Positions 1 through 64,000 of a stretch of 64,000 bases of DNA are shown one piece after another. Numbering within the stretch: the first letter of the stretch is position 1; each line of letters starts with the position of its first letter. Source of the stretch: Spirosoma endbachense. GTDB taxonomy: Bacteria; Bacteroidota; Bacteroidia; Cytophagales; Spirosomataceae. Under the pieces are notes generated by a model. It had not been told where the DNA came from. It did no database searches and saw only the letters and a program-made list of their open reading frames with translations. The stretch is from positions 2,887,479 to 2,951,478 of the forward strand of contig NZ_CP045997.1 of assembly GCF_010233585.1 (NCBI RefSeq), in the 5' to 3' direction. The position numbers and the translations under genes are program-made.

Positions 1-76
1 TACCTTTACGAACGAGTTGGTCGAGCGTTGTGAGATCGGCTTCCGACAGCACAAACGGTTTAGCGATTTGGCCCAT
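1..76 (-). mobile_element. IS630-like transposase, 5' end only (runs off window)
   Basis: Minus-strand reading from the ATG at 76 gives MGQIAKPFVLSEADLTTLD followed by QLVRKG, which resembles the N-terminus of IS630/Tc1-type transposases, where a helix-turn-helix DNA-binding region begins. Only 25 residues lie inside the window, so the DDE domain is not visible. It abuts the truncated restriction gene that starts right after it, so this element, or its insertion, probably removed the 5' part of that gene. The exact inverted-repeat end could not be fixed but should lie between 77 and about 110. Family assignment rests on a short stretch only. Confidence 0.45.
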
Positions 77-103
77 GTCGGAAAGATAGCTACTTTTATC
101 TAA

Positions 104-829
104 CCATTAAATTGGAAGAGTACTAGTACAAAAGTCGATAATGAATTTCTTTTATTAGTACTATCTTCACAATCAAGCAGGAATTATCTACGAGATAAAG
201 CTACTGGTTCATCTGGGAGTATGCCCAAAATTAACCAAAAAACTCTCTTAGAGCTACCAATAACTCTTCCATCAATCGAAGAACAAAAAAATATTGTTAA
301 AATAGCTAAAGAGCTGCTCAATATTTCTGATAGAGTTTTATCGCAATATAAAGAAGCAGTATTGAACTTTACATTATTAGAAAAAGCCATCCTTAGTGAA
401 GCCTTCCAAATAGATGGATTACAATCTTACAATGAAAGTTTAACTTTTAAAGAGATAGAGGACGACCTACAGGAACAAAAGGTAAAATTTGCAAATGAAC
501 AAATTTTGTTAAAGAAAAATCGAACAATATATATAAATAGATATTATTTAAAATCGAATGAAATAGATAAAATAAAGACGAAGATTAAAGAAATTACTTT
601 AGAGGATTTTTCGTCTAATGAGTTCCTATCTGCTGAGGATATGAATACAATAAGAAAAAAAATAGGCGAGATTGTTGTAGATTTTGATTATGATGATTTC
701 TGGGCTGTATTTCAAGAATTAACCAACGATGCTATTGGAGAGGATTTAGCTACTCCATTCTTCATTGCTGTGCAACACGAAGGGATAATACAGTATAAAA
801 TCAATAGCCATGAAGCTTCAAGAAATTAA
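104..829 (+). pseudogene. Type I restriction specificity subunit (HsdS), C-terminal remnant
   Basis: The frame is open from just after the stop at 101-103, with a first ATG at 221. It contains the hallmarks of the end of an HsdS target-recognition domain: a GSSGSMPKINQKTLLELPI segment, then LPSIEEQKNIV and a long coiled-coil helix. This part normally follows the second recognition domain; the first domain and most of the second are missing. The remaining 130 residues are a charged tail. Base composition is far more AT-rich than the plasmid backbone, which points to separate acquisition. The transposase end at 1-76 sits where the missing 5' part should be. It would have no function as a methylation specificity factor without its first half. 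Confidence 0.7.
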
Positions 830-1484
830 AATTTTTAATCGTTACAGAAGCCTAGAGCCAATCCCTGACGGGCAAAAATTCCCTAAGCTTGGTCTTTTAA
901 AAGGTAAGTTAGATCCAATTGCTCTAGTTGGTCTAAATGGTAGTGGAAAATCTAATTTCTTAGAACTATTAGCAGATATTTTCTTTGAACTTGAAGTGTA
1001 TTTTTTGCAAAAGCAAAATATTTATACAGAAGAAAGTCCCAATTACTTTGCTTTTGCAGATAATAAAAAAAAAGAACCAATTTTCTTTGAGATAAGATAT
1101 AAAATTAAAGTAGAAGGAGAAGAGCATGAAATAAAAGTAGTGAGAAAGGAAGATAATAAGAATGAGCCTTTGTTTTATATTAAAAGAATAGCTCATGATC
1201 TTTTTAGTACTATTAATTATGTAAAACTGCCAAACGATAAATCAACTAGAAAATACTTACCATTAGTTATTGCTTATACATCTGGATTAAATGATTTATT
1301 AACCATGCCGTTTGTTGACCTACAAGATTATTACGCACAGCAGGTTGCTAGACAGGCACTTTCGAATAAAGGCTCTCAAGAGAAAATAGTTTCCCCTAAC
1401 TTACTCTTATTGAATTATGAAAGTAATGCAGCTATAGTTGTTTCTAATTTATTATTAGCTAGTGAGGGCAGGGCTTTCTTATAA
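810..1484 (+). pseudogene. Restriction-associated AAA ATPase, 3'-truncated
   Basis: The 224-residue product begins MKLQEIKIFNRYRSLEPI and carries a P-loop, LVGLNGSGKSNFLELLADI, at about residues 38-56. This is the start of the SMC/OLD-like AAA proteins often encoded beside type I restriction genes. It overlaps the end of the HsdS remnant by 20 bases, as expected for coupled genes of one operon. Relatives are several hundred residues long; here the frame stops at ASEGRAFL before any Walker B, signature or D-loop region, so the gene is cut at its 3' end, probably by a recombination join near 1470-1485. It shares the low GC of the HsdS remnant. A functional ATPase is unlikely. Confidence 0.65.
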
Positions 1485-1794
1485 AACAGCCTCCACTTGC
1501 ATAAACTGAATTAGTGAAGAAAATTCATCGGCAAAATTGTCCAGTTGAGCTGCCATATTCTTCGGCTTCAATCGATGCAGTAGATTCATTGTCACTCACC
1601 AAGGTCAAGGCTATCCACCACTAAAATGGTACCCATACAAAAAAGTACGGTTCGGAAATGTGCAATATCAGGCTGATAATCAGTACTGTTCTCCTTTGTA
1701 AACCTATTCTAGTAGCATACGAATCGTATGCTACTGGAATTAGTGGTTTATGCCTTAGATGACTAAATACAAGAAGGCATTTAATCTGGAAAGT
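1485..1794. other. Intergenic stretch with a 25-nt palindrome at 1711-1735
   Basis: No convincing gene lies here. At 1711-1735 there is a perfect inverted repeat with 12-base arms (AGTAGCATACGA and its complement) around a single A. It lies 60 bases past the stop codon of the minus-strand rep gene. It lacks the T-run of an intrinsic terminator, so it may be a protein-binding or recombination site, or a terminator hairpin for rep. The stretch also marks the change from AT-rich restriction debris to plasmid backbone. Confidence 0.5.
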
Positions 1795-2922
1795 TCAACC
1801 CTTTTTTTCGGGTAATATAGTGCCGAGTAATGATCCAATTGATTGAGCCTGACCACTCATTCGTGTATCAGACGCTGGTCGATGGAAACTTAATTGTGGC
1901 TGGAGCGCCTTTGACGTCTGGGTGTCCCGTGCTGCAGTTTTTGGCTGCTTTAGCTTATCCATCCCCAGTGATTTAGCTAAATATTTATTGCGGTTCTTCA
2001 CGTCTGGACGCATGCCATTAAGAAATTCAGAATGAAGTCGGAATAAGGTTTCCAGCAGCTCAGGATCGGTTATGATTAGGTCTTTTTGCCAAGGCTTTAG
2101 TTGATACTGTGCCATTACTTCATACCCTTTAATTACTAACTCGTGCGGAGCTAAAGCGCTCAACTTTTCAGCATCTTCCTGTACCCCCTCCACTGCCAGC
2201 TGCTGGGCCGTTCGTATTTGAAATTCGAGTTCTACCACCCGCTTGCCCTCTTTGCGGGATGGTTGCCATTCCAAAATGATATTAGCTTTTTGGCGTAATT
2301 CACGCTGAGCAACCTCAAGTGCATTGATTTTAAAATCAACGTACCTGTACGATTCTGGACAGTTCAGGATATTGCGTAGCTCTTCCACTAGATACGTAAA
2401 TCGCATTTTTTTAATGTGAAAATGCATGCTTACAATTTCAAACATACGCTGGGCGTAAACGGATGATAAGGAAAGCATTACGTCCAAATCGTATTTAGTA
2501 TACCGCTGACCTAGAGCCGCAAAATGAGGCACAACATCCGCTAATAATTTGATTTCAATGAAGCGCCGCCCCTCTGTTAACAAAGACTGAACAAACGGAA
2601 ACGGGGTAATAAAAATAAATTGATTGTTTCGGTCATCTTTGAACGATATCCGTTTTTTCGACAGCGATTCCGCAGCCTCTGTAATTCGTTCATATCGATC
2701 TTTGGTTAATTCACCATAAGGTATAGTGACCACCACGTTTACATCCGGCTGAATCTTACCCTGTACCGCCATATTACCCAATTGATTGACGAGTAAAGTG
2801 ACGATTTTTTTTTCCAGTTCTGTAAATTCCTGCCGGGATTCTGTAAACAGATTGGACTGATAGTTAGTCGGATACCGGTTAAAAAGCGATAACTGCTGAG
2901 GAGTAGGTGCAGCTTTTGGCAT
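1795..2922 (-). CDS. Plasmid replication initiator, Rep_3/RepB family
   Basis: The 375-residue protein matches the Rep_3 family of iteron-plasmid initiators, which bind origin iterons through two winged-helix domains and start replication. Visible family features are LTELEKKIVTLLV-like opening helices near residues 32-48, a mid-region RRFIEIKLLADVVPHF, and the segment LSLSSVYAQRMFEIV, typical of the first winged helix. A second DNA-binding half follows (KKMRFTYLVEELRNIL onward). Length suits the family, which is usually 250-400 residues. The start at 2922 faces the iteron field at 3000-3440, the usual arrangement that also allows autorepression. The tail of about 100 residues is polar and less typical. 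This gene is the main evidence that the window is plasmid-derived. Confidence 0.85.
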   Translation of the reverse strand: MPKAAPTPQQLSLFNRYPTNYQSNLFTESRQEFTELEKKIVTLLVNQLGNMAVQGKIQPDVNVVVTIPYGELTKDRYERITEAAESLSKKRISFKDDRNNQFIFITPFPFVQSLLTEGRRFIEIKLLADVVPHFAALGQRYTKYDLDVMLSLSSVYAQRMFEIVSMHFHIKKMRFTYLVEELRNILNCPESYRYVDFKINALEVAQRELRQKANIILEWQPSRKEGKRVVELEFQIRTAQQLAVEGVQEDAEKLSALAPHELVIKGYEVMAQYQLKPWQKDLIITDPELLETLFRLHSEFLNGMRPDVKNRNKYLAKSLGMDKLKQPKTAARDTQTSKALQPQLSFHRPASDTRMSGQAQSIGSLLGTILPEKKG

Positions 2923-2997
2923 GGCTTGATCAGATAGATTTACAAAGGTTATAAATAATCCGTTAAAAAAGTAAATGTGATCAATGCAAATTTACTT

Positions 2998-3440
2998 TTA
3001 CTCACTTTTTGACCGACTAAAGCTCACTTTTCTCAATATTTGACCGACCAAACCTCACTTTTCGTCCGGCTAAACCTCACTTTTTCATAAAACTCAAGCA
3101 AAAAAGTGGGGATAACTGCTACAATTGTGGGGACGAAATAGACTTAAATGTGGACAAATTGAATTTTATCGGCTGTCTTTAGGATAAAAAACAGATTGGT
3201 TTGCTTCTCCCTCCCCCCTACCGACCAAAGCTCACTTTTAAACCGACTAAAGCTCACTTTGCGCACTTGACCGACTAAACCTCACTTTTAAACCGACCAA
3301 AACTCACTATTCTTAAATTAACCGACTAAACCTTACCATAGGACCGACTAAACCTCACTATAAATCCGGCCAAAACTCACTTTCTGAATATACTCAGACC
3401 GACCAAACCTTGTTTTTTAACCGACCAAACCTTGTTTTGC
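2998..3440. repeat. Iteron-type replication origin (about 12 iterons)
   Basis: About a dozen direct repeats with consensus ACCGACYAAASCTCACTTTT are present on the plus strand. They start near 3011, 3041, 3064, 3220, 3241, 3269, 3291, 3320, 3341, 3365, 3397 and 3419. They fall into two blocks (3011-3084 and 3220-3440) separated by a 135-base gap that holds a different 21-bp phased repeat. The last two iterons diverge at the 3' end (CTTGTTTT instead of CTCACTTT). The flank at 3450-3590 is very AT-rich and could be the unwinding element. Position next to the Rep_3 gene makes this the vegetative origin. Confidence 0.85.
3108..3155 (-). promoter_or_regulatory. 21-bp phased GTCCCC array, copy 1 (origin)
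   Basis: On the minus strand, GTCCAC, GTCCCC and ATCCCC begin at 3155, 3134 and 3113, exactly 21 bases apart, each preceded by a T-rich ATTT or GTT. The array sits in the gap between the two iteron blocks and matches the arrays at 5500, 24981 and 30813. The fixed step of two helical turns suggests a protein that binds one DNA face cooperatively. Its position in the origin suggests control of replication or of rep transcription. Confidence 0.6.
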
Positions 3441-3596
3441 TTCCCATAACCTTTTAATTATTAGCAGGTTATAGGCTTCCTAAATCAATCAAATAGATAT
3501 TGATAAAAATCAAAAAATCAAAACGCTAATGTTGATTATATAAAAGGGTAAAAAGGCTAAATTTATATAAACTATTTACCTTACAGGGAAATAGTT

Positions 3597-4361
3597 ATGC
3601 TATTTTTGCTAAAAATCCCCCTTATGGCTAAAGCAAAGCAATCTGATCTAGCGCCACTGCCCGCTATTCGGCTACTGTTAAAGCATTATCAAACCGATCT
3701 GCAACCTATTATTCATCAGATCAGCGCTTTACCTGTGGAATCTGATCTGGAGTATTACTTTGTTCCGGCAGAGCACATGAAACTGTTTCGACCTTATTAC
3801 AGGCCGGGCAAGCCTTACAAAAATTTTAAACTTGTCAACTTTGAGCGACCCGCTATATCCCTTACGTTTTATAATAAGCATAAATACCAAATAGGCCGTG
3901 GGGTTAAGGCAGCATCGGCGCTGACTATTCTCAAAGAGCAGCGCGACACACTATTTAATAAATCCTATCTGGATCAGCTAACGCCTGGCCAGCAACAAAA
4001 GCTACAGGAAATTGATACCTTATTACGAGCGATTCGGCATACGCCCGAAAAATTTGAGTTCTGTACCTCTAACTATGAACATTATTACCGCTACTGGTAT
4101 TGTTCATTCCGCTACTTTGAAGATCAGGAGCAGATCAAAACCGGCACGGCCAATGAGCATTTACTAAAGCATGTGCAAGCCAGTGACGAAAAGCGATCGG
4201 AACAACCTTCAATTGAGCGGCTTAACGTAATCTTTATTGATTCAAAATTCATTACCCGTCCTGTATCGTATGATAATAAACTCATCGACCGGGAATTAGA
4301 AAACTATACTGAGAAGGTGAGCTATGGTAAGTCATCACTCTATATCCGTTCAATAGAATAG
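3597..4361 (+). CDS. Hypothetical protein next to the origin
   Basis: The product is 254 residues from the ATG at 3597; a second ATG at 3624 (MAKAKQSDLAPL) is equally plausible and would drop an odd hydrophobic leader. I recognise no domain. The protein is soluble, rich in Tyr, Phe and basic residues, with a central segment NYEHYYRYWYCSFRYFEDQEQ near 160-180. There are no membrane segments. It is the first plus-strand gene downstream of the iterons and precedes a XRE regulator by about 60 bases, so it may belong to a replication or copy-control module. No function is proposed. Confidence 0.55.
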   Translation: MLFLLKIPLMAKAKQSDLAPLPAIRLLLKHYQTDLQPIIHQISALPVESDLEYYFVPAEHMKLFRPYYRPGKPYKNFKLVNFERPAISLTFYNKHKYQIGRGVKAASALTILKEQRDTLFNKSYLDQLTPGQQQKLQEIDTLLRAIRHTPEKFEFCTSNYEHYYRYWYCSFRYFEDQEQIKTGTANEHLLKHVQASDEKRSEQPSIERLNVIFIDSKFITRPVSYDNKLIDRELENYTEKVSYGKSSLYIRSIE

Positions 4362-4370
4362 ACTAAATGT

Positions 4371-4384
4371 GGACTATAGTCCAT
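4371..4384. promoter_or_regulatory. Operator-like palindrome TGGACTATAGTCCA
   Basis: This perfect 14-base palindrome lies 38 bases upstream of the XRE regulator start. Its left flank (ATAGACTAAATGTGGAC) nearly repeats the sequence ATAGACTTAAATGTGGAC at about 3138-3155, which is the outer unit of the origin array. It is therefore a good candidate for an autoregulatory operator of the XRE protein, possibly shared with the 21-bp arrays. Confidence 0.5.
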
Positions 4385-4421
4385 TTTTTAACCGCTCAGA
4401 CACAACGAACTTTGCCGTCCT

Positions 4422-4670
4422 ATGGCAGAGGCAAGTCCTATATCAGTGGCATTTGGGAAAGCCATTCGACAAGAACGGCGAAAAAAAGGAATAACTCAGG
4501 AGGAGTTGGCCGAAAAGTGTGGGTTAGATCGAACGTACATTTCACAAATTGAACGAGGTCTAAAAAATCCTACCTTACCCGTGGCCTGGGAGTTAGCCAT
4601 CAATTTGGAGATAAATTTTGTGACATTAATGGCTGCCGCGCTCCAACACATTCCCGGCGCTTCACACTAA
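4422..4670 (+). CDS. XRE-family helix-turn-helix regulator
   Basis: This 82-residue protein is almost entirely one HTH_XRE (Cro/C1) domain. AFGKAIRQERRKKGITQEELAEKCG forms helices 1-2, and LDRTYISQIERGLKNPTLPVAWELA gives the recognition helix and the next turn (about residues 10-62). It should bind DNA as a dimer. The short C-terminal tail has no sensor domain. The palindrome at 4371-4384 just upstream suggests autoregulation. It is one of two XRE proteins in the window (the other is at 33108) and a natural candidate to recognise the GTCC-containing arrays, although that link is inference. Confidence 0.85.
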   Translation: MAEASPISVAFGKAIRQERRKKGITQEELAEKCGLDRTYISQIERGLKNPTLPVAWELAINLEINFVTLMAAALQHIPGASH

Positions 4671-4800
4671 TTGGGTACTCTTCATAACGAGTACAAAACT
4701 TTCGTACAGGATAGGTAAGTGGCTATCTATCAATATCTTGCGAAGAGGATTTCGTTTTAACGCGGGGCCGACCGGCGGTCGGTTTAAAGGAAATAACACT

Positions 4801-5409
4801 ATGAGAGAAGCTATTGTTTTTTACCAAAAACAGTACCAACCCATCTGGAAAGAGGTTCCCTGGCAACCCTTTCCTTTGGAACGAAATATCCTGTTTTGTC
4901 CCGATGATACTACCATCCGGAATGTACTTAGTTCGTTAAATAAGATAGATCCATCAACGCCTACACTAGATACGTTTGAACAGGCCACAACGGACCTCCA
5001 CTGGGCAATCGTCAGCTACGAGGAAGAGTTTGTCTTATATTGGTTATCGCACTACATCCAAGCAGGAGACCGGGGGTTCGTTCTGTACAGATTTCAGCAT
5101 TTCGTTGCCAGTCCAATTAATTTTCTGGATTTTGGGCGTCGGTTTAAACTGCCCGATGAGTCAACGGCAAAAATTTACCTGGATGTCTTCAGCCGCCTGA
5201 ATGAGTGGGCAAAGCTGTTGAAATTACCCTATCGCTACGAAGTGGTGCTGGAGGATAAGTATATGGGTTTTCAACAAAATTTCGATAAACCGCTAATGGT
5301 CTCTGACGATAATGTAGCTAAACCTGGTCCTATAATCTTATCCCAAAATGGGCTAATTAAATCGAAGACCTCCTTTTGGCGTAGGCTTCGGGCTTGGTGG
5401 AAACCTTGA
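4801..5409 (+). CDS. Hypothetical protein
   Basis: The frame opens at 4738 with a non-ATG codon, but the ATG at 4801 (MREAIVFYQKQYQPIWKEV) is preferred because it follows a GGAAATAAC stretch and gives a clean start. The 202-residue product is soluble, rich in aromatics, with no domain I recognise and no membrane segment. It ends in a basic tail (KTSFWRRLRAWWKP). It lies between the XRE regulator and the 21-bp array at 5500-5547. Its function is unknown. Confidence 0.5.
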   Translation: MREAIVFYQKQYQPIWKEVPWQPFPLERNILFCPDDTTIRNVLSSLNKIDPSTPTLDTFEQATTDLHWAIVSYEEEFVLYWLSHYIQAGDRGFVLYRFQHFVASPINFLDFGRRFKLPDESTAKIYLDVFSRLNEWAKLLKLPYRYEVVLEDKYMGFQQNFDKPLMVSDDNVAKPGPIILSQNGLIKSKTSFWRRLRAWWKP

Positions 5410-5483
5410 CGATACCCAAATAAAATTACATCCGGTCTAGAATTAAAGCACAGGAGCCAATCATAAACGAAAATTTTAATACA

Positions 5484-5547
5484 GTCCCGTTTTTGTTTTA
5501 TCCCTGCGTTGTGCTGTTTCGTCCCCTACTATTAATGCTTCGTCCCC
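5484..5547 (+). promoter_or_regulatory. 21-bp phased GTCCCC array, copy 2 (upstream of methylase-helicase)
   Basis: On the plus strand ATCCCT (5500), GTCCCC (5521) and GTCCCC (5542) are spaced exactly 21 bases apart, preceded by GTTTT, GTTTC and GCTTC. An extra GTCCC at 5484 is out of phase. The array lies 130 bases upstream of the DUF1896 gene, in a 268-base gap that has no other gene. It is one of four such arrays on this element. Just beyond it, TCACTA and TAGTGA near 5572-5593 form a small inverted repeat. Confidence 0.6.
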
Positions 5548-5677
5548 AGCCAAGTAACTGCCTGCAATACCTCACTAATCGGCTGATAGTGAAGGACTAG
5601 TGATCTCGATTTTAAATCGCCATATTTGATTAAACGCTGGGCTGCCAGTGAGGTAGTTCAACTCGTGTTATTCAACT

Positions 5678-6067
5678 ATGGAAACGGATTACTTTTCACT
5701 TCGATTAAGCAGTCTTACTGCCGATTTGCCCATCCATGCCGATCAGCAGCAGTCGGCCGTCACAGCCGCACAAAACACGTTCGAAGAACTACGTCGGCAA
5801 GGCGTACCACTTCAGCAAGCCCTCGAAAACGCCGAGTCGGTGTTACTCGAAACCATCACTCCTACCCTGGACGCGGCCAGCCGACTAAAAGACATCCTGG
5901 CTGACGATTTCGACCAGCAGCCTGAACTGGCCAGCTCGCCCCACTTCCCCGTTCTGCTACAGAAATTTATGTCCTGGCTGGTTGAGCCTCAGAGCCGATT
6001 GGCCAATGCCTACATCATTGGATTAATCACGGAGTACCGCGATAAACACCTGACCCATGGCGTTTAA
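5678..6067 (+). CDS. DUF1896-like small protein
   Basis: This 129-residue, mostly helical acidic protein begins [13 protein letters not shown] and contains an [24 protein letters not shown] helix. It resembles DUF1896 proteins of Bacteroidetes conjugative elements, which commonly sit directly before the giant methylase-helicase, as here. Its last 11 bases overlap the next start, indicating translational coupling. No catalytic motif is visible. It may be a small partner of the methylase-helicase; that is inferred from context only. Confidence 0.6.
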
Positions 6068-9000
6068 TCATCGCGCGCATTTAGCCGCCAACCTGGAAGC
6101 CTTACGGCTGGCGTTTCTGGTCGAGGAGCGCACCAAAGCCGCTAACCCGGCTGAATTGACCGCTGACGAACGAGCGATTTTATCGGCCTACAGTGGCTTT
6201 GGTGCCCTAAAATCGGTCCTACTGCCCATTCAGGATGATAAATTTTGGACGACTGCCTTGGATAATCAGCTGCGTCCCGGTGTTCAGCAACTGCACCAGT
6301 TAATAACCCAGGCCGCTGGCGATCGGGCGGAGGCGTACCTATCCGGCATCCGAAATAACGTCCTGTCTGGGTTTTATACGCCCCCGCAGCTTGTGGAGCA
6401 GGTCGGCAAGGAACTGGCCAGCGCTATGGGTTCTGCGCCTATTCACTACTTAGATCCATCAGCCGGAACTGGCATTTTTCCCCAGGCTTTTGCCCAGGGT
6501 GGTCTTCCGATCGGAGCCGCGCAGCTGATCGAAAAAGACCCGGCTACCGCCCTGGTCCTCAAAGCACTTTACCCGCAGTATACCGTTGCCAATAAAGGGT
6601 TTGAAGAAACGGGCCGTCAGCTTAATGATCGCTTCGATCTGGTGGCTAGCAATATTCCCTTTGGCAACGTCGCGATTTGGGATGAGGCCCTGGCCAACAG
6701 TAAAGACAAACAGCGCCGGTCGGCCTGCGCCCGGCTACATACGTATTTCAGCGTCAAAAGTGTGGACGCACTTCGGGAAGGCGGCGTAGCGGCTATTCTG
6801 ACGACGGACGCCCTGCTGAATTCCCCCGCGAATGAGCCGGTCCGTCAGTACCTGATGAAGACCTGCGACCTGCTGTCCGCCGTTCGATTGCCCCATAACC
6901 TGTTTACCGACTATGCCGGCACGAGCGTCGGTAGCGATCTTGTTTTGCTTCAGAAACGAAGCGGCAAAACGGCACTCACCGATCAGGAAAGGAAATTTGT
7001 CAAGTCCACCGTTAGCCCCGCCAAGACGGTTATCAATGAACTGTTTGCTAAAGGGGAAAACATCGTTGCCACCAGCCAGAGAATCGACACCGATCAATAC
7101 GGCAAACCCGCGTTGCTCTATGAGTACGAAGGTGGGCTGGACAAAATCGCCCAGCAGGTTGGCCGCTATGTGGGTGAGGATATGGCCCGCACCTTCCGGC
7201 AACAAAGCTTTGAGCAGCATAAGATGCAATCTACCGCGCAGCGGGTCCAACCAAGCCGGGCCGCGGACCGCTCCGCATCGCCCCTGTTTGTGCAGGGAGA
7301 ATTGTTTGCCGTGAGTGAAGCCGCGATTCGCCCACCTCGTCCGTTAACCCTGCCCTTGGAGGAATTTTACCAGGTGGGTAGTCTGGTGTTCCAACAAGGC
7401 GAGGTCGGTCGGTTGGCTCCTGACTATAAAACCCTGGAGACAATGCCTGGCCAGATGGACCACGCCCGGCTAGGAGCCATGCTCCAAATCCGGGATGCCT
7501 ACGAGCGGTTGTACCGTCGGGAAACCCAGTCCCAGCAGCTACAGCCCGACTTGCGCCTGGCCCTAAATACGGCCTACGGTGCTTTTATAACGCGCTACGG
7601 AGCCATCAATGAAGGTAAGAATGCGGGGCTGGCGCTGCTCGACCCCAATGGCCGCAGCCTGCTGGCGCTAGAGCAGGCCAATGCGAACAAACAGTTTATT
7701 CGGGCGGATATTTTCAATCAGCCCGTCAGCATTCAGCAGGCCAAGGTGGTGCAGTTCACCGCCCAGGATGCCCTGACGGCTTGCCTGAGTAAACTGGGTC
7801 GGGTTGATATGGACTATGTCCAGGAACTCACCAAACTGACCGGGCCGCAGCTCGTTAAGGAGCTGGACGGGCAGATCCTGTACAATCCGCTAGAACAGCA
7901 GTACCAGACGCCAACTACCCTAGTTAGTGGAAACGTGGTGGAGAAGCTGGAAGCGATGGAAGTGCTGGCAGCCGATCCACTGGCCGGGCCTGCCCTCAGA
8001 GCCCTCCGGGAGGGCCAGCCCACGCCCATTAGCTTCGATGAACTGGATTTTAATTTAGGGGAACGCTGGATACCAACCGAAATCTACGAACGCTTTGCGA
8101 AGGATTTATTCGGTAGTAACCTCACGGTGACCTATGCGCCTTCCGTAGACGAATTCAGCGTCGATCTGCCCTCGTGGCACTATAAGAATGCTACTATTAC
8201 CCAGCAGTACGCCGTACAGGGACAATTCCGGATGTATGATGGTCTGACCCTGATGGAGTATGCGTTGTATAATACAACCCCCAACATCAATAAGGAAGGG
8301 CCAGACGGGGAGAAGATACTCGATGGCGAAGCGACCCAGTTGGCCGCCACTAAAATTGAACAGATCCGTACCGCTTTTGTCGAATGGCTACCCACCCAGA
8401 ACCCGCAGTTAAAACAGGACCTGGCTGATCGCTACAACCGGTTGTACAATTGCTTTGTCAAACCGCAGTATGACGGTGCTCACCAACAGTTTCCCGATTT
8501 AAACCTTAAAGGACTGGGCATACCCGGTTTATACGGATCGCAGAAGGATGTAACCTGGATGCTGCTTCAAAACGGCGGGGGTATCGCCGATCATGAGGTT
8601 GGAACCGGTAAAACGCTCATTATGACGGTAGCCTCCTACGAGATGAAGCGGTTAGGTCTGGTCAATAAACCCATGATCCTGGCCATGAAAGCCAATGTCA
8701 ACCAGATTGCCGAAACCTACCGGACGGCTTATCCCAATGCCAGGCTGCTTTACCCCGGTCAGGATGACTTCACGCCGGCCAACCGGGAACGGTTCCTGAA
8801 CTCGATTAAAAACGGGGCCTGGGATTGTATCATTCTAACCCATGATCAGTTCGCCCGCATTCCCCAGGCCCCCGACGTGCAGCAGAAAGTTATGCGGGAC
8901 GAGCTGCGCAACCTGGAGAAAGATTTAAAGACGTTGGCCAAAACGGGAGGTACCATTTCCAAATCGCTACTGAAAGGATTAGAAACTAGAAAAGCCAACC

Positions 9001-11117
9001 TAACATCTAAACTGTTGAGGTTGCAAAGTGAACTGGATAAAAAGACGGATTCGGTTCCCCATTTCGGTACAATGGGCATCGATCACTTGTTTATCGATGA
9101 ATCGCATCAGTTTAAGAATTTACAGTTTACGACCCGCCACAACCGGGTTGCCGGATTGGGCAGTCCGGAAGGCAGCCAGCGGGCCACCAACCTGCTCTAC
9201 GCCGTGCGCAGCATCCAGGAGCGAACGGGTAAAGATCTGGGCGCGACGTTCCTGTCCGGTACGACCATCACCAACTCGCTGACGGAAATGTACTTGCTGT
9301 TTAAGTACTTACGACCAAAGGAGATGGCCCGGCAGCATATCGACAATTTCGATGCCTGGGCCGCGGTTTACGCCAAGAAAACGTCGGATTACGAGTACAG
9401 TGTAACCAATCAACTACTGGTCAAAGAACGCTTCCGCCATTTCATTAAAGTGCCCGAACTGGCCCAGTTTTATAGCCAGATCACCGACTACCGAACGGCT
9501 TCGATGGTGGGCCTCGACCGCCCTAAAGCGGTTGATAGGCTGATCAGCCTGCCGCCAACGCCGGATCAGGCCGACTTCAACAAAAAACTGATTGAATTCG
9601 CCAAAACCGGCGACGGAACGATACTGGGTCGTGCGCCCCTGTCGGAAAAAGAGCAAACGGCGAAAATGCTCATTGCCACCAACTACGCCAAAAAAGCCGC
9701 GTTGGACATGCGGTTGATTGACCCAAGCCTGGCCGATCACCCGAGCAGTAAACTCTCCCGTTGTGCAGCGCTGATCGCCAGCCACTACCATGAGAGCGCC
9801 CCTTACCAAGGAACACAAATGGTCTTTTGTGATACGGGTACGTATAAACCAGGCGCTACCTGGAACGCTTACAGCGCCCTGCGCGACAAACTAGTTCAGG
9901 ACTATGGCATCCCTGACCATCAGATTCGGTTTGCTCAGGAGTGCAAAAATGACAAGGAACGGAATGCACTGTGGGATATGGCCAATACGGGTGAGGTGCG
10001 CGTGCTGATCGGCTCGACGGGAACGATGGGTACCGGCGTAAACGCGCAGAAGCGGGTGGTCGCCATGTACCATCTGGATATCCCCTGGAAACCGGCTGAG
10101 CTCGACCAGCGCGTTGGACGTGGTTCACGAACCGGCAATGTTGTCGCCCGTGATCACTTTAATAACGAAGTTAAAAACTACGTCTTCGCTACCGAGCAGT
10201 CCTTGGACAACTATAAGTTTAATTTACTGCACACCAAGGCCACCTTTATCGCGCAGATCAAGAGCGGAGCAATGACGGGTCGTCGGTTAGACGAAGGTGC
10301 CTTTGATGAGGCTACGGGCATGAACTTTTCGGAGTACGTGGCCATCTTATCGGGCAATCAAGACCTACTCCAAAAAGCCCGGTTAGAAAAACAGATCACC
10401 GCATTGGAAAGTGAATTGAAGTTATTTCAGAAGGAGGGCTACAAAGCGGGGTCGATGCTAACGGAGGTAACGAATTCGGTGGAGAAAGCGCAGAAAACGT
10501 TATCGCAGCTTCAGGCTGATTATACAAAGCTGACCGCCGTTACTCAATTTGATAAAGAAGGTAATCTACCCAATGCCGTAAAAATTACGTTAACGAACAA
10601 GCCGATCACTAAACTGAAAGAGTTGGGTGAATACATCAATCAGGTTGATCAACAAGTAGACACCAAGGGCGGCCTAAAGCAGCTGGGCACCTTACACGGT
10701 TTCGGCTTATACGTGCGAACCGATGCTGGCTACCGTGTCGATGGAAAGGCAGTTAAAGAAAATGCCTTTATTGTCAAAGGTGATCAACTAACGTACTCGT
10801 ATAACAATGGCTATTTAAGCGGCCACAGTCCAGACGTAGCGGCCCGGCAGTTTGTTCGGGGACTCGAAAAAATTCCTTCCCTGATGGAATCACAGCGGGA
10901 AAAAATTGACAACTTAACCCAGCAGCATAAACTGTTGACAGACATCGTAGCCAAGCCCTGGGGCAAACGGGATAAACTTCAGGATTTAAGATCAGAGCTG
11001 CGCCAGGTCGAAACACGCCTGCAAACGATTGGACAGGAAAAAGAACCGCAACAAACGAAACACATCGAAAAAACGACGGTTAAAAAGCAACAGGATCAAA
11101 GCATAGAAATTGCTTAA
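6057..11117 (+). CDS. Giant DNA methylase-helicase fusion (SF2/SNF2-like)
   Basis: This 1686-residue protein is of the type carried by conjugative plasmids and phages (DarB-like in general organisation). An N-terminal N6-adenine methylase fold shows motif [10 protein letters not shown] at residue 133 and motif IV NIPFG at 199, in place of the canonical NPPF. After a long linker, a superfamily 2 helicase begins with Walker A GTGKT at 849, a DESH box at 1014, the SGTTITN motif III region near 1066, and [10 protein letters not shown] (motif VI) near 1350. The last 350 residues are coiled coil. In related elements such proteins are thought to protect incoming DNA from restriction or to support transfer. 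Whether the NIPFG version still methylates is uncertain, though this variant is common in the family. Confidence 0.85.
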
Positions 11118-11309
11118 TGTACATTTCATGTACCAAAACAGATAGGTCCCTAGTGTAAGTCGTCAACCAAAAGTGGACAAGTGATATCGAGACGTAACCC
11201 GACAAGCTTTAAAAAATAAAAACACTGGGTAAGTGTACCTAACTAAAATAGCTCACCCTTCTTTTAGCGCCTAACCGAATGAATGGCGACGAAAAAGCTG
11301 AGGTTTCGT

Positions 11310-11900
11310 TCATAAGTGAGTGGTTTGGCCATTGTGGTTAAGAATGAGCGTAAAGGTTGTTCCATTTTTGCGGCCTACTAAATACAATGTCGTCGCCAGC
11401 ATAACAACCAAGGTGCAACACAACGAAAAAATGCCCCACAAGGTCTTGAAAAAAGTAAAGCTGGGCAGCAGATCAAGCAAGCCATCTATTCCGTGTTTAG
11501 GTCGTTCATCAGGTGCAGGATTATAAAGAGATAGCCGGGATGCGCTTGAGCGCGGTATCGTACCGCTGTACAGAAAACCATCGTGAAAATCAGCCGGCTC
11601 GTCCGTTACAAGCGGGTGAGTATGAAGAAAGGCCTGTAGTTTCTGGGCGTAAAGTTTAGCCCGCTCAGGGTGATCATAAATCTGAGCCAAACCGAATTGA
11701 ACAAACGTCTGCGCGGTTGAGTCACTGATGCCGCTCAAGGCGTAGTGTAGACTGGATGTTGGTAGATCAATTAACCCCTTGAAATGATCTGCCTGTTGCC
11801 ATTTTTTCATTAGGGAATCCCCACTGGCTGGGGAATTACAATAGCCGGGTTCCGCTAGCAGAGCCAGTAAACCACCTAGTAGTATAGAATAGATTTTCAT
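11310..11900 (-). CDS. Secreted/membrane-anchored protein at the end of the tra operon
   Basis: The 196-residue product has a signal peptide (MKIYSILLGGLLALLAEPGYC, with cleavage near residue 21) and a single hydrophobic segment near the C-terminus (LWGIFSLCCTLVVMLATTLYLV, about 155-176). The middle region is helical and resembles a small TPR-like stretch (FVQFGLAQIYDHPERAKLYAQKLQAFL). It follows the broken zinc-ribbon gene by 20 bases and is the last minus-strand gene of the transfer cluster. I know no family for it. It is likely an inner-membrane protein facing the periplasm. Confidence 0.6.
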   Translation of the reverse strand: MKIYSILLGGLLALLAEPGYCNSPASGDSLMKKWQQADHFKGLIDLPTSSLHYALSGISDSTAQTFVQFGLAQIYDHPERAKLYAQKLQAFLHTHPLVTDEPADFHDGFLYSGTIPRSSASRLSLYNPAPDERPKHGIDGLLDLLPSFTFFKTLWGIFSLCCTLVVMLATTLYLVGRKNGTTFTLILNHNGQTTHL

Positions 11901-11920
11901 CGCTTAGAAATAAGTAGTGA

Positions 11921-12244
11921 TCAGTCCGGCCGTTGAAACGTCTTAGGCCCAGACTCGCGGTTGAGTTGTTCGTAGTAAATCTTTTGCCAGAATTCCCGGT
12001 GCCTGGCCACCGCCTTTACCGGGTCAGCGGTTTTATTCTTACTGTAGTACCTTACCGGGTGAACGGGCTTATCCTCCTTACAAACCGGACAATAGTAGGT
12101 CTGGTTTTTTTTAGAATGAGCCCGTTTTGCTACGCTGACGCTGCCGCAGCATTGACAAGCCAGCCGCGTAGTGGTCGGTAGGCTCGTCAGCAGTGCTTCG
12201 TCACTTTGCTAAAGGATGTTTTCTCGGATCTGGGCAGCGGTCAT
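11921..12244 (-). pseudogene. Zinc-ribbon protein interrupted by an in-frame amber codon
   Basis: From the ATG at 12244 the frame reads MTAAQIRENIL, then TAG (12211-12209), then continues open for 95 more codons to TGA at 11921. The downstream part is clearly protein-like: ACQCCGSVSV, then YYCPVCKEDKPVHPVRYYS, a four-cysteine zinc ribbon, followed by a basic helical tail. The ATG overlaps the stop of the preceding gene in an ATGA, which supports this start. Without readthrough only 11 residues are made, and no ATG lies between the stop and the cysteine motif; a rarer initiation codon such as CTG is possible. It could be a recent nonsense mutation, a sequencing error, or programmed readthrough. 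Confidence 0.6.
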
Positions 12245-12411
12245 TTGCGTGAAGGAGATAAGCTAAAGACAACACCGGAGCCGGTACGAGAGCAGAAATG
12301 AACGATGAATTCTGCGATCAGAAAACTGACAATGCAGAGTGAAACCAGGATCAATACCAGGCTTAAAAAGGCCATTGGAAGCGATTTACGCTTAAAAATG
12401 TTAAGTTCCAT
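12241..12411 (-). CDS. Small single-span membrane protein
   Basis: The 56-residue product starts at the ATG at 12411 (MELNIFKRKSLPMAFLSL) and has one long hydrophobic helix, FLSLVLILVSLCIVSFLIAEFIV, at about residues 15-37. The frame is open further upstream to 12549, but that part lacks protein character. The start is uncertain. The stop overlaps the start of the next gene in an ATGA, which argues for a real, coupled gene. It has no known family and is likely an inner-membrane accessory of the transfer apparatus. Confidence 0.45.
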   Translation of the reverse strand: MELNIFKRKSLPMAFLSLVLILVSLCIVSFLIAEFIVHFCSRTGSGVVFSLSPSRK

Positions 12412-12582
12412 GTAGCTATTAATGAGTTTAGAGAGTCCAAAAAAGACTGGCTTCCTACTCCGTACCTTTACTGTCGGTAGGCTGATTGGGGTATTGAGCA
12501 CGGAATGGGTTAAGGAATTTATCCGAAGGTTTATAGGATTACCTGTCAAACGGGGAAGATAACGATCAGGCTGTAGGTATAA

Positions 12583-13377
12583 CTAACCTTCTGCAACGGG
12601 CGGATTCGGAATGGCAAATCGGTCGGCCTGCCTATCGGTCGGAAAATGGTCCTTAAACATGGCTATGAATTGATCCGATTGAGATGGCTTATCAAGATCA
12701 ATTTCACTAGTTACCTCATCACCTATGGCATCGGTATCGTTCTGGGTAAGCGCAAGGAAATCAATTTCGGCTTGCAGGTTTGGGTTAACCCGTTGGGTTG
12801 TCTGCAACTCTATAATCGAATCCCAGCTTACGTCTGTCGACTTTTGATCATCTAAAGACCCAGTAGCCGGTAAACTAGCCGCTTCATACCCCTCCGAAGT
12901 GACCATCTCCTGAGCAGGCCACAGAGATGCTGGAATCGCCCAGCCGTTAAGCACTATTCGGCTATACCATAATAAAACAAGATTGAAATCAGGAGCCCGG
13001 TACGCTGATTCGTCAACCCCCCAATTTGCATACAGCCGTTTGACAAAGGGCTTTGTTTCCAGTAAAATACGCCCGAAAAGCGCACGGACCTCTTGAAAAT
13101 TATCCGCCGTTAGGTTCAACTCGCCTAGCATAGCCGTCACTTGATATTCCAAATCGATCGCCAGTGAATACTGGCGGAATTGAAGGGCACCATAGAGTTC
13201 GTTACGGAACTGGTAGGTAGCTTTTGATTCGAGAAACGAGTGTTCTGGTTTGTCTACTGTAGCAGGCAGAGCCAGCAAAATTCCCTGATCAGTGAAATCG
13301 CTGATCAGTTGACGAGCTTGCTCATACTGAAAATTGGTGAGCGCAAGCAGCTGTTTATAACGGTCCAAACTAATCAT
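12583..13377 (-). CDS. Hypothetical tra-operon protein
   Basis: The start is taken at the ATG at 13377 (MISLDRYKQLLALTNFQYEQ), because the frame extension to 13539 overlaps the preceding gene and reads like noncoding sequence. The product has 264 residues, is soluble and acidic, with helices in the first 150 residues (YEQARQLISDFTDQGILLAL) and a low-complexity acidic C-terminus rich in Asp and Ser. No domain is recognised. It lies 33 bases after the 72-residue membrane gene, inside the minus-strand tra cluster. A cytoplasmic role in transfer is possible but unproven. Confidence 0.55.
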   Translation of the reverse strand: MISLDRYKQLLALTNFQYEQARQLISDFTDQGILLALPATVDKPEHSFLESKATYQFRNELYGALQFRQYSLAIDLEYQVTAMLGELNLTADNFQEVRALFGRILLETKPFVKRLYANWGVDESAYRAPDFNLVLLWYSRIVLNGWAIPASLWPAQEMVTSEGYEAASLPATGSLDDQKSTDVSWDSIIELQTTQRVNPNLQAEIDFLALTQNDTDAIGDEVTSEIDLDKPSQSDQFIAMFKDHFPTDRQADRFAIPNPPVAEG

Positions 13378-13409
13378 ACTAGTAAGGGAAGTAACGGTTA
13401 AAATTGCCT

Positions 13410-13628
13410 TTATCGGTACTGAAATCGTGTAAAAAAGTGCTCCCATAGGCTGTCGGATAGGTAAGCGTTTACCCAAGGGGCGACTATCCATTGATACAGG
13501 AGAAAAACGATTAGAAACAAAGCCAATAACACCAGCCATTCTTGCCAGGAAGCCGATGATCTACTTTTTCGCTCACGAGTAGCTGGCGGGGTAGAAACTG
13601 GCTCTGGCGACGATTTGAGTGCTACCAT
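13410..13628 (-). CDS. Small bitopic membrane protein of the tra operon
   Basis: This 72-residue product has a basic, Ser/Pro-rich N-terminus and one transmembrane helix (WLVLLALFLIVFLLYQWIVAPWV, about 32-54). The start at 13628 lies one base past the stop of the TraQ-like gene (13630), the tight packing seen throughout this operon. Family unknown. It is likely an inner-membrane component or assembly factor. Confidence 0.55.
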   Translation of the reverse strand: MVALKSSPEPVSTPPATRERKSRSSASWQEWLVLLALFLIVFLLYQWIVAPWVNAYLSDSLWEHFFTRFQYR

Positions 13629-13629
13629 G

Positions 13630-14052
13630 TTAGTTAACCGCCCTTAAGGTGAAGGTTGTATCTTTCGATTGTCCCATCGAATCAACCACACGAAGCGTTA
13701 GCGCATGAGAACCTGAATCAGTCGGCAGGTACGTGAGTGTATCGCTCAATAACCGGCTCATGTTGGCTGAAACGACGATTTTTCCACCAGGCGCTAGAAC
13801 CTTGTTGTTCAGCAACAATACCGCTTTACGGGGAGCTGCTACCTGCCAGGAGAGTCGATAGGCATTGCCCGACGTGAGGTATTCTGGCTTAATACCAAAG
13901 CCCACAGAGGTTGGTTTTTGCCAGGGAATCGACGCCGGGAACGCATCCATCTCCAGTTGAAAAGGAAACGTTCGCTGTATATCGAGCGATTCAGTTTGAC
14001 AGGCTGCAACCGCCAGTAATAGGCCGCAGGCCCAGTAAATTGACGTTTTCAT
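13630..14052 (-). CDS. traQ: TraQ-like lipoprotein (DUF3872-type)
   Basis: The 140-residue product has a lipobox (LLLAVAAC, Cys at about 19), so it should be a lipoprotein. The mature part is an immunoglobulin-like beta domain with RTFPFQLEMDAFPASIPWQKPTSVGF, close to the pattern I associate with Bacteroidetes TraQ (DUF3872). It directly follows the TraO gene with a four-base ATGA overlap, the same relative order as in CTnDOT-type operons. It probably stabilises or completes the mating pore at the outer membrane. The gene name is by similarity and position. Confidence 0.6.
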   Translation of the reverse strand: MKTSIYWACGLLLAVAACQTESLDIQRTFPFQLEMDAFPASIPWQKPTSVGFGIKPEYLTSGNAYRLSWQVAAPRKAVLLLNNKVLAPGGKIVVSANMSRLLSDTLTYLPTDSGSHALTLRVVDSMGQSKDTTFTLRAVN

Positions 14053-14639
14053 CGGAAGAAACAGTAACGGATACCCAGGTATCCAGTGGTGCGAAACGTA
14101 GAAACTTCTGAAAACGGGATGTACCGTTCAGTGACTCCACCAACAAGAGCCAGCGCCGGGCCTACGTATGCTTCAGCTTCCAGCCCAAGCTGAGGCCCAA
14201 TGGCACCTGTTGACTTATTCTGTATGATGCCTTCGGCAATATTTGACTGGTTGCGGTTGACCGATTCATAGCCTACATAGAGACCCACTGTTGGCGCAAC
14301 ATAGAGCCAGCGGTGAGTCGTATAGAAACCGCACGGTACATACTCCACGGCTAACCAATAGTGCTCCACCAAAGGTTGAGGCCTAGTCTGGGCTTCATAA
14401 TACTTACGCATGTACGTAAAGGAAGCTTTCCAATACCGCTCGTTTTTGCGGTACCATACGTAATCAACGGCCCCCATATAGCCGCTATCCGGTGCATGGG
14501 GCGAGGCTATATGGGGTATGTTATCAACGATACCTACTACACAACTAACCGCTGTCTGGCCTTTTATATGCCGCTGCGCAGAGGCCTGTCGGACTACTAA
14601 TAAACTCGCGAAAAGCAGGGCTATCTGAATCGTTTTCAT
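14049..14639 (-). CDS. traO: Conjugal transfer protein TraO
   Basis: The 196-residue product begins with a signal peptide (MKTIQIALLFASLLVVRQASAQ). The mature protein starts RHIKGQTAVSCVVGIVDNIPH and consists of alternating aromatic beta strands ending in GYLGIRYCFFR, a typical outer-membrane beta-barrel C-terminus. This matches the TraO family of Bacteroidetes conjugative elements. Its ATG overlaps the traN stop (14636-14639) and its stop overlaps the traQ-like start, indicating coupled translation. It is probably an outer-membrane part of the mating channel. Confidence 0.7.
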   Translation of the reverse strand: MKTIQIALLFASLLVVRQASAQRHIKGQTAVSCVVGIVDNIPHIASPHAPDSGYMGAVDYVWYRKNERYWKASFTYMRKYYEAQTRPQPLVEHYWLAVEYVPCGFYTTHRWLYVAPTVGLYVGYESVNRNQSNIAEGIIQNKSTGAIGPQLGLEAEAYVGPALALVGGVTERYIPFSEVSTFRTTGYLGIRYCFFR

Positions 14640-15694
14640 AAGGTATCGGCGTCTAAAATATCTTGGTTAGCCATCGTGAAGGAAACGGTGCGCCCCCCGT
14701 TTTTCTCCCCTAGAATAATTTGAACAACCTTGTCATCGGGGATGGTAAACTTTTGAAAGGCGTATACTTTTTCAACCGTTTGATGACCGGGAATTATGAC
14801 TAACGGTTTGTTATATACGTAGAGGGGAGTCACCTCTAATTCCTGATGGGATGTCACTTTCGCAATCGTCTTATCCGTAATAAAAAAACGGATATAGTCC
14901 AGGTCGTAATTAATAGCAGATTTGTTCTTTATCCCTATCTTATAATAGAGTACGTTGTCCTTATAGTACAGTCCCCGTACGCTCGCCTGGATGTCGTATT
15001 TGTTAATGCCAACATGTTTGACCCGTCGGCGCTGATCGATAATGTGCGCACAGTTTTGTACGATCTCCTGTTGCGACGTGTTTACCCCAGCAAAATTGAC
15101 AATTGTACCTTTCTGGTTAACCGAGCGGGCTTTCTGTTGAACAACGCCATCCTCATTCACCGATAAATCTAGAGCCAACATCGTGGGATATTCGTTGTAA
15201 TTCACCACGAAGCTGTAAAACTGGCCATCAGCGGTCATAACACTAAAGTTCGTTTCATTAAAACCAATGCTGGACGCTTTTACGCGTAACACGTTATCAA
15301 CCGCATTGGCTTTATCGGCAATAATATCCTTCGAGCCTAAATCAACCGACCGAATAGGTGATTTGAATAGAATACAGGTCGTTTTGTTAAAGGCTAAATC
15401 AACATAGTAGGACCGAATGACGTTCCGATCCTGAATGGGAATAGAGCCATAGGAAAACACAGTGGGCAGTGTGGGAGCTTCTCCCGGCATCCCTGCACGG
15501 GCGTTACCGGGTGTAACCGCGCTAGGTGGCGCTGAATGGCTGTTTCCGTTCACCCGTTTGCGTAAGGAGTCAAGCCGTTGCGCTAGAGAATTGGTTTTGC
15601 TTGGCGTCGAATTTTTCCCCGAGTCAGGAGCCTGAGCGAAGGCTATCCGGTTCATGACGAAAAGAAAAGCGGTTAGATACAATACATTTTTCAT
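14636..15694 (-). CDS. traN: Conjugative transfer protein TraN (DUF4138), VirB9-like position
   Basis: The 352-residue product has a signal peptide (MKNVLYLTAFLFVMNRIAFAQ), a Ser/Asn-rich linker, and then the DUF4138 signature: KTTCILFKSPIRSVDLGSKD near residue 110, VLRVKAS near 137 and ETNFSVMTADGQFYSFVV near 150. The second half forms the C-terminal beta domain (YDIQASVRGLYYKDNVLYYK). TraN proteins hold the periplasmic/outer-membrane collar of the Bacteroidetes type IV secretion channel. The gene lies between traM and traO as in CTnDOT. Confidence 0.85.
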   Translation of the reverse strand: MKNVLYLTAFLFVMNRIAFAQAPDSGKNSTPSKTNSLAQRLDSLRKRVNGNSHSAPPSAVTPGNARAGMPGEAPTLPTVFSYGSIPIQDRNVIRSYYVDLAFNKTTCILFKSPIRSVDLGSKDIIADKANAVDNVLRVKASSIGFNETNFSVMTADGQFYSFVVNYNEYPTMLALDLSVNEDGVVQQKARSVNQKGTIVNFAGVNTSQQEIVQNCAHIIDQRRRVKHVGINKYDIQASVRGLYYKDNVLYYKIGIKNKSAINYDLDYIRFFITDKTIAKVTSHQELEVTPLYVYNKPLVIIPGHQTVEKVYAFQKFTIPDDKVVQIILGEKNGGRTVSFTMANQDILDADTL

Positions 15695-15703
15695 AGCCGA
15701 AAC

Positions 15704-16915
15704 TTATTTAAGCAGGACGTAATAATTGTTTTTGAGGGTAGCTTTCTGAACGGATACCTTACGGGAAAGAAAACTACGTCCTCCCTGAAGACCGGCTTGT
15801 AACGCCGAAGCCGCTGCTACGGCTGGAACATTGGTTGAATAAACGGGTGCTGAAACATTGAAACCCTGGCCTGCCTGAGCGACCACCTGACGACCTTGTT
15901 CGACCGCCAGCACGTTCGGTACATAGATGCCGGACAAGCCATCCATATCGTACACGGTTAGTCTCATGGGCAAAATACGTCCCTCATATTGTACTTGGTT
16001 GATGGCAATGTTGACTCGTTGTCGACCAAAATTGGCCACCCCGTATAGTAAACACCCCTCAGGAATCAGGCGGCCACGTAGCGTGATCGTTTCCAAAAGC
16101 CGGAGCGTGACCCGGCCTCCCGATGTAATTACCTGGTCGGAAAAAACCATTGCTTTCACGGTTACTGAAAGCGAATCCTCCGTAGCGTCCATCTGCTGCT
16201 TACGCATATCAGACTGAAGACCATAAAAACTGTTTTTACCCGTGGGACCGTTCAGTGACGAGACGGTTGTTACCTCAACCGTTTCGGGCTTGAGGGCGCG
16301 TCCCTGCGCTTCCTGTTGCCGTTTCAGTTTATCCGCCTTGTATTCCTGGAGTAGCGCTAATAATTTTTTCTCCTTCTCGATGGCTGCTTTCGTTTTAGCG
16401 GGGCTCTCATCTCCGTCATCCTCCTGCTCATCCGATAACAGATCAGCGCGAACCGATGATGACTTGGCTGATTTACGGCTTCTGGAAAAGGTACGAGGGG
16501 GAATGGTTGACGTATCGGGTTCTTGATAAATTTCTTTAGGCACACCGTTTCCATAAATGTAGGAATCGGCTTCTCCACGACGAGGCATATCCAGTTGCGG
16601 AGTTCCTGGAACATTCGAGTTAAGTCCCCGTTCTCCCCGATCTGGCATGGCCAGCGGCTGTGCATCAGCCGCCAGCTCTAGTTTGGATCGGGATGGCAGG
16701 CCCGTTGAATCGCCCGCATTGGGCAAATTTGCGTTCAGGCTGACAGGAAGCTTACCCGTCTCCGTCTCTTTAGGCCGCGTGTGATGGATGAAATAATAGA
16801 TAATAAGAATCAGGCAAACGCCAGCCCCTGTCAGGAACGTTACGAAACGTTTATCCTGAAATAGCTGCTTGATTCTACTTCCGTCGAAGCGGTCCAACGC
16901 TTGGTTGTTGTCCAT
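15704..16915 (-). CDS. traM: Conjugative transfer protein TraM, VirB10-like
   Basis: The 403-residue product has one transmembrane helix near residues 25-42 (RFVTFLTGAGVCLILIIYYF), a proline- and charge-rich periplasmic linker, and a C-terminal beta domain with DSLSVTVKAMVFSDQVITSG, RVTLRLLETITLRGRLIPEG and RLTVYDMDGLSGIYVPN. These are the TraM family signatures. VirB10-type proteins span the envelope and transmit ATPase energy to the outer-membrane channel. Its start overlaps the TraL-like gene by 41 bases. Confidence 0.85.
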   Translation of the reverse strand: MDNNQALDRFDGSRIKQLFQDKRFVTFLTGAGVCLILIIYYFIHHTRPKETETGKLPVSLNANLPNAGDSTGLPSRSKLELAADAQPLAMPDRGERGLNSNVPGTPQLDMPRRGEADSYIYGNGVPKEIYQEPDTSTIPPRTFSRSRKSAKSSSVRADLLSDEQEDDGDESPAKTKAAIEKEKKLLALLQEYKADKLKRQQEAQGRALKPETVEVTTVSSLNGPTGKNSFYGLQSDMRKQQMDATEDSLSVTVKAMVFSDQVITSGGRVTLRLLETITLRGRLIPEGCLLYGVANFGRQRVNIAINQVQYEGRILPMRLTVYDMDGLSGIYVPNVLAVEQGRQVVAQAGQGFNVSAPVYSTNVPAVAAASALQAGLQGGRSFLSRKVSVQKATLKNNYYVLLK

Positions 16916-17207
16916 GTTGTTTTTGATTTGTAGGAGTCGGAAAATGGCCGGGCCTCGCTAGGTCAGGCCTCGCCAGGCCGGAACGCGCCAGGCTGGTAGC
17001 CGTATGATACACACTTAGGCAACTCAGTAAAAGCAGGACCACTAAAGCGGAAATCAACTGAATTTTTTGAGTGCGGACGGGCTGCGTTTCCCATATACGA
17101 ACGAGCTTTCCAAGCCACGTGACGAACTGGTGTTGAGCGCGTTGATAGGCGAATGCCATACGCTCCGAGGGCGGCTTTTGCCGCCAACGTAAGAATCTGG
17201 ATACCAT
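16875..17207 (-). CDS. traL: TraL-like small membrane protein
   Basis: The 110-residue product has a basic N-terminal half (MVSRFLRWRQKPPSERMAF), one transmembrane helix (LISALVVLLLLSCLSVY, about 51-67) and a short periplasmic tail with an ARSGLARPDLARPG repeat. Its length, topology and place between TraK and TraM match the TraL (DUF3989) position, though the sequence is divergent. It overlaps the traM start in another frame. The small duplication in the tail is at about 16950-16985. Confidence 0.6.
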   Translation of the reverse strand: MVSRFLRWRQKPPSERMAFAYQRAQHQFVTWLGKLVRIWETQPVRTQKIQLISALVVLLLLSCLSVYHTATSLARSGLARPDLARPGHFPTPTNQKQHGQQPSVGPLRRK

Positions 17208-17232
17208 GGTACTTAAGGAAGCAAAGGGGTTG

Positions 17233-17892
17233 TCAGCGATTGAATTCGTACTGGTCGCGGTTAATCGTTTCGATGTCCGAGTTGTCTGTTACCCTAAACC
17301 GCTCGATGACAAAGCCATGCGGATTATTATCGGTTCGGGTCGCGTCAATCAGATAACAATCCGCTTTTAATTTTCGGAACGTGATATTGGTTGCCCGGAC
17401 CAGGAGTATCCGGGCATTGATGGAACAGTAGTAAGGGGATTTACTCATATCAAGACCTACCGAATCAATCATAATTTTTTGAATGGTATTTCCCTGAAGC
17501 AGCTTTGTATAGAATCCTTTTTCCCGTAGATCAAGATAATGCCGGGTAATTGACTCATCGCCTAGGTAAGCCGCTTGTTTCATATTCTCATTGATGGCTT
17601 TCTCATCCGGTTCCTGATTGAAAAAAAGCTTGAGAAATGTTTTGACGTGATCCTTGGCTTCGGCGGGTCGATTTGCATTTTGTTCCTGCGCCAAAGCCAG
17701 CATAATCGACTTTCCCGAGCTATCCAACACATAGATCTTTTCGCGCGACTCGTGACTGTTCTTGTAGGACAGATAAGCCACCCAGGAAGCAAAACCCAGC
17801 AAGCCAAGTAAAGCTAAAAAGACAATAGCCCGTACGAAATGAAACGACGTCTCTATATTTCGCAGGTAGCGAAAATTAAAATTTGCATTCAT
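17233..17892 (-). CDS. traK: Conjugative transfer protein TraK, VirB8-like
   Basis: This 219-residue bitopic protein has an N-terminal cytoplasmic stretch, a transmembrane helix (AIVFLALLGLLGFASWVAYLSY, about 23-44), and a periplasmic domain of about 170 residues with an NTF2-like helix-strand pattern (VKTFLKLFFNQEPDEKAINENMKQAAYLGD) as in VirB8/TraK. FHFVRAIVFL near the start is characteristic of TraK. It should act as an inner-membrane scaffold of the type IV secretion machine. It lies 18 bases after traJ. Confidence 0.85.
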   Translation of the reverse strand: MNANFNFRYLRNIETSFHFVRAIVFLALLGLLGFASWVAYLSYKNSHESREKIYVLDSSGKSIMLALAQEQNANRPAEAKDHVKTFLKLFFNQEPDEKAINENMKQAAYLGDESITRHYLDLREKGFYTKLLQGNTIQKIMIDSVGLDMSKSPYYCSINARILLVRATNITFRKLKADCYLIDATRTDNNPHGFVIERFRVTDNSDIETINRDQYEFNR

Positions 17893-17909
17893 ACACGTGA
17901 TTTTTTTAG

Positions 17910-18953
17910 TTAATAGCTACTCGCCGCAGCGATCACCCGACCACCCATCTGGCCCGAGGCCGCACCCGCTACCTGACCCGCGGTACGCAAGGGAGCCGAC
18001 ATCGCTCGCAATCCGTCCGAAACTCCCGTTGAATCTAACACCCAGGTTGCCAGTTTAGGAACCAGCAAATACCCAAAGATGCCCACCGCATAAAATAACA
18101 GATTGGCAATCGATGAGCTAGGCATACCAGGATTACCCTGAAGTTGTTGAAATTCAACCGTTAAACTGGAAAGGTGAAAACTATCCAGAATGAAGCCGTA
18201 CATGTTAGCAATCGGAATCCATAAAAGGGTGTGCAAAACCCGACCCACCCAGGCCGCAATGGACGAATAAAACCAATCAAAGCAGCCTAATCCAATCGTC
18301 AGGGGACCGAATATGCCCAGGATAATCAGAAAATACGTGGAGATAATTTTGAGGCCAATAATGACGATAAAATAAATCAGCCTGAATAAAGCCATCAAGA
18401 CATAATTCACCGTCGTGTCGATCACAAAATTCACCGCGTCCGCAGCCGCTGATGAAATCGAATTAGACATACCCATGACCGCATCGGTCATTAACTGAAA
18501 CCAGGACCGATTGTCCTCCGCAGCGGCTACCGGCGGTGGATTGTTGGAATTAGTCAAATTCTGGATGCGCGTTTTTGCGTTGGTGATTACCTGCTGCTCC
18601 ACGTCATCGCGCCGGGAAGCCCCCATTTCCTGCGTAGCCTCGTTGAGCGTTCTCCCTACATACACCAGGCCACTATACAAACCAGGATAGGACAATAAAA
18701 GCATCGAAATGACCAGTGGCCGAATCAACGGGAAAATATCAATCGCTTCATTTCGGGCCTGATGCGCCCATAACCGGTAGAAGACATAAAACAAAGCGCC
18801 TATAAGTCCTATTGCCTGCCCGATGGCCATAAAGGATGAGAATTCAGGCAGCATTGTATCAAATAAGGCATCAGCGGCTTCTTCAATACTGGTTATGGCA
18901 CCACTGGCACCCGAAGCGTTCCAGCCGGTTCCAGGAGCTTGAAGTAACATCAT
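17910..18953 (-). CDS. traJ: Conjugative transfer protein TraJ, VirB6-like polytopic membrane protein
   Basis: The 347-residue product has several hydrophobic segments (about 46-60, 80-100, 190-245 and 270-310), including LMALFRLIYFIVIIGLKIIS and YFLIILGIFGPLTIGLGCF. These fit the TraJ/VirB6 family, which forms the inner-membrane translocation platform. The C-terminus is Gly/Ala-rich. Two ATGs begin the frame (MMLLQ). The gene shares four bases with the end of the preceding lipoprotein gene, so the two are probably coupled. Confidence 0.8.
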   Translation of the reverse strand: MMLLQAPGTGWNASGASGAITSIEEAADALFDTMLPEFSSFMAIGQAIGLIGALFYVFYRLWAHQARNEAIDIFPLIRPLVISMLLLSYPGLYSGLVYVGRTLNEATQEMGASRRDDVEQQVITNAKTRIQNLTNSNNPPPVAAAEDNRSWFQLMTDAVMGMSNSISSAAADAVNFVIDTTVNYVLMALFRLIYFIVIIGLKIISTYFLIILGIFGPLTIGLGCFDWFYSSIAAWVGRVLHTLLWIPIANMYGFILDSFHLSSLTVEFQQLQGNPGMPSSSIANLLFYAVGIFGYLLVPKLATWVLDSTGVSDGLRAMSAPLRTAGQVAGAASGQMGGRVIAAASSY

Positions 18954-19420
18954 GGTTTATAGCGGAAAGAAGTGACTTTAGATAACTGTAACTGACTTGC
19001 ATTAAAGCCGCCCGGCCCCCGGCAGCTGGTGGCCAGGGCGGGTGAATTTATTTGTAGACGGTCTGTACTGACCAGTCGCAAAAAATCAAACCCGTAGCCC
19101 TGCCCAACGCCATGATTTGCCTGAGCCAGTTGCAGGGAATCATCCCACCAGATTGGCATAGTTGTCACAATAGGTCCGCAGGCATAGGTTTTCTGATTGG
19201 TCGTATCGACCAACTGAGAAAAGTAGGTCCATAGCAACGAATCACCAGAGGCTTCAACGGAAACGCCCGCTTGGAAAATCTGATTGCCAATACCCGGTAC
19301 GACAGTCTCCCAGCGGCCTATGTAACCAGGAGGAAAAGCAGAGGCTTCCCGCCTAAACCGTTCGTGCTTGGTCTGACAAGCCGCCGTCAGCAAGCCTAGC
19401 ATTATGAGTGCGTTTTTCAT
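18950..19420 (-). CDS. Lipoprotein inserted between TraI- and TraJ-type genes
   Basis: The 156-residue product has a clear lipobox (MLGLLTAAC, Cys at about 15). The mature part has GRWETVVPGIGNQIFQAGVS, a beta-rich segment, and two further cysteines (YACGP and TSCRGPGG) that could form a disulphide. No family is recognised. It overlaps both neighbours by four bases, so it belongs to the tra operon. In other systems small lipoproteins at this place take part in entry exclusion or pore assembly; either is only a suggestion here. Confidence 0.6.
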   Translation of the reverse strand: MKNALIMLGLLTAACQTKHERFRREASAFPPGYIGRWETVVPGIGNQIFQAGVSVEASGDSLLWTYFSQLVDTTNQKTYACGPIVTTMPIWWDDSLQLAQANHGVGQGYGFDFLRLVSTDRLQINSPALATSCRGPGGFNASQLQLSKVTSFRYKP

Positions 19421-20352
19421 TTCTTTTTGAAGCGAACCATGTACGGGTCAGAGATTTTTTTGCTTAGCATCGACCGCATAGCCTGTTCCGATTCCGCCAA
19501 CCGGTAATAATCAACCGAGGCCGCAACCTTCGTCCCAAAACTGACTAGATCCTGATGCTGCTGTTTGGCTTGAGCTAGCGATTTCTGCTGCGATTTTAGC
19601 CGTTCATAGGGCGATAGAAAAACAGGCTTGCCTTTCATGGCACTAAACGCGTTACGGGCCTTTATCAAATCCGTATTACCCAGCGTCCCCATGACGATGG
19701 CGTTGTTGTAAAAGGCTACATCATCCGTTGATGCCTTATCAAGATAGCGTTTGATCATTTTTGAGGTCGGTCCGCCATTGTCGTAACTCTGATCAATAGC
19801 GGAGACTTCGGTTCCCCATATATCTTTGGTCATTTTGCTTTCTATGCCTTTGATAGGAGAATCTTTGAGGGCTTTAGTCTCTTCATTATGTTGCAGGGCC
19901 CATTCGTACCTTAGTTTAAAATCCTGATAGTTGAGCTTATTCAACCGCTCCTGCCCGTCCTTCCATACTTCCCGCAATGAAGCCAGTTTTTTAACGAGTC
20001 GCTTATCCTTGGTTTTTTGATAAATTGACATGATTTTTTCCGCCGCAGGAGCCACAACAACCGCATCCGCAATGGCTTTAATCATCTCATCCAGCGCCTT
20101 ATTGACCATAAGGTTCATTAGATCGACGCCCGGATCAACAATCCCCCGTTTGATCTTACTTTCGGTCATGCCGAGCACCTTATCAATCTCAGCCTGAAGC
20201 GCTGGATCGGTTGGCATACCTCCCTGCAATTGCCCTGGGCCTAAAACATCGGTAGCTTCATCCTGAGCCTGGCTACGAAAGGGTAAAAAGTTTAGTAGCC
20301 CTAGGATAATTAGCAGGCTTACTAAACGCGCGTAATTAGTTTGAATAGACAT
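19417..20352 (-). CDS. Periplasmic tra protein at the TraI position (VirB5-like)
   Basis: The start is placed at 20352 (MSIQTNYARLVSLLIILGLL), which gives a proper signal peptide ending in FRSQAQ and overlaps the previous gene by only 17 bases. The frame extends to 20490 but that part lies inside the previous gene. The mature protein is helical (KIMSIYQKTKDKRLVKKLASL; QKSLAQAKQQHQDLVSFGTK), as in VirB5/TraI-type minor pilus or channel proteins. It contains an LRYEWALQHNEE segment similar to VDYAWKKSHT in the gene before it, so the two may be diverged duplicates. Confidence 0.55.
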   Translation of the reverse strand: MSIQTNYARLVSLLIILGLLNFLPFRSQAQDEATDVLGPGQLQGGMPTDPALQAEIDKVLGMTESKIKRGIVDPGVDLMNLMVNKALDEMIKAIADAVVVAPAAEKIMSIYQKTKDKRLVKKLASLREVWKDGQERLNKLNYQDFKLRYEWALQHNEETKALKDSPIKGIESKMTKDIWGTEVSAIDQSYDNGGPTSKMIKRYLDKASTDDVAFYNNAIVMGTLGNTDLIKARNAFSAMKGKPVFLSPYERLKSQQKSLAQAKQQHQDLVSFGTKVAASVDYYRLAESEQAMRSMLSKKISDPYMVRFKKK

Positions 20353-21319
20353 GGTTGAGGCCCGATTTTCGTTGAAAGCTATTTTGCTTAAATTCATCCG
20401 ACTGCTGCTTTGCGATACGGTAGACGTAGATTCGCCGTAACTGGTCCCGCAGGCTACCAATCGCTTCCAATCGCTTTTTGATGTCTTCATCCGCCTGATC
20501 CAGTACGTCCATGCGTTCCCCCTGGGACATCCAAGAAACCGTAACCCCTAACCCGTTGCTACCTAAGTTACAAACAATGTTGACCGAAGAGGCTAGATCC
20601 TGCGTATTCCCCACCGACTTAAGTAACGACGCATAGCCTTGGCGTTCCTGCGCCGAAAAGACGGGTGAACTCAACACCTTATTCAGATCCTGAACGTGGC
20701 TTTTTACCGCGTCAAATAGCCCTTTAATGTTCAACTCCTTATAGTAGGAACAGAACTCAGGGGAGAGGGAGGTATGCGATTTTTTCCAGGCGTAATCGAC
20801 CTTAAGCGTCTGGTAGGTAATTTTTTGCTGCGCCGAGTAACCATCCGCAACCATCTTTTTCAGCCGTTCAACTTCTCCGGCCGGTGTGGTACCCACATCC
20901 GCAATTTTTGAGGCTAGTTGCGCAATCTTATCACTGATACCCGACATAATCTGATCTTCCTTTTCACCAATCAGATTGGAGACTTCATCGGACAGCTCAT
21001 CCTTCATGCTCGCGAAGTAGCCCGTCAGATCAGTGCCAATGCTACTCAAGACATTATCCGGAGAAAGCTGATTCGACAAGTTTTCCACGTAGTTGCCAAT
21101 TACATCGCCCAGGTCATCTTTAGCGACTTTAATGGGTGCTTGACCCGGAAAGATAACGGTCGCTTTGCCGATGAGTGGCACATCAACGATGGGCATATAC
21201 TGGCTCATATCGGGCGGCGTACCCGTCGTGTCAGCCGACTGAGCCAGGCTTACTGTTGCGCTTACGGCCACTAGAAGCAACGAAAAAATGCCCCGATAAA
21301 CAAACTTGACTGGTTTCAT
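20336..21319 (-). CDS. Periplasmic tra protein, probable paralogue of the next gene
   Basis: The 327-residue product has a signal peptide (IFSLLLVAVSATVSLAQ). The mature part carries IVDVPLIGKATVIFPGQAP, then long helices (EVSNLIGEKEDQIMSGISDKIAQLASKI) and a TLKVDYAWKKSHTSLSPEFCSYYKEL motif. It sits directly after traG, where CTnDOT-type operons carry TraH/TraI. The helical, secreted character fits a VirB5-like component that contacts the channel or recipient. I cannot match it to DUF4141 with confidence. Confidence 0.5.
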   Translation of the reverse strand: MKPVKFVYRGIFSLLLVAVSATVSLAQSADTTGTPPDMSQYMPIVDVPLIGKATVIFPGQAPIKVAKDDLGDVIGNYVENLSNQLSPDNVLSSIGTDLTGYFASMKDELSDEVSNLIGEKEDQIMSGISDKIAQLASKIADVGTTPAGEVERLKKMVADGYSAQQKITYQTLKVDYAWKKSHTSLSPEFCSYYKELNIKGLFDAVKSHVQDLNKVLSSPVFSAQERQGYASLLKSVGNTQDLASSVNIVCNLGSNGLGVTVSWMSQGERMDVLDQADEDIKKRLEAIGSLRDQLRRIYVYRIAKQQSDEFKQNSFQRKSGLNHVYSN

Positions 21320-21324
21320 AGAAT

Positions 21325-23844
21325 TTATGCATTTAGATCTTCAGCGACTACTTCTTTAAGGGCTAAATCATAATTTCCACCGTTCGACTTAATCTTACGA
21401 GAGACCCGGATTTTTTCTCTTTGCTCGGTGGTGAAGGCATAGTATTCGGGCCGTGAAACTTCCAGACCATAGACACGATACCGCTGTCCACCCCAGCTGA
21501 CAAAAAATTCTTTGTACTTGCGATTGGGATCGTTATCCCGGTTCATCGATAAGACTAAGTCTTTTTCCTTATCGGTCAGGCCCAGCAACTCTTTGACAAA
21601 AGTGAATTTGTTTTCGTACTTGCGCTGATCCATCAGAATCTTACAATCGGCGTTGTTGACGATGGAATCTTGGACGATTGGATTATTGATGATATCCTGA
21701 ATCTCCTGGGTTACGATCCAGGCTTCTCCGTCGAACTTACGTACCGTTTTGTAGAGGTACTTTATGTAGCCCGCCATGTTCGGCGTCATGATTGCTTTCC
21801 AAGCCTCTTCAATCAAAATGATTTTCCGAGTCCCTTCCAGCCTTCGCATTTTAGAAATAAACGTATCCATCACAATGATGGTGACAATAGGAAACAGGAT
21901 CGGGTGATCCTTCACGTTGTCCAACTCAAAGACGATAAACGGTTCGTGGAGTAAATCCAGGTTTTCCGTGGAATTGAGCAGAAAATCAAATTCACCTCCC
22001 GTATAATAGGGTTTGAGATTGAACATGAAATTGTCAAAATCAAAGTAGTCATCTTTAACCCCTTCCCGGTTCAGATACGCTTTAAAATCGTCGTGCATGA
22101 ACTCATAGAAAGTATTGAAGCAGGCGACAATGTCGGGGTTCTCCCGAAGCTTACTAAAATAGCCCATCACTGCCGACGACAGCGCATTATATTCCGAGCG
22201 GTTGGTTTTCTCTTCTACAGATTTCCATAGCGTCAGCAGCAAGTTTTTTAACGATTCCGCTTTCTCCGTATCCGGCATCAACCGTCCCTCAATGTGAAAC
22301 GGGTTGAAGTGAATCGGCTTTTCCATGGTGTAGGTAATGTATTTCCCTCCCAGCATGGCGCACAAACCCCGGTACGAATCCCCAACGTCTACGATCACCA
22401 CGTGCGCACCGTGCGTATGATAGCTCCGTAGCAGGTGGTTGGTTAAAAAGCTTTTACCCGATCCCGAAGGGCCAATGATGAATTTGTTGCGATTGGTGAC
22501 CCAATTTTTTTGCATGGGTTCATCCGAAAAATCCACCCAGAGGGGCCGACCGGACAGGCGATCGACAACCCGGACGCTATTCCTTGACGATTCCGAGGTA
22601 TAGTAATTCGTTTCGTGATTGAACAGACAGGCCGCCTGGGGAGCAAACTGCGTAAACGTGTCTTCACGGGGCAGATCGGGAGAATTACCCGGGATACCGG
22701 CCCAGAACAGAAACGCGGCATCTTTGGTGTTCTCACGCGGCTTCAAATTCATCTTAGCAATAGCCGCCGTTGTTTTGTTACGCAGTTCGGGTAACCGCAG
22801 CTTATCATCGGTCCACACCTGTACATTGGAATGAATACGAATAGGCGTCCACGATTTTTCAGCCGCCAACGTCAGGAAGTTGTTGACCATGCCCGCATTG
22901 ACGGAGTTGGCCCGGTCAAAGTTGGATAAAGCCAGCATGTTGCCCGCTTTCTTTTCAAGCTCCGCCGTGATGAGTGTTTTATCATCGACAAACACGTACT
23001 GATTGTAGATGTGATTGCAGTCTAGCATCAGGCCGATGGGGGTTGCGTACCCTACCGATAGATTCGAGTTTTCAGTCGATAATGCGCCAATCCGAACATT
23101 GGTGTTTATCGCATCTGGCATATCATCCACTTGCGAAATGGTAAAGTATTTAACAAACTTCCCCCCTATCCGCAGCTCATCCTCTGAGGTAAAGTCCATA
23201 TCCATCAAGGGTACGACTTCATCCTTGAGCGATAAGGTCATGTACCGCTCGATTAAACCGGCCTGCCCTACCGGAGCATCCCGATCCGGTTGCAATTCAT
23301 CATTCCCTAAGCGCCGGCATTTAATGAGTCTTGAGGATTCAAGGATCGATTTCAATTGGAGAACCGCCACTATGAACTTATCAATCTCCTGGGTATTAAG
23401 TGCCCGCTTGGGGACTAGCCCCGGTTTGAGTAAGGAAGTTGCCCCCGCCTTCGTACGCGTTCGCTCACCCTGAGAATACGTTACGTACAAAAAGCACTCA
23501 TGATGCAAAAATGGACGCTCATTGAAGTGCAGTTCGGATGAACGGTCCAAATAACTTTCGGGTAATTCCTTGGCGTTAGGACGATACCTTTCTTCAACAA
23601 ACCAATCCTGTTTGTGCAGAATTGTACCCGCTGGCAAAACGCCTATTGCTTTTGTCCAGGTCTCCACCAATTCCCGGTAGTCACCCATTTCCGAGCCGTT
23701 TTCAAACCGCGCATTGAGAGTAAAAATTTCCGGGAGGGTAAGTTGGAATGCCAGCGTTAAGTCGCCCCATTTAGAAAAAATACAGTTTTCTTCGACCGCG
23801 CCGAGTGGAAAGACTTTTGCCAGTTCTTTTACAGAATATGCCAT
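21325..23844 (-). CDS. traG: Conjugation ATPase TraG (VirB4 family)
   Basis: This 839-residue ATPase powers the mating channel. Walker A GPSGSGKSFLTNHLL begins at about residue 458. Walker B is in RKIILIEEAWKAIM, near 675, and EAWIVTQEIQDIINNP follows near 705. The N-terminal half carries the VirB4/TraG domain with DWFVEERYRP and LSVGYATPIGL. Length and the C-terminal segment KEFFVSWGGQRYRVYGLEVSRPEY match TraG of Bacteroidetes conjugative transposons. It lies 20 bases after traF. This is the best-conserved marker of the transfer system. Confidence 0.95.
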   Translation of the reverse strand: MAYSVKELAKVFPLGAVEENCIFSKWGDLTLAFQLTLPEIFTLNARFENGSEMGDYRELVETWTKAIGVLPAGTILHKQDWFVEERYRPNAKELPESYLDRSSELHFNERPFLHHECFLYVTYSQGERTRTKAGATSLLKPGLVPKRALNTQEIDKFIVAVLQLKSILESSRLIKCRRLGNDELQPDRDAPVGQAGLIERYMTLSLKDEVVPLMDMDFTSEDELRIGGKFVKYFTISQVDDMPDAINTNVRIGALSTENSNLSVGYATPIGLMLDCNHIYNQYVFVDDKTLITAELEKKAGNMLALSNFDRANSVNAGMVNNFLTLAAEKSWTPIRIHSNVQVWTDDKLRLPELRNKTTAAIAKMNLKPRENTKDAAFLFWAGIPGNSPDLPREDTFTQFAPQAACLFNHETNYYTSESSRNSVRVVDRLSGRPLWVDFSDEPMQKNWVTNRNKFIIGPSGSGKSFLTNHLLRSYHTHGAHVVIVDVGDSYRGLCAMLGGKYITYTMEKPIHFNPFHIEGRLMPDTEKAESLKNLLLTLWKSVEEKTNRSEYNALSSAVMGYFSKLRENPDIVACFNTFYEFMHDDFKAYLNREGVKDDYFDFDNFMFNLKPYYTGGEFDFLLNSTENLDLLHEPFIVFELDNVKDHPILFPIVTIIVMDTFISKMRRLEGTRKIILIEEAWKAIMTPNMAGYIKYLYKTVRKFDGEAWIVTQEIQDIINNPIVQDSIVNNADCKILMDQRKYENKFTFVKELLGLTDKEKDLVLSMNRDNDPNRKYKEFFVSWGGQRYRVYGLEVSRPEYYAFTTEQREKIRVSRKIKSNGGNYDLALKEVVAEDLNA

Positions 23845-23864
23845 AATTGCGCCCTTAGTTGTGC

Positions 23865-24185
23865 TTATTTTTTACGAAGATTTCGGTAAACCGAATCCTG
23901 TCGAACCGTTACGATCCCCGGTAATTTCTTGCGGGCTTTCGTCCGCTCGTAGCCCCCCGCCCCCTGATTGGCTGAGCGTTTAACCAGGCCCATGTAGACG
24001 GCGTAACTCCCCATGCCACAGGCTGAAAAAATCACCCATCCAGGTAGTGGCACAAAAACCGCTGATACCCCCCCCGTAACGACGATGCCAATAATCCATT
24101 TGACCAGTAGAGCCAGGTAATCCATGCCTACTACGCCCCGTACCTGGGGAGGGCGATCCGCGCCTTTATTAATTTCGTACGCCAT
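23865..24185 (-). CDS. traF: Conjugative transfer protein TraF (DUF4133), VirB3-like
   Basis: The 106-residue product starts MAYEINKGADRPPQVRGVVG, close to the DUF4133 consensus, and has two adjacent transmembrane segments (about 25-45 and 48-68). VirB3-type proteins sit beside the VirB4 ATPase in the inner membrane, and traG follows directly. The C-terminus is basic and cytoplasmic. It is ten bases from the traE stop. Confidence 0.85.
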   Translation of the reverse strand: MAYEINKGADRPPQVRGVVGMDYLALLVKWIIGIVVTGGVSAVFVPLPGWVIFSACGMGSYAVYMGLVKRSANQGAGGYERTKARKKLPGIVTVRQDSVYRNLRKK

Positions 24186-24195
24186 CGTGAAGCGC

Positions 24196-24528
24196 TTATT
24201 TGCCGAAAGCAGCCGTTAAGACGAGCCCGACGACACCGGCAAACACGATAGCCGCGCCCCAGTTAATGACACTTTTCTTGAAATCGGGGTCATTGTTGAA
24301 GAATTTGGAAGCGCAGGATATACCCCCCACAAAGCCCATTATCAGGCATAAAGGCAACATGAGGTCACCTACGCTTTTGCCGACATCTTGAAGCTCTGAG
24401 GTTGCTTTATCAACACCTTTGGCAATAGCGCCCGATTGTAGGCCTTGGGCATACAGATTCCCTGTTGATAGAACAAAACCTATTACCAGAGCGAGCGCTG
24501 CGAAGTAATGAACGCGAACGTTTTTCAT
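24196..24528 (-). CDS. traE: Conjugative transfer protein TraE (DUF4134), VirB2-like pilin
   Basis: The 110-residue product has a cleavable signal peptide (LALVIGFVLSTGNLYAQG) and two hydrophobic helices (LMLPLCLIMGFVGGISCA and AIVFAGVVGLVLTAAFGK) separated by FFNNDPDFKKSVINWG. This is the DUF4134/TraE pattern, similar in size and topology to VirB2 pilin. It is the first gene of the contiguous mating-pore operon, so the 532-base leader upstream should carry the operon promoter. Confidence 0.85.
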   Translation of the reverse strand: MKNVRVHYFAALALVIGFVLSTGNLYAQGLQSGAIAKGVDKATSELQDVGKSVGDLMLPLCLIMGFVGGISCASKFFNNDPDFKKSVINWGAAIVFAGVVGLVLTAAFGK

Positions 24529-25060
24529 TGTGAAATAAATTAGTTAGTGAACTATTGAATGCGTTTAAAACGGAGTGGTACTAGTCGGTTTTGCCTGAGG
24601 GCAGTTCCGTAGACCCAAGTTTGGGGTAACGGATACCCCATGCCAATTTCCCTTCAGGAAGTTCTTGGCTGTGTTGCCCGATTCGCTGTCTGAAGGCGGT
24701 GGGATAAGGGGCCTGAGCTTACTGTTTGATCGCCCCTCACAAGCCTATTGCCGGTTAGCGGCGCACGCCGAGCTAGCCCCCTATTGCGTCTCTGTTTCAT
24801 AATTTTAAAAATTGAACTATCTAGTGAAAGTGTAATATTTAAATTAGTATTTAGACCATTCAATCAACCTTTCATAAACTATTATACAACTAACCTACAG
24901 CCGTCAACGGAGAATACAAACATGTTAAGTATTCGATGTTACAACATTGATAACTTAAATAGTGGCTGTGAGTCTCATTGGTCCCCAAAAAAAAGGGGTT
25001 TATCCCCAGAAGTATTCGTTTCGTCCTCGCAAAAAATTTTAAACATTTTTTATAAAATTT
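24529..25060 (-). promoter_or_regulatory. tra operon leader with 21-bp phased array (copy 3) and shared block
   Basis: No convincing gene lies in this 532-base gap. On the plus strand GTCCCC (24981), ATCCCC (25002) and GTCCTC (25023) are exactly 21 bases apart. Next to them, 24957-24994 is a near-perfect match, in inverted orientation, to 30799-30836: AATAGTGGCTGTGAGTCTCA followed by TTRGTCCCC and eight A. Read toward the tra genes, both copies have the same orientation relative to their downstream gene. Further down, a hairpin GGGGTA/TACCCC lies at 24623-24639. The element is about 430 bases from traE, leaving room for a long untranslated leader. Confidence 0.6.
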
Positions 25061-25918
25061 TTAATTTCTGACATGTTGGTGAAACATCTCCGCAAATGAT
25101 ACGCGGTTGGCTTCGCCCTCTTCGTTGGATATTTCCTTTGAAGCCGCCACGTAACTTGATTGAACGACGCTCTTTACGTTTACATCGCCTGGCAATCGTT
25201 CAATAAGCGTACTAATGATCGTCAATAAGGCAGCTTGATGCCTTTCCTGTTGCTCTCTGAGCTGATTGTCTTTCTCCTCTAAACGCGTAAGTAGCACTTC
25301 TTTCGTCAACGTAGCCAATTCATTCATCCGCTCCTGATACAGGGTCAACTCTTCGCCATCTTCCAACTGATTATCCAGTATGCGTTGATTCATACGATCT
25401 TCTTCAGACAGCTCGGTAGGGGCCGAACTTTCTGTAAATCGCCCATCGTATCCTTGGGACAAATCAAATAGGATCTGTTCCCGTTCATAATCAATTTCAC
25501 TTTCCTTTTCACGCTCCAGTCTATAAGCTTGCTTCAAGGCATAAATTTCCTTCCAGGCTTCAGAAAGCTCTAGCTCATCGGCTTTCGTTTCTTTCTCCTG
25601 ACTAGCCGTTGAGCCAGTAGTAGTCGACGCTTGTGGCTCAGTAGTGTCGGTAGGCTGACCAGTGCCGTTTTCCTTGATCGTTGGCGAGTAACCACCTTTC
25701 TCCAATTCAGCCAGTCGCGTCAGAACTTGTTGGTGCTCCTGCGAGGTAACATACGTAATTGGCTTTTCCTGGCCAGACTCAGCACGATCGACTACGCTTC
25801 CCCTGTGTTGTTTATCTGCGGAGGGTATAGCTGAAGGCGTATTTAAAAAATACCCCCTCAGCACCCAGCCCGAGATACTTAAGCCTACTACACCGATCAC
25901 TAGTAGTATGGTATCCAT
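25061..25918 (-). CDS. Membrane-anchored coiled-coil protein downstream of the ParA gene
   Basis: The 285-residue product has an N-terminal hydrophobic segment (LLVIGVVGLSISGWVLRGYF, about 5-24), a low-complexity Thr/Glu-rich stretch, and a long charged coiled coil (EAWKEIYALKQAYRLEREKESE; LTKEVLLTRLEEKDNQLREQQERH). I know no family for it. It overlaps the preceding gene by one base and so belongs to the parA operon. Its place matches TraC/TraD-type genes of Bacteroidetes transfer regions. It might tether the ATPase complex to the membrane, but that is inference. Confidence 0.55.
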   Translation of the reverse strand: MDTILLVIGVVGLSISGWVLRGYFLNTPSAIPSADKQHRGSVVDRAESGQEKPITYVTSQEHQQVLTRLAELEKGGYSPTIKENGTGQPTDTTEPQASTTTGSTASQEKETKADELELSEAWKEIYALKQAYRLEREKESEIDYEREQILFDLSQGYDGRFTESSAPTELSEEDRMNQRILDNQLEDGEELTLYQERMNELATLTKEVLLTRLEEKDNQLREQQERHQAALLTIISTLIERLPGDVNVKSVVQSSYVAASKEISNEEGEANRVSFAEMFHQHVRN

Positions 25919-26538
25919 CAGTCAAAACTTTTACGGGTCTTCCATTTAGCAATCAACTCATTAACCTCACTTTTGTGTTCCGACCGGTGATGGGCCAACA
26001 AATTGTCGATTAAATCACCTACGTTCAGTTTGTATCCTTGCCGACGGCCCTCGCTGACCAGTACAGAAAGTAACAAATGAGATTCCTCCGAAACACGAAT
26101 CGGTTTTCCCTCGCTTGCTAAGCTGGAACCGTTTGCTTTTACCGGCTTTTTAAAGAACGTTTCCAGATACGAACTGGACTTTGGCTCCTCCCCTCCCCTA
26201 TTTTTTGGTTTCCGAGGAGCTGGAGCCACCTCCTTGGTAACCACTGGTTCTTGGGAAGTTGCCACCTCTTCCCCTTTGCTAGCTACCTTCCCCTTGCTGA
26301 GTTGACTAACTTCTTCAACAGACGCCATTGCCTCTGGTTCAGACTGGTTTACCCCCTGCGTCTCAGCCGACATCTCCGGTCCGGAATTATCAACCTGTAC
26401 TGGGGTTGTTACCGCCTTCGGTTCTGAATCGTCGGCTGCCGACTCACCTGAAACTGGACTGGTTTGGCTTAGCCACGCCCTCAATCCACTATTGGGTGGA
26501 TTGATCGTTGGCACTGTGTTTTTAGTATTCTTGGCCAT
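25918..26538 (-). CDS. ParB/TraB-like DNA-binding partner (ribbon-helix-helix C-terminus, DUF3408-like)
   Basis: The ATG at 26538 (MAKNTKNTVPTINPPNSGLR) is preferred over the TTG at 26568. The first 140 residues are disordered and Ser/Glu/Pro-rich. The C-terminal 65 residues (KPIRVSEESHLLLSVLVSEG, then RRQGYKLNVGDLIDNLLAHH) have the strand-helix-helix pattern of DUF3408/TraB proteins. In these the fold resembles ribbon-helix-helix centromere binders. It directly follows the ParA gene and is close to the AT-rich repeat field at 27270-27930, which could be its target. Confidence 0.6.
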   Translation of the reverse strand: MAKNTKNTVPTINPPNSGLRAWLSQTSPVSGESAADDSEPKAVTTPVQVDNSGPEMSAETQGVNQSEPEAMASVEEVSQLSKGKVASKGEEVATSQEPVVTKEVAPAPRKPKNRGGEEPKSSSYLETFFKKPVKANGSSLASEGKPIRVSEESHLLLSVLVSEGRRQGYKLNVGDLIDNLLAHHRSEHKSEVNELIAKWKTRKSFD

Positions 26539-26551
26539 AAAAGTATACGGT

Positions 26552-27268
26552 CTATGAATTAGAAGCAAATATATTATTCAGTTCCTGAATTAAAGGTTTA
26601 ATGACTGCGTTCGGAAATAAAGTGGATCGGGTATCTTTGATGGCTACTGTATCGGGAATACGATGTTCCATAAAATGAACATTCATCGGCGTTTTACGAG
26701 ATTCGTTTAAACTATCTAAGTAGTTTATAGCTGCTTGCTCCAGTCCCGAATACCGATCTTTTCGTTCGCGGCTATCAAACTTGTTCCATAGCAAATACGT
26801 CGGAACCATACCTCCGTTTTTGTTGGAGAACTTGGCCATCGCCAACACGGTATGCATCGTCGATTCAAAAGACAGCGGATCAGCCTCTAATAATAGGACC
26901 GCAGCGTCTAACCGCTGTATCATGCTGGGCATCCCCTCCACGTTTAATGTACCGGGTAAGTCTATGAGGACAAGCTCATTCTTATTGGCGTACGCATCCA
27001 GCTTAGGTAACGTATTGGCTACTGAGTCAGCATAGATCGGATATGGAGTTTGTCCCAATTTTTCGGCCTTCCTCAAAAACCCCTCATCCATTTTTAACCG
27101 TTCGATTTCTGAGGTACGAATTGATTGTAAGCTGTGTTGTGGAAAGTCACAATCAAAAATAGCCACCGGAATCCGCTCTACCTGATAGAAGTAGGTAGCG
27201 ACGTGCGTGGTAATGCTGGTCTTGCCTACGCCCCCTTTCTGAGAACAAAATGAGATAAACTTTGCCAT
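26552..27268 (-). CDS. ParA/TraA-type partition ATPase
   Basis: The 238-residue protein is a classic short ParA (type Ib size). It has a deviant Walker A KGGVGKTSITTHVA at residues 10-23, a switch motif IAIFDCDFPQHS-like segment near 37, and Walker B-like ELVLIDLPGT near 95. It lacks the N-terminal HTH of long ParA proteins. In Bacteroidetes elements this gene is called TraA when it heads the transfer region. With the small DNA-binding protein after it and the repeat field before it, plasmid segregation is the likely role, with a possible second role in transfer. Confidence 0.85.
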   Translation of the reverse strand: MAKFISFCSQKGGVGKTSITTHVATYFYQVERIPVAIFDCDFPQHSLQSIRTSEIERLKMDEGFLRKAEKLGQTPYPIYADSVANTLPKLDAYANKNELVLIDLPGTLNVEGMPSMIQRLDAAVLLLEADPLSFESTMHTVLAMAKFSNKNGGMVPTYLLWNKFDSRERKDRYSGLEQAAINYLDSLNESRKTPMNVHFMEHRIPDTVAIKDTRSTLFPNAVIKPLIQELNNIFASNS

Positions 27269-27930
27269 TACAAAAAGTTAAAATGTTAATTTATTACATT
27301 CTGACATTGTAAAAATGTTACATTCTTACAATGTATAGCTATACATTGTAAGAATGCCTAAATGTATAAAAAGTAGAATGATAAAAACAAACATTGTCAT
27401 AAAATTACTTTCTAACAATGTAAAAATGTATAAAATATATATTGTGATAAATCCACATTGTAAAGAATTGTCATTGTAATAATAACAAAACTAACAATGT
27501 AAAAATGTAATAATAATACAATGTAAAAATATAACATTATACTTTTCTTACATTGTAAGGGTTTCACATTGCGAATAAGCTCCCATGTGAAAATGTAAGC
27601 ACTTCACATTGTAACGAAATGTCTTTGTAAGCCTATAGCCGTGAGGGGCACGTATACCAAATATGGTTTATATACTAATGTGAAAATGTAATCAAATTAC
27701 ATTTTCACATTAGTATATCTTCAGCGATCGATTAGGGTTGTGAAGGTTCTATTCGGAGTAGACCTACTTTGTAACATTATTACAATGTAAGTTTTTTACA
27801 TTATTGTCCTCTGTAGCCGGTTCGTAGTAGAAGGTACTTATCCATAGTTGACGTCCTGTCTGTAAAAATGTAAAAAGGTTACATTTTTCATTTTTACATG
27901 TTGGTGCATACAGCTCGATTACCCTCAAAA
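27269..27930. repeat. AT-rich ACATTGTAA repeat field, probable centromere (parS)
   Basis: This 660-base gene-free region upstream of parA is packed with ACATTGTAA / TTACAATGT and AATGTAAAAATGT units, at least fifteen by eye, in both orientations. Two large structures stand out. One is a perfect 36-base palindrome at 27321-27356 (half-site CATTCTTACAATGTATAG). The other is an inverted repeat at 27670-27718 with 23-base arms and a CAA spacer. Such dense inverted repeats beside parA fit a partition site; they also cover the parA promoter, so binding would give autorepression. Confidence 0.65.
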
Positions 27931-27974
27931 AATTTCTTGTCCAATTTTATGGCCGACTCGTTTTTAGGAGTAGC

Positions 27975-28060
27975 TTTGTTTTGTAACAAAGAGCAAGATG
28001 TGTTTTGCGTGCCGCAAAACCTGGCCTTGCACTAACGCGACTACGGCCAGCATCTTGCCA
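27975..28060. other. Candidate origin of transfer (oriT), nested inverted repeats
   Basis: Just 60 bases before mobC there is a compact cloverleaf-like set of perfect inverted repeats. The outer arms GCAAGATG (27993-28000) and CATCTTGC (28051-28058) enclose hairpin GTTTTGCG/CGCAAAAC (28002-28020, 3-nt loop) and hairpin CTGGCC/GGCCAG (28021-28050, 18-nt loop). A further TTTGTT/AACAAA pair lies just upstream. GC is much higher than in the neighbouring repeat field. Position and structure fit an oriT with relaxase hairpin and nic region; the nick position cannot be fixed by eye. Confidence 0.55.
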
Positions 28061-28119
28061 CAATGGGGTCTTGGCTCCGGGGCAGCTCTATGCTACGCAG
28101 TCTGATTTACTACAGGGCT

Positions 28120-28587
28120 ATGGATAACCAGGCAGAAAACAAGAACGTACATCCAGGTGGACGACCGAATCTTTCCGGTGACGAGGTACTTGCTTACCGG
28201 CTGGTGACACGCGTCAATGAGCGGGATAATGAAGCCATCCAGCGGGATTTCAGGGCTTGGCAAAGTGGGCGCGTTGGCCGGATAGCGGACTACCTCCGCG
28301 AAATTATTTTGACCCGAAACGCACCCAAGTTGACGGCGACAAACGGAGTGGTCAACAATGACCAGGTGATCGAACTAACCCAGACGCTGCATAACATCCG
28401 CCAGCAGTTAAAGCACCTGGATACGAATTACAACCAGATCGCCAGGCGCATCAACAGCATTGAGCATACTGGGAAACTCTATTATGAGGTACAAACCAGT
28501 AAGGTTATAATCGATAAAATTGGGCCCTTACTCACGCAAATAGACACGTTGGTGAAGGCACAAACCGAAGCAATTTATAAAAAATAG
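28120..28587 (+). CDS. mobC: MobC-like relaxosome accessory protein
   Basis: The frame opens at 28063, but the ATG at 28120 (MDNQAENKNVHPGGRPNLSG) is preferred because the earlier part overlaps the oriT region. The product has 155 residues. It contains a ribbon-helix-helix-like start (DEVLAYRLVTRVNERDNEAI), a REIILTRNAP turn, and the helical segment IRQQLKHLDTNYNQIARRIN typical of MobC/MbeC proteins. These bind oriT and help the relaxase. The relaxase start lies two bases after its stop. Confidence 0.8.
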   Translation: MDNQAENKNVHPGGRPNLSGDEVLAYRLVTRVNERDNEAIQRDFRAWQSGRVGRIADYLREIILTRNAPKLTATNGVVNNDQVIELTQTLHNIRQQLKHLDTNYNQIARRINSIEHTGKLYYEVQTSKVIIDKIGPLLTQIDTLVKAQTEAIYKK

Positions 28588-28588
28588 G

Positions 28589-30679
28589 ATGGTCATTCGG
28601 CTAACAGTTGGGACACAAATCGGCGGGGCGCTGCGCTATAATGAACAAAAAGTTGTTCAGAAACAGGCTCATGTACTGGGTGCCACCGGCTTTGCCAACA
28701 ATGAGTTAGCTGAAAAAAGTCTGCGTTATGCCGCCAATGTTTTAGAAAGTCAGGCCAAAAAGAATGCAAATGTCAAAAAGCCAACGCTTCACTTTTCGCT
28801 GAGTTTGCACCCCACTGAGCAGGTTAGCGATGATAAATTCAAAGCGATGGCCCACCAGTTTATGGCTGAAATGGGTTACCAGCATCAGCCTTATATGGTT
28901 TATCGCCATCACGATACGGCCCATCCTCACATTCACATAGTGACCACCTGCGTCGATGAAACAGGTCATAAGGTCAACGATTCCTTTATTAAACGGCGGA
29001 CAAATGCCGTACGCCAGCAGCTGGAGCTGCGCTTTGGTCTCATCAAAGCCCAAGGTCGAGGTAAAGGAAAAACTACTGAGCAGATCCGTCAGGCGAGACC
29101 GGTGCAAGCTGACGAGGTGACGCCCGGACAGGCCCAGCCAACAAGGGGCTTTGACAGGAAAGACCAGTTGGAAGCCATTCTGCGGGAAACCTTTCAGCAA
29201 GCGACGTTCAACAACTTAGATGAATACCGAGCACTGTTAAAGAAACAGCATATTCATACGGTTTTACATCAGAGTTCAGTGGCTGGAAAAGCCCTTCGGG
29301 GCATTAGTTACCAGTTCACCGATGAGGCTGGTAAACCGGCAACGCCCCGAATTAAAGCCAGTGAAATCGGAACCTGGGCTACCTGGAAAGAGATAGAAAA
29401 GCAGTTTGGCAAGAGGGGCCAGCAGCAGGGGCAAGACCCGTCAACTCAGCTTACGTATGAGAAGTATAAAGTGCTGGCATCGATCCTGTCGGATGACCTA
29501 CGGGCGTACAAAAAACAGCAGTACATCTATTACGATAGCGCCTTACTTGAAAATTTTCCAACGGCAGCTATGCAAGCCCGGCTCCAGGCCATCACCCAGC
29601 ACAAACTAAGCGAGGGGGAACTCAACGAGGCTGTGCGTCGCTTTGAAGCGTACAAACGTGCGCAACTACCTGACATTATTAAGAAGGAACAGTTGGCCTT
29701 TACGCGTACGATGGAAACCTATACCCAGATCGCTAGTGAGATCCGGGGTAGTGCTCAAAACAAAAATGACTTTTTTTCGGCCCTTAGTGTGGAAATAACG
29801 GTCGATGGCTGGATCACCAGTCCGACCAATCGTCATGTAGCTTACCCGATCGGGCGAGCAGCGCTAGAGCGAATTCAAACCGGTGATGGGCCTGAGCTTA
29901 CCATGCCTACGCTCTATTCACGGGGAGAACGGACGGTTATGCTGCTGAGTCAGTCGAAAAAGCCTTTTAAGGAAAGCTACTACGATGTACGGGCGGATCA
30001 CCTGCAACGCATCCTGAAACCGGAGCGGATGAGCAGTATCCATGCCCAACTGAACGCCAACTACGTCGCTCGGCTACTGGCAGACGGCCCCGTTTTAGGC
30101 GTGGACCAGGTACGCTATTTTTATCAACGGGGCATAGTGCTAGATCCACCGCAACTGGCTACGGGTAAGACAGACAACGAATCCGCTTTTACAATTCGCT
30201 ACCACCAAGCCCCCCATCAGGCGGCCGTAGCGGCTGGAAAAATGTTCGAGAAACAGATACCTCATCTCCATGTAGAGCACTGGCAAAAGGGATTATCGAC
30301 TGAGGCCGGTCGATACATGGTCGCTTTGGTGCAATTGATAGACCAGGTCAAGCGTGGCCAAGAGAAGAACGGCAACGAAAAGTCGAACGATCTTGCCTTC
30401 TTGCGGGAGCGAATACATCATTGTGATCCGGCCTTGGTTATGTTCTCCGATGAGGACTTGGTCAGCGTGTTAGAGAAGCGGAGCTTACAGGGAAAAGGCT
30501 GGATTAAACAAACCGATCTGGAATCTAAGCAGGACACGAACGCTTACATGAATGAGTCGGCCCTATATACCTCCCTTTTAAACATCCGAGCCATAGATGT
30601 ATTCGGCTACGAGCAAACAGGCAAGTATAAAAACGTAGGGAAGGGTATAAAAAAACGGGACAAAGGCCGAGAATTATAA
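28589..30679 (+). CDS. mobA: Relaxase, MobA/VirD2 family
   Basis: The 696-residue protein has the relaxase fold at its N-terminus. Conserved motifs are the opening MVIRLTVGTQIGGALRYNEQK, which contains a candidate catalytic Tyr at about residue 17, PTLHFSLSLHPTE at about 65-77, and the metal-binding three-His motif HDTAHPHIHIVTTCVDE at about 107-123. It would nick oriT, stay bound to the 5' end and be carried into the recipient. The long C-terminal half is helical without known domains. It is cotranscribed with mobC and precedes the coupling protein. Confidence 0.9.
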   Translation: MVIRLTVGTQIGGALRYNEQKVVQKQAHVLGATGFANNELAEKSLRYAANVLESQAKKNANVKKPTLHFSLSLHPTEQVSDDKFKAMAHQFMAEMGYQHQPYMVYRHHDTAHPHIHIVTTCVDETGHKVNDSFIKRRTNAVRQQLELRFGLIKAQGRGKGKTTEQIRQARPVQADEVTPGQAQPTRGFDRKDQLEAILRETFQQATFNNLDEYRALLKKQHIHTVLHQSSVAGKALRGISYQFTDEAGKPATPRIKASEIGTWATWKEIEKQFGKRGQQQGQDPSTQLTYEKYKVLASILSDDLRAYKKQQYIYYDSALLENFPTAAMQARLQAITQHKLSEGELNEAVRRFEAYKRAQLPDIIKKEQLAFTRTMETYTQIASEIRGSAQNKNDFFSALSVEITVDGWITSPTNRHVAYPIGRAALERIQTGDGPELTMPTLYSRGERTVMLLSQSKKPFKESYYDVRADHLQRILKPERMSSIHAQLNANYVARLLADGPVLGVDQVRYFYQRGIVLDPPQLATGKTDNESAFTIRYHQAPHQAAVAAGKMFEKQIPHLHVEHWQKGLSTEAGRYMVALVQLIDQVKRGQEKNGNEKSNDLAFLRERIHHCDPALVMFSDEDLVSVLEKRSLQGKGWIKQTDLESKQDTNAYMNESALYTSLLNIRAIDVFGYEQTGKYKNVGKGIKKRDKGREL

Positions 30680-30766
30680 CTGTAAGGGGCGAGGTCTGGA
30701 CACCGGGTGATTCAACAGGCAACCAGTTTTACGAATAAAATTTAAAAAAAGATGAAAAATTTATTA

Positions 30767-30848
30767 GGGACAAATCGGATTTTTAGGGGGACGAACGCCT
30801 TTTTTTTGGGGACTAATGAGACTCACAGCCACTATTCAGATTATCAAT
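30767..30848 (+). promoter_or_regulatory. 21-bp phased array (copy 4) plus shared block, upstream of coupling protein
   Basis: On the minus strand GTCCCC (begins 30813), GTCCCC (30792) and GTCCCT (30771) are exactly 21 bases apart. Directly adjacent on the plus strand is TAATGAGACTCACAGCCACT followed by ATT, then TTATCAAT, which matches the tra leader in the same orientation relative to the gene. The block ends 90 bases before the coupling-protein ATG. The repeated arrangement strongly suggests that coupling protein and mating-pore genes share one regulator. Confidence 0.6.
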
Positions 30849-30938
30849 ACACCTTCACTAATGCAGACGACTGTTTGATTTCATTACCGCAAAAAGTAGG
30901 TTAGGGGTTTGGTAATCAACAATTTAAAAAGGTCGAAT

Positions 30939-33041
30939 ATGAGTAATCAACACGAACAACAGCAAAATGATTGGGTACACCGGGGTATACTCAGTGTCAG
31001 CTTTGTCATCTTGATGGTGCACGCCTACTTTTTCTGTTTTGATAGTCTGGAAACGCGTGGCTATACATGGACCATCGTCAATAACTTCCTGCTTAAGGTA
31101 AATCGGCAGAGTCACCTGTTTACAAATACGCTGTATACAAAGCTGATCTGTTTGGGGCTGCTGGGGCTGTACGGCTGGGCGAATAAACCCAAAAAGGATT
31201 TGACGACAACCTGGACGACCGTATGGGCCAATGGTTTACCAGGACTAGTCCTTTTCCTGAGTAACTTCTTTTTATTGCGGGTATCGTCGGTACCTGTGGA
31301 CACCCGCAACACGCTTTACCTGGTCACAACACTAGCTGGATTTATACTGCTGCTGAGTGCGGTAAGCCTGGCAAGACGCATCCTGGGATTCAATTTACGG
31401 GACGATCCCTATAATGAAGTCAACGAGCAGTTTATGCACCAGGAAGAGAAACTGGAGAATAAGGATTCGGTCAATATTCCAATCAGCTACATCTATGGAA
31501 AGCAGCAAAGGACCGGTTGGGTAAATATCATTAATCCTTACCGGGCAACGATGATTGTGGGTACGCCGGGGTCCGGTAAGTCGTTCGCTGTGCTCAATAA
31601 TTTCATCCGCCAGCATATCGAGAAGGGCTTTTCGATGATGGTCTATGACATCAAATATCCGACGCTCACCAAAATTGCCTACACCTATTATCTGAAAAAT
31701 AAGGATAAGTACCCCGAGTTGAACAAGAATAAAAAGACGGGTGAGCTAGGGGCAACGCCTATGTTTTGCAATGTCAATTTTGATAAACCGCGGGAATCGC
31801 TACGGATCAATCCGTTGCTGCCGACAAAAATGACCGATATTCAGGACGCCCTGGAAGCGGCGAAAATCATAATGTATAATATCAACCGGGACTGGATTGG
31901 AAAGAGTGGTGATTACTTTGCTGATTCAGCCATTAACTTTCTGACCTCCGTTATCTGGTATCTGAAGCGATACGACGACCGGATGCTACAGGAAGCCAAC
32001 CAAAAAGGGGTTGAACACGATGGACGGTTTTATTGCACCTTACCACACGTTATCGAACTGATTGCCACCGTTAAGGAACAATTGTTTCCCATTCTGCAAT
32101 CCGAGGAAGACATTGAATTACTACTAAGTCCTTTTGCCTCTGCCTTATTGAAGGGCGCTAACAACCAGTTGGAAGGACAGATTTCATCGGCGCTGATTGC
32201 ACTGGGGCGCGTGGCCAGTCCAGCCTTGTACTGGGTATTGACGGGAAATGATTTTAGCCTGGATATTAACAATCCCAAGGAGCCTAAGATTCTCTGTTTA
32301 GGAAATAATCAGGAACGTAAGGATACCCAGGGGATCATAATTGGATTGATTAACTCCCGGATGGTGAAACTGATCAATAAAGAAGGCCAGTTGAAGTGCT
32401 CGATCATTGTTGATGAATTACCAACGATCTATTTGATGGGTTTGGATAACCTCATCGCTACGGCTCGGAGTAACAAGATATCCACCTGTCTGGGAATTCA
32501 GGATTACACCCAAATTAAAAAAATGTATGGTGACAAAGAGGCCGCAGCCATCTGGACGATTATTGGAAATATATTCTCCGGTCAGGTAGTAGGAGAGACG
32601 GCTAAAGACCTATCCAGTCGATTTGGGAAGATCCGTCAGCAAAGCCGGTCCGTATCCATCAACGAACGGGATACGAATATAAGCCTGTCCGAACGGATGG
32701 AACCGTTAATCCCCGAATCTAAAATTTCATCCCTTTCTCAAGGTTCGTTTGTGGGTAGCGTAGCCGATAATTTTGATCAAAAAGTTAAGCTAAAAACCTT
32801 CAATGGTGAACTGGTCGTTGAACCCGCCATGATTGACCAGCTAACCAAACTAACCCCTATTCCGGAGCGGCCCGAAATGGCTAAGTATACGGATGAGGAA
32901 CTCAATAAGCTAGTAGCTGATAACTTCAAACGGGTTAAAAAAGAAATAAAAAAATTAGTAGCATCGGAGTTGAATCGACTGAACAATGATCCAAGCTATC
33001 AGCACTTAGTTACCCAATACCAGGAAGCCCAAGAGGACTAA
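30939..33041 (+). CDS. Type IV coupling protein (TraG/VirD4 family)
   Basis: The ATG at 30939 (MSNQHEQQQNDWVHRGILSV) is preferred to the TTG at 30909, giving 700 residues. Three or four N-terminal membrane helices (about residues 10-130) precede a TraD/VirD4 ATPase domain with Walker A GTPGSGKSFAV at about 208 and Walker B in CSIIVDELPTIYLMGLDNLI near 500. CLGIQDYTQIKKMYGDKEA follows as the sensor region. This protein brings the relaxosome to the TraG/VirB4 channel. It carries its own copy of the regulatory array upstream, separate from mob. Confidence 0.9.
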   Translation: MSNQHEQQQNDWVHRGILSVSFVILMVHAYFFCFDSLETRGYTWTIVNNFLLKVNRQSHLFTNTLYTKLICLGLLGLYGWANKPKKDLTTTWTTVWANGLPGLVLFLSNFFLLRVSSVPVDTRNTLYLVTTLAGFILLLSAVSLARRILGFNLRDDPYNEVNEQFMHQEEKLENKDSVNIPISYIYGKQQRTGWVNIINPYRATMIVGTPGSGKSFAVLNNFIRQHIEKGFSMMVYDIKYPTLTKIAYTYYLKNKDKYPELNKNKKTGELGATPMFCNVNFDKPRESLRINPLLPTKMTDIQDALEAAKIIMYNINRDWIGKSGDYFADSAINFLTSVIWYLKRYDDRMLQEANQKGVEHDGRFYCTLPHVIELIATVKEQLFPILQSEEDIELLLSPFASALLKGANNQLEGQISSALIALGRVASPALYWVLTGNDFSLDINNPKEPKILCLGNNQERKDTQGIIIGLINSRMVKLINKEGQLKCSIIVDELPTIYLMGLDNLIATARSNKISTCLGIQDYTQIKKMYGDKEAAAIWTIIGNIFSGQVVGETAKDLSSRFGKIRQQSRSVSINERDTNISLSERMEPLIPESKISSLSQGSFVGSVADNFDQKVKLKTFNGELVVEPAMIDQLTKLTPIPERPEMAKYTDEELNKLVADNFKRVKKEIKKLVASELNRLNNDPSYQHLVTQYQEAQED

Positions 33042-33107
33042 TGCAGTATATGTCAAGCCAATTTGATTATTTAGCAGATAATTTGACTTGGAATTGGCGC
33101 GACAGGA

Positions 33108-33428
33108 ATGCAGGAACGTTTGAGTAACCGATTACGAGAGGCCCGGATTGAACTGGGCTTGACGCAGGCTGAGGCAGCCAGCGCCATCGGGATTAAACAA
33201 CCCATGCTCCACCGGGCTGAAACATCCATGGAGATTAGCAGCCATCGATTACTGCACATCCTGGACTACTACATCAATCAACGACGGGTTAATCCGGCCT
33301 GGTTGTTAAGTGAACCGAATACGGCCTTCGACATCATTGCCGGAGAAAGTAAGGTTGAGGAGAAGAAACTTCAGTTGCTGAAAGCGTTTCGGGAAACGTT
33401 GGATGAAATGGATCAATCCAGTGAATAG
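33108..33428 (+). CDS. XRE-family regulator
   Basis: The 106-residue protein has an HTH_XRE domain at about residues 5-60 (RLREARIELGLTQAEAASAIGIKQPMLHRAETSMEISSHRLLHIL) and a helical C-terminus (KKLQLLKAFRETLDEMDQ) that may dimerise. It lies 66 bases after the coupling-protein gene and is convergent with the M23 gene, sharing almost no spacer. It may regulate transfer, and is a second candidate for the protein that reads the 21-bp arrays. Confidence 0.8.
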   Translation: MQERLSNRLREARIELGLTQAEAASAIGIKQPMLHRAETSMEISSHRLLHILDYYINQRRVNPAWLLSEPNTAFDIIAGESKVEEKKLQLLKAFRETLDEMDQSSE

Positions 33429-33429
33429 G

Positions 33430-34263
33430 CTACTTTCTTGTGAATGTGGTCGTTGGCTGAGCCGGTTTAGAAAGGAGGAAACAGTAGGGTAGGGGATCGA
33501 CAACCTGCCCGTTATACCGAACGCCGTAGTGCAGGTGGGGACCGGTGGTCATGCCCGATGCGCCAACCTGCCCAATAACTTGGCCACGATAGACAAAGTC
33601 ACCAGGTTTAACCCAAGACGAGAGTAGATGTCCATAGAGCGTTTGATGGCCCCGTCCGTGCGTTAGGTAAATAGCTAACCCAATGCCGTCCGGTTGATTG
33701 ATTAGTTGCCGACAAAAGCCATCGGCGGTAGCGTAAACGAGGGTTCCCAACGAAGCCGGTAGGTCAATACCCGTGTGAGATGCCAGACTCCCTAGTACGG
33801 GATGTTGCCGCATACCAAACCCAGAACTCATGCGGGTTTTCACCCGACCGGTTACTTTATCCGCTTCCACATAAAAAGGTAAAATAGAGGGAATATCTCG
33901 TAAGCGATTCAACGATCGTTGCCGATCTGTAAGGACTGTTTTGCCCACTACTTCCTTGTTCCGAAGCGCCGTTACCCGAAGAATAGCCAGGCTATCCACG
34001 TATCGTAAAAATTTTACGCTATCCCTAAGGGGAACATCGGTCATAGCCGATGAGGTCGGTTTCGAGAAGCTGGCCAGTGAATTGGTTTTGTCGAGGTACG
34101 TAATTGGAAAGGAATGCTCAGCGCGTTGAGCGGCCGTATCGGATGTAGCCAACTCTGAGTTGGGTGAGAGCAGGGTAGGAGCGGTAAAGACGCCCTGAGC
34201 TATACCGGATTGAGACCCGACCAATAGGAGATAAATTGTGAGTAACTGATTCAAAATGCGCAT
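33430..34263 (-). CDS. Secreted M23 metallopeptidase (LytM domain)
   Basis: The ATG at 34263 (MRILNQLLTIYLLLVGSQSG) gives a 277-residue protein with a signal peptide. The M23 domain spans about 140-265, with HPVLGSLASHTGIDLPASLG containing the zinc-ligand HxxxD pair (H and D of SHTGID) and HLHYGVRYNG the HxH motif. All expected ligands are present, so it should cleave peptidoglycan cross-links. On conjugative elements such enzymes open the cell wall for channel assembly. It is transcribed apart from the tra operon. Confidence 0.85.
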   Translation of the reverse strand: MRILNQLLTIYLLLVGSQSGIAQGVFTAPTLLSPNSELATSDTAAQRAEHSFPITYLDKTNSLASFSKPTSSAMTDVPLRDSVKFLRYVDSLAILRVTALRNKEVVGKTVLTDRQRSLNRLRDIPSILPFYVEADKVTGRVKTRMSSGFGMRQHPVLGSLASHTGIDLPASLGTLVYATADGFCRQLINQPDGIGLAIYLTHGRGHQTLYGHLLSSWVKPGDFVYRGQVIGQVGASGMTTGPHLHYGVRYNGQVVDPLPYCFLLSKPAQPTTTFTRK

Positions 34264-34379
34264 AGCCAAAAATAAAAATAAAAATTCTTGGATGCTATAG
34301 TGTACTAGTATATACTATAGTAATTCGCTTACTTAAAGACTGTTCCCCCAATATCCCTAAACGCTGAGCAACAAGCACG

Positions 34380-35768
34380 ATGGCTAAACAGAACAAACCC
34401 AACCGGTCACCCAGCTTAAAAATTTCGCCCGTCAGTGAAATGGCCCCCGAAGCCGAGCAACTCAAAGAACAGTTCTACGAACTGCTCTTGCCGGAAGAAT
34501 ACCAGGAACTGCGTCAGTACTTGGGGAACGATGGTTTTCTGAGTAATGATGAAATTAGTGCAGCCCTGCGAGATGGCCGATTAGGGAAGGAGGAACTTGC
34601 CGAAAAGCTTTCGACGCTGAATCTTCCAACTGAAAACAAGAGCTTGCAGGAAAAATTAACAGACTATCTATGGGAACTGCACCAAATTGTTAAGGACCCA
34701 GCCTTAGACCAAATTCGAGCGGATCGGCTCTACCAAGTCGAGACCATTCAAGCTCTGCCGGGGGCTGAAGCTAAACCGGAAGTGGCTGAACAAGTAAAGC
34801 AACGACAACCGGACCGAAGCCTGGAGATCGTAAACGGCGGGCTCATCGCTAACTTTCTCCACAACTTTAAAAAAGCGTATAACCTTCAAGAAAATCCGCC
34901 ACTAGACATGGGAAAGAAAACGCGCTATCAATGGCAGGACGTCGAAGCATCCCTGGAAAAAATGGGGCTCACCCGGGAAATCTTAGCTGAAACAGGCAAT
35001 CTGGACCGGTTATTAAAGGGCGAAAAAACCGGCGTAATTGACTTTAAATCGGTGTATAATAATCAGGAAACGGCCTTGCGGGGAAAGCTCTATTTGGTGG
35101 GGCAGGGGGAAGAAGTAAAACCCTATTTCCAAACGGTCAAGCAGACGCTGCAAGTGCCCGATCAAAAATGGGGATACTCGTTTAGTCAGGAAGACAAAGA
35201 TACGTTGAAACAAAAAGGGGAATTAGGTAAGCAGGTCGAGTTAGACGACCAGTATACGAAAAAGAAATTTACCGCTTACGTGGGGGTCGATCAGGAGACC
35301 AACTCGCTGACCGTTTGGCGGGCCGACCGGTTTCACGTACCTATTCAAATTAAAGGCGTTACCCTATCGAAAGAACAACAGGAAACTTTGCAACAAGGGG
35401 GAGCCATTCGCTTGAGTGGTTTGACGAGTGAAAACGGTCAGAAGTTTGATGCCGATGTCCAGGTGTCCGCTGGTAAACGAAGCCTCAGCTTTTCGCCCCC
35501 TTCCGAAGCGATCAAACAAACCCTCAATGTAAAAACAGCGAAGGAGATGGAACGCTCATCCGATCAACTGCAAGGCACTTCAGCCGGGGGGGCTACCACG
35601 AAGACTAGGTTACCTGAGCAACAACGAAAGACGGACGCTACCAATCGTGGTATTGACCCGAACGTTGGTAACGCTGGAGAACAAACCGCTCAGAAGGCGT
35701 CAAATAAAAAGAAAAGCCAGGCTAAAAACAAAAAGACCCAGAAGGATCAGGGTCTTAGCGTAGGGTGA
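34380..35768 (+). CDS. DUF3945-containing protein
   Basis: The 462-residue soluble protein has an acidic helical first third and then repeated beta units typical of DUF3945: GKKTRYQWQDVEASLEKMGL near 178, LRGKLYLVGQGEEVKPYFQ, and KKFTAYVGVDQETNSLTVWRAD near 295, followed by the related IQIKGVTLSKEQQETLQQGG. The tail is Lys/Gln-rich and disordered. DUF3945 proteins are widespread on Bacteroidetes mobile elements, often near topoisomerase or primase genes; the molecular role is not known to me. The promoter region is short (111 bases) and divergent from the M23 gene. Confidence 0.75.
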   Translation: MAKQNKPNRSPSLKISPVSEMAPEAEQLKEQFYELLLPEEYQELRQYLGNDGFLSNDEISAALRDGRLGKEELAEKLSTLNLPTENKSLQEKLTDYLWELHQIVKDPALDQIRADRLYQVETIQALPGAEAKPEVAEQVKQRQPDRSLEIVNGGLIANFLHNFKKAYNLQENPPLDMGKKTRYQWQDVEASLEKMGLTREILAETGNLDRLLKGEKTGVIDFKSVYNNQETALRGKLYLVGQGEEVKPYFQTVKQTLQVPDQKWGYSFSQEDKDTLKQKGELGKQVELDDQYTKKKFTAYVGVDQETNSLTVWRADRFHVPIQIKGVTLSKEQQETLQQGGAIRLSGLTSENGQKFDADVQVSAGKRSLSFSPPSEAIKQTLNVKTAKEMERSSDQLQGTSAGGATTKTRLPEQQRKTDATNRGIDPNVGNAGEQTAQKASNKKKSQAKNKKTQKDQGLSVG

Positions 35769-35780
35769 GTGCAGCGTACG

Positions 35781-36272
35781 TTACTGACGAGCCCAAGTTA
35801 GTGTCGCTGTGTGAACCTTATTATCTTCACTGTCGATCACATCAATGTGCCGGTGCCAAATCATCGTCGACTGATCAACCGTCACATTGATGTAATCACC
35901 GGATTCGTAGGGCGATACAATACGTAACGTAGAGCCAGCGGCTTTCCAAACGCCCCCTTCGGCAAAACCAAACAGGGTCAGCGTGCGGGAGTTGCAGTTA
36001 TCGGACGTTGTGCGCGAGATGGTACCTGCGCTGGTCATGTTCATGCGAAAATTATTAATGCATTCATCCCCAATCTGAGTTCGATACGCGGCTAATAAGT
36101 CCGTCACATCCTTACCCCATACGCCGGTTTCTGACGGGTCAATCGTTAAGGCCTGGAGTTTCCAGGTGCCAGCGACCAGCGCCGGATCAAACGCCGGGGT
36201 GAGCTCATCCCCACCCCCTTTTTTGCAGCTCAACAGCAGGGTAAGACTTACGAAAAGAATCAAACGTTTCAT
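35781..36272 (-). CDS. Lipocalin-like lipoprotein
   Basis: This 163-residue protein has a lipobox (LTLLLSCKKGG, Cys at about 16). The mature part is a single beta-barrel-like domain with AGTWKLQALTIDPSE, the common start of lipocalin-like proteins in Bacteroidetes, plus an internal Cys pair (ECINNF and NCNSRT). It is probably on the outer membrane. It lies on the opposite strand between two plasmid-maintenance genes and is likely monocistronic cargo. Confidence 0.7.
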   Translation of the reverse strand: MKRLILFVSLTLLLSCKKGGGDELTPAFDPALVAGTWKLQALTIDPSETGVWGKDVTDLLAAYRTQIGDECINNFRMNMTSAGTISRTTSDNCNSRTLTLFGFAEGGVWKAAGSTLRIVSPYESGDYINVTVDQSTMIWHRHIDVIDSEDNKVHTATLTWARQ

Positions 36273-36301
36273 AGTTATCTATCTAGTAATTGGATACAAA
36301 T

Positions 36302-37930
36302 ATGCCTACCTACAACCAACCCAGTTTTCAGGATTACCGGAACCAAATCTCAATTATCGAACTGGCCCTGCATTCAGGATACGAGTGGCAACCCAAAAAA
36401 GGAAAAACGCTGCCTGTTCTTTACCATGTCGGATTCGATGATCATATTGTCGTTAAAAACCCCAACGACTCAGCAAATCAAGTATATTTTAAAACGGGTT
36501 CTTACGCGGATCGCGGTACATTGATCAATTTCGTATCCAATCGGTTAACGGCCTGCTTTAGTCAATTCAATAATCCCAATCGTACCCCCGCGCAGTGCAT
36601 TAACGACGTCCTCAAAGATTATCTGGGTATCGTTCCCGAGCGAAAGCAATCGGTGAAAAAGTTGGAAAACTTTATTCATCAAAGCTTTCGGGAAGCGGGC
36701 ACTGAGAAGGAATTCTCCCTGGAACTCTATAAACTCAGCCAGCTACCCGACAAAAACTACTTGACCCAAGAACGCTGTATTCTTCCCGAACTACTCAACT
36801 CACCCCAGTTTTCGGGGACAGTGGCCACCCAGCGATTCTATTTTGACGAGGGCAAGCCAATATACCTGGCTGGTAATCAACCGTCACCCAATGGCGAACG
36901 GGTGCTGGAAAATATCGCCTTCCCTTACATTTCAGGCGATGGAGAAGCCATCAATGGATTGGAGCTGCGAAGCGCAACGTTTAAAAGTCACGCCGCTGGC
37001 TCAGACCGCAGCCACGGTGTATGGATCTCCAATGCCAATGAAAACCCAACTCAGCGGCTCCTCGTCGGTGAAAGCGCTATTGATTTGTTATCGTACCGAC
37101 AGATGGAAATTTGTACGGGCCTCCATCCCCAGGCCGATAGCCGGTATGCCTCCATCGGTGGTAGTTTGTCGCTGGATAATATGACGACCCTGGAAAAATT
37201 TATGACTACCTCAACGCAACTAGTATTTGCGTTTGACAACGATGATAAAGGAGCCCGTTACGCGCTTACGGCATTGGCGGCGATGTCAAAAGACAATTTG
37301 TCGTTGACCCAGGCCAGTCAGCAGGGGTATGTTGCCCTACAAGTTCCCTCACCTGCTCTCCAGAAAGTCTTTACAAGCTTAATTGACGAACACAGCCGAG
37401 CAATGCAAACGTATATGCCTGAGACGCTAAACGAAGGAGGGACTGATCTAAAAAAGAACATGTTCCAATGGCGAGCAGAGACCAACGTACCCACACTGGA
37501 AATTCCGATTAATACGGCCCTGTTAAACACCGTAACGAATCAACTCATTCAGTACGGTCAGTTTACCCGCTCGGTAGCTATCGTTCGGCCCAGGGGAAAG
37601 GATTTCAATGAAGATTTGAAAGCGGAACAACTCCGTCAGGTAAAACGGCCCCTTCTTTTGATCAATGACGCTAAAGGCCAGATCGTGAACCGATTTGCCA
37701 CCGAAGATGAGGCTCGTCAATTCATCGAGAACGAATTAACGAAAAAAACAATGTCAATTGGTACTGAACTTCACCTACTAGAAATAGGGCCTTCTAGGCT
37801 AAACCCAACCGTACTAGGTGATATTCACGTGACCCCCTCAGGTTTAGAAATAAGCTATTCTGATACGTTCAAAACGCAGGCTAATCGACAGCGCCATGTA
37901 CCAAAGGTAACCAGCGAACGAACGTTGTAA
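36302..37930 (+). CDS. Toprim-domain primase-like protein (TraP-type)
   Basis: The ATG at 36302 (MPTYNQPSFQDYRNQISIIE) is preferred to the TTG at 36290. The 542-residue product has an N-terminal zinc-free primase-like module (GYEWQPKKGKTLPVLY), and a Toprim domain with LLVGESAIDLLSYRQ near 265 and LVFAFDNDDKGARYALTALAA near 305. The acidic E and DxD residues expected for metal binding are present. The family (DUF3991/Toprim) occurs on Bacteroidetes conjugative elements, probably to prime the complementary strand after transfer. Confidence 0.75.
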   Translation: MPTYNQPSFQDYRNQISIIELALHSGYEWQPKKGKTLPVLYHVGFDDHIVVKNPNDSANQVYFKTGSYADRGTLINFVSNRLTACFSQFNNPNRTPAQCINDVLKDYLGIVPERKQSVKKLENFIHQSFREAGTEKEFSLELYKLSQLPDKNYLTQERCILPELLNSPQFSGTVATQRFYFDEGKPIYLAGNQPSPNGERVLENIAFPYISGDGEAINGLELRSATFKSHAAGSDRSHGVWISNANENPTQRLLVGESAIDLLSYRQMEICTGLHPQADSRYASIGGSLSLDNMTTLEKFMTTSTQLVFAFDNDDKGARYALTALAAMSKDNLSLTQASQQGYVALQVPSPALQKVFTSLIDEHSRAMQTYMPETLNEGGTDLKKNMFQWRAETNVPTLEIPINTALLNTVTNQLIQYGQFTRSVAIVRPRGKDFNEDLKAEQLRQVKRPLLLINDAKGQIVNRFATEDEARQFIENELTKKTMSIGTELHLLEIGPSRLNPTVLGDIHVTPSGLEISYSDTFKTQANRQRHVPKVTSERTL

Positions 37931-38301
37931 TAGGTAGGAAATCCAGAACGTACAAAGGAAAATAGGGGTAGGAGAGAGGTGTTGAGAATGTCAATGTAAA
38001 CCGAGCCTTAATCCTAACCGGTGACTACGCACATTAACTGCTTAACTGCCTATGAATGATCTTAACGTAGTGACCAGTAAAAGTTAGCAAGTCAAGAGCC
38101 GGGTTGTTCAACCGCCTACACCCCATCTAGTGGTCAGAAATCGCCTTATAAATGAGATCTGGAAAGCGGGCAGCGACTTTTGCAACAGCCACTGACATTA
38201 TGATTACTTAAAGTCTTGATTCAACCACTCCCGGTCGGTACGCCGGAGCCGGACCGTAAAATAGAACCCAAGTGACCGCAACGGCAAAGCGCCCCAACTT
38301 A
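37931..38301. other. Gene-free spacer (371 bases)
   Basis: I see no gene, RNA or clear repeat here. The stretch separates plasmid functions from the small hypothetical gene and the cargo region beyond. It contains a mild GC-rich inverted sequence around 38233-38260 (CGGTCGG...CCGGACCG) that is too imperfect to call. Confidence 0.4.
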
Positions 38302-38643
38302 CTAGTTAGTTGGTAAATCTGGAGCAAATCCTAATTTGGCTAAAACTCCCTCATACGAACTGACACCCTCAAAGGCTAAAGCCCCATTAATATCTGGTTC
38401 GTCGTCTTCGTTAAGAGGAACCACCCATGCTGTAGCCTTATTTTCAGCAGAGACTGGAATACTTACCGCAACTCTAGTGACAATAACTTCCGTATGCGTG
38501 TATTTACTTAAATCATCGTGATGAGGAATCCGCAATACCCAAAGTAAAGGAGCTGGAAGTTTATAGTAACTATCTATATTTCCATCGGCATCTACATCCA
38601 TGCCTATTGGAATAAGATCTTTTAATAAATAATGAGAAGGCAT
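38302..38643 (-). CDS. Hypothetical protein, 113 residues
   Basis: This soluble, acidic product starts MPSHYLLKDLIPIGMDVDAD. DVDADGNIDSYYKLPAP near 15-32 looks like a short calcium-binding-like turn but not a full EF-hand or dockerin. The pattern of alternating strands (TEVIVTRVAVSIPVSAENKATAWVVPL) suggests a small beta fold. Its neighbours are unrelated and it appears monocistronic. Function unknown. Confidence 0.5.
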   Translation of the reverse strand: MPSHYLLKDLIPIGMDVDADGNIDSYYKLPAPLLWVLRIPHHDDLSKYTHTEVIVTRVAVSIPVSAENKATAWVVPLNEDDEPDINGALAFEGVSSYEGVLAKLGFAPDLPTN

Positions 38644-39453
38644 AAATTTTGAATCACTAAACTATCAACCACTTCAAGAACCACCTTAAGATTCACGAAT
38701 AAAGAGAGATATTTTGACTCTTTTATAGAAGTGATAATAAGACTATTCCGCAGTTAATATACCACTCCACTTGGTCGTACAACATGAAGAAGGCCATTGC
38801 TGTTTCTCTCCCAGGATGAATTATAGCTATGAGCATTCAGCATGACCCAGTCCCGACCATAACGATTATTTAACGAATCCACGTATATATTCAGTTTTAT
38901 TGACCGCTTGTCCGGCAATTCCTAATAAATAGACAAACAGGAATGGAGTTTCATAACAGTAACTTTTTTATCAAAACTATATAGAATAGTTCTTTTTCTA
39001 GACTTGACTCCCAGCCTAAGGAACAAAAGCATTATTTTATTTGGTGATTTCATACCCTTCTGTTGGGGAGTCCACCAGCGAATTTATTATGACTTTTTAC
39101 GAGTTCAATACGTTATAAAGAGAGGATCATTATCAACGTGTTTAGGACCAGGTTTTTTTCTTGCTAAGTTGACCTGTCGAAAAATCACGCGTTAGCTTGT
39201 ATGCGTTAGGTGATTTTTTTGTTGAGATTCGTCACGAACTGACAGAGAATCAAATCACTGGTTGCCGATCTTTCCGCAGTAAGTTCGCTTTGGAGCCTTA
39301 CTTAAGCCACATTACCATCACTTCATTGTTTGAATAATTGATACCTGAAACAATCCAAATTGGCATTTTTGGGTTTTCTTTGAAATAACGGTAGCTACTA
39401 CTTACCGCCGATAGTGAGTTTACAGTTACAAATTCCGTGCTTTAGAATTTCCT
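38644..39453. other. Long gene-free spacer with a terminator-like hairpin at 39180-39220
   Basis: No credible gene lies in these 810 bases; the short open frames have no protein-like character. A hairpin with arms AAAAATCAC (39180-39188) and GTGATTTTT (39210-39218) followed by T residues looks like a rho-independent terminator. It could work for either strand. The stretch may be the junction between plasmid backbone and acquired cargo. Confidence 0.45.
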
Positions 39454-40254
39454 ATGGAAAAGATTATTTTGATTACAGGCGCTTCAACGGGCCTGGGTGA
39501 GACCATTGCCAATTACCTGACCAAGCAGGATTACGTAGTGTATGGCACCTCACGGTCCATTGAAAACCTGCCTAAATCATTCAATACGCTGAATATGGAC
39601 GTATGCGACGATAAAAGTATTCAGAATGCTGTCCAACGGATCATCGAAAAACATGGTCGTATAGACGTACTTATAAACAATGCTGGCCTGGCTATCGCAG
39701 GACCGGTCGAAGCCCTTCCGCTGGAAGAAGTACAACGTGTATTTGACACCAACGTCATGGGCACGCTTCGTACGATTCAAGCCGTATTACCATCTATGCG
39801 AACCCTTAAGTCAGGCTTAATTATCAACATCAGTTCGATTGCGGCCGAAGCTGGTTTGCCTTTTAGGGGAGGCTATTGCGCATCGAAAGCGGCCGTGGAT
39901 CGGCTGACTGAAGCCTTACGATTTGAGATTGCACAGTTCGGTATTCAAGCCTGTTACGTGCAGCCGGGTGGGACAAAAACCGACATCAATAAAAATAGAC
40001 TACGCGTCTCATTGCCTAACCACAGCGCTTACAAAGAAACATTTGACCGTACTTATGAATTAATCGACGAGAGTGTCAGCGGGGGGATCGAAGCCGACGT
40101 ATTTGGGCCATTGGTTAAGGAAATTATTGAGTCGAAGCAAGTTGAGCGGATGTACCGGGTTGGTAAACCACTGGAAAAGTTTTCTGTGGTTCTGAAGAAA
40201 TTACTGCCTACCACCATTTATGAGCGAATGATCCGGAATCATTATAAAATGTAG
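39454..40254 (+). CDS. Short-chain dehydrogenase/reductase (classical SDR)
   Basis: The 266-residue protein has all classical SDR elements: TGASTGLGETIANYL (cofactor-binding TGxxxGxG at 7-14), LNMDVCD (acid near 50), INNAG near 76, the catalytic Ser in ISSIAAEA near 128, and the YCASK (Tyr-xxx-Lys) motif near 144. PGGTKTDI follows in place of the usual PGxxxT. It should reduce or oxidise a small carbonyl or alcohol with NAD(P)H; the substrate cannot be told. It is 28 bases from the kinase gene and may be in one transcript with it. Confidence 0.85.
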   Translation: MEKIILITGASTGLGETIANYLTKQDYVVYGTSRSIENLPKSFNTLNMDVCDDKSIQNAVQRIIEKHGRIDVLINNAGLAIAGPVEALPLEEVQRVFDTNVMGTLRTIQAVLPSMRTLKSGLIINISSIAAEAGLPFRGGYCASKAAVDRLTEALRFEIAQFGIQACYVQPGGTKTDINKNRLRVSLPNHSAYKETFDRTYELIDESVSGGIEADVFGPLVKEIIESKQVERMYRVGKPLEKFSVVLKKLLPTTIYERMIRNHYKM

Positions 40255-40282
40255 CTCTGCTAGCCAATCCTCTTACACACTA

Positions 40283-41737
40283 ATGATACCTAAATCAAGT
40301 GAACTTAATATCAGCCATCTACTGCACCGGGCGCTCCAAAAATTAACGCGGCCAGTGGCTGAAAGTCAGCGCCGGTTGCTTCTAGTTGTTAACATTACTT
40401 ATCTGGTGCTGGCAGCTGAGTACATCCTAACGGAATGGTTCTCCACGGGCCAGGCAGTACCCGTGCAAGTGTTATGGTATGTGTACGTTCTGGTTGGGGT
40501 TACAAATGCCATTTCGCTCGTGTACACCTATGTTAACATGAGCCCTAGTCAATCCCGGAATATACTAGGGTTCACTATCGCTTTTAAAACAACAAACAAG
40601 TTTGAACAACGCTTGCGTTGGGCAAGTCTAATAGCCATCATGATGATGAGCTTCTGCTTTATGATTGGCTTGGGCAATCCCAGTAATGATACGTTATTGA
40701 CTGATTTTGGATTGGGACATTCACTCATTGTGCTCGTTGCAATGCTGCTGGGTAGAGAAGCATCGTTTATCTGGTTTTCAATCGTATTAGGTATTCTGGT
40801 TTATACAACCTTTATGGAGAAAGGTTATTCCTACCAGTACAATTACCTGACGTCAGCTGAATCGACACGCTACGAGACTGCGTTAGCCAAGGGTGAAAAA
40901 TGGGCTGTCAACCGACAGGAGCTGTTGAAGAGGCAGCACATGAACTCTCCAAAAGCTTCCCGCTATTTTAATATGTGGGTTTGCTTCATAGTGGTAGCGT
41001 ATCTGTCAGCTTATTTCTTTACTGATAGTGCCAAAAAGATGACTGAGGTTGTTCCCGATGTAGAAGCTGATATGAAAGTAGCTCTCGAAGAGGCTCGTCG
41101 GCAAGATTTAAAAAGTGCATTACTGAAAGAGGAAGCCCTTAAAACAGAACTGAAGAATTTAAAGGCCCAGATTAATCCACACTTTTTATTTAACACTCTG
41201 AACTACTTCTACATGAAAAGTTCGGAGTACTCCGATGAATTAGCTAGTTCTATTTTGATGCTTTCTGACATCATGCAGTACAGTGTACGAGACAATGTAG
41301 ATCGTGTTAATTTGGATGAAGAGATCAAACACATGCGGCACTTTATCGAGTTGCTCCAGTTGCGTAACAACAATAGACTGTGCATTGACTTTTCAGTAGA
41401 GGGTCCAGTTGATCAAATTCAGGTATTACCCTTCCTCTTTATTGGTCTGTTGGAAAACGCATTTAAACACGGAAATATGCTTAATCCCGAAAAGCCATTG
41501 ATCATTACAATTGAAGCTACTCCTCCTTATCTTAAATTTTTCACATGTAATCAGAAAAACCTTAAAAAGAGGGTTAGCTCAACGCTTATCGGTCTGAATA
41601 ACACACGTCGGCGACTGGACTTAACGTACCGAAATTATTCATTTGATATTAATCAGGACGAAGAAAGCTTTTGTATTGATTTATCAGTAAATACGAATGA
41701 TCTGCAAGATGGGTTAGCGTCTCAAATCGAGATTTAA
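40283..41737 (+). CDS. LytS-type sensor histidine kinase
   Basis: The 484-residue protein has several N-terminal membrane segments in its first half (about 30-60, 65-85, 110-175 and 230-250). A coiled coil leads to the His_kinase region LKAQINPHFLFNTLNYFYMK, with the phosphoacceptor His near 300, and an ATPase half with LLENAFKHGNML (N-box) near 395 and LIGLNNTRRRLDLTY in place of a full G-box. It pairs with the LytTR regulator just downstream (27-base gap). No extracellular sensor domain is recognised, so the signal is unknown. Confidence 0.85.
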   Translation: MIPKSSELNISHLLHRALQKLTRPVAESQRRLLLVVNITYLVLAAEYILTEWFSTGQAVPVQVLWYVYVLVGVTNAISLVYTYVNMSPSQSRNILGFTIAFKTTNKFEQRLRWASLIAIMMMSFCFMIGLGNPSNDTLLTDFGLGHSLIVLVAMLLGREASFIWFSIVLGILVYTTFMEKGYSYQYNYLTSAESTRYETALAKGEKWAVNRQELLKRQHMNSPKASRYFNMWVCFIVVAYLSAYFFTDSAKKMTEVVPDVEADMKVALEEARRQDLKSALLKEEALKTELKNLKAQINPHFLFNTLNYFYMKSSEYSDELASSILMLSDIMQYSVRDNVDRVNLDEEIKHMRHFIELLQLRNNNRLCIDFSVEGPVDQIQVLPFLFIGLLENAFKHGNMLNPEKPLIITIEATPPYLKFFTCNQKNLKKRVSSTLIGLNNTRRRLDLTYRNYSFDINQDEESFCIDLSVNTNDLQDGLASQIEI

Positions 41738-41764
41738 CAAGATCCACTTTTAAATATTGATAAC

Positions 41765-42484
41765 ATGACCTGTATTGTTTTGGACGATGAAGAATTATCA
41801 GTTAATTTTTTAGTTGATAAGAATATCAGAAAAGTCCCATATTTAAAGCTAATGGGTACTTTCACTAATCCACAGGAAGCCCTTCTGTTTCTACAAACGA
41901 ATACCGTCGATTTAATTTTTCTGGACATAGAGATGCCCAATTTTGACATTGACGGTATTGACTTTATGAAACTGATGAAAGCTGACCAGCGATATATCTT
42001 AGTTACGGCTCACGCAGAATATGCTTTAGAGAGCTATGAATATAATGTAGTCGATTACCTTCGTAAACCGTATTCGTTCGATCGCTTTGCAAAGGCAGTG
42101 CAAAAAGCACAGGAACGAATTCAACTGCCAGCCCAGGCTCAAGAGATTAGTCCAAAACTTATCGATTCCTTATACGTTAGGTCAGACAACAAGAAAGTTC
42201 GTATGCTGTTCGATTCCATATGCTATGTGGAAGCAGATCGAAACTACGCAACTATTTTTCGCGCTGACGATCATATCGCTACCAAAACGACTCTTAACAA
42301 ACTGGAAGGGGAATTTCCTGTCACTCATTTTATGCGGGTTCACAAATCATATATTGTTTCACTGGATAAAATCGAGTTTGTGGAAAAGGATCAAATCGGA
42401 GTCAAACGAACGGAAGGAATCGTTATGATTCCACTAAGTAGCCTATACAAAAAAGAGTTACTTCAGGCGATAGAAAAAGGCTAA
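41765..42484 (+). CDS. LytTR-family response regulator
   Basis: The 239-residue protein has an N-terminal receiver domain (IVLDDEELSVNF with the acidic pocket at 6-9, phosphoacceptor D54 in IFLDIEMP, and K101 in YLRKPYS) and a C-terminal LytTR DNA-binding domain (about 145-237) with VRMLFDSICYVEADRNYATI and HFMRVHKSYIVSLDKIEF. It is the partner of the LytS-type kinase. The target is unknown; in the absence of obvious neighbours it may regulate chromosomal genes or the SDR gene upstream. Confidence 0.85.
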   Translation: MTCIVLDDEELSVNFLVDKNIRKVPYLKLMGTFTNPQEALLFLQTNTVDLIFLDIEMPNFDIDGIDFMKLMKADQRYILVTAHAEYALESYEYNVVDYLRKPYSFDRFAKAVQKAQERIQLPAQAQEISPKLIDSLYVRSDNKKVRMLFDSICYVEADRNYATIFRADDHIATKTTLNKLEGEFPVTHFMRVHKSYIVSLDKIEFVEKDQIGVKRTEGIVMIPLSSLYKKELLQAIEKG

Positions 42485-43182
42485 GAAAATTCTTTTCAAC
42501 ATTCCAACTTGTCGTTAACTAAAACCCATTTGAACGAGCTAGTACAGTTGTAACGATCATGTTAAAACTGACTATCAAGGTCAATCAAAATTATAGGGAT
42601 TTGTTGGCCTGGAGTTCAAAAGTTTTGGTTGCTTTTGAACTCCATTAAATAAATAAGCGCTTAATCGCTTTTAGAACCATATTTTAAAAAGGTTAACTGT
42701 TCGATATCCTCCTAAAACGTGGATAGTGAATAAGGCGATTCGCGCTATGATGTAGCGCCGGAAAGGCTTCTATCACCAGCCGAATGAATTTTGGAAATTA
42801 GTGTTTTTATAGACTTGTTTGAAACCTATTACTTTCAGCAGTAAGATGTTGGGTAGGAGAAGGTATTTGGGATTCTTCAAAAGCTCAACTAGAATTTCAT
42901 TTTTATGGACGTTTTAATGAACTACAGTAGGGTGGGAGGGAAGTATCCTAAAACAGGCCTTTTGGCGTTCAATAAACCCGTTCAATTTAATGGTTCAGCG
43001 TTTTGATTCTCTGCACCGTTTATTTGGACGGTTTCAGAGAATTAGCTATTCAGATATAAATGAAATCTTCCTTTAGCGGTCAGTTTTAATGCCTATTGAG
43101 CACCCCAAAACTCTCCAACATTTAGGGTGCACTGAAAACTTTAACCGACTGTGTAAATTTGAATGGATAAAAAACAGAATAG
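42485..43182. other. Convergent spacer with a 12-bp-stem hairpin at 42611-42643
   Basis: This 700-base region lies between two convergent transcripts. The hairpin GGAGTTCAAAAG / CTTTTGAACTCC with a 9-base loop (42611-42643) is perfect; a weak A/T tail follows, so it may end transcription of the LytTR gene. No other gene or repeat is evident. The region is the left edge of the defence island. Confidence 0.45.
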
Positions 43183-46100
43183 TTAGTGAGTACCCGCTTT
43201 TATCGTTGCTCCGCCGTGCTTGGTAGCACGAGGGCGGATAGTAATTTTAACCGGTTGTTGGGTAATGGCTTTTGAATTGGCTTTGGCAGCCCATACAAAA
43301 GCTTCACCTGCATTCAAACTAGACAGTTCCTTCGCAGTCAGATGTGCCGTTGGCTCTAGTGACCGTTGTACATGCTTGAGCCACTGGGGTGCCCGAAATT
43401 CGTGCATAACCAAAATGGAGCTTAACTCAATGATTTCGTTGGGCAGGCTGGGTGGGTCCTGACTGGCGATCAATAAACTTACACCTTTGTGGCGCATCTC
43501 TCGAATAGCAGTAACGATGTTCTGCGTAAGTTGCCGGTTGTTCATGTACTTATGCGCTTCGTCAAATACAATGAACTTGTTAAAGGGTTGTCCATCGTCG
43601 CCTTTCACATTAGCAAAGATGTTGAGCATGATAACGAAAAGTCCCAATGCTTCATCCTGAAGTATTAGCTCGTCGCGTAGGTCTACAATCAGTAGCCGTC
43701 CGGGTTTTACCAACTGCCCCAGCCTATTACTGTCATTGATATATTCGTGGGCAAGCATCAACCGCGAACGTGCCTGTTCTTTCTGCGAATCATTCAGAAG
43801 CGTTGTGCTGGCAATTGTATCTTCAAGTAAACCCAATGAGATGTTTTGGCGTATCATACGCATCAGGTTATTAATCTGCTTCATATAGAGTGACTGATTA
43901 TCGGAAGCCCCCATTAAAAACAGCCAGTCTTTTATGCTCAATTCTTTGGAGGAAAAGGTTAGTGGAAGAACGGTTAAGTTTGGGTACTCCGCTTGTCGTT
44001 CCTCTAACTTTGCCTGGGGCACCAGTAAGATTATATCGTCGATGTGGTCGGCGGTAGCACCATAGACGGATTTTAGTTTCTGCAATTCACTTTCTCGTGT
44101 GTTCGGCAGGTTCATAGCCGTAAATTCGGGCGCGTAATCCTGGCTTTCGCTGTAATGAAAGATAACGCCTGCTAACGGTTGAGTTAGGGCGTTAATCCCT
44201 TGCATCTGCTTGAGTACCATCTCCGCAATCACACCCAGGGTATAGCTCTTACCAGCCCCCTGTACGCCAAAAAGACTAATCGTGTTGGTATTACTCAAAC
44301 TCATAGCCACTGTTTTGCGGCTCGACGTCTGCCCTAGAATGCCGTATTGCCCACCCGGTTCGTCGTCGCCGATGAGTAGGTCGAATGCAGGTGGTGCAGG
44401 TAACTTAGGAGCTTCCGTTGCTGTAACAGTGTCATAGACGGGCGGTTCCTCACGTGAGAGTTGCCCGTCTATGATTTGCTCTGACGAAGATGGTAAAAGC
44501 AACGTTTCGCCCGGGCTTTCTGAACTTGGTGCAGTGGTCAGTTGAGTCGGCGCAACTGGAACCGAAGACGTTAAACGTACCGGGATTGGATTGTCACCGA
44601 TTGTATAGGCACGACGGGTACGTCTTGTAAAGTGTTCTGCCACATCGTCCGTCGATTTGTCTGACCGGCGGGTGTTGACAGCGGATTGTGAATCGAAGAG
44701 GTCACGAATGCCCGCTTGGCCTATTAAGAAGAAAGTTAGATCATCGTCGGTTTGTAGAAGCTGAAACGCATCTGAGCTGCCAAAATCAAAAATCAGCCCT
44801 TTACGCTCGAAAGTAAATGTATAATCAACTGGAAGGGCATTTAGAAATTGAAGTCCCCATAACCGTTCCACTTCGTTTAATAATCCATATCGATGCGCCC
44901 GACGCAGGTAAAAGCTAAGCATGTCGGCCATTTCTTTCTGCTTTAGGTCACGGTCGAATCGTTCTGTATTCGAGCCAAACTGCCCCGCCCATACCCGCAC
45001 CGTATTATCCATTTGCTCAGTCATCTCCAGCATAAGCTCAGTCTGCTCATCGCTAGTTAGTCCAGTTGTGCGAGCTTTAATCTCAATTACTTGTACGTGA
45101 ATACGTTGTTCAGAGGGCAGTAGCTGGACCAACATCAGGTCTGCTCTGCTTTTTGATTCACTGATGGTTTTATCAGTAAATAAGTATTGATGCAGGTCAA
45201 TCGGTACCAGAATTTGACTATCTAATACCCCCTTCCGTGCCAAAAAGCGCTTTGTTAGTCCGATTCCGATGGTTTCGAGTACCCGGTTTGGATTGCTGTT
45301 AAGTTGTAGAACAATCGTACCAGAAATAGTTCGTAAATCATCGAGCAGCTCGGTGGCCAGTTGTCCAACGTCGGCCAAGGGCAGCCCAAATCGCAGTAAT
45401 TGAGGGGTTATCAAGTGTTCGACCTCTTCATTGGGTTTGGTAGTCAGGTACGTGTTCATACCCAGTAGCCGCTCTCCAGGGATGTAGTCAAGCAGAAACG
45501 GCACCTGATCGCCTTCTTTTGGTAAATCGTAAAGTTCGGGGCCGAGGTGATGGTCGAACGTGATTACCCAGTCGCTGGTACGGTGTACCAGATTCAGTAG
45601 CACCTGATCCTGATTCGAAAGCGTCAGTTGGGTAGCGGGCAGAGAGCTATCGCCAGCACCGGTGCTTAGGTAGTAACTGACTAGCCAGTTCAGCGTATCG
45701 AGACTACCGGCCATGTCTGTAGCCAAATGTCCTGAGACGCGACCATTTGCATTCGTGATGAATCGAGCCCACGAATAGGTAGTTGTTTCGTGGCTCACAT
45801 GTACGTCGATCTGCGGTTCTATAAGTAGTCCGTTCAGGTAGTACGATTGGCTTTCTGCGGGTGGCTGGGAGATAAACGTGCGAAGTGGAAAGGGGCTGAT
45901 CAAAAAGCTCAGATGCGCGTCATACGCATTTGGCTGGGCTAAGTAATCCTCCAGTCGATTGGTGCTCACCCGAAGACGGGGATGTAGCCGGTCACCGGTG
46001 ATGCGCGTGAACGACTCAGCTTCCTCTGAAACGTTTGCGTCTGGATTAAGCAATCTGATAATGCCTTCGCCATGCCGCACGAGTCGATCAGCCCGACCCT

Positions 46101-48630
46101 GGGCCGTGCTGTAGAAGAAGCGGAATTCGTAGCGTAACCCTTTGAACTGTACGTTTTTTTCCAGCTCAACCAGTACTTGGGCAAATACCTGTCCCTCGCC
46201 TGCGTTAAACAGGTTGATATTGAGTTGCTCGGTATACGGGTGCAGTTGGATATAATTCTTTAGGTGGTGAAGCACCACTTGTTTATCGACATCATTCTCA
46301 GTCTGTTTTCGTCCCGTGATATTAAATAATCGCTGGATAGATTGCAGCAGTAGCCGGTTACGAGACGCCATTGACTCCAGATCACGTTCAACTGGCACCG
46401 ACCGCAGGTATAGTCCCCAGCCGTAGGTTAACTCACCAATGTACTCGTGGCTGTATTGATTGTCGAAGCCTGCCAGCACCAGTGGCTGATTCGTGGGAAA
46501 CAAACTGCCGAAAAACAGGTCTTCTACGGCATCGTTCCAATAGGCCAGTCGACTAGATTGGTCAAGGGTCTGGCCCTCCCAGGTGTCAAACTGGTCAAGT
46601 AATTGAAGCCACCATCCCATGCGTAATGGGTGAAGTGGAGGAATCAGACATGCCGGAACAGTTTCCTGCCGAAGTACTGTTGCCTGCAACTGAATAATGT
46701 CAAGGTGTTGGAGGGCATAGGTCAGATCGAACAACTCCCTACGTTGATCATCCGGCAAGGTGGCTGCTTGTTGAAGCTGCTGCTGCAAGGTGGCTAATAC
46801 GTGCCGGTATTCGGCAACATACGCAGCCGCCAATTCTCTGTGTCGATATAACTCGAACGTTTCCCAAACACCGTCGCCGGTACTTAGTTCCTGTTGAATA
46901 ACAGCAAACAACTGGGTACGTAACGCTATAAAGTGCGTAAGTAACGGATGGTCACTTAGCACCCCCGCTCCCAGTGTAACCGAGCCCCGCTCCAGTGCTT
47001 CGGAACCCGTCAACTGAACCTGACATGTACCCAATTGCTTGGGATTCGCCAGGATCTCGACTTCAATCTGCCGAAGCTTTACCGACATCTCGACCTGGTA
47101 ACTGAACCGAGCGTCGACGTACCGGGCAATGAACACGTTAGTTTGTGTCTGCTTATTCGATTCGGTCCATCGCCAATCAGCATCGTCTCGGTCAAGTAAC
47201 GTAGGTATCTCACGGGCTCGCAGCAGTCGTAATCGATAATCGAAGTAGGCCTGCACCATGTTGGATAACCGATCTTTCCGGTCGCGCCCAGTGCGGTCTT
47301 CTCCCCCTTCCTCCTGATCGACCGTGAACAGAAAGCTGGGTGAATCGCTGATAAATTTACCCAGAAACTGACTCTTATCGGGTTGAATCCCGGCCTGCAC
47401 ACAACGCTGCTGTTCGGTTTCCCATTCTGCCTGCAACGTGCGATCCGAGAACGGGTCATTCGTGTTTAGTTGCAGGTTATTTTTGTCGAAGGCTACTACC
47501 CGGAAGAAGTAATTATCTTCAGGGTCGATGACAGATGGGTTTAGGGTAAGCTTCCGGGTCTGATAGTCTCGGTTGGTGCGTGAGCAGGCAAAGCGCCCCA
47601 TATCTGCTACCCACTCGTATTCGCCCGCACCGGCATGCCGCATGAGCATAACCTGAAACTGAGCCAATTCGGGCTCTTTCCGGGGTACGGGTACGGTGGT
47701 AAATTTAAGCGTAACGTCGGCTTTCTGATCGGGTGGACAAAGCAGGACATAATCCCCATTTTTATCTTCCCGGAGCTGGCCTTTACTGCCTCTGATGGGC
47801 ATAAGTGCCAGCACACGTACCTGCACTTGACGTTGCTGCTGCAACTCATTGATTGTCCAATGACTAAAATTCAGGGTTGGCTCCTGTTCGTAAATCTGAC
47901 GTCCAATTTCCGCTGGTGTGCGAAGATGGGCGTTCTGGTTCAGGAATTGGGCAATGCTGCGCTGTAACGTCTGATCTGTAACGGGCAACTGCTTCACCCG
48001 GTCATAAACGGGTAGGTTGAAGGCCGTCATGGTCTGCGTACATTGCAAGTTGTAGACCAAACGGTTTTTTAGCTGGGCAAGATCATTCGCCAGAGTACGG
48101 TCGGGTAGCAGGTCAAGGTGAAAAAGCAGGTTCCCAAATTGGTCGATGGGTTGTCCCTGCTCAAGCAAATCGATTAGGTAGGTATTTAACTGGCCTGGGG
48201 TATGTGTCCCGTGCGTTTGTTCCCAAAGCAACTCAAAGGCAGTTCGTACGGCTGGGGTCAGTTGGTCACGAAGTCGAAATAACAAATGCCACTCGGCACT
48301 GTCGATGGGTAACTCGCGAAATGTTGCATTGCCGAACGAGTCTTCGGCAGCCGTTCGTAACGTTGATGGGCACAGTACAAGGATTGGACGCTCCTCCCGG
48401 TTACGCAACTCGATAAGCTTGGTCGCGGTGATGTAGGGGGCTTTATTTCGGCTCGCATCAAGCAGGAAGGTATCAAGCGTGGGAACGTCAGTACGAAATC
48501 GGCGCGTCAACTCTTCCAGGACATTATCGGCCACGCCCGATAATTTCATGCAGTGTCCAGGCTCAGCCACCTGTAACTCGTCGATAAAGAGATCGTAAAT
48601 AATATCGGTTATATACTGGGCGTAGGTCAT
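43183..48630 (-). CDS. HerA/DptH-like giant ATPase (MADS MAD8-like)
   Basis: The 1815-residue protein ends the defence operon. Its C-terminal quarter is a HerA/FtsK-type motor: Walker A GVQGAGKSYTLGVIAEM at 1455, and Walker B FIVFDEAHKYM with D1690-E1691. REMRHKGVSLLIASQDP follows as sensor region. The first 1400 residues have no domain I can name with confidence; they contain VQVIEIKARTTGL near 1175, similar to a PD-(D/E)XK core (E-x-K), with DLMLVQLLP upstream supplying an acidic residue. Size and motor position match DptH of the phosphorothioate restriction system and the ATP-binding MAD8 of methylation-associated defence. It overlaps the preceding gene by four bases. Confidence 0.75.
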   Translation of the reverse strand: MTYAQYITDIIYDLFIDELQVAEPGHCMKLSGVADNVLEELTRRFRTDVPTLDTFLLDASRNKAPYITATKLIELRNREERPILVLCPSTLRTAAEDSFGNATFRELPIDSAEWHLLFRLRDQLTPAVRTAFELLWEQTHGTHTPGQLNTYLIDLLEQGQPIDQFGNLLFHLDLLPDRTLANDLAQLKNRLVYNLQCTQTMTAFNLPVYDRVKQLPVTDQTLQRSIAQFLNQNAHLRTPAEIGRQIYEQEPTLNFSHWTINELQQQRQVQVRVLALMPIRGSKGQLREDKNGDYVLLCPPDQKADVTLKFTTVPVPRKEPELAQFQVMLMRHAGAGEYEWVADMGRFACSRTNRDYQTRKLTLNPSVIDPEDNYFFRVVAFDKNNLQLNTNDPFSDRTLQAEWETEQQRCVQAGIQPDKSQFLGKFISDSPSFLFTVDQEEGGEDRTGRDRKDRLSNMVQAYFDYRLRLLRAREIPTLLDRDDADWRWTESNKQTQTNVFIARYVDARFSYQVEMSVKLRQIEVEILANPKQLGTCQVQLTGSEALERGSVTLGAGVLSDHPLLTHFIALRTQLFAVIQQELSTGDGVWETFELYRHRELAAAYVAEYRHVLATLQQQLQQAATLPDDQRRELFDLTYALQHLDIIQLQATVLRQETVPACLIPPLHPLRMGWWLQLLDQFDTWEGQTLDQSSRLAYWNDAVEDLFFGSLFPTNQPLVLAGFDNQYSHEYIGELTYGWGLYLRSVPVERDLESMASRNRLLLQSIQRLFNITGRKQTENDVDKQVVLHHLKNYIQLHPYTEQLNINLFNAGEGQVFAQVLVELEKNVQFKGLRYEFRFFYSTAQGRADRLVRHGEGIIRLLNPDANVSEEAESFTRITGDRLHPRLRVSTNRLEDYLAQPNAYDAHLSFLISPFPLRTFISQPPAESQSYYLNGLLIEPQIDVHVSHETTTYSWARFITNANGRVSGHLATDMAGSLDTLNWLVSYYLSTGAGDSSLPATQLTLSNQDQVLLNLVHRTSDWVITFDHHLGPELYDLPKEGDQVPFLLDYIPGERLLGMNTYLTTKPNEEVEHLITPQLLRFGLPLADVGQLATELLDDLRTISGTIVLQLNSNPNRVLETIGIGLTKRFLARKGVLDSQILVPIDLHQYLFTDKTISESKSRADLMLVQLLPSEQRIHVQVIEIKARTTGLTSDEQTELMLEMTEQMDNTVRVWAGQFGSNTERFDRDLKQKEMADMLSFYLRRAHRYGLLNEVERLWGLQFLNALPVDYTFTFERKGLIFDFGSSDAFQLLQTDDDLTFFLIGQAGIRDLFDSQSAVNTRRSDKSTDDVAEHFTRRTRRAYTIGDNPIPVRLTSSVPVAPTQLTTAPSSESPGETLLLPSSSEQIIDGQLSREEPPVYDTVTATEAPKLPAPPAFDLLIGDDEPGGQYGILGQTSSRKTVAMSLSNTNTISLFGVQGAGKSYTLGVIAEMVLKQMQGINALTQPLAGVIFHYSESQDYAPEFTAMNLPNTRESELQKLKSVYGATADHIDDIILLVPQAKLEERQAEYPNLTVLPLTFSSKELSIKDWLFLMGASDNQSLYMKQINNLMRMIRQNISLGLLEDTIASTTLLNDSQKEQARSRLMLAHEYINDSNRLGQLVKPGRLLIVDLRDELILQDEALGLFVIMLNIFANVKGDDGQPFNKFIVFDEAHKYMNNRQLTQNIVTAIREMRHKGVSLLIASQDPPSLPNEIIELSSILVMHEFRAPQWLKHVQRSLEPTAHLTAKELSSLNAGEAFVWAAKANSKAITQQPVKITIRPRATKHGGATIKAGTH

Positions 48631-50189
48631 GGGTTGAGCGAGTAGCGTGGACGGATTTTTTGAAGGATATAGGCATCGCTCAGCACGGTGTAGAAACCAA
48701 TTTGCCTTAGTTTATCCCGAAACGCCTGTACGTTGTCGCGAAAGGCCTGGTGTGTTTCCAAATCGGCATCTCGGAAGCGAGGGGTATCGATCCCGCTGAC
48801 AACCAGTCCATATCGGCTGTTTAGCCAGGTTAGGAAGTCTTCCATAGATACCGGCTCAGTACGGTATGTTTGCCCATCGGTTTTTAAAACGCTGAGTTGC
48901 ACCAACATTTCCAGTAACTTGGTGCCCAGCACGAACCGGCGTTTGCTGTTGCGAGTACGTCCGCCAATAAGCATACCGCTTTCGTTATTCTTCAGCATCA
49001 GCGTATCGAGCAACTGCACCAGATACTTATGGTAAAATGGCCCCCGGGCTTTCACTACTAGGGCTAAATACCTCTGAATATCGTCGGCCTCGTACGAGAT
49101 GATATCCTGTATGGTTTCTAGTTCTTCTTTGTTGTCTTCATGCTCCCGAATGGCCCGCAGCGCCGAACGGGTATCGGCCATAAAGTTGTCATCGGGTTGC
49201 TTAAGTGCGGCTAGGGCTGCTTCCAGGTGTGCTGAGTTAGTGGTCGATAGATCCAGGTTACGAAGCGACAACATCAGCGCAAAATTCGCCTTGATGTATT
49301 CCAGAATGGAATCGTATACACCTTGTGCGTCGGCATTGGCTAGCCGAGCTGCTCCGCTGCCGGGGTCGTCGGTCAGATCTACCACAATAGAAAGTGCAGT
49401 GTCGATATCGGTACTTCCGGCACGTACCATCTGCGGTAGATACCGCACTAGTTTGATGGTGTACAAGCTGAGGTGAAAGGCGGTTAGGGTCTTGATATAA
49501 TCTATGAGCACGTGACGTGGCACAGTATTGCGGTATTGCAATAGCCGGTGTACATCATCGCAATAGTTTTTAGCGTCGATAGCCAGCAGGGGCCTTACGC
49601 GCGCAAACACATTTTGGCTGTCTTCCTGTGCGTTGGTAGTGTTATCTTCAATCAGTCGTAAAATGCCCAGACTATCTACGTCTAAACTTTGGCTACTGGT
49701 GATGCTCGACCCGTTCCACCCCTCATCGAGAAACTGGCGCAACTCGTCGCGCACGGCTTTATCTTCCGATAAGAAGGAATAGACCTGCTCAGACGTAAAA
49801 TAGTCGCGGGTATGGCGGGCATTGCGGAAGGTGAAGCTTTGCAAGTGGATAGGCCGTAGAGTGGCAAAACTTTCGGATTCACTGCCCCGAGAGACCAGAT
49901 CAGAGAGGTTGCTACGTAGCCACCATCGCACCGCGTCGGGATGCTCAATGGCACCTATTATCCCCCTTCCGTCCCGTTCGGTCTGCTGAAATGCACTGAC
50001 AAGCTTATCAATATCGAGTTTGTCTGAGGCCCGCCGAACACGTAGCCGGGGCTTACCACCGTTATAGCGTAATAACACGAACAGATTTGTCATAGTCCGG
50101 TCGATGTCAATCTGTTTAGGATCGATAAAGCACACCAGTTCGTTTCTGAACTCGCTTTTGCCTTTGATCTGAGGTACTTTAATGGGCAT
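48627..50189 (-). CDS. 520-residue defence protein (MADS MAD7-like/DptG-position)
   Basis: The start at 50189 (MPIKVPQIKGKSEFRNELVC) lies three bases after the kinase gene stop and its stop overlaps the ATPase start, so it is part of a tight operon. The protein is helical, charged, with FTSEQVYSFLSEDKAVRDEL and a winged-helix-like C-terminus (LLEMLVQLSVLKTDGQTYRTEPV, about 425-448). I know no catalytic motif in it. Its place between an ATPase-bearing kinase and the giant motor parallels DptG between DptF and DptH, and MAD7 between MAD6 and MAD8. This assignment is positional inference. Confidence 0.6.
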   Translation of the reverse strand: MPIKVPQIKGKSEFRNELVCFIDPKQIDIDRTMTNLFVLLRYNGGKPRLRVRRASDKLDIDKLVSAFQQTERDGRGIIGAIEHPDAVRWWLRSNLSDLVSRGSESESFATLRPIHLQSFTFRNARHTRDYFTSEQVYSFLSEDKAVRDELRQFLDEGWNGSSITSSQSLDVDSLGILRLIEDNTTNAQEDSQNVFARVRPLLAIDAKNYCDDVHRLLQYRNTVPRHVLIDYIKTLTAFHLSLYTIKLVRYLPQMVRAGSTDIDTALSIVVDLTDDPGSGAARLANADAQGVYDSILEYIKANFALMLSLRNLDLSTTNSAHLEAALAALKQPDDNFMADTRSALRAIREHEDNKEELETIQDIISYEADDIQRYLALVVKARGPFYHKYLVQLLDTLMLKNNESGMLIGGRTRNSKRRFVLGTKLLEMLVQLSVLKTDGQTYRTEPVSMEDFLTWLNSRYGLVVSGIDTPRFRDADLETHQAFRDNVQAFRDKLRQIGFYTVLSDAYILQKIRPRYSLNP

Positions 50190-50192
50190 CGG

Positions 50193-53100
50193 TCAGTCGA
50201 ATTGTTCGTTGTGAATAATAAGCCGATTTTGTGCGTCGGCTTCGATGGCTACGTAGGTTTCGCCCGCGCTACCCTGGCGGTCGCCCGTAACCACTACTTT
50301 ACGGTAGGGTAAATTGGCGAGCATGTTACGAAACACCTGATACTCGACAAAACGGCCTTTTAGGTCGTTGAGCGAGGGCGAAAAGCCTTTCTGAATGTAG
50401 TACAGCATCTCGTACAGATCGAGCGAAATAGTCAGGGCAATGTGGCGGTTAGCCGGGTCACGGTGCCGAAAAATCAGCTTGTCAGGTACGTATTCCATAT
50501 AGTCGCTCAGGCTGGGACGGCGGTCTTCTACCAGCTCGAAATCGTCTAGCGGAAATAGCCGATACGACGCACTCAACGGGTCGGGACGACCAGCCGCCTG
50601 CACCACATACCGGCGGGCCATATCTGGGTTCTGGCCAGTTTCGAGTCGTGCTATGGCTTGCGCAATGCTCTGTTTGGCGTCGAACAGGGCTTTTTTTACC
50701 GCGTCACTGTCGCCAGCTGGACTCACCAAACGCCCAAACGAACTCACGGAACGGTAGGGGTTTCGAACCGACTCACCTTCGTGTCTCCGGTTGTCATCTT
50801 CGGGTTGGGCTCCTTCCTTACGCTTTTGGTCGTCGCGATCAGGGCGGTAGGTTTGGTAAAAACGCCCCTCGAAATATTGATGCCGAGCCAACAGTTGCTG
50901 CACCACTCGCCCGGCAGTTAGGTCGGTAGGGGCAGCGGGATCGTCTTTCCAGGTGTTTAATACCATCAGTAAGTCGCCTTCGCGCTGCTCAAAGGCAATG
51001 TATTGGCGAGCCACCAATGGCGAAAAAAACAAGGCCCTGTCAAGAGCGGGAACGACACTACGGCCGACATCGAGCCGTCGCAACTTGTCGATCAGCCGAT
51101 CCTGATTGCCTGGGTCATCTTGTGGGGCTGTCAGGTTATAATAATGCTTACTGAGCCAGTCAGCCGGTTGTACCGACTTCTCGGCGAGGGTGTGCACATC
51201 GACACAACTATGGTCGCGGGTAATCCAGAACGCCAGCAGCGAACGCAAATCACGCATGGTGATGTGCAGGTCTCGCCGAAAATGAACCGTGCGAACGAGT
51301 TGTTCCATCCGACTAATTACTTCGTCGCCTGCGGCAGGGTCGTTCATCGACTGCACATTGAAACGGATAAAGCAGGCTTCCCGTATGGCGCAATCGGTGC
51401 AACCTTGCCAATTGTCGGGCTTCACGAATGCCTTTACCTGCTTGCGAAACAGGCTTGGCGCCGTTTCATTGGTGGCACTAACCACGGCCCGGACATTGAG
51501 GTTAATCACCAGCAGACCATCGGGTAGGGTTCCGGCATTCTCATTATAAAAAAACGCTTCGATGGTATCGGCCAGAAAGCCAAATTCAGCACGCCGTTGC
51601 TGAAGATACTCGACCAACCGACCTTCGTTGATGGCCAGTAGTCGCCCTTCAGGTGCTTGCCGAAAATTGGTCAAATGGGCGAAAGGGCGAAAAAAGGCAT
51701 CTAGTACAGCGCTATTCTCTTGGTCTACTTCGTCCTGTGAACCGTCGTAGTTGCTCTGAAATGGGACGTTACCAATACGAAAACTAGCCCCGTTGCCGGT
51801 CGGCAATGGAGTAAATTGGCTGCCGTTATCAGCCTGCAAGGCTTCTTCTACCCGCTGAATGAAGGCCGTTTTACCATCCCCCGCGTTGCCGGTGATGATG
51901 ACTAATCGAAACGTTCCGTCCAGAATGGCTTGCTTGAGATGCGTGTCTAAGCGTGTTTCGATGTAGGTATCGCGAGCGAAAGCATCGAGTCCTCGAAGGG
52001 TTGAGGCCCGCGTGCCGGCGTTATTATAACGCGACTGGCTAAACAGACGATTGAGTGCGTCTACAAAATCCGACGTCGGCATCGCTGTTTCGGCCGACGA
52101 TTCGCTAGCAGAAGGTATAACAGCTACTTGCTGCATCGGTCTGGTAAGACCACCTGGGCCAATGGCTTCCAGCGCTGTGAGCATCTCGCTTGCCGAACCA
52201 AAACGGTTGGCCGTGCGCGGCTGCACCGCTTTTAACAGAAAGTCGGCAAAGGCGTCGGAAAGGTTTTCTACGTGTCGGCGTGGGTCGGTCGGTGGATTAG
52301 TGAGGGTCGGTTGTTGATTTTTGCCATACGGATGGGCATGGCAAATGACCTGATAGAGGGTCACGCCCAAGGCAAACGTATCGCAACTGGCATCCCAGGC
52401 CATGCGTCGGTTATCCTGCACTTTGTCGGGTGGAGCGTAGGCGTCGGTACCAACCCGGTCGGTGTTAGCAGCAATGCTGGCCACGTTGAAATCGATCAGC
52501 ACAAACCGTTCCTGCCGGTGCCAGATGATGTTGTGGGGTTTAATATCGCGGTGCAGAATGTTCCGCTCGTGCAGGTACGTCAGAGCTTGCAACAGCTCCT
52601 GCCCGGCTCGAAACACGTTCGGAAACGTCATGCCGAGTGGTGGGTTACCATACACGTAGTCGCGCAGGCAGTCGCCTTCCAGCAGGTCCATGAGTGTAAA
52701 GTAACGCCCATTGCTGAGCCGACCGTTCCAGCGAAAGCGCACGACATTGACGTGCTCCACGTCGGCCAGAGCCGCGTATTCGTCTAGAATGCTATCGAAC
52801 TGCACACTAGGGTAAAACACCTTCATGGCGTAATCTCGACCTTGAATGGTGTGTTTCACTCGCCATACTTCCGAGTAGCCGCCATTACCAATTTTATCGA
52901 TCAGCAGAAAGTCGTTGATCTTGTCGCCCTGTCTTAGTTCTTCACTATCGCGGTAGCTGTATTGCGCGGTTGCCTCCGCAGCCTTATTAGGCAAATCGGA
53001 TGTAACGCTGGTCTGAGCCTGTTGCTTCACTTTATCCAGAAACGTCAGTACGTCGTCCAGGCTGGCAAAGCGGTCGTCGGCGTTTAGTTGCAGGCAGCGA

Positions 53101-54455
53101 TCAATGAGCTCATCGGTCCAGATAGGGAGTTCGGGCTGCACAGCATGGGGCAGTTGTTCTGGTTTAAGCCGTCCGCCAAAGTGATCGAGGTCGTTCCATT
53201 GGGTAAAGTCGTCGCCGTCGTTGTAGCGGGGTAGGTGACCCACCAGCGTTTCGTAAGCAGTCATACCCCAGCCGTATACGTCGGTTCGGGCGTCGGCCTC
53301 ATGCGGGCGTGCCATCTCCATGGGCATGTAAACGCTCAGTTCTTCGTCGCGCAGGGTGGGAAACACGGTGTGCCCCTGCCGCTCAGCATCCGAGAAGTAC
53401 GATTTGCCGAAGTTGGCCAGAAAGGCCGAGCCATCAATGCCCAGATACACATTGTCGGGGCAGACCTCGCGGTGATACACCCCGGCCGCGTGCGCGACTT
53501 TCAAGCCCTGGGCTATGCTGCGCAGGATACCCAGTCGATCCTGAAAGGTGAGCGTCCGTTGCTGCAACTCACGCCGGAGGCTACTTTCTTCTAAATAATC
53601 GCTGATTTCGTAGAAATACCCTTGTTCATCGTCGCTTCTAAAATCAACGTGCATAATATGGGGGCTGCTGGCCATCTTCCGCAGAGCCACGTACTGGTTC
53701 TTAATACCTCCCAAGCGTAACCGTCGGGCGTGGGCATCAAGATGCGCCAGCGACACGGCATATTCCGATACTTTGCGGTAAAGGTTTGTCTGAACGCCCT
53801 TTGGCTTTACCAAATAGTCGGTTCGGCTGTCAGTCTGGCTAAGAATCTCAATGATTTCGTACTCGGTCTCGAACAGGCGGGGTCGTCGTTGGGCAGGAGC
53901 CTGCCGGGCGGTCAGATACCGGCAAATGGGTTCTTGCAGGTTCCCAATTTTCCCCGCGAAACTCCGGGCGCGGTCGGGGTCCTGCAAAAACTCGGTCAGG
54001 CCTTTGTCGAGCGTAAAGGCTACGTCGGCGCTGTCGCCTTCGAGTTGCATCGACACCATACTGGGGTGCGACAGGGTAATGGCCGAGGCTACCCAGGCGC
54101 GACCCCAGGCGGTATCCTGTTCTTTGAGCTTACTGGCCAGTACTTTGGTCTTGTATGCGCAGGTACGTAGTGGGTTGCCTTTGGGCCGACCGTTCAAAAA
54201 CCATTCACGGTCGTCGCCGGTTAGGTAGCCATTCCAGTCTTTATTTTCGAGGTGGTAGATGGCGTGCGGGGCTACTACAAGGCAATCGTATTCGAGCACC
54301 TCCACCGCCCGGTTGCGCGGATTGGTGTGAGGTAGTTCTACGTTCGGCACCACCAGGTACGTGTCGGGCAGGTTCTTTTCCAGAAAAGCCAGCAACCGGG
54401 TTTCGCCTTCGTTTACCTCGCCTTTGTCATAAATGGTGCGGATTAGTTGGGCCAC
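50193..54455 (-). CDS. NERD - pseudokinase - Ser/Thr kinase - P-loop ATPase fusion (MADS MAD6-like)
   Basis: This 1420-residue protein has four modules. Residues 1-120: a NERD nuclease-related domain with YDCLVV (D57) and YHLENKDWNG (E70, K72). About 200-480: a kinase fold that has lost catalysis, with HRE (328-330) for HRD and NFG (348-350) for DFG. About 512-765: a second kinase with glycine loop IGNGGYSEVW, K545, HRD at 635-637 and D655 (DFN), so probably active. From 850: an ATPase with Walker A GNAGDGKT at 856, an AINEGRL motif near 941 and a CTDCAIREAC cluster (C1019, C1022, C1028), as in DptF. NERD-kinase proteins occur in BREX type 2 (PglW) and MADS. It follows the DUF1016 gene by eight bases. 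Confidence 0.8.
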   Translation of the reverse strand: MAQLIRTIYDKGEVNEGETRLLAFLEKNLPDTYLVVPNVELPHTNPRNRAVEVLEYDCLVVAPHAIYHLENKDWNGYLTGDDREWFLNGRPKGNPLRTCAYKTKVLASKLKEQDTAWGRAWVASAITLSHPSMVSMQLEGDSADVAFTLDKGLTEFLQDPDRARSFAGKIGNLQEPICRYLTARQAPAQRRPRLFETEYEIIEILSQTDSRTDYLVKPKGVQTNLYRKVSEYAVSLAHLDAHARRLRLGGIKNQYVALRKMASSPHIMHVDFRSDDEQGYFYEISDYLEESSLRRELQQRTLTFQDRLGILRSIAQGLKVAHAAGVYHREVCPDNVYLGIDGSAFLANFGKSYFSDAERQGHTVFPTLRDEELSVYMPMEMARPHEADARTDVYGWGMTAYETLVGHLPRYNDGDDFTQWNDLDHFGGRLKPEQLPHAVQPELPIWTDELIDRCLQLNADDRFASLDDVLTFLDKVKQQAQTSVTSDLPNKAAEATAQYSYRDSEELRQGDKINDFLLIDKIGNGGYSEVWRVKHTIQGRDYAMKVFYPSVQFDSILDEYAALADVEHVNVVRFRWNGRLSNGRYFTLMDLLEGDCLRDYVYGNPPLGMTFPNVFRAGQELLQALTYLHERNILHRDIKPHNIIWHRQERFVLIDFNVASIAANTDRVGTDAYAPPDKVQDNRRMAWDASCDTFALGVTLYQVICHAHPYGKNQQPTLTNPPTDPRRHVENLSDAFADFLLKAVQPRTANRFGSASEMLTALEAIGPGGLTRPMQQVAVIPSASESSAETAMPTSDFVDALNRLFSQSRYNNAGTRASTLRGLDAFARDTYIETRLDTHLKQAILDGTFRLVIITGNAGDGKTAFIQRVEEALQADNGSQFTPLPTGNGASFRIGNVPFQSNYDGSQDEVDQENSAVLDAFFRPFAHLTNFRQAPEGRLLAINEGRLVEYLQQRRAEFGFLADTIEAFFYNENAGTLPDGLLVINLNVRAVVSATNETAPSLFRKQVKAFVKPDNWQGCTDCAIREACFIRFNVQSMNDPAAGDEVISRMEQLVRTVHFRRDLHITMRDLRSLLAFWITRDHSCVDVHTLAEKSVQPADWLSKHYYNLTAPQDDPGNQDRLIDKLRRLDVGRSVVPALDRALFFSPLVARQYIAFEQREGDLLMVLNTWKDDPAAPTDLTAGRVVQQLLARHQYFEGRFYQTYRPDRDDQKRKEGAQPEDDNRRHEGESVRNPYRSVSSFGRLVSPAGDSDAVKKALFDAKQSIAQAIARLETGQNPDMARRYVVQAAGRPDPLSASYRLFPLDDFELVEDRRPSLSDYMEYVPDKLIFRHRDPANRHIALTISLDLYEMLYYIQKGFSPSLNDLKGRFVEYQVFRNMLANLPYRKVVVTGDRQGSAGETYVAIEADAQNRLIIHNEQFD

Positions 54456-54463
54456 GCGTTCAG

Positions 54464-55558
54464 TTAGTTTTGAGTATGGTTTTCTACTTCGGCTTCAATT
54501 AGGGCGCGCAGTACGTCTTTGTCGGGCAGTTGCACTAAATATTTTGATACAAACACTTCGTTGGCCAGTCCGCCCGTAGCAAACTCAACTAAGCTGTCGT
54601 TTTTGTCCGCGCAAAGGATGATGCCCACAGGTGGGTTATCGCCCTCGGTCATCTCGTATTTTTTGTAATAGTTCAGATAAACGTTCATCTGCCCTGCGTC
54701 GGCGTGGTCGAATCTGCCTAGTTTAAGGTCGATGAGCACATGGCTTTTCAGGATGCGGTTGTAGAAAACCAAATCAATCCGATAATGAGTATTATCGAAG
54801 GTGATGCGCCGTTGGCGAGCCTCAAAACAGAAACCCCGACCCAGTTCGGTCAGGAACGTTTGCAGATGGTTAAGAATGGCCGTTTCGAGATCGTTTTCTG
54901 AGTACTGTGGCTTTTCGTCGAGGCCCAGAAATTCTAGCATATATGGGTTACGAATAACCTCGGCGGGCAAGATGGTTTGCCGCTCATTAATTTTAGCAAT
55001 CACGCCCGCTTTGTCGGTCGAAAGGCCGGTACGTTCAAAGAGCAGTGTAGTGGTGGCACGGGTCAATTCCTTAACTGTCCAGGCATTTTTCACCGCTTCA
55101 ACCTCGTAGAACCGACGCTTCAATTCTGAATCGACCCTGCCCAGTTCAATAAAATGTGAAAAGGTTAAGCTGTTTAAAAGCTGTTGGGCCGGTAATCGTA
55201 GTTTGACATCCTCTATGTTGGCATCGTCCATTTTTACAGACAGCGTCTGTAAAAATGCAGGTAGTAGTTTATCTGCCAGCACATAATCGGCAAACCAACG
55301 ATAGGTAATGTAGAAGTGCCTGAAATTAAAGAGGTTGGCAATAGTCATGCCTTTGATGTGGCGTAGTTTTTGTGCGGTACGCTTCATTAATTGCTCCCCT
55401 TTAGTAGCCCGGTCGTCGCCGTTTTGCTCAAACTCGACCAGATAAAAGCCGATCAGCCAGTTTCGCACAGTCATAGCCGTATTGACCTGCTGTACTGCCC
55501 GACCTGCTAATTCGGCATGAATACCTTCAATGTTGGCTATTAACTGGTTAAAGTCCAT
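54464..55558 (-). CDS. DUF1016/YhcG-family PD-(D/E)XK nuclease
   Basis: The 364-residue protein has the DUF1016 N-terminal helical domain (NTAMTVRNWLIGFYLVEFEQ; FRHFYITYRWFADYVLAD) and a C-terminal nuclease domain with ITFDNTHYRIDLVFYNRILK and LIDLKLGRFDHADAGQMNVYL (D and D-x-K spaced as in PD-(D/E)XK enzymes), at about 245-300. All core residues are present. YhcG-type nucleases often accompany type I restriction genes. Here the gene lies between HsdS and the kinase, in the same direction and with short gaps (eight bases before the kinase), an addition I do not recall from MADS loci. It may be a self-versus-foreign cleaving subunit. Confidence 0.8.
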   Translation of the reverse strand: MDFNQLIANIEGIHAELAGRAVQQVNTAMTVRNWLIGFYLVEFEQNGDDRATKGEQLMKRTAQKLRHIKGMTIANLFNFRHFYITYRWFADYVLADKLLPAFLQTLSVKMDDANIEDVKLRLPAQQLLNSLTFSHFIELGRVDSELKRRFYEVEAVKNAWTVKELTRATTTLLFERTGLSTDKAGVIAKINERQTILPAEVIRNPYMLEFLGLDEKPQYSENDLETAILNHLQTFLTELGRGFCFEARQRRITFDNTHYRIDLVFYNRILKSHVLIDLKLGRFDHADAGQMNVYLNYYKKYEMTEGDNPPVGIILCADKNDSLVEFATGGLANEVFVSKYLVQLPDKDVLRALIEAEVENHTQN

Positions 55559-55669
55559 CTAATCCGTTCGTTTCAGCATATCGTTTGCGATTCGTATGGT
55601 AATTTTTTTACCTGAATTTGGCAGACGCGTCCGCTTCGGCGGCCCGATGTCAAATTCAGGCATGTCCTC

Positions 55670-57079
55670 CTACCAACTCCCCACCAGTTCTTCGACCCGG
55701 GCAATGGCTTGTGCTTCGCATTTGTTGGCTTCGGTAAGTTTCTCATAGGCAGTTTTGACCCGTTGTCCGATAGCGTCTTCAATCGCTTTATCGAACCGGG
55801 GGACAGGCATCTCGTTAAGCATAGGCACTATGAAGCCAAGCAGGTTTGTGCCGCAAACTGACGACCGTAAAATCCTGAACCACAACTTTGAATTGAGTAC
55901 TGTGAACAAGTAGCCCGAATTAATCAATTGCTCGTTTGGCTCAAACCGAATAATGTGTTGAGCAACCAATTTATCTTCGAGATAGCCCCAGACGAATTTG
56001 GCACGGCCGAAAATTTCGTTTTCACCCAACGTACCTACCCCTGCCACCAAAATAGTACCCTTTTCAGTGAGGGCTTTACTATTGGTCGGCACTGTACGGG
56101 GAGAAATCATTTGCCCTTTTGGTTTCAAGGCAAAAATGTCTCCCTGTGAGAAAAGCTCCACTGCTGAGGCTGCTGTAGATTCTAAGCGTTTGAATCGCCC
56201 TGTATAGTATGGCTCCTGCTGCAATACATCGACCAAGACATCGTGCTTGCCAACGGTCAGCGCAGCTACGATTTCGCGTAGGCGTTCGGCGTAGTTACGG
56301 GCTCGGAGGGTGCGAGCTGACAGAGCCGCGCTACTGACAACAAACTCGGCGGCTGTATCACGTTCGCTGGCGGAGGTCAGGCGTTTAAAGGTATTTTTGT
56401 CAAGTCCAAGATTGCCTAAGAACTGCGCTTCGGCCTCACTCAAGAGCGTGTTGGCCTCAACCCTTAGTTTGGCTACTGTTTCAATTGCCGTGTGAATAGC
56501 CTGCTGCTCATTATCTGGTAGAATAGGAATCGGCAAATTAGCAATATGGTGCGGTTCAATATGCTGAATGACACCACCGTAGGTACCCTGAGTCAATAAA
56601 GCGTAACCAAACTTTGACGATAGATAGGCATACAAATATCCACCTGGTATGACCGTTGAATTTGGTACAATCCGAATTAAATCGTGTGTGCCAACCTGCC
56701 CATCGAACAAGTCATTAGTGTATACAGTGCGGCCAATCGAACCTGAGCAGGATAGCAGAATCCAATTTTTCTTAATAGTAAGTTTACTTAGATTTTTCGT
56801 GTAAGCTTTGGACAAATACGTAGCTGAGAAAGGGTCTGACTTAATCATGTCAGAAGCTGTAAGGTACGGGTACCCTTTTGAAGAGTCTGACACGTACACA
56901 CGAGTAAAGCGTCCGCCGAGGAACACACTTTCTGTAGCTTGCCGGAGAGTTAAACAGCCCAGTGGGGCTTTATCAATTAGCGTTTTTGCCTGACGAGCTT
57001 CACTTAAATGGTAGCTTGCATCAAGCCGGGTGCCAGCTTCAGTATACCAAGCCGAGGAGCCGGTTTTTACAGTCATCAT
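55670..57079 (-). CDS. hsdS: Type I specificity subunit HsdS (MADS MAD5-like)
   Basis: The 469-residue protein has two target-recognition halves. The first has GYPYLTASDMIKSDPFSATYL near 69 and ends LPDNEQQAIHTAIETVAKLR near 196, a helical spacer. The second has LTEKGTILVAGVGTLGENE near 333 and ends with a helix AYEKLTEANKCEAQAIARVEELVGSW. It should select the methylated sequence for the methyltransferase upstream; the site cannot be read from sequence. Its start overlaps the methyltransferase stop by four bases (ATGA). No HsdR-type translocase is nearby. Confidence 0.85.
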   Translation of the reverse strand: MMTVKTGSSAWYTEAGTRLDASYHLSEARQAKTLIDKAPLGCLTLRQATESVFLGGRFTRVYVSDSSKGYPYLTASDMIKSDPFSATYLSKAYTKNLSKLTIKKNWILLSCSGSIGRTVYTNDLFDGQVGTHDLIRIVPNSTVIPGGYLYAYLSSKFGYALLTQGTYGGVIQHIEPHHIANLPIPILPDNEQQAIHTAIETVAKLRVEANTLLSEAEAQFLGNLGLDKNTFKRLTSASERDTAAEFVVSSAALSARTLRARNYAERLREIVAALTVGKHDVLVDVLQQEPYYTGRFKRLESTAASAVELFSQGDIFALKPKGQMISPRTVPTNSKALTEKGTILVAGVGTLGENEIFGRAKFVWGYLEDKLVAQHIIRFEPNEQLINSGYLFTVLNSKLWFRILRSSVCGTNLLGFIVPMLNEMPVPRFDKAIEDAIGQRVKTAYEKLTEANKCEAQAIARVEELVGSW

Positions 57080-60024
57080 AGTCGTTCGCCGTTACGGAAG
57101 CGGTGGTATGCTTCGCCAATTTTGGGTAAGTCGTCGTCGAGAACGGGGGTTTTTTCGCGTCGCTCTTTCAAGGTTTTAGTGTTAGTCTTTGTGTCGAATT
57201 GCAGGTACGACACTGTCTTCTCCGTGATGATATCTTTACCGTCTTCGTCTCGTTCCTGGATGGGGTTTCCCCGGCGGTCTTTTCCTACCTTTTCGGCTAT
57301 AGCCATAAACACATCATAGGCTTTGTATTTTCCATCGCGTTGTAAGGCACGTTCAGTTTCGGTAAGGCGTTGGAGAAATAGCAACGAAGCCTGTACGCCT
57401 ACCTGTGGCAAGAAAGCCTCTACGGGCAAGTCAACGGAAGCCAGCACACGGAAGCGTTTCAGAATCCAGTCGCGAACATATTCGGTGTTCGGGTTGCCCA
57501 GAATACCATCGGGTAAGACAATAGCTAACCGTCCGCCTGGTTTTAGAAACTGGTAGCAGCGATCGATAAACAAAATTTCGGGTGGTTCCGAGGCACTGAG
57601 CCGCCCGTCCATATCCCAGCCGCCATTGCCATCGCGTTTCCAGCTGTGGCCAAGGTCGTACTTCTCCAGTACATGTGGGTCGTTGATCGGGATTTTAGCA
57701 CCAAACGGAGGGTTCGAGAAAATAAGGTCAAACTTCTCCTTAGCGTCATCGTAGTCGCGGTCGGGTAAGTCATCGGCGGCATCAAGGCTGTCCAGGAGTC
57801 GTTCGTTAAAACCATTGATTTCGTCCGTATCGTCACCGTCTGGGTATTCGAGGCTATTGAACTGGAAGATGTTGGCGTGGCCATCACCCGCCATCACCAT
57901 GTTCATGCGGGCGGCCCGTTTCAAGTCTGGGTCGAAGTCAATGCCGAATAGTTTTTCACCAGCGTATAAGCGTACCCGTTCGTTCACGTCAGGTGAGTTG
58001 AAGGTGTCTTTCAGCCATTCACCGTCCAATTCAGGATAGAGTTCTTTGGCAATCTTCTTCCGAACGTGATCGAGCACCATGACCAGAAATCCTCCGGAGC
58101 CGCAGGCAGGATCGAGCACCCGGTGGCTGGGGTCTGGGTCCATCATGTCTACCATGAGCCGCACAATATTACGGGGTGTAAAAAACTGCCCACGCTCCTG
58201 TTTAAGCGTGTTCGAAACAATAGTTTCATAGGCCATGCCCTTTACATCGACTGTGGCGTCGAGAAATGAGTATTTTGCCAGTTCGCCCGCTACGTAGCTG
58301 AGGGCCTTTTGGTTGAGCTGAATTTGCTCATTGCCCTCGAATACATCCTGAAAATCGTCGCTTTCTTTTAGTTCATCGAACAGCTTCTTAATCCGTTCCG
58401 ACACATCGCGTCGGCCGTCTTCGGTATGTGGCTCAGTAGCGCCCACCCAAAATCGACGTCGGTATGACTCGCCTTTCTGATGGCAGATATCGCGCCTTTT
58501 TTCATCGTAGATTTTGCAAAAAATCAGGTAAAGTAATTGCCAAAAGGCATCTTTTGTGCGGCCCTGGTTGCCGTAGATATAGTCATGGCAGCGCTTAAAG
58601 GTTCGAATCAGCGAATCGTTGGCCGGTTTCCTAACCGTCATCTTGTCGGAGCGTGTCAGGTCATCCATGTTCTCGCCCGCGCCGGGAAAGTCCGAAACCT
58701 CCTGCAACCGTGCTTCGCCGGTAGGCTTAAAGCCAGTACGGTGCCGAAAGGAATTCATCAGGCCGTTGGTCCAAAGGCCAAACTCGCAGTTTTCGAGCAT
58801 GTTTAGGGCATCGTCGAGCAACACAACGCCCTTACTCTTATCTGACTCTTTAGTTTTGCCATCTTGGACAAAACACACCCGAATGATGCCATTCTGAATG
58901 TGTTCAGCTCCTTGTTCGAAGGCCACGAGATCAGCTTTTCGACGGATTTTCTTACCGCTTTCATCTTCGCCAGTAAACGGAAAATCGCGTTCGAGGTCGG
59001 TCATGTCGAAGCCATACTCTTCGTTCATCTGCCGAATCAAGCTTTGTAAAGTCTGTTCTTTTTCAGTAGCCTTCATGACAAGGCCAGTCAGTACACAAAT
59101 GAGTCCGTCGGGGCCTGGGCTCTCTTGTATTGGTTCACTAGTGCCAATTTCTTCCACATTCGACAAATTAGAGCCTGACGAAATAGCGTCGGTTGTGGTC
59201 TTGTCGGATGCCAAATTGTCGGTCATGTCATCGTCAGCAAGAATCTTGTTTGTTGATCGTGTAGGCAATTCGGGCTTTGATGCGGGTAATGTAATACCTG
59301 GAAGCATATTTAAATAGTAGTCAAGTTCTTCTAAGCGGTCCCGTCGACGAGCGTATCGGCGTAATCTGTCAATATTTATAGTATAATGTTCATAAGCCTT
59401 CGTGATCATCGACTTCAGGTAAGGCTGGTATGACTCAAAAAGGTCTTTGTGTATTAGGGCATCAATCAATATCTTCTCTAATGAGCTAATTGTTAAGCCA
59501 TTATAATCAACCGTAGGTGACTCTTTTGACAAGGCGCGCATAATTACTGCAGACGTTTCCAACTGGACAAGGTTTTTAACTGCAGGCTCATCAGGATTAA
59601 GTAAAATTTTCTTACTGAAGTCGAGAAGCAACCCAAATGCCTGATTGAGTTGTCCCCGATCAAGTTCAATCAGCGTAAATGAATAGGCTGGTTGGGGAAC
59701 ATCGTCGGGCAGGAGACTATTCAACCAGTTTGTATCTGATAAACAAACGGTGGTTCCGGGCAAGTCTGCCCGCAGTCGTTTGATGAGTCGTACTGATTCG
59801 TTAGACAGTGTCGGCTGGAAAGTAGCCGGAGGGTCAATAACGTATCGACCTCGCCCCGCGCTGTAAATAAGACCTTTTGATTTTAGATCATGGATGCGCC
59901 ACGTCAACGTACCTTCAGTCAGGTCGGGAAATTCCAAACGTAGCAGTTCTGTTAGTTCGTCTTTAGTCCAAATTGACTGATCGCGGAGCTTCGCGTTGAA
60001 TTGTTCACTATAAGAGTTCAGCAC
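57076..60024 (-). CDS. hsdM: DUF6577/AbiEi-like domain fused to a type I N6-adenine methyltransferase (MADS MAD2-like)
   Basis: The 982-residue protein is about twice the usual HsdM length. Residues 1-245 form a winged-helix/antitoxin-like domain of the DUF6577 type: LEFPDLTEGTLTWRIHDLKS, YVIDPPATFQPTLSNESVRL, SSLEKILIDALIHKDLF, and YTINIDRLRRYARRRDRLEE. A low-complexity linker follows (about 250-310), then an HsdM with helical N-domain and an AdoMet-binding domain: motif I DPACGSGGF at 638 and motif IV NPPFG at 771. The catalytic motifs are intact, so it should methylate host DNA. It is the first gene of the operon. The DUF6577 part could sense, repress or act as an antitoxin. Confidence 0.8.
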   Translation of the reverse strand: MLNSYSEQFNAKLRDQSIWTKDELTELLRLEFPDLTEGTLTWRIHDLKSKGLIYSAGRGRYVIDPPATFQPTLSNESVRLIKRLRADLPGTTVCLSDTNWLNSLLPDDVPQPAYSFTLIELDRGQLNQAFGLLLDFSKKILLNPDEPAVKNLVQLETSAVIMRALSKESPTVDYNGLTISSLEKILIDALIHKDLFESYQPYLKSMITKAYEHYTINIDRLRRYARRRDRLEELDYYLNMLPGITLPASKPELPTRSTNKILADDDMTDNLASDKTTTDAISSGSNLSNVEEIGTSEPIQESPGPDGLICVLTGLVMKATEKEQTLQSLIRQMNEEYGFDMTDLERDFPFTGEDESGKKIRRKADLVAFEQGAEHIQNGIIRVCFVQDGKTKESDKSKGVVLLDDALNMLENCEFGLWTNGLMNSFRHRTGFKPTGEARLQEVSDFPGAGENMDDLTRSDKMTVRKPANDSLIRTFKRCHDYIYGNQGRTKDAFWQLLYLIFCKIYDEKRRDICHQKGESYRRRFWVGATEPHTEDGRRDVSERIKKLFDELKESDDFQDVFEGNEQIQLNQKALSYVAGELAKYSFLDATVDVKGMAYETIVSNTLKQERGQFFTPRNIVRLMVDMMDPDPSHRVLDPACGSGGFLVMVLDHVRKKIAKELYPELDGEWLKDTFNSPDVNERVRLYAGEKLFGIDFDPDLKRAARMNMVMAGDGHANIFQFNSLEYPDGDDTDEINGFNERLLDSLDAADDLPDRDYDDAKEKFDLIFSNPPFGAKIPINDPHVLEKYDLGHSWKRDGNGGWDMDGRLSASEPPEILFIDRCYQFLKPGGRLAIVLPDGILGNPNTEYVRDWILKRFRVLASVDLPVEAFLPQVGVQASLLFLQRLTETERALQRDGKYKAYDVFMAIAEKVGKDRRGNPIQERDEDGKDIITEKTVSYLQFDTKTNTKTLKERREKTPVLDDDLPKIGEAYHRFRNGERL

Positions 60025-60173
60025 AAGTAAACCAAAGGATTGTTAAATACTGCTGCAAGGTAGTTATATAGCTGATAGGATTTCAAATTTTTGGCAAAAA
60101 AAAATACTTAGTTGCCGGAACTTTGAGTAGGATTTATTGATTTAGACGTCAATGAACACTATTAAAATGTATT
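60025..60173. promoter_or_regulatory. Divergent promoter region between the two defence operons
   Basis: These 149 bases separate the start of the methyltransferase gene (minus) from the first nucleotidyltransferase gene (plus). It is AT-rich, with TTTGGCAAAAAAAAATACTTAG near 60093 and GTAGGATTTATTGATTTAGA near 60128, but I cannot point to a confident Bacteroidetes -33/-7 pair. The DUF6577 winged helix of the adjacent gene is a candidate regulator of both directions. Confidence 0.4.
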
Positions 60174-61178
60174 ATGGCTTCGACAGTAAACAACGCATTT
60201 GCTGAATTTCTATGTGACACCGTCAACTTAGATGCTGACGAAACTAAAACAGCCTATAAGAGCCGCGACTGGCTACTCGATGAGCAGATTAATGCATTGC
60301 CTGGTCGGTACAGTGATTTCCCATTGCTTGCCCCTGCTTACCACCTAAATTACGGCTCCTTTGCCCGTAAAACTAAAATTCGGCCGCTCAACGACATTGA
60401 CATGATGATCGGTTTGCACGGGGAGGGAAGCACGTACCTGGACTACGGCGACCGAGTTGAAATAACAATTAACCCTAATGCTCAACGGCTAACCGGGCTG
60501 TGCCACGACGATACCAGCTTGCTTAATTCCAGGAAGGTGATGAACAAGTTTAAGGCTGGGTTAAGTAAAGTACATCAATACAAATCGGCGGAGATAAAAT
60601 ATACACAACAGGCTGCCGTGCTTAACCTATCGTCGTATAACTGGAGCTTCGACATCGTACCCTGCTTCATGACCGCCGAAGACGAGTCGGGGCGTACCTA
60701 CTACCTAATTCCAGATGGCAAAGGCCATTGGATGAAGACAGATCCACGCATTGACAAGGAATTAACCACATCGGTCAATCAGCAACACAGCGGGTACGTC
60801 CTGAACGTACTGCGCTTGTTGAAGTTCTGGACCAAACGACCAATCATAACGACTATTCCTTCATACTTGCTGGAAACGATAGTGCTGAAATACTACGAAG
60901 CCAAGTATACAGAGACTACGCGCTACCCCGACGTTGAAATCCCGTACCTGCTCGACCACATCGCCGATGTTATCCGTTGGGATGTCGAGGACCCTAAAGG
61001 CATTCAGGGTAATATAAACCGGCTGGAGCAAGAGACCCGCAACCGGATTAGCGCAGTAACTACCCGCTATGCCGAGTATGCTCGTGAAGCCCGGCAACAC
61101 GAGACTAATGGTGATCACAAGGCGTCTATAAAAGCGTGGCAAGACGTTTTTGGTCCTTCCTTTCCTTCTTTCGTTTAA
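60174..61178 (+). CDS. CD-NTase-like nucleotidyltransferase 1 (SMODS-type)
   Basis: The 334-residue protein has the pol-beta-type nucleotidyltransferase core: GSF at 61-63, then PLNDIDMMIGL with D74 and D76, and the third acid D160 in YNWSFDIVPCF. A helical C-terminal domain follows with LRLLKFWTKRP and IPSYLLETIVLKYYEAK, typical of OAS/SMODS-like cyclases. All catalytic acids are present, so it should make a cyclic or linear oligonucleotide signal. It starts the plus-strand operon, 11 bases before a second related enzyme. The exact CD-NTase clade cannot be assigned by eye. Confidence 0.75.
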   Translation: MASTVNNAFAEFLCDTVNLDADETKTAYKSRDWLLDEQINALPGRYSDFPLLAPAYHLNYGSFARKTKIRPLNDIDMMIGLHGEGSTYLDYGDRVEITINPNAQRLTGLCHDDTSLLNSRKVMNKFKAGLSKVHQYKSAEIKYTQQAAVLNLSSYNWSFDIVPCFMTAEDESGRTYYLIPDGKGHWMKTDPRIDKELTTSVNQQHSGYVLNVLRLLKFWTKRPIITTIPSYLLETIVLKYYEAKYTETTRYPDVEIPYLLDHIADVIRWDVEDPKGIQGNINRLEQETRNRISAVTTRYAEYAREARQHETNGDHKASIKAWQDVFGPSFPSFV

Positions 61179-61189
61179 CCTGACCCACC

Positions 61190-62062
61190 ATGGCACGTAC
61201 CATTGATGAAGGGTTTACTGCCTTATTGACCAAGCTAAGCCCACTGGACACCGAGCACAAGAAAGGACGCTCGCACAAGGGGGCAATTGAGGGTTGCCTT
61301 ACTAACCGTTTCGACTTGTATAAGCTTTTTGAAACGGGGTCGTTTGGCAACGGTACGGGAATTCGACACCATAGTGACACAGATTATTTTGCTGTTTTAA
61401 GTTCACAGAAGGTTAGCTCAAACTCGGCCATTACACTTCGGCGCACCAAAGAAGGGCTACGTGAAACCTTTATCCGAACCCGAGGGATCGAGGTTAAAAG
61501 CCCAGCCGTAAGTGTTCCGTTTGGTAAGTACCGTTCCGAAACCCTTGAAATTACGCCATGCGTGTATGCTGGCATGATCAACAAGTATCCCGCTTACCGA
61601 ATACCGGAAGGTAGTGGTGGATGGCTCTTGTCAAGTCCAGTTGCGCACAATCACTATGTGCGGGATATCGATGCACAGTTGAACGGCAAGCTCAAACCAT
61701 TGATACAACTGGTGAAAGCGTGGAAGTACTACCATAACGTACCTATCCGTTCCTTTTACTTGGAACTGTTCACGGCCCGGCATTTAGCTAAACGCCGTCG
61801 GCTTGACCTTCCATTAGATTTGTACAAGCTATTTATCGCTTTGTATGAACACGAACTTGATGAGTTCAACGATCCTATGGGCATTACACTCGGTCTTGCA
61901 TCCTGTAATACTGACACACAACGTGAAACGGCGATGTCTAGACTGGCCACAGCGACAGGCCGTGCTCTAAAAGCTATCGAAGCAGAACAACGAGGCCGAA
62001 CAGATATTGCCTATACCTTTTGGAAAAAGCTTTTTAACTACGAATTCCCTACTTACAGATGA
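61190..62062 (+). CDS. CD-NTase-like nucleotidyltransferase 2
   Basis: This 290-residue protein has the same fold: ETGSFGNGTG (G50, S51), HSDTDYFAVL with D63 and D65, and E120 in ETLEITPC as probable third acid (Glu instead of Asp). The C-terminal half has IQLVKAWKYYHNVPIRSFYLELF, matching LKFWTKRP...IPSYLLETI in the first enzyme. The two share fold and length but little sequence, so this looks like a different CD-NTase subgroup rather than a recent duplicate. The ATG of the next gene overlaps its stop (ATGA). Two cyclases in one operon is unusual. Confidence 0.75.
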   Translation: MARTIDEGFTALLTKLSPLDTEHKKGRSHKGAIEGCLTNRFDLYKLFETGSFGNGTGIRHHSDTDYFAVLSSQKVSSNSAITLRRTKEGLRETFIRTRGIEVKSPAVSVPFGKYRSETLEITPCVYAGMINKYPAYRIPEGSGGWLLSSPVAHNHYVRDIDAQLNGKLKPLIQLVKAWKYYHNVPIRSFYLELFTARHLAKRRRLDLPLDLYKLFIALYEHELDEFNDPMGITLGLASCNTDTQRETAMSRLATATGRALKAIEAEQRGRTDIAYTFWKKLFNYEFPTYR

Positions 62063-62982
62063 TGAATCAAATACCTACCCGTCAGAATGAAGCCAAACAA
62101 CTACAACGACTAGCCGCCCAACGTGAATTGTATTCTCGGGCAAAAAACTGGTATGGCTGGCAAGTCATCGTCAATGTAATTATCCCATCCGTTTTTTCTT
62201 TGATAGCACTAGCCAATGACCATGCGGGTAAGTTAGGGGCCGTTTACGGACTGCTTGCTTCATTTATCGATGTCTTTGGCTTGGACACACGTATAAAGAA
62301 TTTGCGCGAAAAAGGAGCAAAGGTGCAGGAGCAGTATGATTGTGATTTGTTGGAGTTGGGGTGTTCTCCTTTGAAATCCGTAAATGATGTGACAACCGGC
62401 GAAATAGTCGAGTTGCACGATGCCCACTGTGGGGGTAATAAAAAAGAGCTGCAGCTTCAGAACTGGCATTCAGGGTTAGTTGGAACTCTCCCTCTAACCA
62501 TTGCACGGTTAGTCAGTCAATATAATAATTGTGATTGGGGTAGGCGTCTTCGCAAACGATATAGGGTATTTTTAACAATAACGTATTTATTACTTGGCTT
62601 ATTCATTCTGTACGTCAATCGGCCAGATAACATTACAAATTTGAATGATCAAACACTGATCAATTTCATTCTCATACTGGCAGCCTTAACACCACTTTTT
62701 ACTTTCTATTTTAAACAAATGCAGGAGCAGAATGAAGCTATACAGAGTTTGGAGCGGATTCTGCAACATATTGAAAGCGTGATCTCCGACCCTCAACAGC
62801 TTCGTAATGAACAGGGGCTAAATGAGCGTGCCAGGCATGTTCAGGATGAGATTTACGATAGCCGAAGCAAGAACACACAGGTGCCGGATTTTTTCTATAG
62901 ATATTATCAAAAGCGAGATCAAATCCTCATGGATCGGACCACTGAGCGACTAGTGGCCGACATTACGAAACTTATTTCTTAG
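62059..62982 (+). CDS. S-4TM-type membrane effector
   Basis: The 307-residue protein has four predicted membrane helices in two pairs: about 34-52 (WQVIVNVIIPSVFSLIALA), 59-75, 169-187 (VFLTITYLLLGLFILYV) and 200-218. A cytoplasmic segment lies between the pairs. Cytoplasmic helices flank the core (EAKQLQRLAAQRELYSRAKN before, EAIQSLERILQHIESVI after). This matches the S-4TM family of putative pore-forming effectors found beside SMODS nucleotidyltransferases. When activated by a nucleotide signal it would damage the inner membrane and stop phage growth. The start overlaps nucleotidyltransferase 2 by four bases. Confidence 0.75.
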   Translation: MMNQIPTRQNEAKQLQRLAAQRELYSRAKNWYGWQVIVNVIIPSVFSLIALANDHAGKLGAVYGLLASFIDVFGLDTRIKNLREKGAKVQEQYDCDLLELGCSPLKSVNDVTTGEIVELHDAHCGGNKKELQLQNWHSGLVGTLPLTIARLVSQYNNCDWGRRLRKRYRVFLTITYLLLGLFILYVNRPDNITNLNDQTLINFILILAALTPLFTFYFKQMQEQNEAIQSLERILQHIESVISDPQQLRNEQGLNERARHVQDEIYDSRSKNTQVPDFFYRYYQKRDQILMDRTTERLVADITKLIS

Positions 62983-62986
62983 TCAT

Positions 62987-64000
62987 TTGAGCCTTACCAT
63001 AACCGCCTTTCAAGTCCTTTGTGGCGACTGTCTGCTTGTCAGCTTCCAGCGTGAGCCGAACTCACCAACTCAGCACATCGTGATTGATGCTGGCTTCAGC
63101 CAGACGTACCACCGTACATTAGCTGAAGCCACACGGCGAATTGTCAACAACGGTGAATGTATAGACCTCTTCCTATTAACGCACACGGATAATGATCATA
63201 TAGGTGGTGCTATCCCGTTTCTAAAGGAATTTGGTAATTCGGTAGTGAATCAGTTCTGGATGAACTATGCTCCCATTGATATTAGTGCAGCCAATGGAGG
63301 TCCCGTTGGCGTAGTACAAGGTATTGGATTGCGCGATCAACTTATTTCCACAGATAAGCTCAATAGTAAGCCAGTGCTTGCCGGACAGCGTTATCAATTC
63401 GGTGAACTATACATGTCCATTTTATCACCAGATGCCGATCAGTATGAGCGATTTTTAACTAAATGGGAGGCTAAGGAAAAAGCAGTAAAAAAATGGGAGC
63501 AAGCTGTGTCTTCTGGTAGCAACGACCACCGCTTTCCTGTAGAGCAGTTAGTTCAACGGTCGTTCGCATCGGATACGTCGTGGAGTAACCGTAGTAGCAT
63601 TGCTTTTTTATTGGCAGCAAATAAGTTCAATGGCCTGTTTACCGGTGATGCTCATGTGGATGTAGTGACTACCTCGCTTCGAGAAATGGGATACAACGAG
63701 CAAAATCCGATTAAGTTGGATTTCATGAAACTGTCTCATCATGGTTCTAAAGGCAATACCAGCGATGAATTCTTGAACTTAATTGATTGCCAGCATTACT
63801 TAATTAGCACAAACGGAGCTAACCAGCACGGGCTACCGCATAAAGAAGCTTTGGCCCGACTTGTTACGGTTGCCAGTCGCCGTCAACCAAAAGAACGCGT
63901 ACATCTGTATTTCACGTACGACGACCGAGTTGTGCGGTCGCTCTTCACCGAATCTGAACTGGACCAATACCAAATCTGCTGCCATTATCCATCTATTCAA
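62987..64000 (+). CDS. MBL-fold metallo-hydrolase, ComEC-like domain (3' end outside window)
   Basis: The frame is open from 62987 to the window end (338 codons); the likely start is TTG at 62987 (LSLTITAFQVLCGDCLLV), five bases after the S-4TM stop, with no ATG in the first 100 codons. Metal-binding motifs are THTDNDHIGG (H66, D68, D70, H71), GDAH (220-223) and SHHGSKGNTSDEF (H251, H252). This is the extracellular-nuclease-like MBL type also found free-standing in conflict systems. It is cytoplasmic here, with no signal peptide. It may degrade the nucleotide signal, or nucleic acid, as a second effector. It continues beyond the window. Confidence 0.7.
   Translation, partial: MSLTITAFQVLCGDCLLVSFQREPNSPTQHIVIDAGFSQTYHRTLAEATRRIVNNGECIDLFLLTHTDNDHIGGAIPFLKEFGNSVVNQFWMNYAPIDISAANGGPVGVVQGIGLRDQLISTDKLNSKPVLAGQRYQFGELYMSILSPDADQYERFLTKWEAKEKAVKKWEQAVSSGSNDHRFPVEQLVQRSFASDTSWSNRSSIAFLLAANKFNGLFTGDAHVDVVTTSLREMGYNEQNPIKLDFMKLSHHGSKGNTSDEFLNLIDCQHYLISTNGANQHGLPHKEALARLVTVASRRQPKERVHLYFTYDDRVVRSLFTESELDQYQICCHYPSIQ

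Follow-up and report, generated by a model that had tools for sequence, protein, structure and literature searches.

AgrA and BtsR are regulators of the LytTR family, and RteA/RteB of the Bacteroides element CTnDOT is, to our knowledge, the main studied case of element-borne two-component control of conjugation genes in Bacteroidota. LytTR regulators use 9-bp direct repeats, mostly with 12-bp spacers in the tabulated cases, and the repeat sequence is poorly conserved between systems (PMC6193735, the part consulted). Autoregulatory LytTR repeats are usually found about 10 bp from a promoter element (same part of PMC6193735). Such nearness to the promoter is the usual arrangement for autoregulatory repeats and is not known as a requirement of all LytTR sites. 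On the Ti plasmids of Agrobacterium, TraR acts through tra-box sites at the tra, mating-pair and rep operons, and copy number is tied to transfer (PMC3907764, the part consulted). RteB of CTnDOT acts through RteC and is tetracycline-induced (PMC1976400, the part consulted).

Four arrays, each of three 9-bp units, were located in the window, the whole 64,000-nucleotide stretch of DNA from the soil bacterium Spirosoma endbachense that was analyzed. The origin array (3108..3158, minus strand; GTTATCCCC at 3108-3116, TTCGTCCCC at 3129-3137 and TTTGTCCAC at 3150-3158) sits between two iteron-like repeat clusters recognized by eye, 186-236 bp upstream of the start of a Rep3-family replication initiator (1795..2922, minus strand; Pfam Rep3_N 3.3e-18, Rep3_C 8.9e-14). 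The second array (5497..5547, plus strand; TTTATCCCT, TTCGTCCCC, TTCGTCCCC) lies upstream of an operon (5678..11117, plus strand) encoding a 129-aa ORF (5678-6067) with no family in Pfam or NCBIfam and a 1686-aa N6-methylase/SNF2-type helicase (6057-11117; Pfam N6_Mtase, Helicase_C). The third (24978..25028, plus strand; TTGGTCCCC, TTTATCCCC, TTCGTCCTC) is upstream of the tra operon (13630..24528, minus strand; Pfam DUF4134, DUF4133, TraG, TraM, DUF4138, TraO and others), and the fourth (30766..30816, minus strand; TTTGTCCCT, TTCGTCCCC, TTAGTCCCC) is upstream of virD4, which encodes a VirD4/TraG coupling protein (30909-33041, plus strand; Pfam YWFCY, TraG-D_C).

A preliminary description of this DNA had reported 12 GTCCCC sites, and all 12 were recovered with the same positions and strands and with steps of exactly 21 bp. 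Its four triplets and their spacing stood, while the GTCCCC letters were exact in just six of the 12 units, the others being GTTATCCCC, TTTGTCCAC, TTTATCCCT, TTTATCCCC, TTCGTCCTC and TTTGTCCCT. A genome-wide scan for the exact triple GTCCCC-N15-GTCCCC-N15-GTCCCC gave 0 occurrences. With the consensus TTYGTCCCC of that description and at most two mismatches, the doublet TTYGTCCCC-N12-TTYGTCCCC matched 11 times in the 10.3-Mb genome, eight times inside the four arrays, and the same doublet pattern written backwards matched once. Across all 36 genomes of the genus there were 86 doublet matches against 106 for the backwards control; since the doublet was no commoner than its control, the excess of arrays is confined to the elements and does not extend through the genus. 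By a graded score that was defined after the arrays had been seen, the window held four triplets of at least 25 at step 21 and no such triplet at any step of 15-20 or 22-30, and 300 order-1 simulations of the window gave none (best simulated score 22.6), which bears out the earlier claim that the arrays are not chance. When the elements were scanned with the graded score, step 21 yielded 49 triplets, a count that takes in chance triplets and overlapping registers, against 3-22 at each of fifteen other steps between 15 and 30. Counting repeated 9-mers de novo at each step did not discriminate by itself, as step 22 scored too, along with several others. A nucleotide search of plasmids with the tra array returned just three short, chance-like matches.

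The core set for comparison consisted of seven Spirosoma and Fibrisoma elements, namely that of the window (G000), G015, G005, pFLIM01, G029, G010 and G032. Some contigs, here and among the further plasmids discussed below, were covered in part (G029, 142 of 348 kb; G005:C33, 120 of 203 kb; G016, 80 of 160 kb; G003, 80 of 228 kb; G014, 80 of 168 kb; G009, 75 of 189 kb). The tra array was present in all seven core elements. The array upstream of the methylase-helicase operon was likewise found in all seven, with three units in G000, G015, G005 and pFLIM01, two in G029 and G032, and two weak ones in G010; the 129-aa ORF and the methylase/helicase themselves were both found in 7/7. The virD4 array occurred in six and was absent from G010. 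The origin array also occurred in six, weakly in G010 and G032, and was absent from pFLIM01, which has Rep. In G005 one contig carries the LytTR/rep part and another the tra part. The arrays therefore recur across seven elements, the opposite of the lack of conservation in related plasmids that the preliminary description had named as speaking against it. Its view that the arrays link the origin, methylase-helicase, tra and coupling protein genes holds as far as they form one conserved set; the tie between replication and transfer is one that the positions of the sites would suggest.

At tra and virD4 the surroundings of the arrays were matched. Predicted promoters of the form TTTG-N19-TAGGTTAG (24890..24920, minus strand, for tra; 30874..30904, plus strand, for virD4, whose geometry was measured from the ATG at 30939) were the only exact matches to this pattern in the window, each 60 bp from the proximal array edge. 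The geometry test covered G000, G015, G005 and G029. The array-to-promoter distance was 59-60 bp in G015 and G005, and no promoter of this form was seen at tra or virD4 of G029; the virD4 start codons were wrongly placed in the rows for G015, G005 and G029, which moves the positions there and leaves the array-promoter distance as it is.

The preliminary description had stated that no annotated family explains the arrays. This was not supported, as 9-bp direct repeats with 12-bp spacers are the LytTR format (PMC6193735, the part consulted) and an element-encoded LytTR protein accompanies the arrays. The 21-bp period of all 12 units, 9 + 12 bp, fits the 11-13 bp spacer range of LytTR repeats. 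In the window, a LytTR response regulator (41765..42484, plus strand; Pfam Response_reg 1.9e-15, LytTR 2e-15) follows a histidine kinase (40283..41737, plus strand; Pfam His_kinase 5.2e-20) in which six hydrophobic segments precede the domain in a hydropathy plot, and the first gene, ahead of both, encodes an SDR oxidoreductase (39454..40254, plus strand; Pfam adh_short 1.6e-49). The same SDR-kinase-regulator order was found in G005 and G015. A search of solved structures with the window regulator found counterparts of its receiver; of the 44 matches listed, none covered the LytTR domain.

All seven core elements encode a LytTR domain related to the stand-alone protein of G029 and G010. In G000, G005 and G015 the genome's best match was the copy on the element, in G000 among 69 LytTR matches; G010, G029, G032 and pFLIM01 have a second LytTR response regulator. 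In phylogenetic analysis a single branch set the plasmid LytTR domains apart (12 rows, support 100/99), and after addition of S. oryzicola and Fibrella the plasmid group had 14 rows (support 98/96). In both trees the plasmid domains were set against 30 of the 69 G000 LytTR domains, those with loci given and the best Pfam scores, and eight other response regulators from the same contigs.

Pairs of TTYGTCC at step 21 preceded the LytTR gene or operon in nine of ten plasmids tested, compared with 0-3 of ten at the other steps from 14 to 30, and the tenth, G032, had a weaker pair at this step. For G002 and G016, in which the predicted ORF start passes through the array, the end of the upstream region was chosen manually. 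Outside this test, G014, G000, G015 and G005 showed no 21-bp repeats upstream of the LytTR gene or operon, and no array was seen ahead of the SDR-kinase-LytTR genes of the last three, so that such repeats occur in 10 of the 14 plasmids of the group. The chromosomal control, taken over 1500 bp upstream of the domain and not of the gene, gave 2/30. G002, G016, G003 and G009 carry threshold-level arrays before the LytTR operon and none was seen at tra or virD4, and G014 has a member of the LytTR group, but 80 kb of its contig yielded no array.

From these sequence comparisons we consider it probable, at roughly 70%, that the arrays are binding sites for the element-borne LytTR regulator, which with its kinase would jointly switch replication and conjugation. 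As LytTR direct repeats are spaced by about two turns of the helix, a step of 21 bp between three TTYGTCC(C/T)C units would place three domains on one DNA face. The kinase, with its six predicted membrane segments, would sense a signal and pair with the response regulator, which would act about 60 bp upstream of the matched tra and virD4 promoters and also from the arrays near the methylase-helicase operon and at the Rep3 origin. In response to the signal, replication, transfer, the coupling protein and the anti-restriction-type genes may be switched as one regulon, and the regulator would control its own expression in plasmids where an array precedes the LytTR gene or operon. The arrays, where they lie, how they are conserved and the presence of related LytTR domains on these elements are shown here; that the regulator binds the arrays, that it activates and does not repress, that a signal is sensed, and that copy number and transfer respond is inferred.

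The proposed regulon shares with S. mutans HdrR/BrsR the LytTR domain and 9-bp direct repeats with mostly 12-bp spacers, and with many LytTR members a site for autoregulation, a putative one in several plasmids here (PMC6193735, the part consulted). It differs from the systems in that part of the paper in having three units instead of two, the repeat TTYGTCCCC, about 60 bp instead of about 10 bp to the promoter, and plasmid replication and conjugation genes as targets; the window regulator has a kinase and a receiver, whereas HdrR/BrsR have an LRS membrane inhibitor. TTYGTCCCC does not closely fit classical repeats and has little in common with LytTR repeats such as ACCACTTAT, and the arrays are not near the -35/-33 element: the 59-60 bp at tra and virD4 of G000, G015 and G005 exceed the roughly 10 bp usual for autoregulatory repeats. 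Like the TraR regulon, the one proposed here has the same motif at its rep and transfer promoters and would have one plasmid regulator, but TraR is a LuxR-type activator of 18-bp inverted repeats (PMC3907764, the part consulted), and the parts here are a LytTR protein, a kinase and direct repeats; the arrays may therefore work like the TraR regulon without being a member of it. Like RteA/RteB, this would be element-borne two-component control of conjugation genes in Bacteroidota, with arrays at rep, tra and virD4 of a kind that the consulted part of PMC1976400 does not report.

Literature searches found no published report of this LytTR regulon. We confine the claim to Spirosoma, Fibrisoma and Fibrella because five further plasmid LytTR matches that were examined lie in other contexts, three from Hymenobacter in lantibiotic-type clusters (HK-LytTR-LanB) and one each from Bacteroides and Parabacteroides in other gene contexts. 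If the proposal is true, a LytTR two-component circuit coordinates plasmid replication and conjugation in Bacteroidota, TTYGTCCCC every 21 bp would be a motif for predicting co-switched plasmid genes, and the signal of the kinase could be looked for as a transfer trigger. The case also illustrates how the spacing of repeats can point to a family of regulators even where their sequence is not a familiar one.

A doubtful though possible extension is plasmid-borne cell-to-cell signalling in Bacteroidota, in which a neighbouring enzyme would make the signal, the membrane kinase would sense it, and conjugation, replication and the anti-restriction-type genes would be activated together through the LytTR sites. 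The regulator genes adjoin an SDR in G000 (by Pfam) and in G015 and G005 (alike by sequence), a GNAT-type acyltransferase in pSLIN01 and S. oryzicola (Pfam 2-4e-5) and in S. oryzicola and Fibrella by annotation, and a 357-396-aa ORF, judged similar by eye, in G002, G016 and G003. Against signalling, the regulator neighbour in G010, G029, G032 and pFLIM01 is a LanB-like gene, and the kinase-LytTR-LanB sets of the Hymenobacter plasmids resemble lantibiotic clusters.

The XRE proteins at 4422 and 33108 had been proposed as readers of the arrays, which we consider unlikely: they fit less well than LytTR and were not found everywhere that arrays are. The XRE protein at 4422 adjoins the origin and has homologues in 7/7 core elements and G003, that of G010 with just 45% identity over 60 aa; at E 1e-5 it was not found in the array-bearing contigs G002:C6 (whole 92 kb) and G016:C13 (80 of 160 kb examined). 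The other (33108-33428, plus strand; Pfam HTH_3) follows virD4 and was found in four of the seven core elements, G010 and G032 being searched as whole contigs and G029 over 142 of 348 kb. XRE repressors usually bind palindromes, and a second operator-like element, an imperfect palindrome of the GTGnC-N5-GnCAC type, found beside the tra array (24962..24976) and the virD4 array (30818..30832) would suit an XRE protein better than the arrays. This palindrome occurs also in elements where the XRE protein of 33108 was not found.

It is quite unlikely that the tra/virD4 block is mainly a terminator shielding the promoter from upstream transcription, with the repeats partly a by-product. Inside the tra array a terminator-like hairpin (24987..25007, minus strand; GGGG-ATAAA-CCCC then T8) points toward tra. 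Read by eye from the sequences, 10 of 13 sites carry in the gene direction a hairpin of 4-5 G/C pairs and then T8, and in tra of G029, G010 and G032 changes in one arm of the stem are matched in the other. Fold energies are not meaningful at five of the 13, the fold having taken a wrong segment at G015_tra, pFLIM_virD4, G029_tra and G032_tra and the entire stretch at G032_virD4; the tra and virD4 labels of pFLIM01 are interchanged in this set. However, the stem is just 4-5 bp and was not listed by a terminator scan with a 5-pair threshold, the hairpin is degenerate at the virD4 sites of the window, G029 and G032, and the origin, 129-aa ORF and LytTR-gene arrays keep the 21-bp step with no T8 hairpin seen by eye. 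A terminator could hold together with the LytTR explanation.

The iterons of Rep3 are direct repeats of about 21-22 bp, and one array is flanked by iteron-like clusters, yet we regard it as very unlikely that the arrays are accessory iteron-like Rep3 sites for copy number or incompatibility and not promoter operators. Three of the four arrays are at promoters of other operons, and pFLIM01 has Rep without the origin array. G000 and the G015/G005 lineages (Rep 59% identical) have different iteron-like repeats while the motif of the array between these repeats is unchanged, so Rep is unlikely to read that array. A reading of the origin array as DnaA boxes, based on the likeness of TTATCCCC and TTTGTCCAC to TTATCCACA, was set aside because the same motif occurs at three non-origin promoters.

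The tra and virD4 arrays overlap an inverted repeat of 81 bp (24946-25026 and 30768-30848) with 83% complementary arms, but that these are transposon ends with TnsB- or IS21-type transposase sites is highly improbable and was rejected, since the five proteins scanned from between the arms (DUF3408, ParA, MobC, a relaxase and one of 285 aa that has no Pfam family) include no transposase, the other two arrays are without these flanks, both arms adjoin outward-reading copies of the same -33/-7 elements, and the layout recurs in related elements.

The window holds a conjugative element that is plasmid-like by its gene content: a Rep3 initiator with iteron-like repeats, a methylase-helicase, a tra operon, ParA/DUF3408, MobC, a relaxase and VirD4 were identified. 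The genome containing it is a 10.3-Mb single contig, and the left flank of the window (L050:8742-19432) carried leucine/isoleucine-biosynthesis-type genes, followed by a DDE transposase and then the element. Because of these biosynthesis-type genes, the element appears to be chromosomally placed in the S. endbachense assembly, despite its plasmid Rep3 and iteron-like repeats. The same type of element is the plasmid pFLIM01 in Fibrisoma limi. A second Rep3 gene of the S. endbachense genome (G000:C1:9264609-9265694), sharing 53% identity with the Rep3 of the window, was located about 8 kb away from a partial match to VirD4 and is perhaps part of another integrated plasmid.

All four arrays claimed in the preliminary description, with twelve units at 21-bp spacing, were found in the window. 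The spacing held in all twelve TTYGTCCCC-like 9-bp units, while the claimed GTCCCC core was exact in only six of them, and the exact triple GTCCCC-N15-GTCCCC-N15-GTCCCC had no match in the whole S. endbachense genome. A doublet of the proposed consensus, allowing up to 2 mismatches, matched 11 times in this genome (eight inside the four arrays), and its reversed-pattern control matched once. In the 36 genomes of the genus set taken together, the doublet gave 86 matches versus 106 for the reversed control, and the excess is therefore limited to these elements. With a graded triplet score, the window yielded four arrays at step 21, whereas steps 15-20 and 22-30 yielded none, as did 300 simulations. 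Outside the studied elements, TTTGTCCGC-N12-TTTGTCC-like pairs with a 21-bp step were observed in three genomes (G005:C50:838749, G014:C71:254563 and G035:C33:679523); they may represent a site under conservation or matches within coding sequence.

Relatives whose VirD4 was 79-91% identical were taken for comparison, and the conservation set comprised seven elements (those of G000, G015, G005, G029, G010 and G032, and pFLIM01). The arrays recurred across these seven, against the refuting outcome named in the preliminary description, a lack of conservation in related plasmids. They were located before tra and before ORF5678 in all seven elements, the latter with three units in four elements, two in G029 and G032 and two weak ones in G010; ORF5678 and the methylase-helicase were both present in each. 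The virD4 gene was preceded by an array in six of the seven (none in G010), and so was Rep3 (weak in G010 and G032, none in pFLIM01). Among triplets scoring at least 20 in the whole of the element sequence, 49 had step 21, a count that takes in chance hits and overlapping registers, and each of the other steps between 15 and 30 had 3-22.

A candidate regulator was indicated by a further array before the gene of a stand-alone LytTR protein of 161-167 aa in G010 and G029; an array likewise preceded a stand-alone LytTR gene in pFLIM01 and, with two units, in G032. LytTR domains of the G029/G010 kind were encoded in all seven elements. That of the window belongs to the response regulator at 41765-42484, found with a histidine kinase (40283-41737) and an SDR (39454-40254). 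Of the 69 LytTR matches in the S. endbachense genome, the one encoded by the element matched the G029 protein best. In phylogenetic analysis with 30 LytTR domains of this genome and eight other response regulators as comparison, the 12 plasmid LytTR domains fell on one side of a branch (support 100/99), as did 14 when S. oryzicola and Fibrella were added (98/96). A LanB-type lantibiotic dehydratase adjoined the stand-alone LytTR gene in G010 (L121:3544-6654), and a similar region in G032 (G032:C3:78542-81485) was split into three frames in the ORF list.

In more distant plasmids (G002, G016, G003, G009, which is pSLIN01, S. oryzicola CP089543 and Fibrella CP155473), an ORF/GNAT-kinase-LytTR operon was preceded by 21-bp-spaced TTYGTCC-like repeats. 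Step-21 pairs were found before the LytTR gene or operon in nine of ten plasmids, versus 0-3 of ten at other steps; the pair of G032 was weaker. No array was found at this position in G000, G015, G005 and G014, which lay outside the ten, and overall 10 of 14 plasmids carried one. Autoregulation is thus not general, because the SDR-kinase-LytTR genes of the window have no array of their own.

In the excerpt of PMC6193735, LytTR proteins are described as recognizing 9-bp direct repeats with mostly 12-bp spacers, as autoregulated, and as having repeat sequences poorly conserved from one system to another. The period of the arrays equals this 9 + 12 format exactly. Exact TTTG-N19-TAGGTTAG matches in the window occurred only at tra and virD4. 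These predicted promoters closely resemble the -7 consensus of Bacteroidota, TAnnTTTG, as given in the excerpt of PMC9723704. The proximal array edge lay 60 bp from the TTTG at both genes; in G015 and G005 the distance was 59-60 bp. The same test found no promoter of this form in G029. The array-to-promoter distance is larger than in the LytTR systems of the PMC6193735 excerpt, which argues against a simple copy of their mechanism.

A second conserved palindrome, GTGnC-N5-GnCAC, was located beside the tra and virD4 arrays (24962-24976 and 30818-30832) and is a putative second operator. The composite of array and palindrome occurred 10 times in six of the 36 genomes, always at tra or virD4, and the control gave none. 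By eye, the origin arrays of G015 and G005 had a similar palindrome, set about 10 bp (roughly one helical turn) farther away. Also by eye, 10 of the 13 tra/virD4 sites showed a short G/C hairpin with a T8 run behind it inside the array, oriented toward the gene; three elements carried matched changes in it. This hairpin may terminate transcription of the upstream operon.

In Ti plasmids, transfer is coupled to copy number through TraR, with tra boxes at tra, trb, traM and repABC (PMC3907764, excerpt). The proposed regulon would work in a similar way but would be built from LytTR-kind parts, which exclude membership of the TraR family. Transfer of CTnDOT is controlled by a two-component system, according to the excerpt of PMC1976400. 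The DNA binding, sign of regulation, signal and copy-number effect of the element's LytTR system are points that we infer. Searches of open-licence literature for LytTR in conjugative transfer or conjugative plasmids, and for Spirosoma conjugative plasmids, turned up no paper that, judged by its title and the start of its abstract, describes such control.

Strong palindromes were observed upstream of mobC and the relaxase gene (27585-27718), among them a perfect inverted repeat at 27670-27718 whose arms are 23 bp long, and are perhaps an oriT or partition-site region. A large defence-like cluster occupied 43183-60024, encoding mad8/HerA-like, mad7-like and PglW/mad6-like proteins, a DUF1016 (YhcG-type) nuclease, a specificity subunit and a methylase with an AbiEi-like N-terminus (Pfam).
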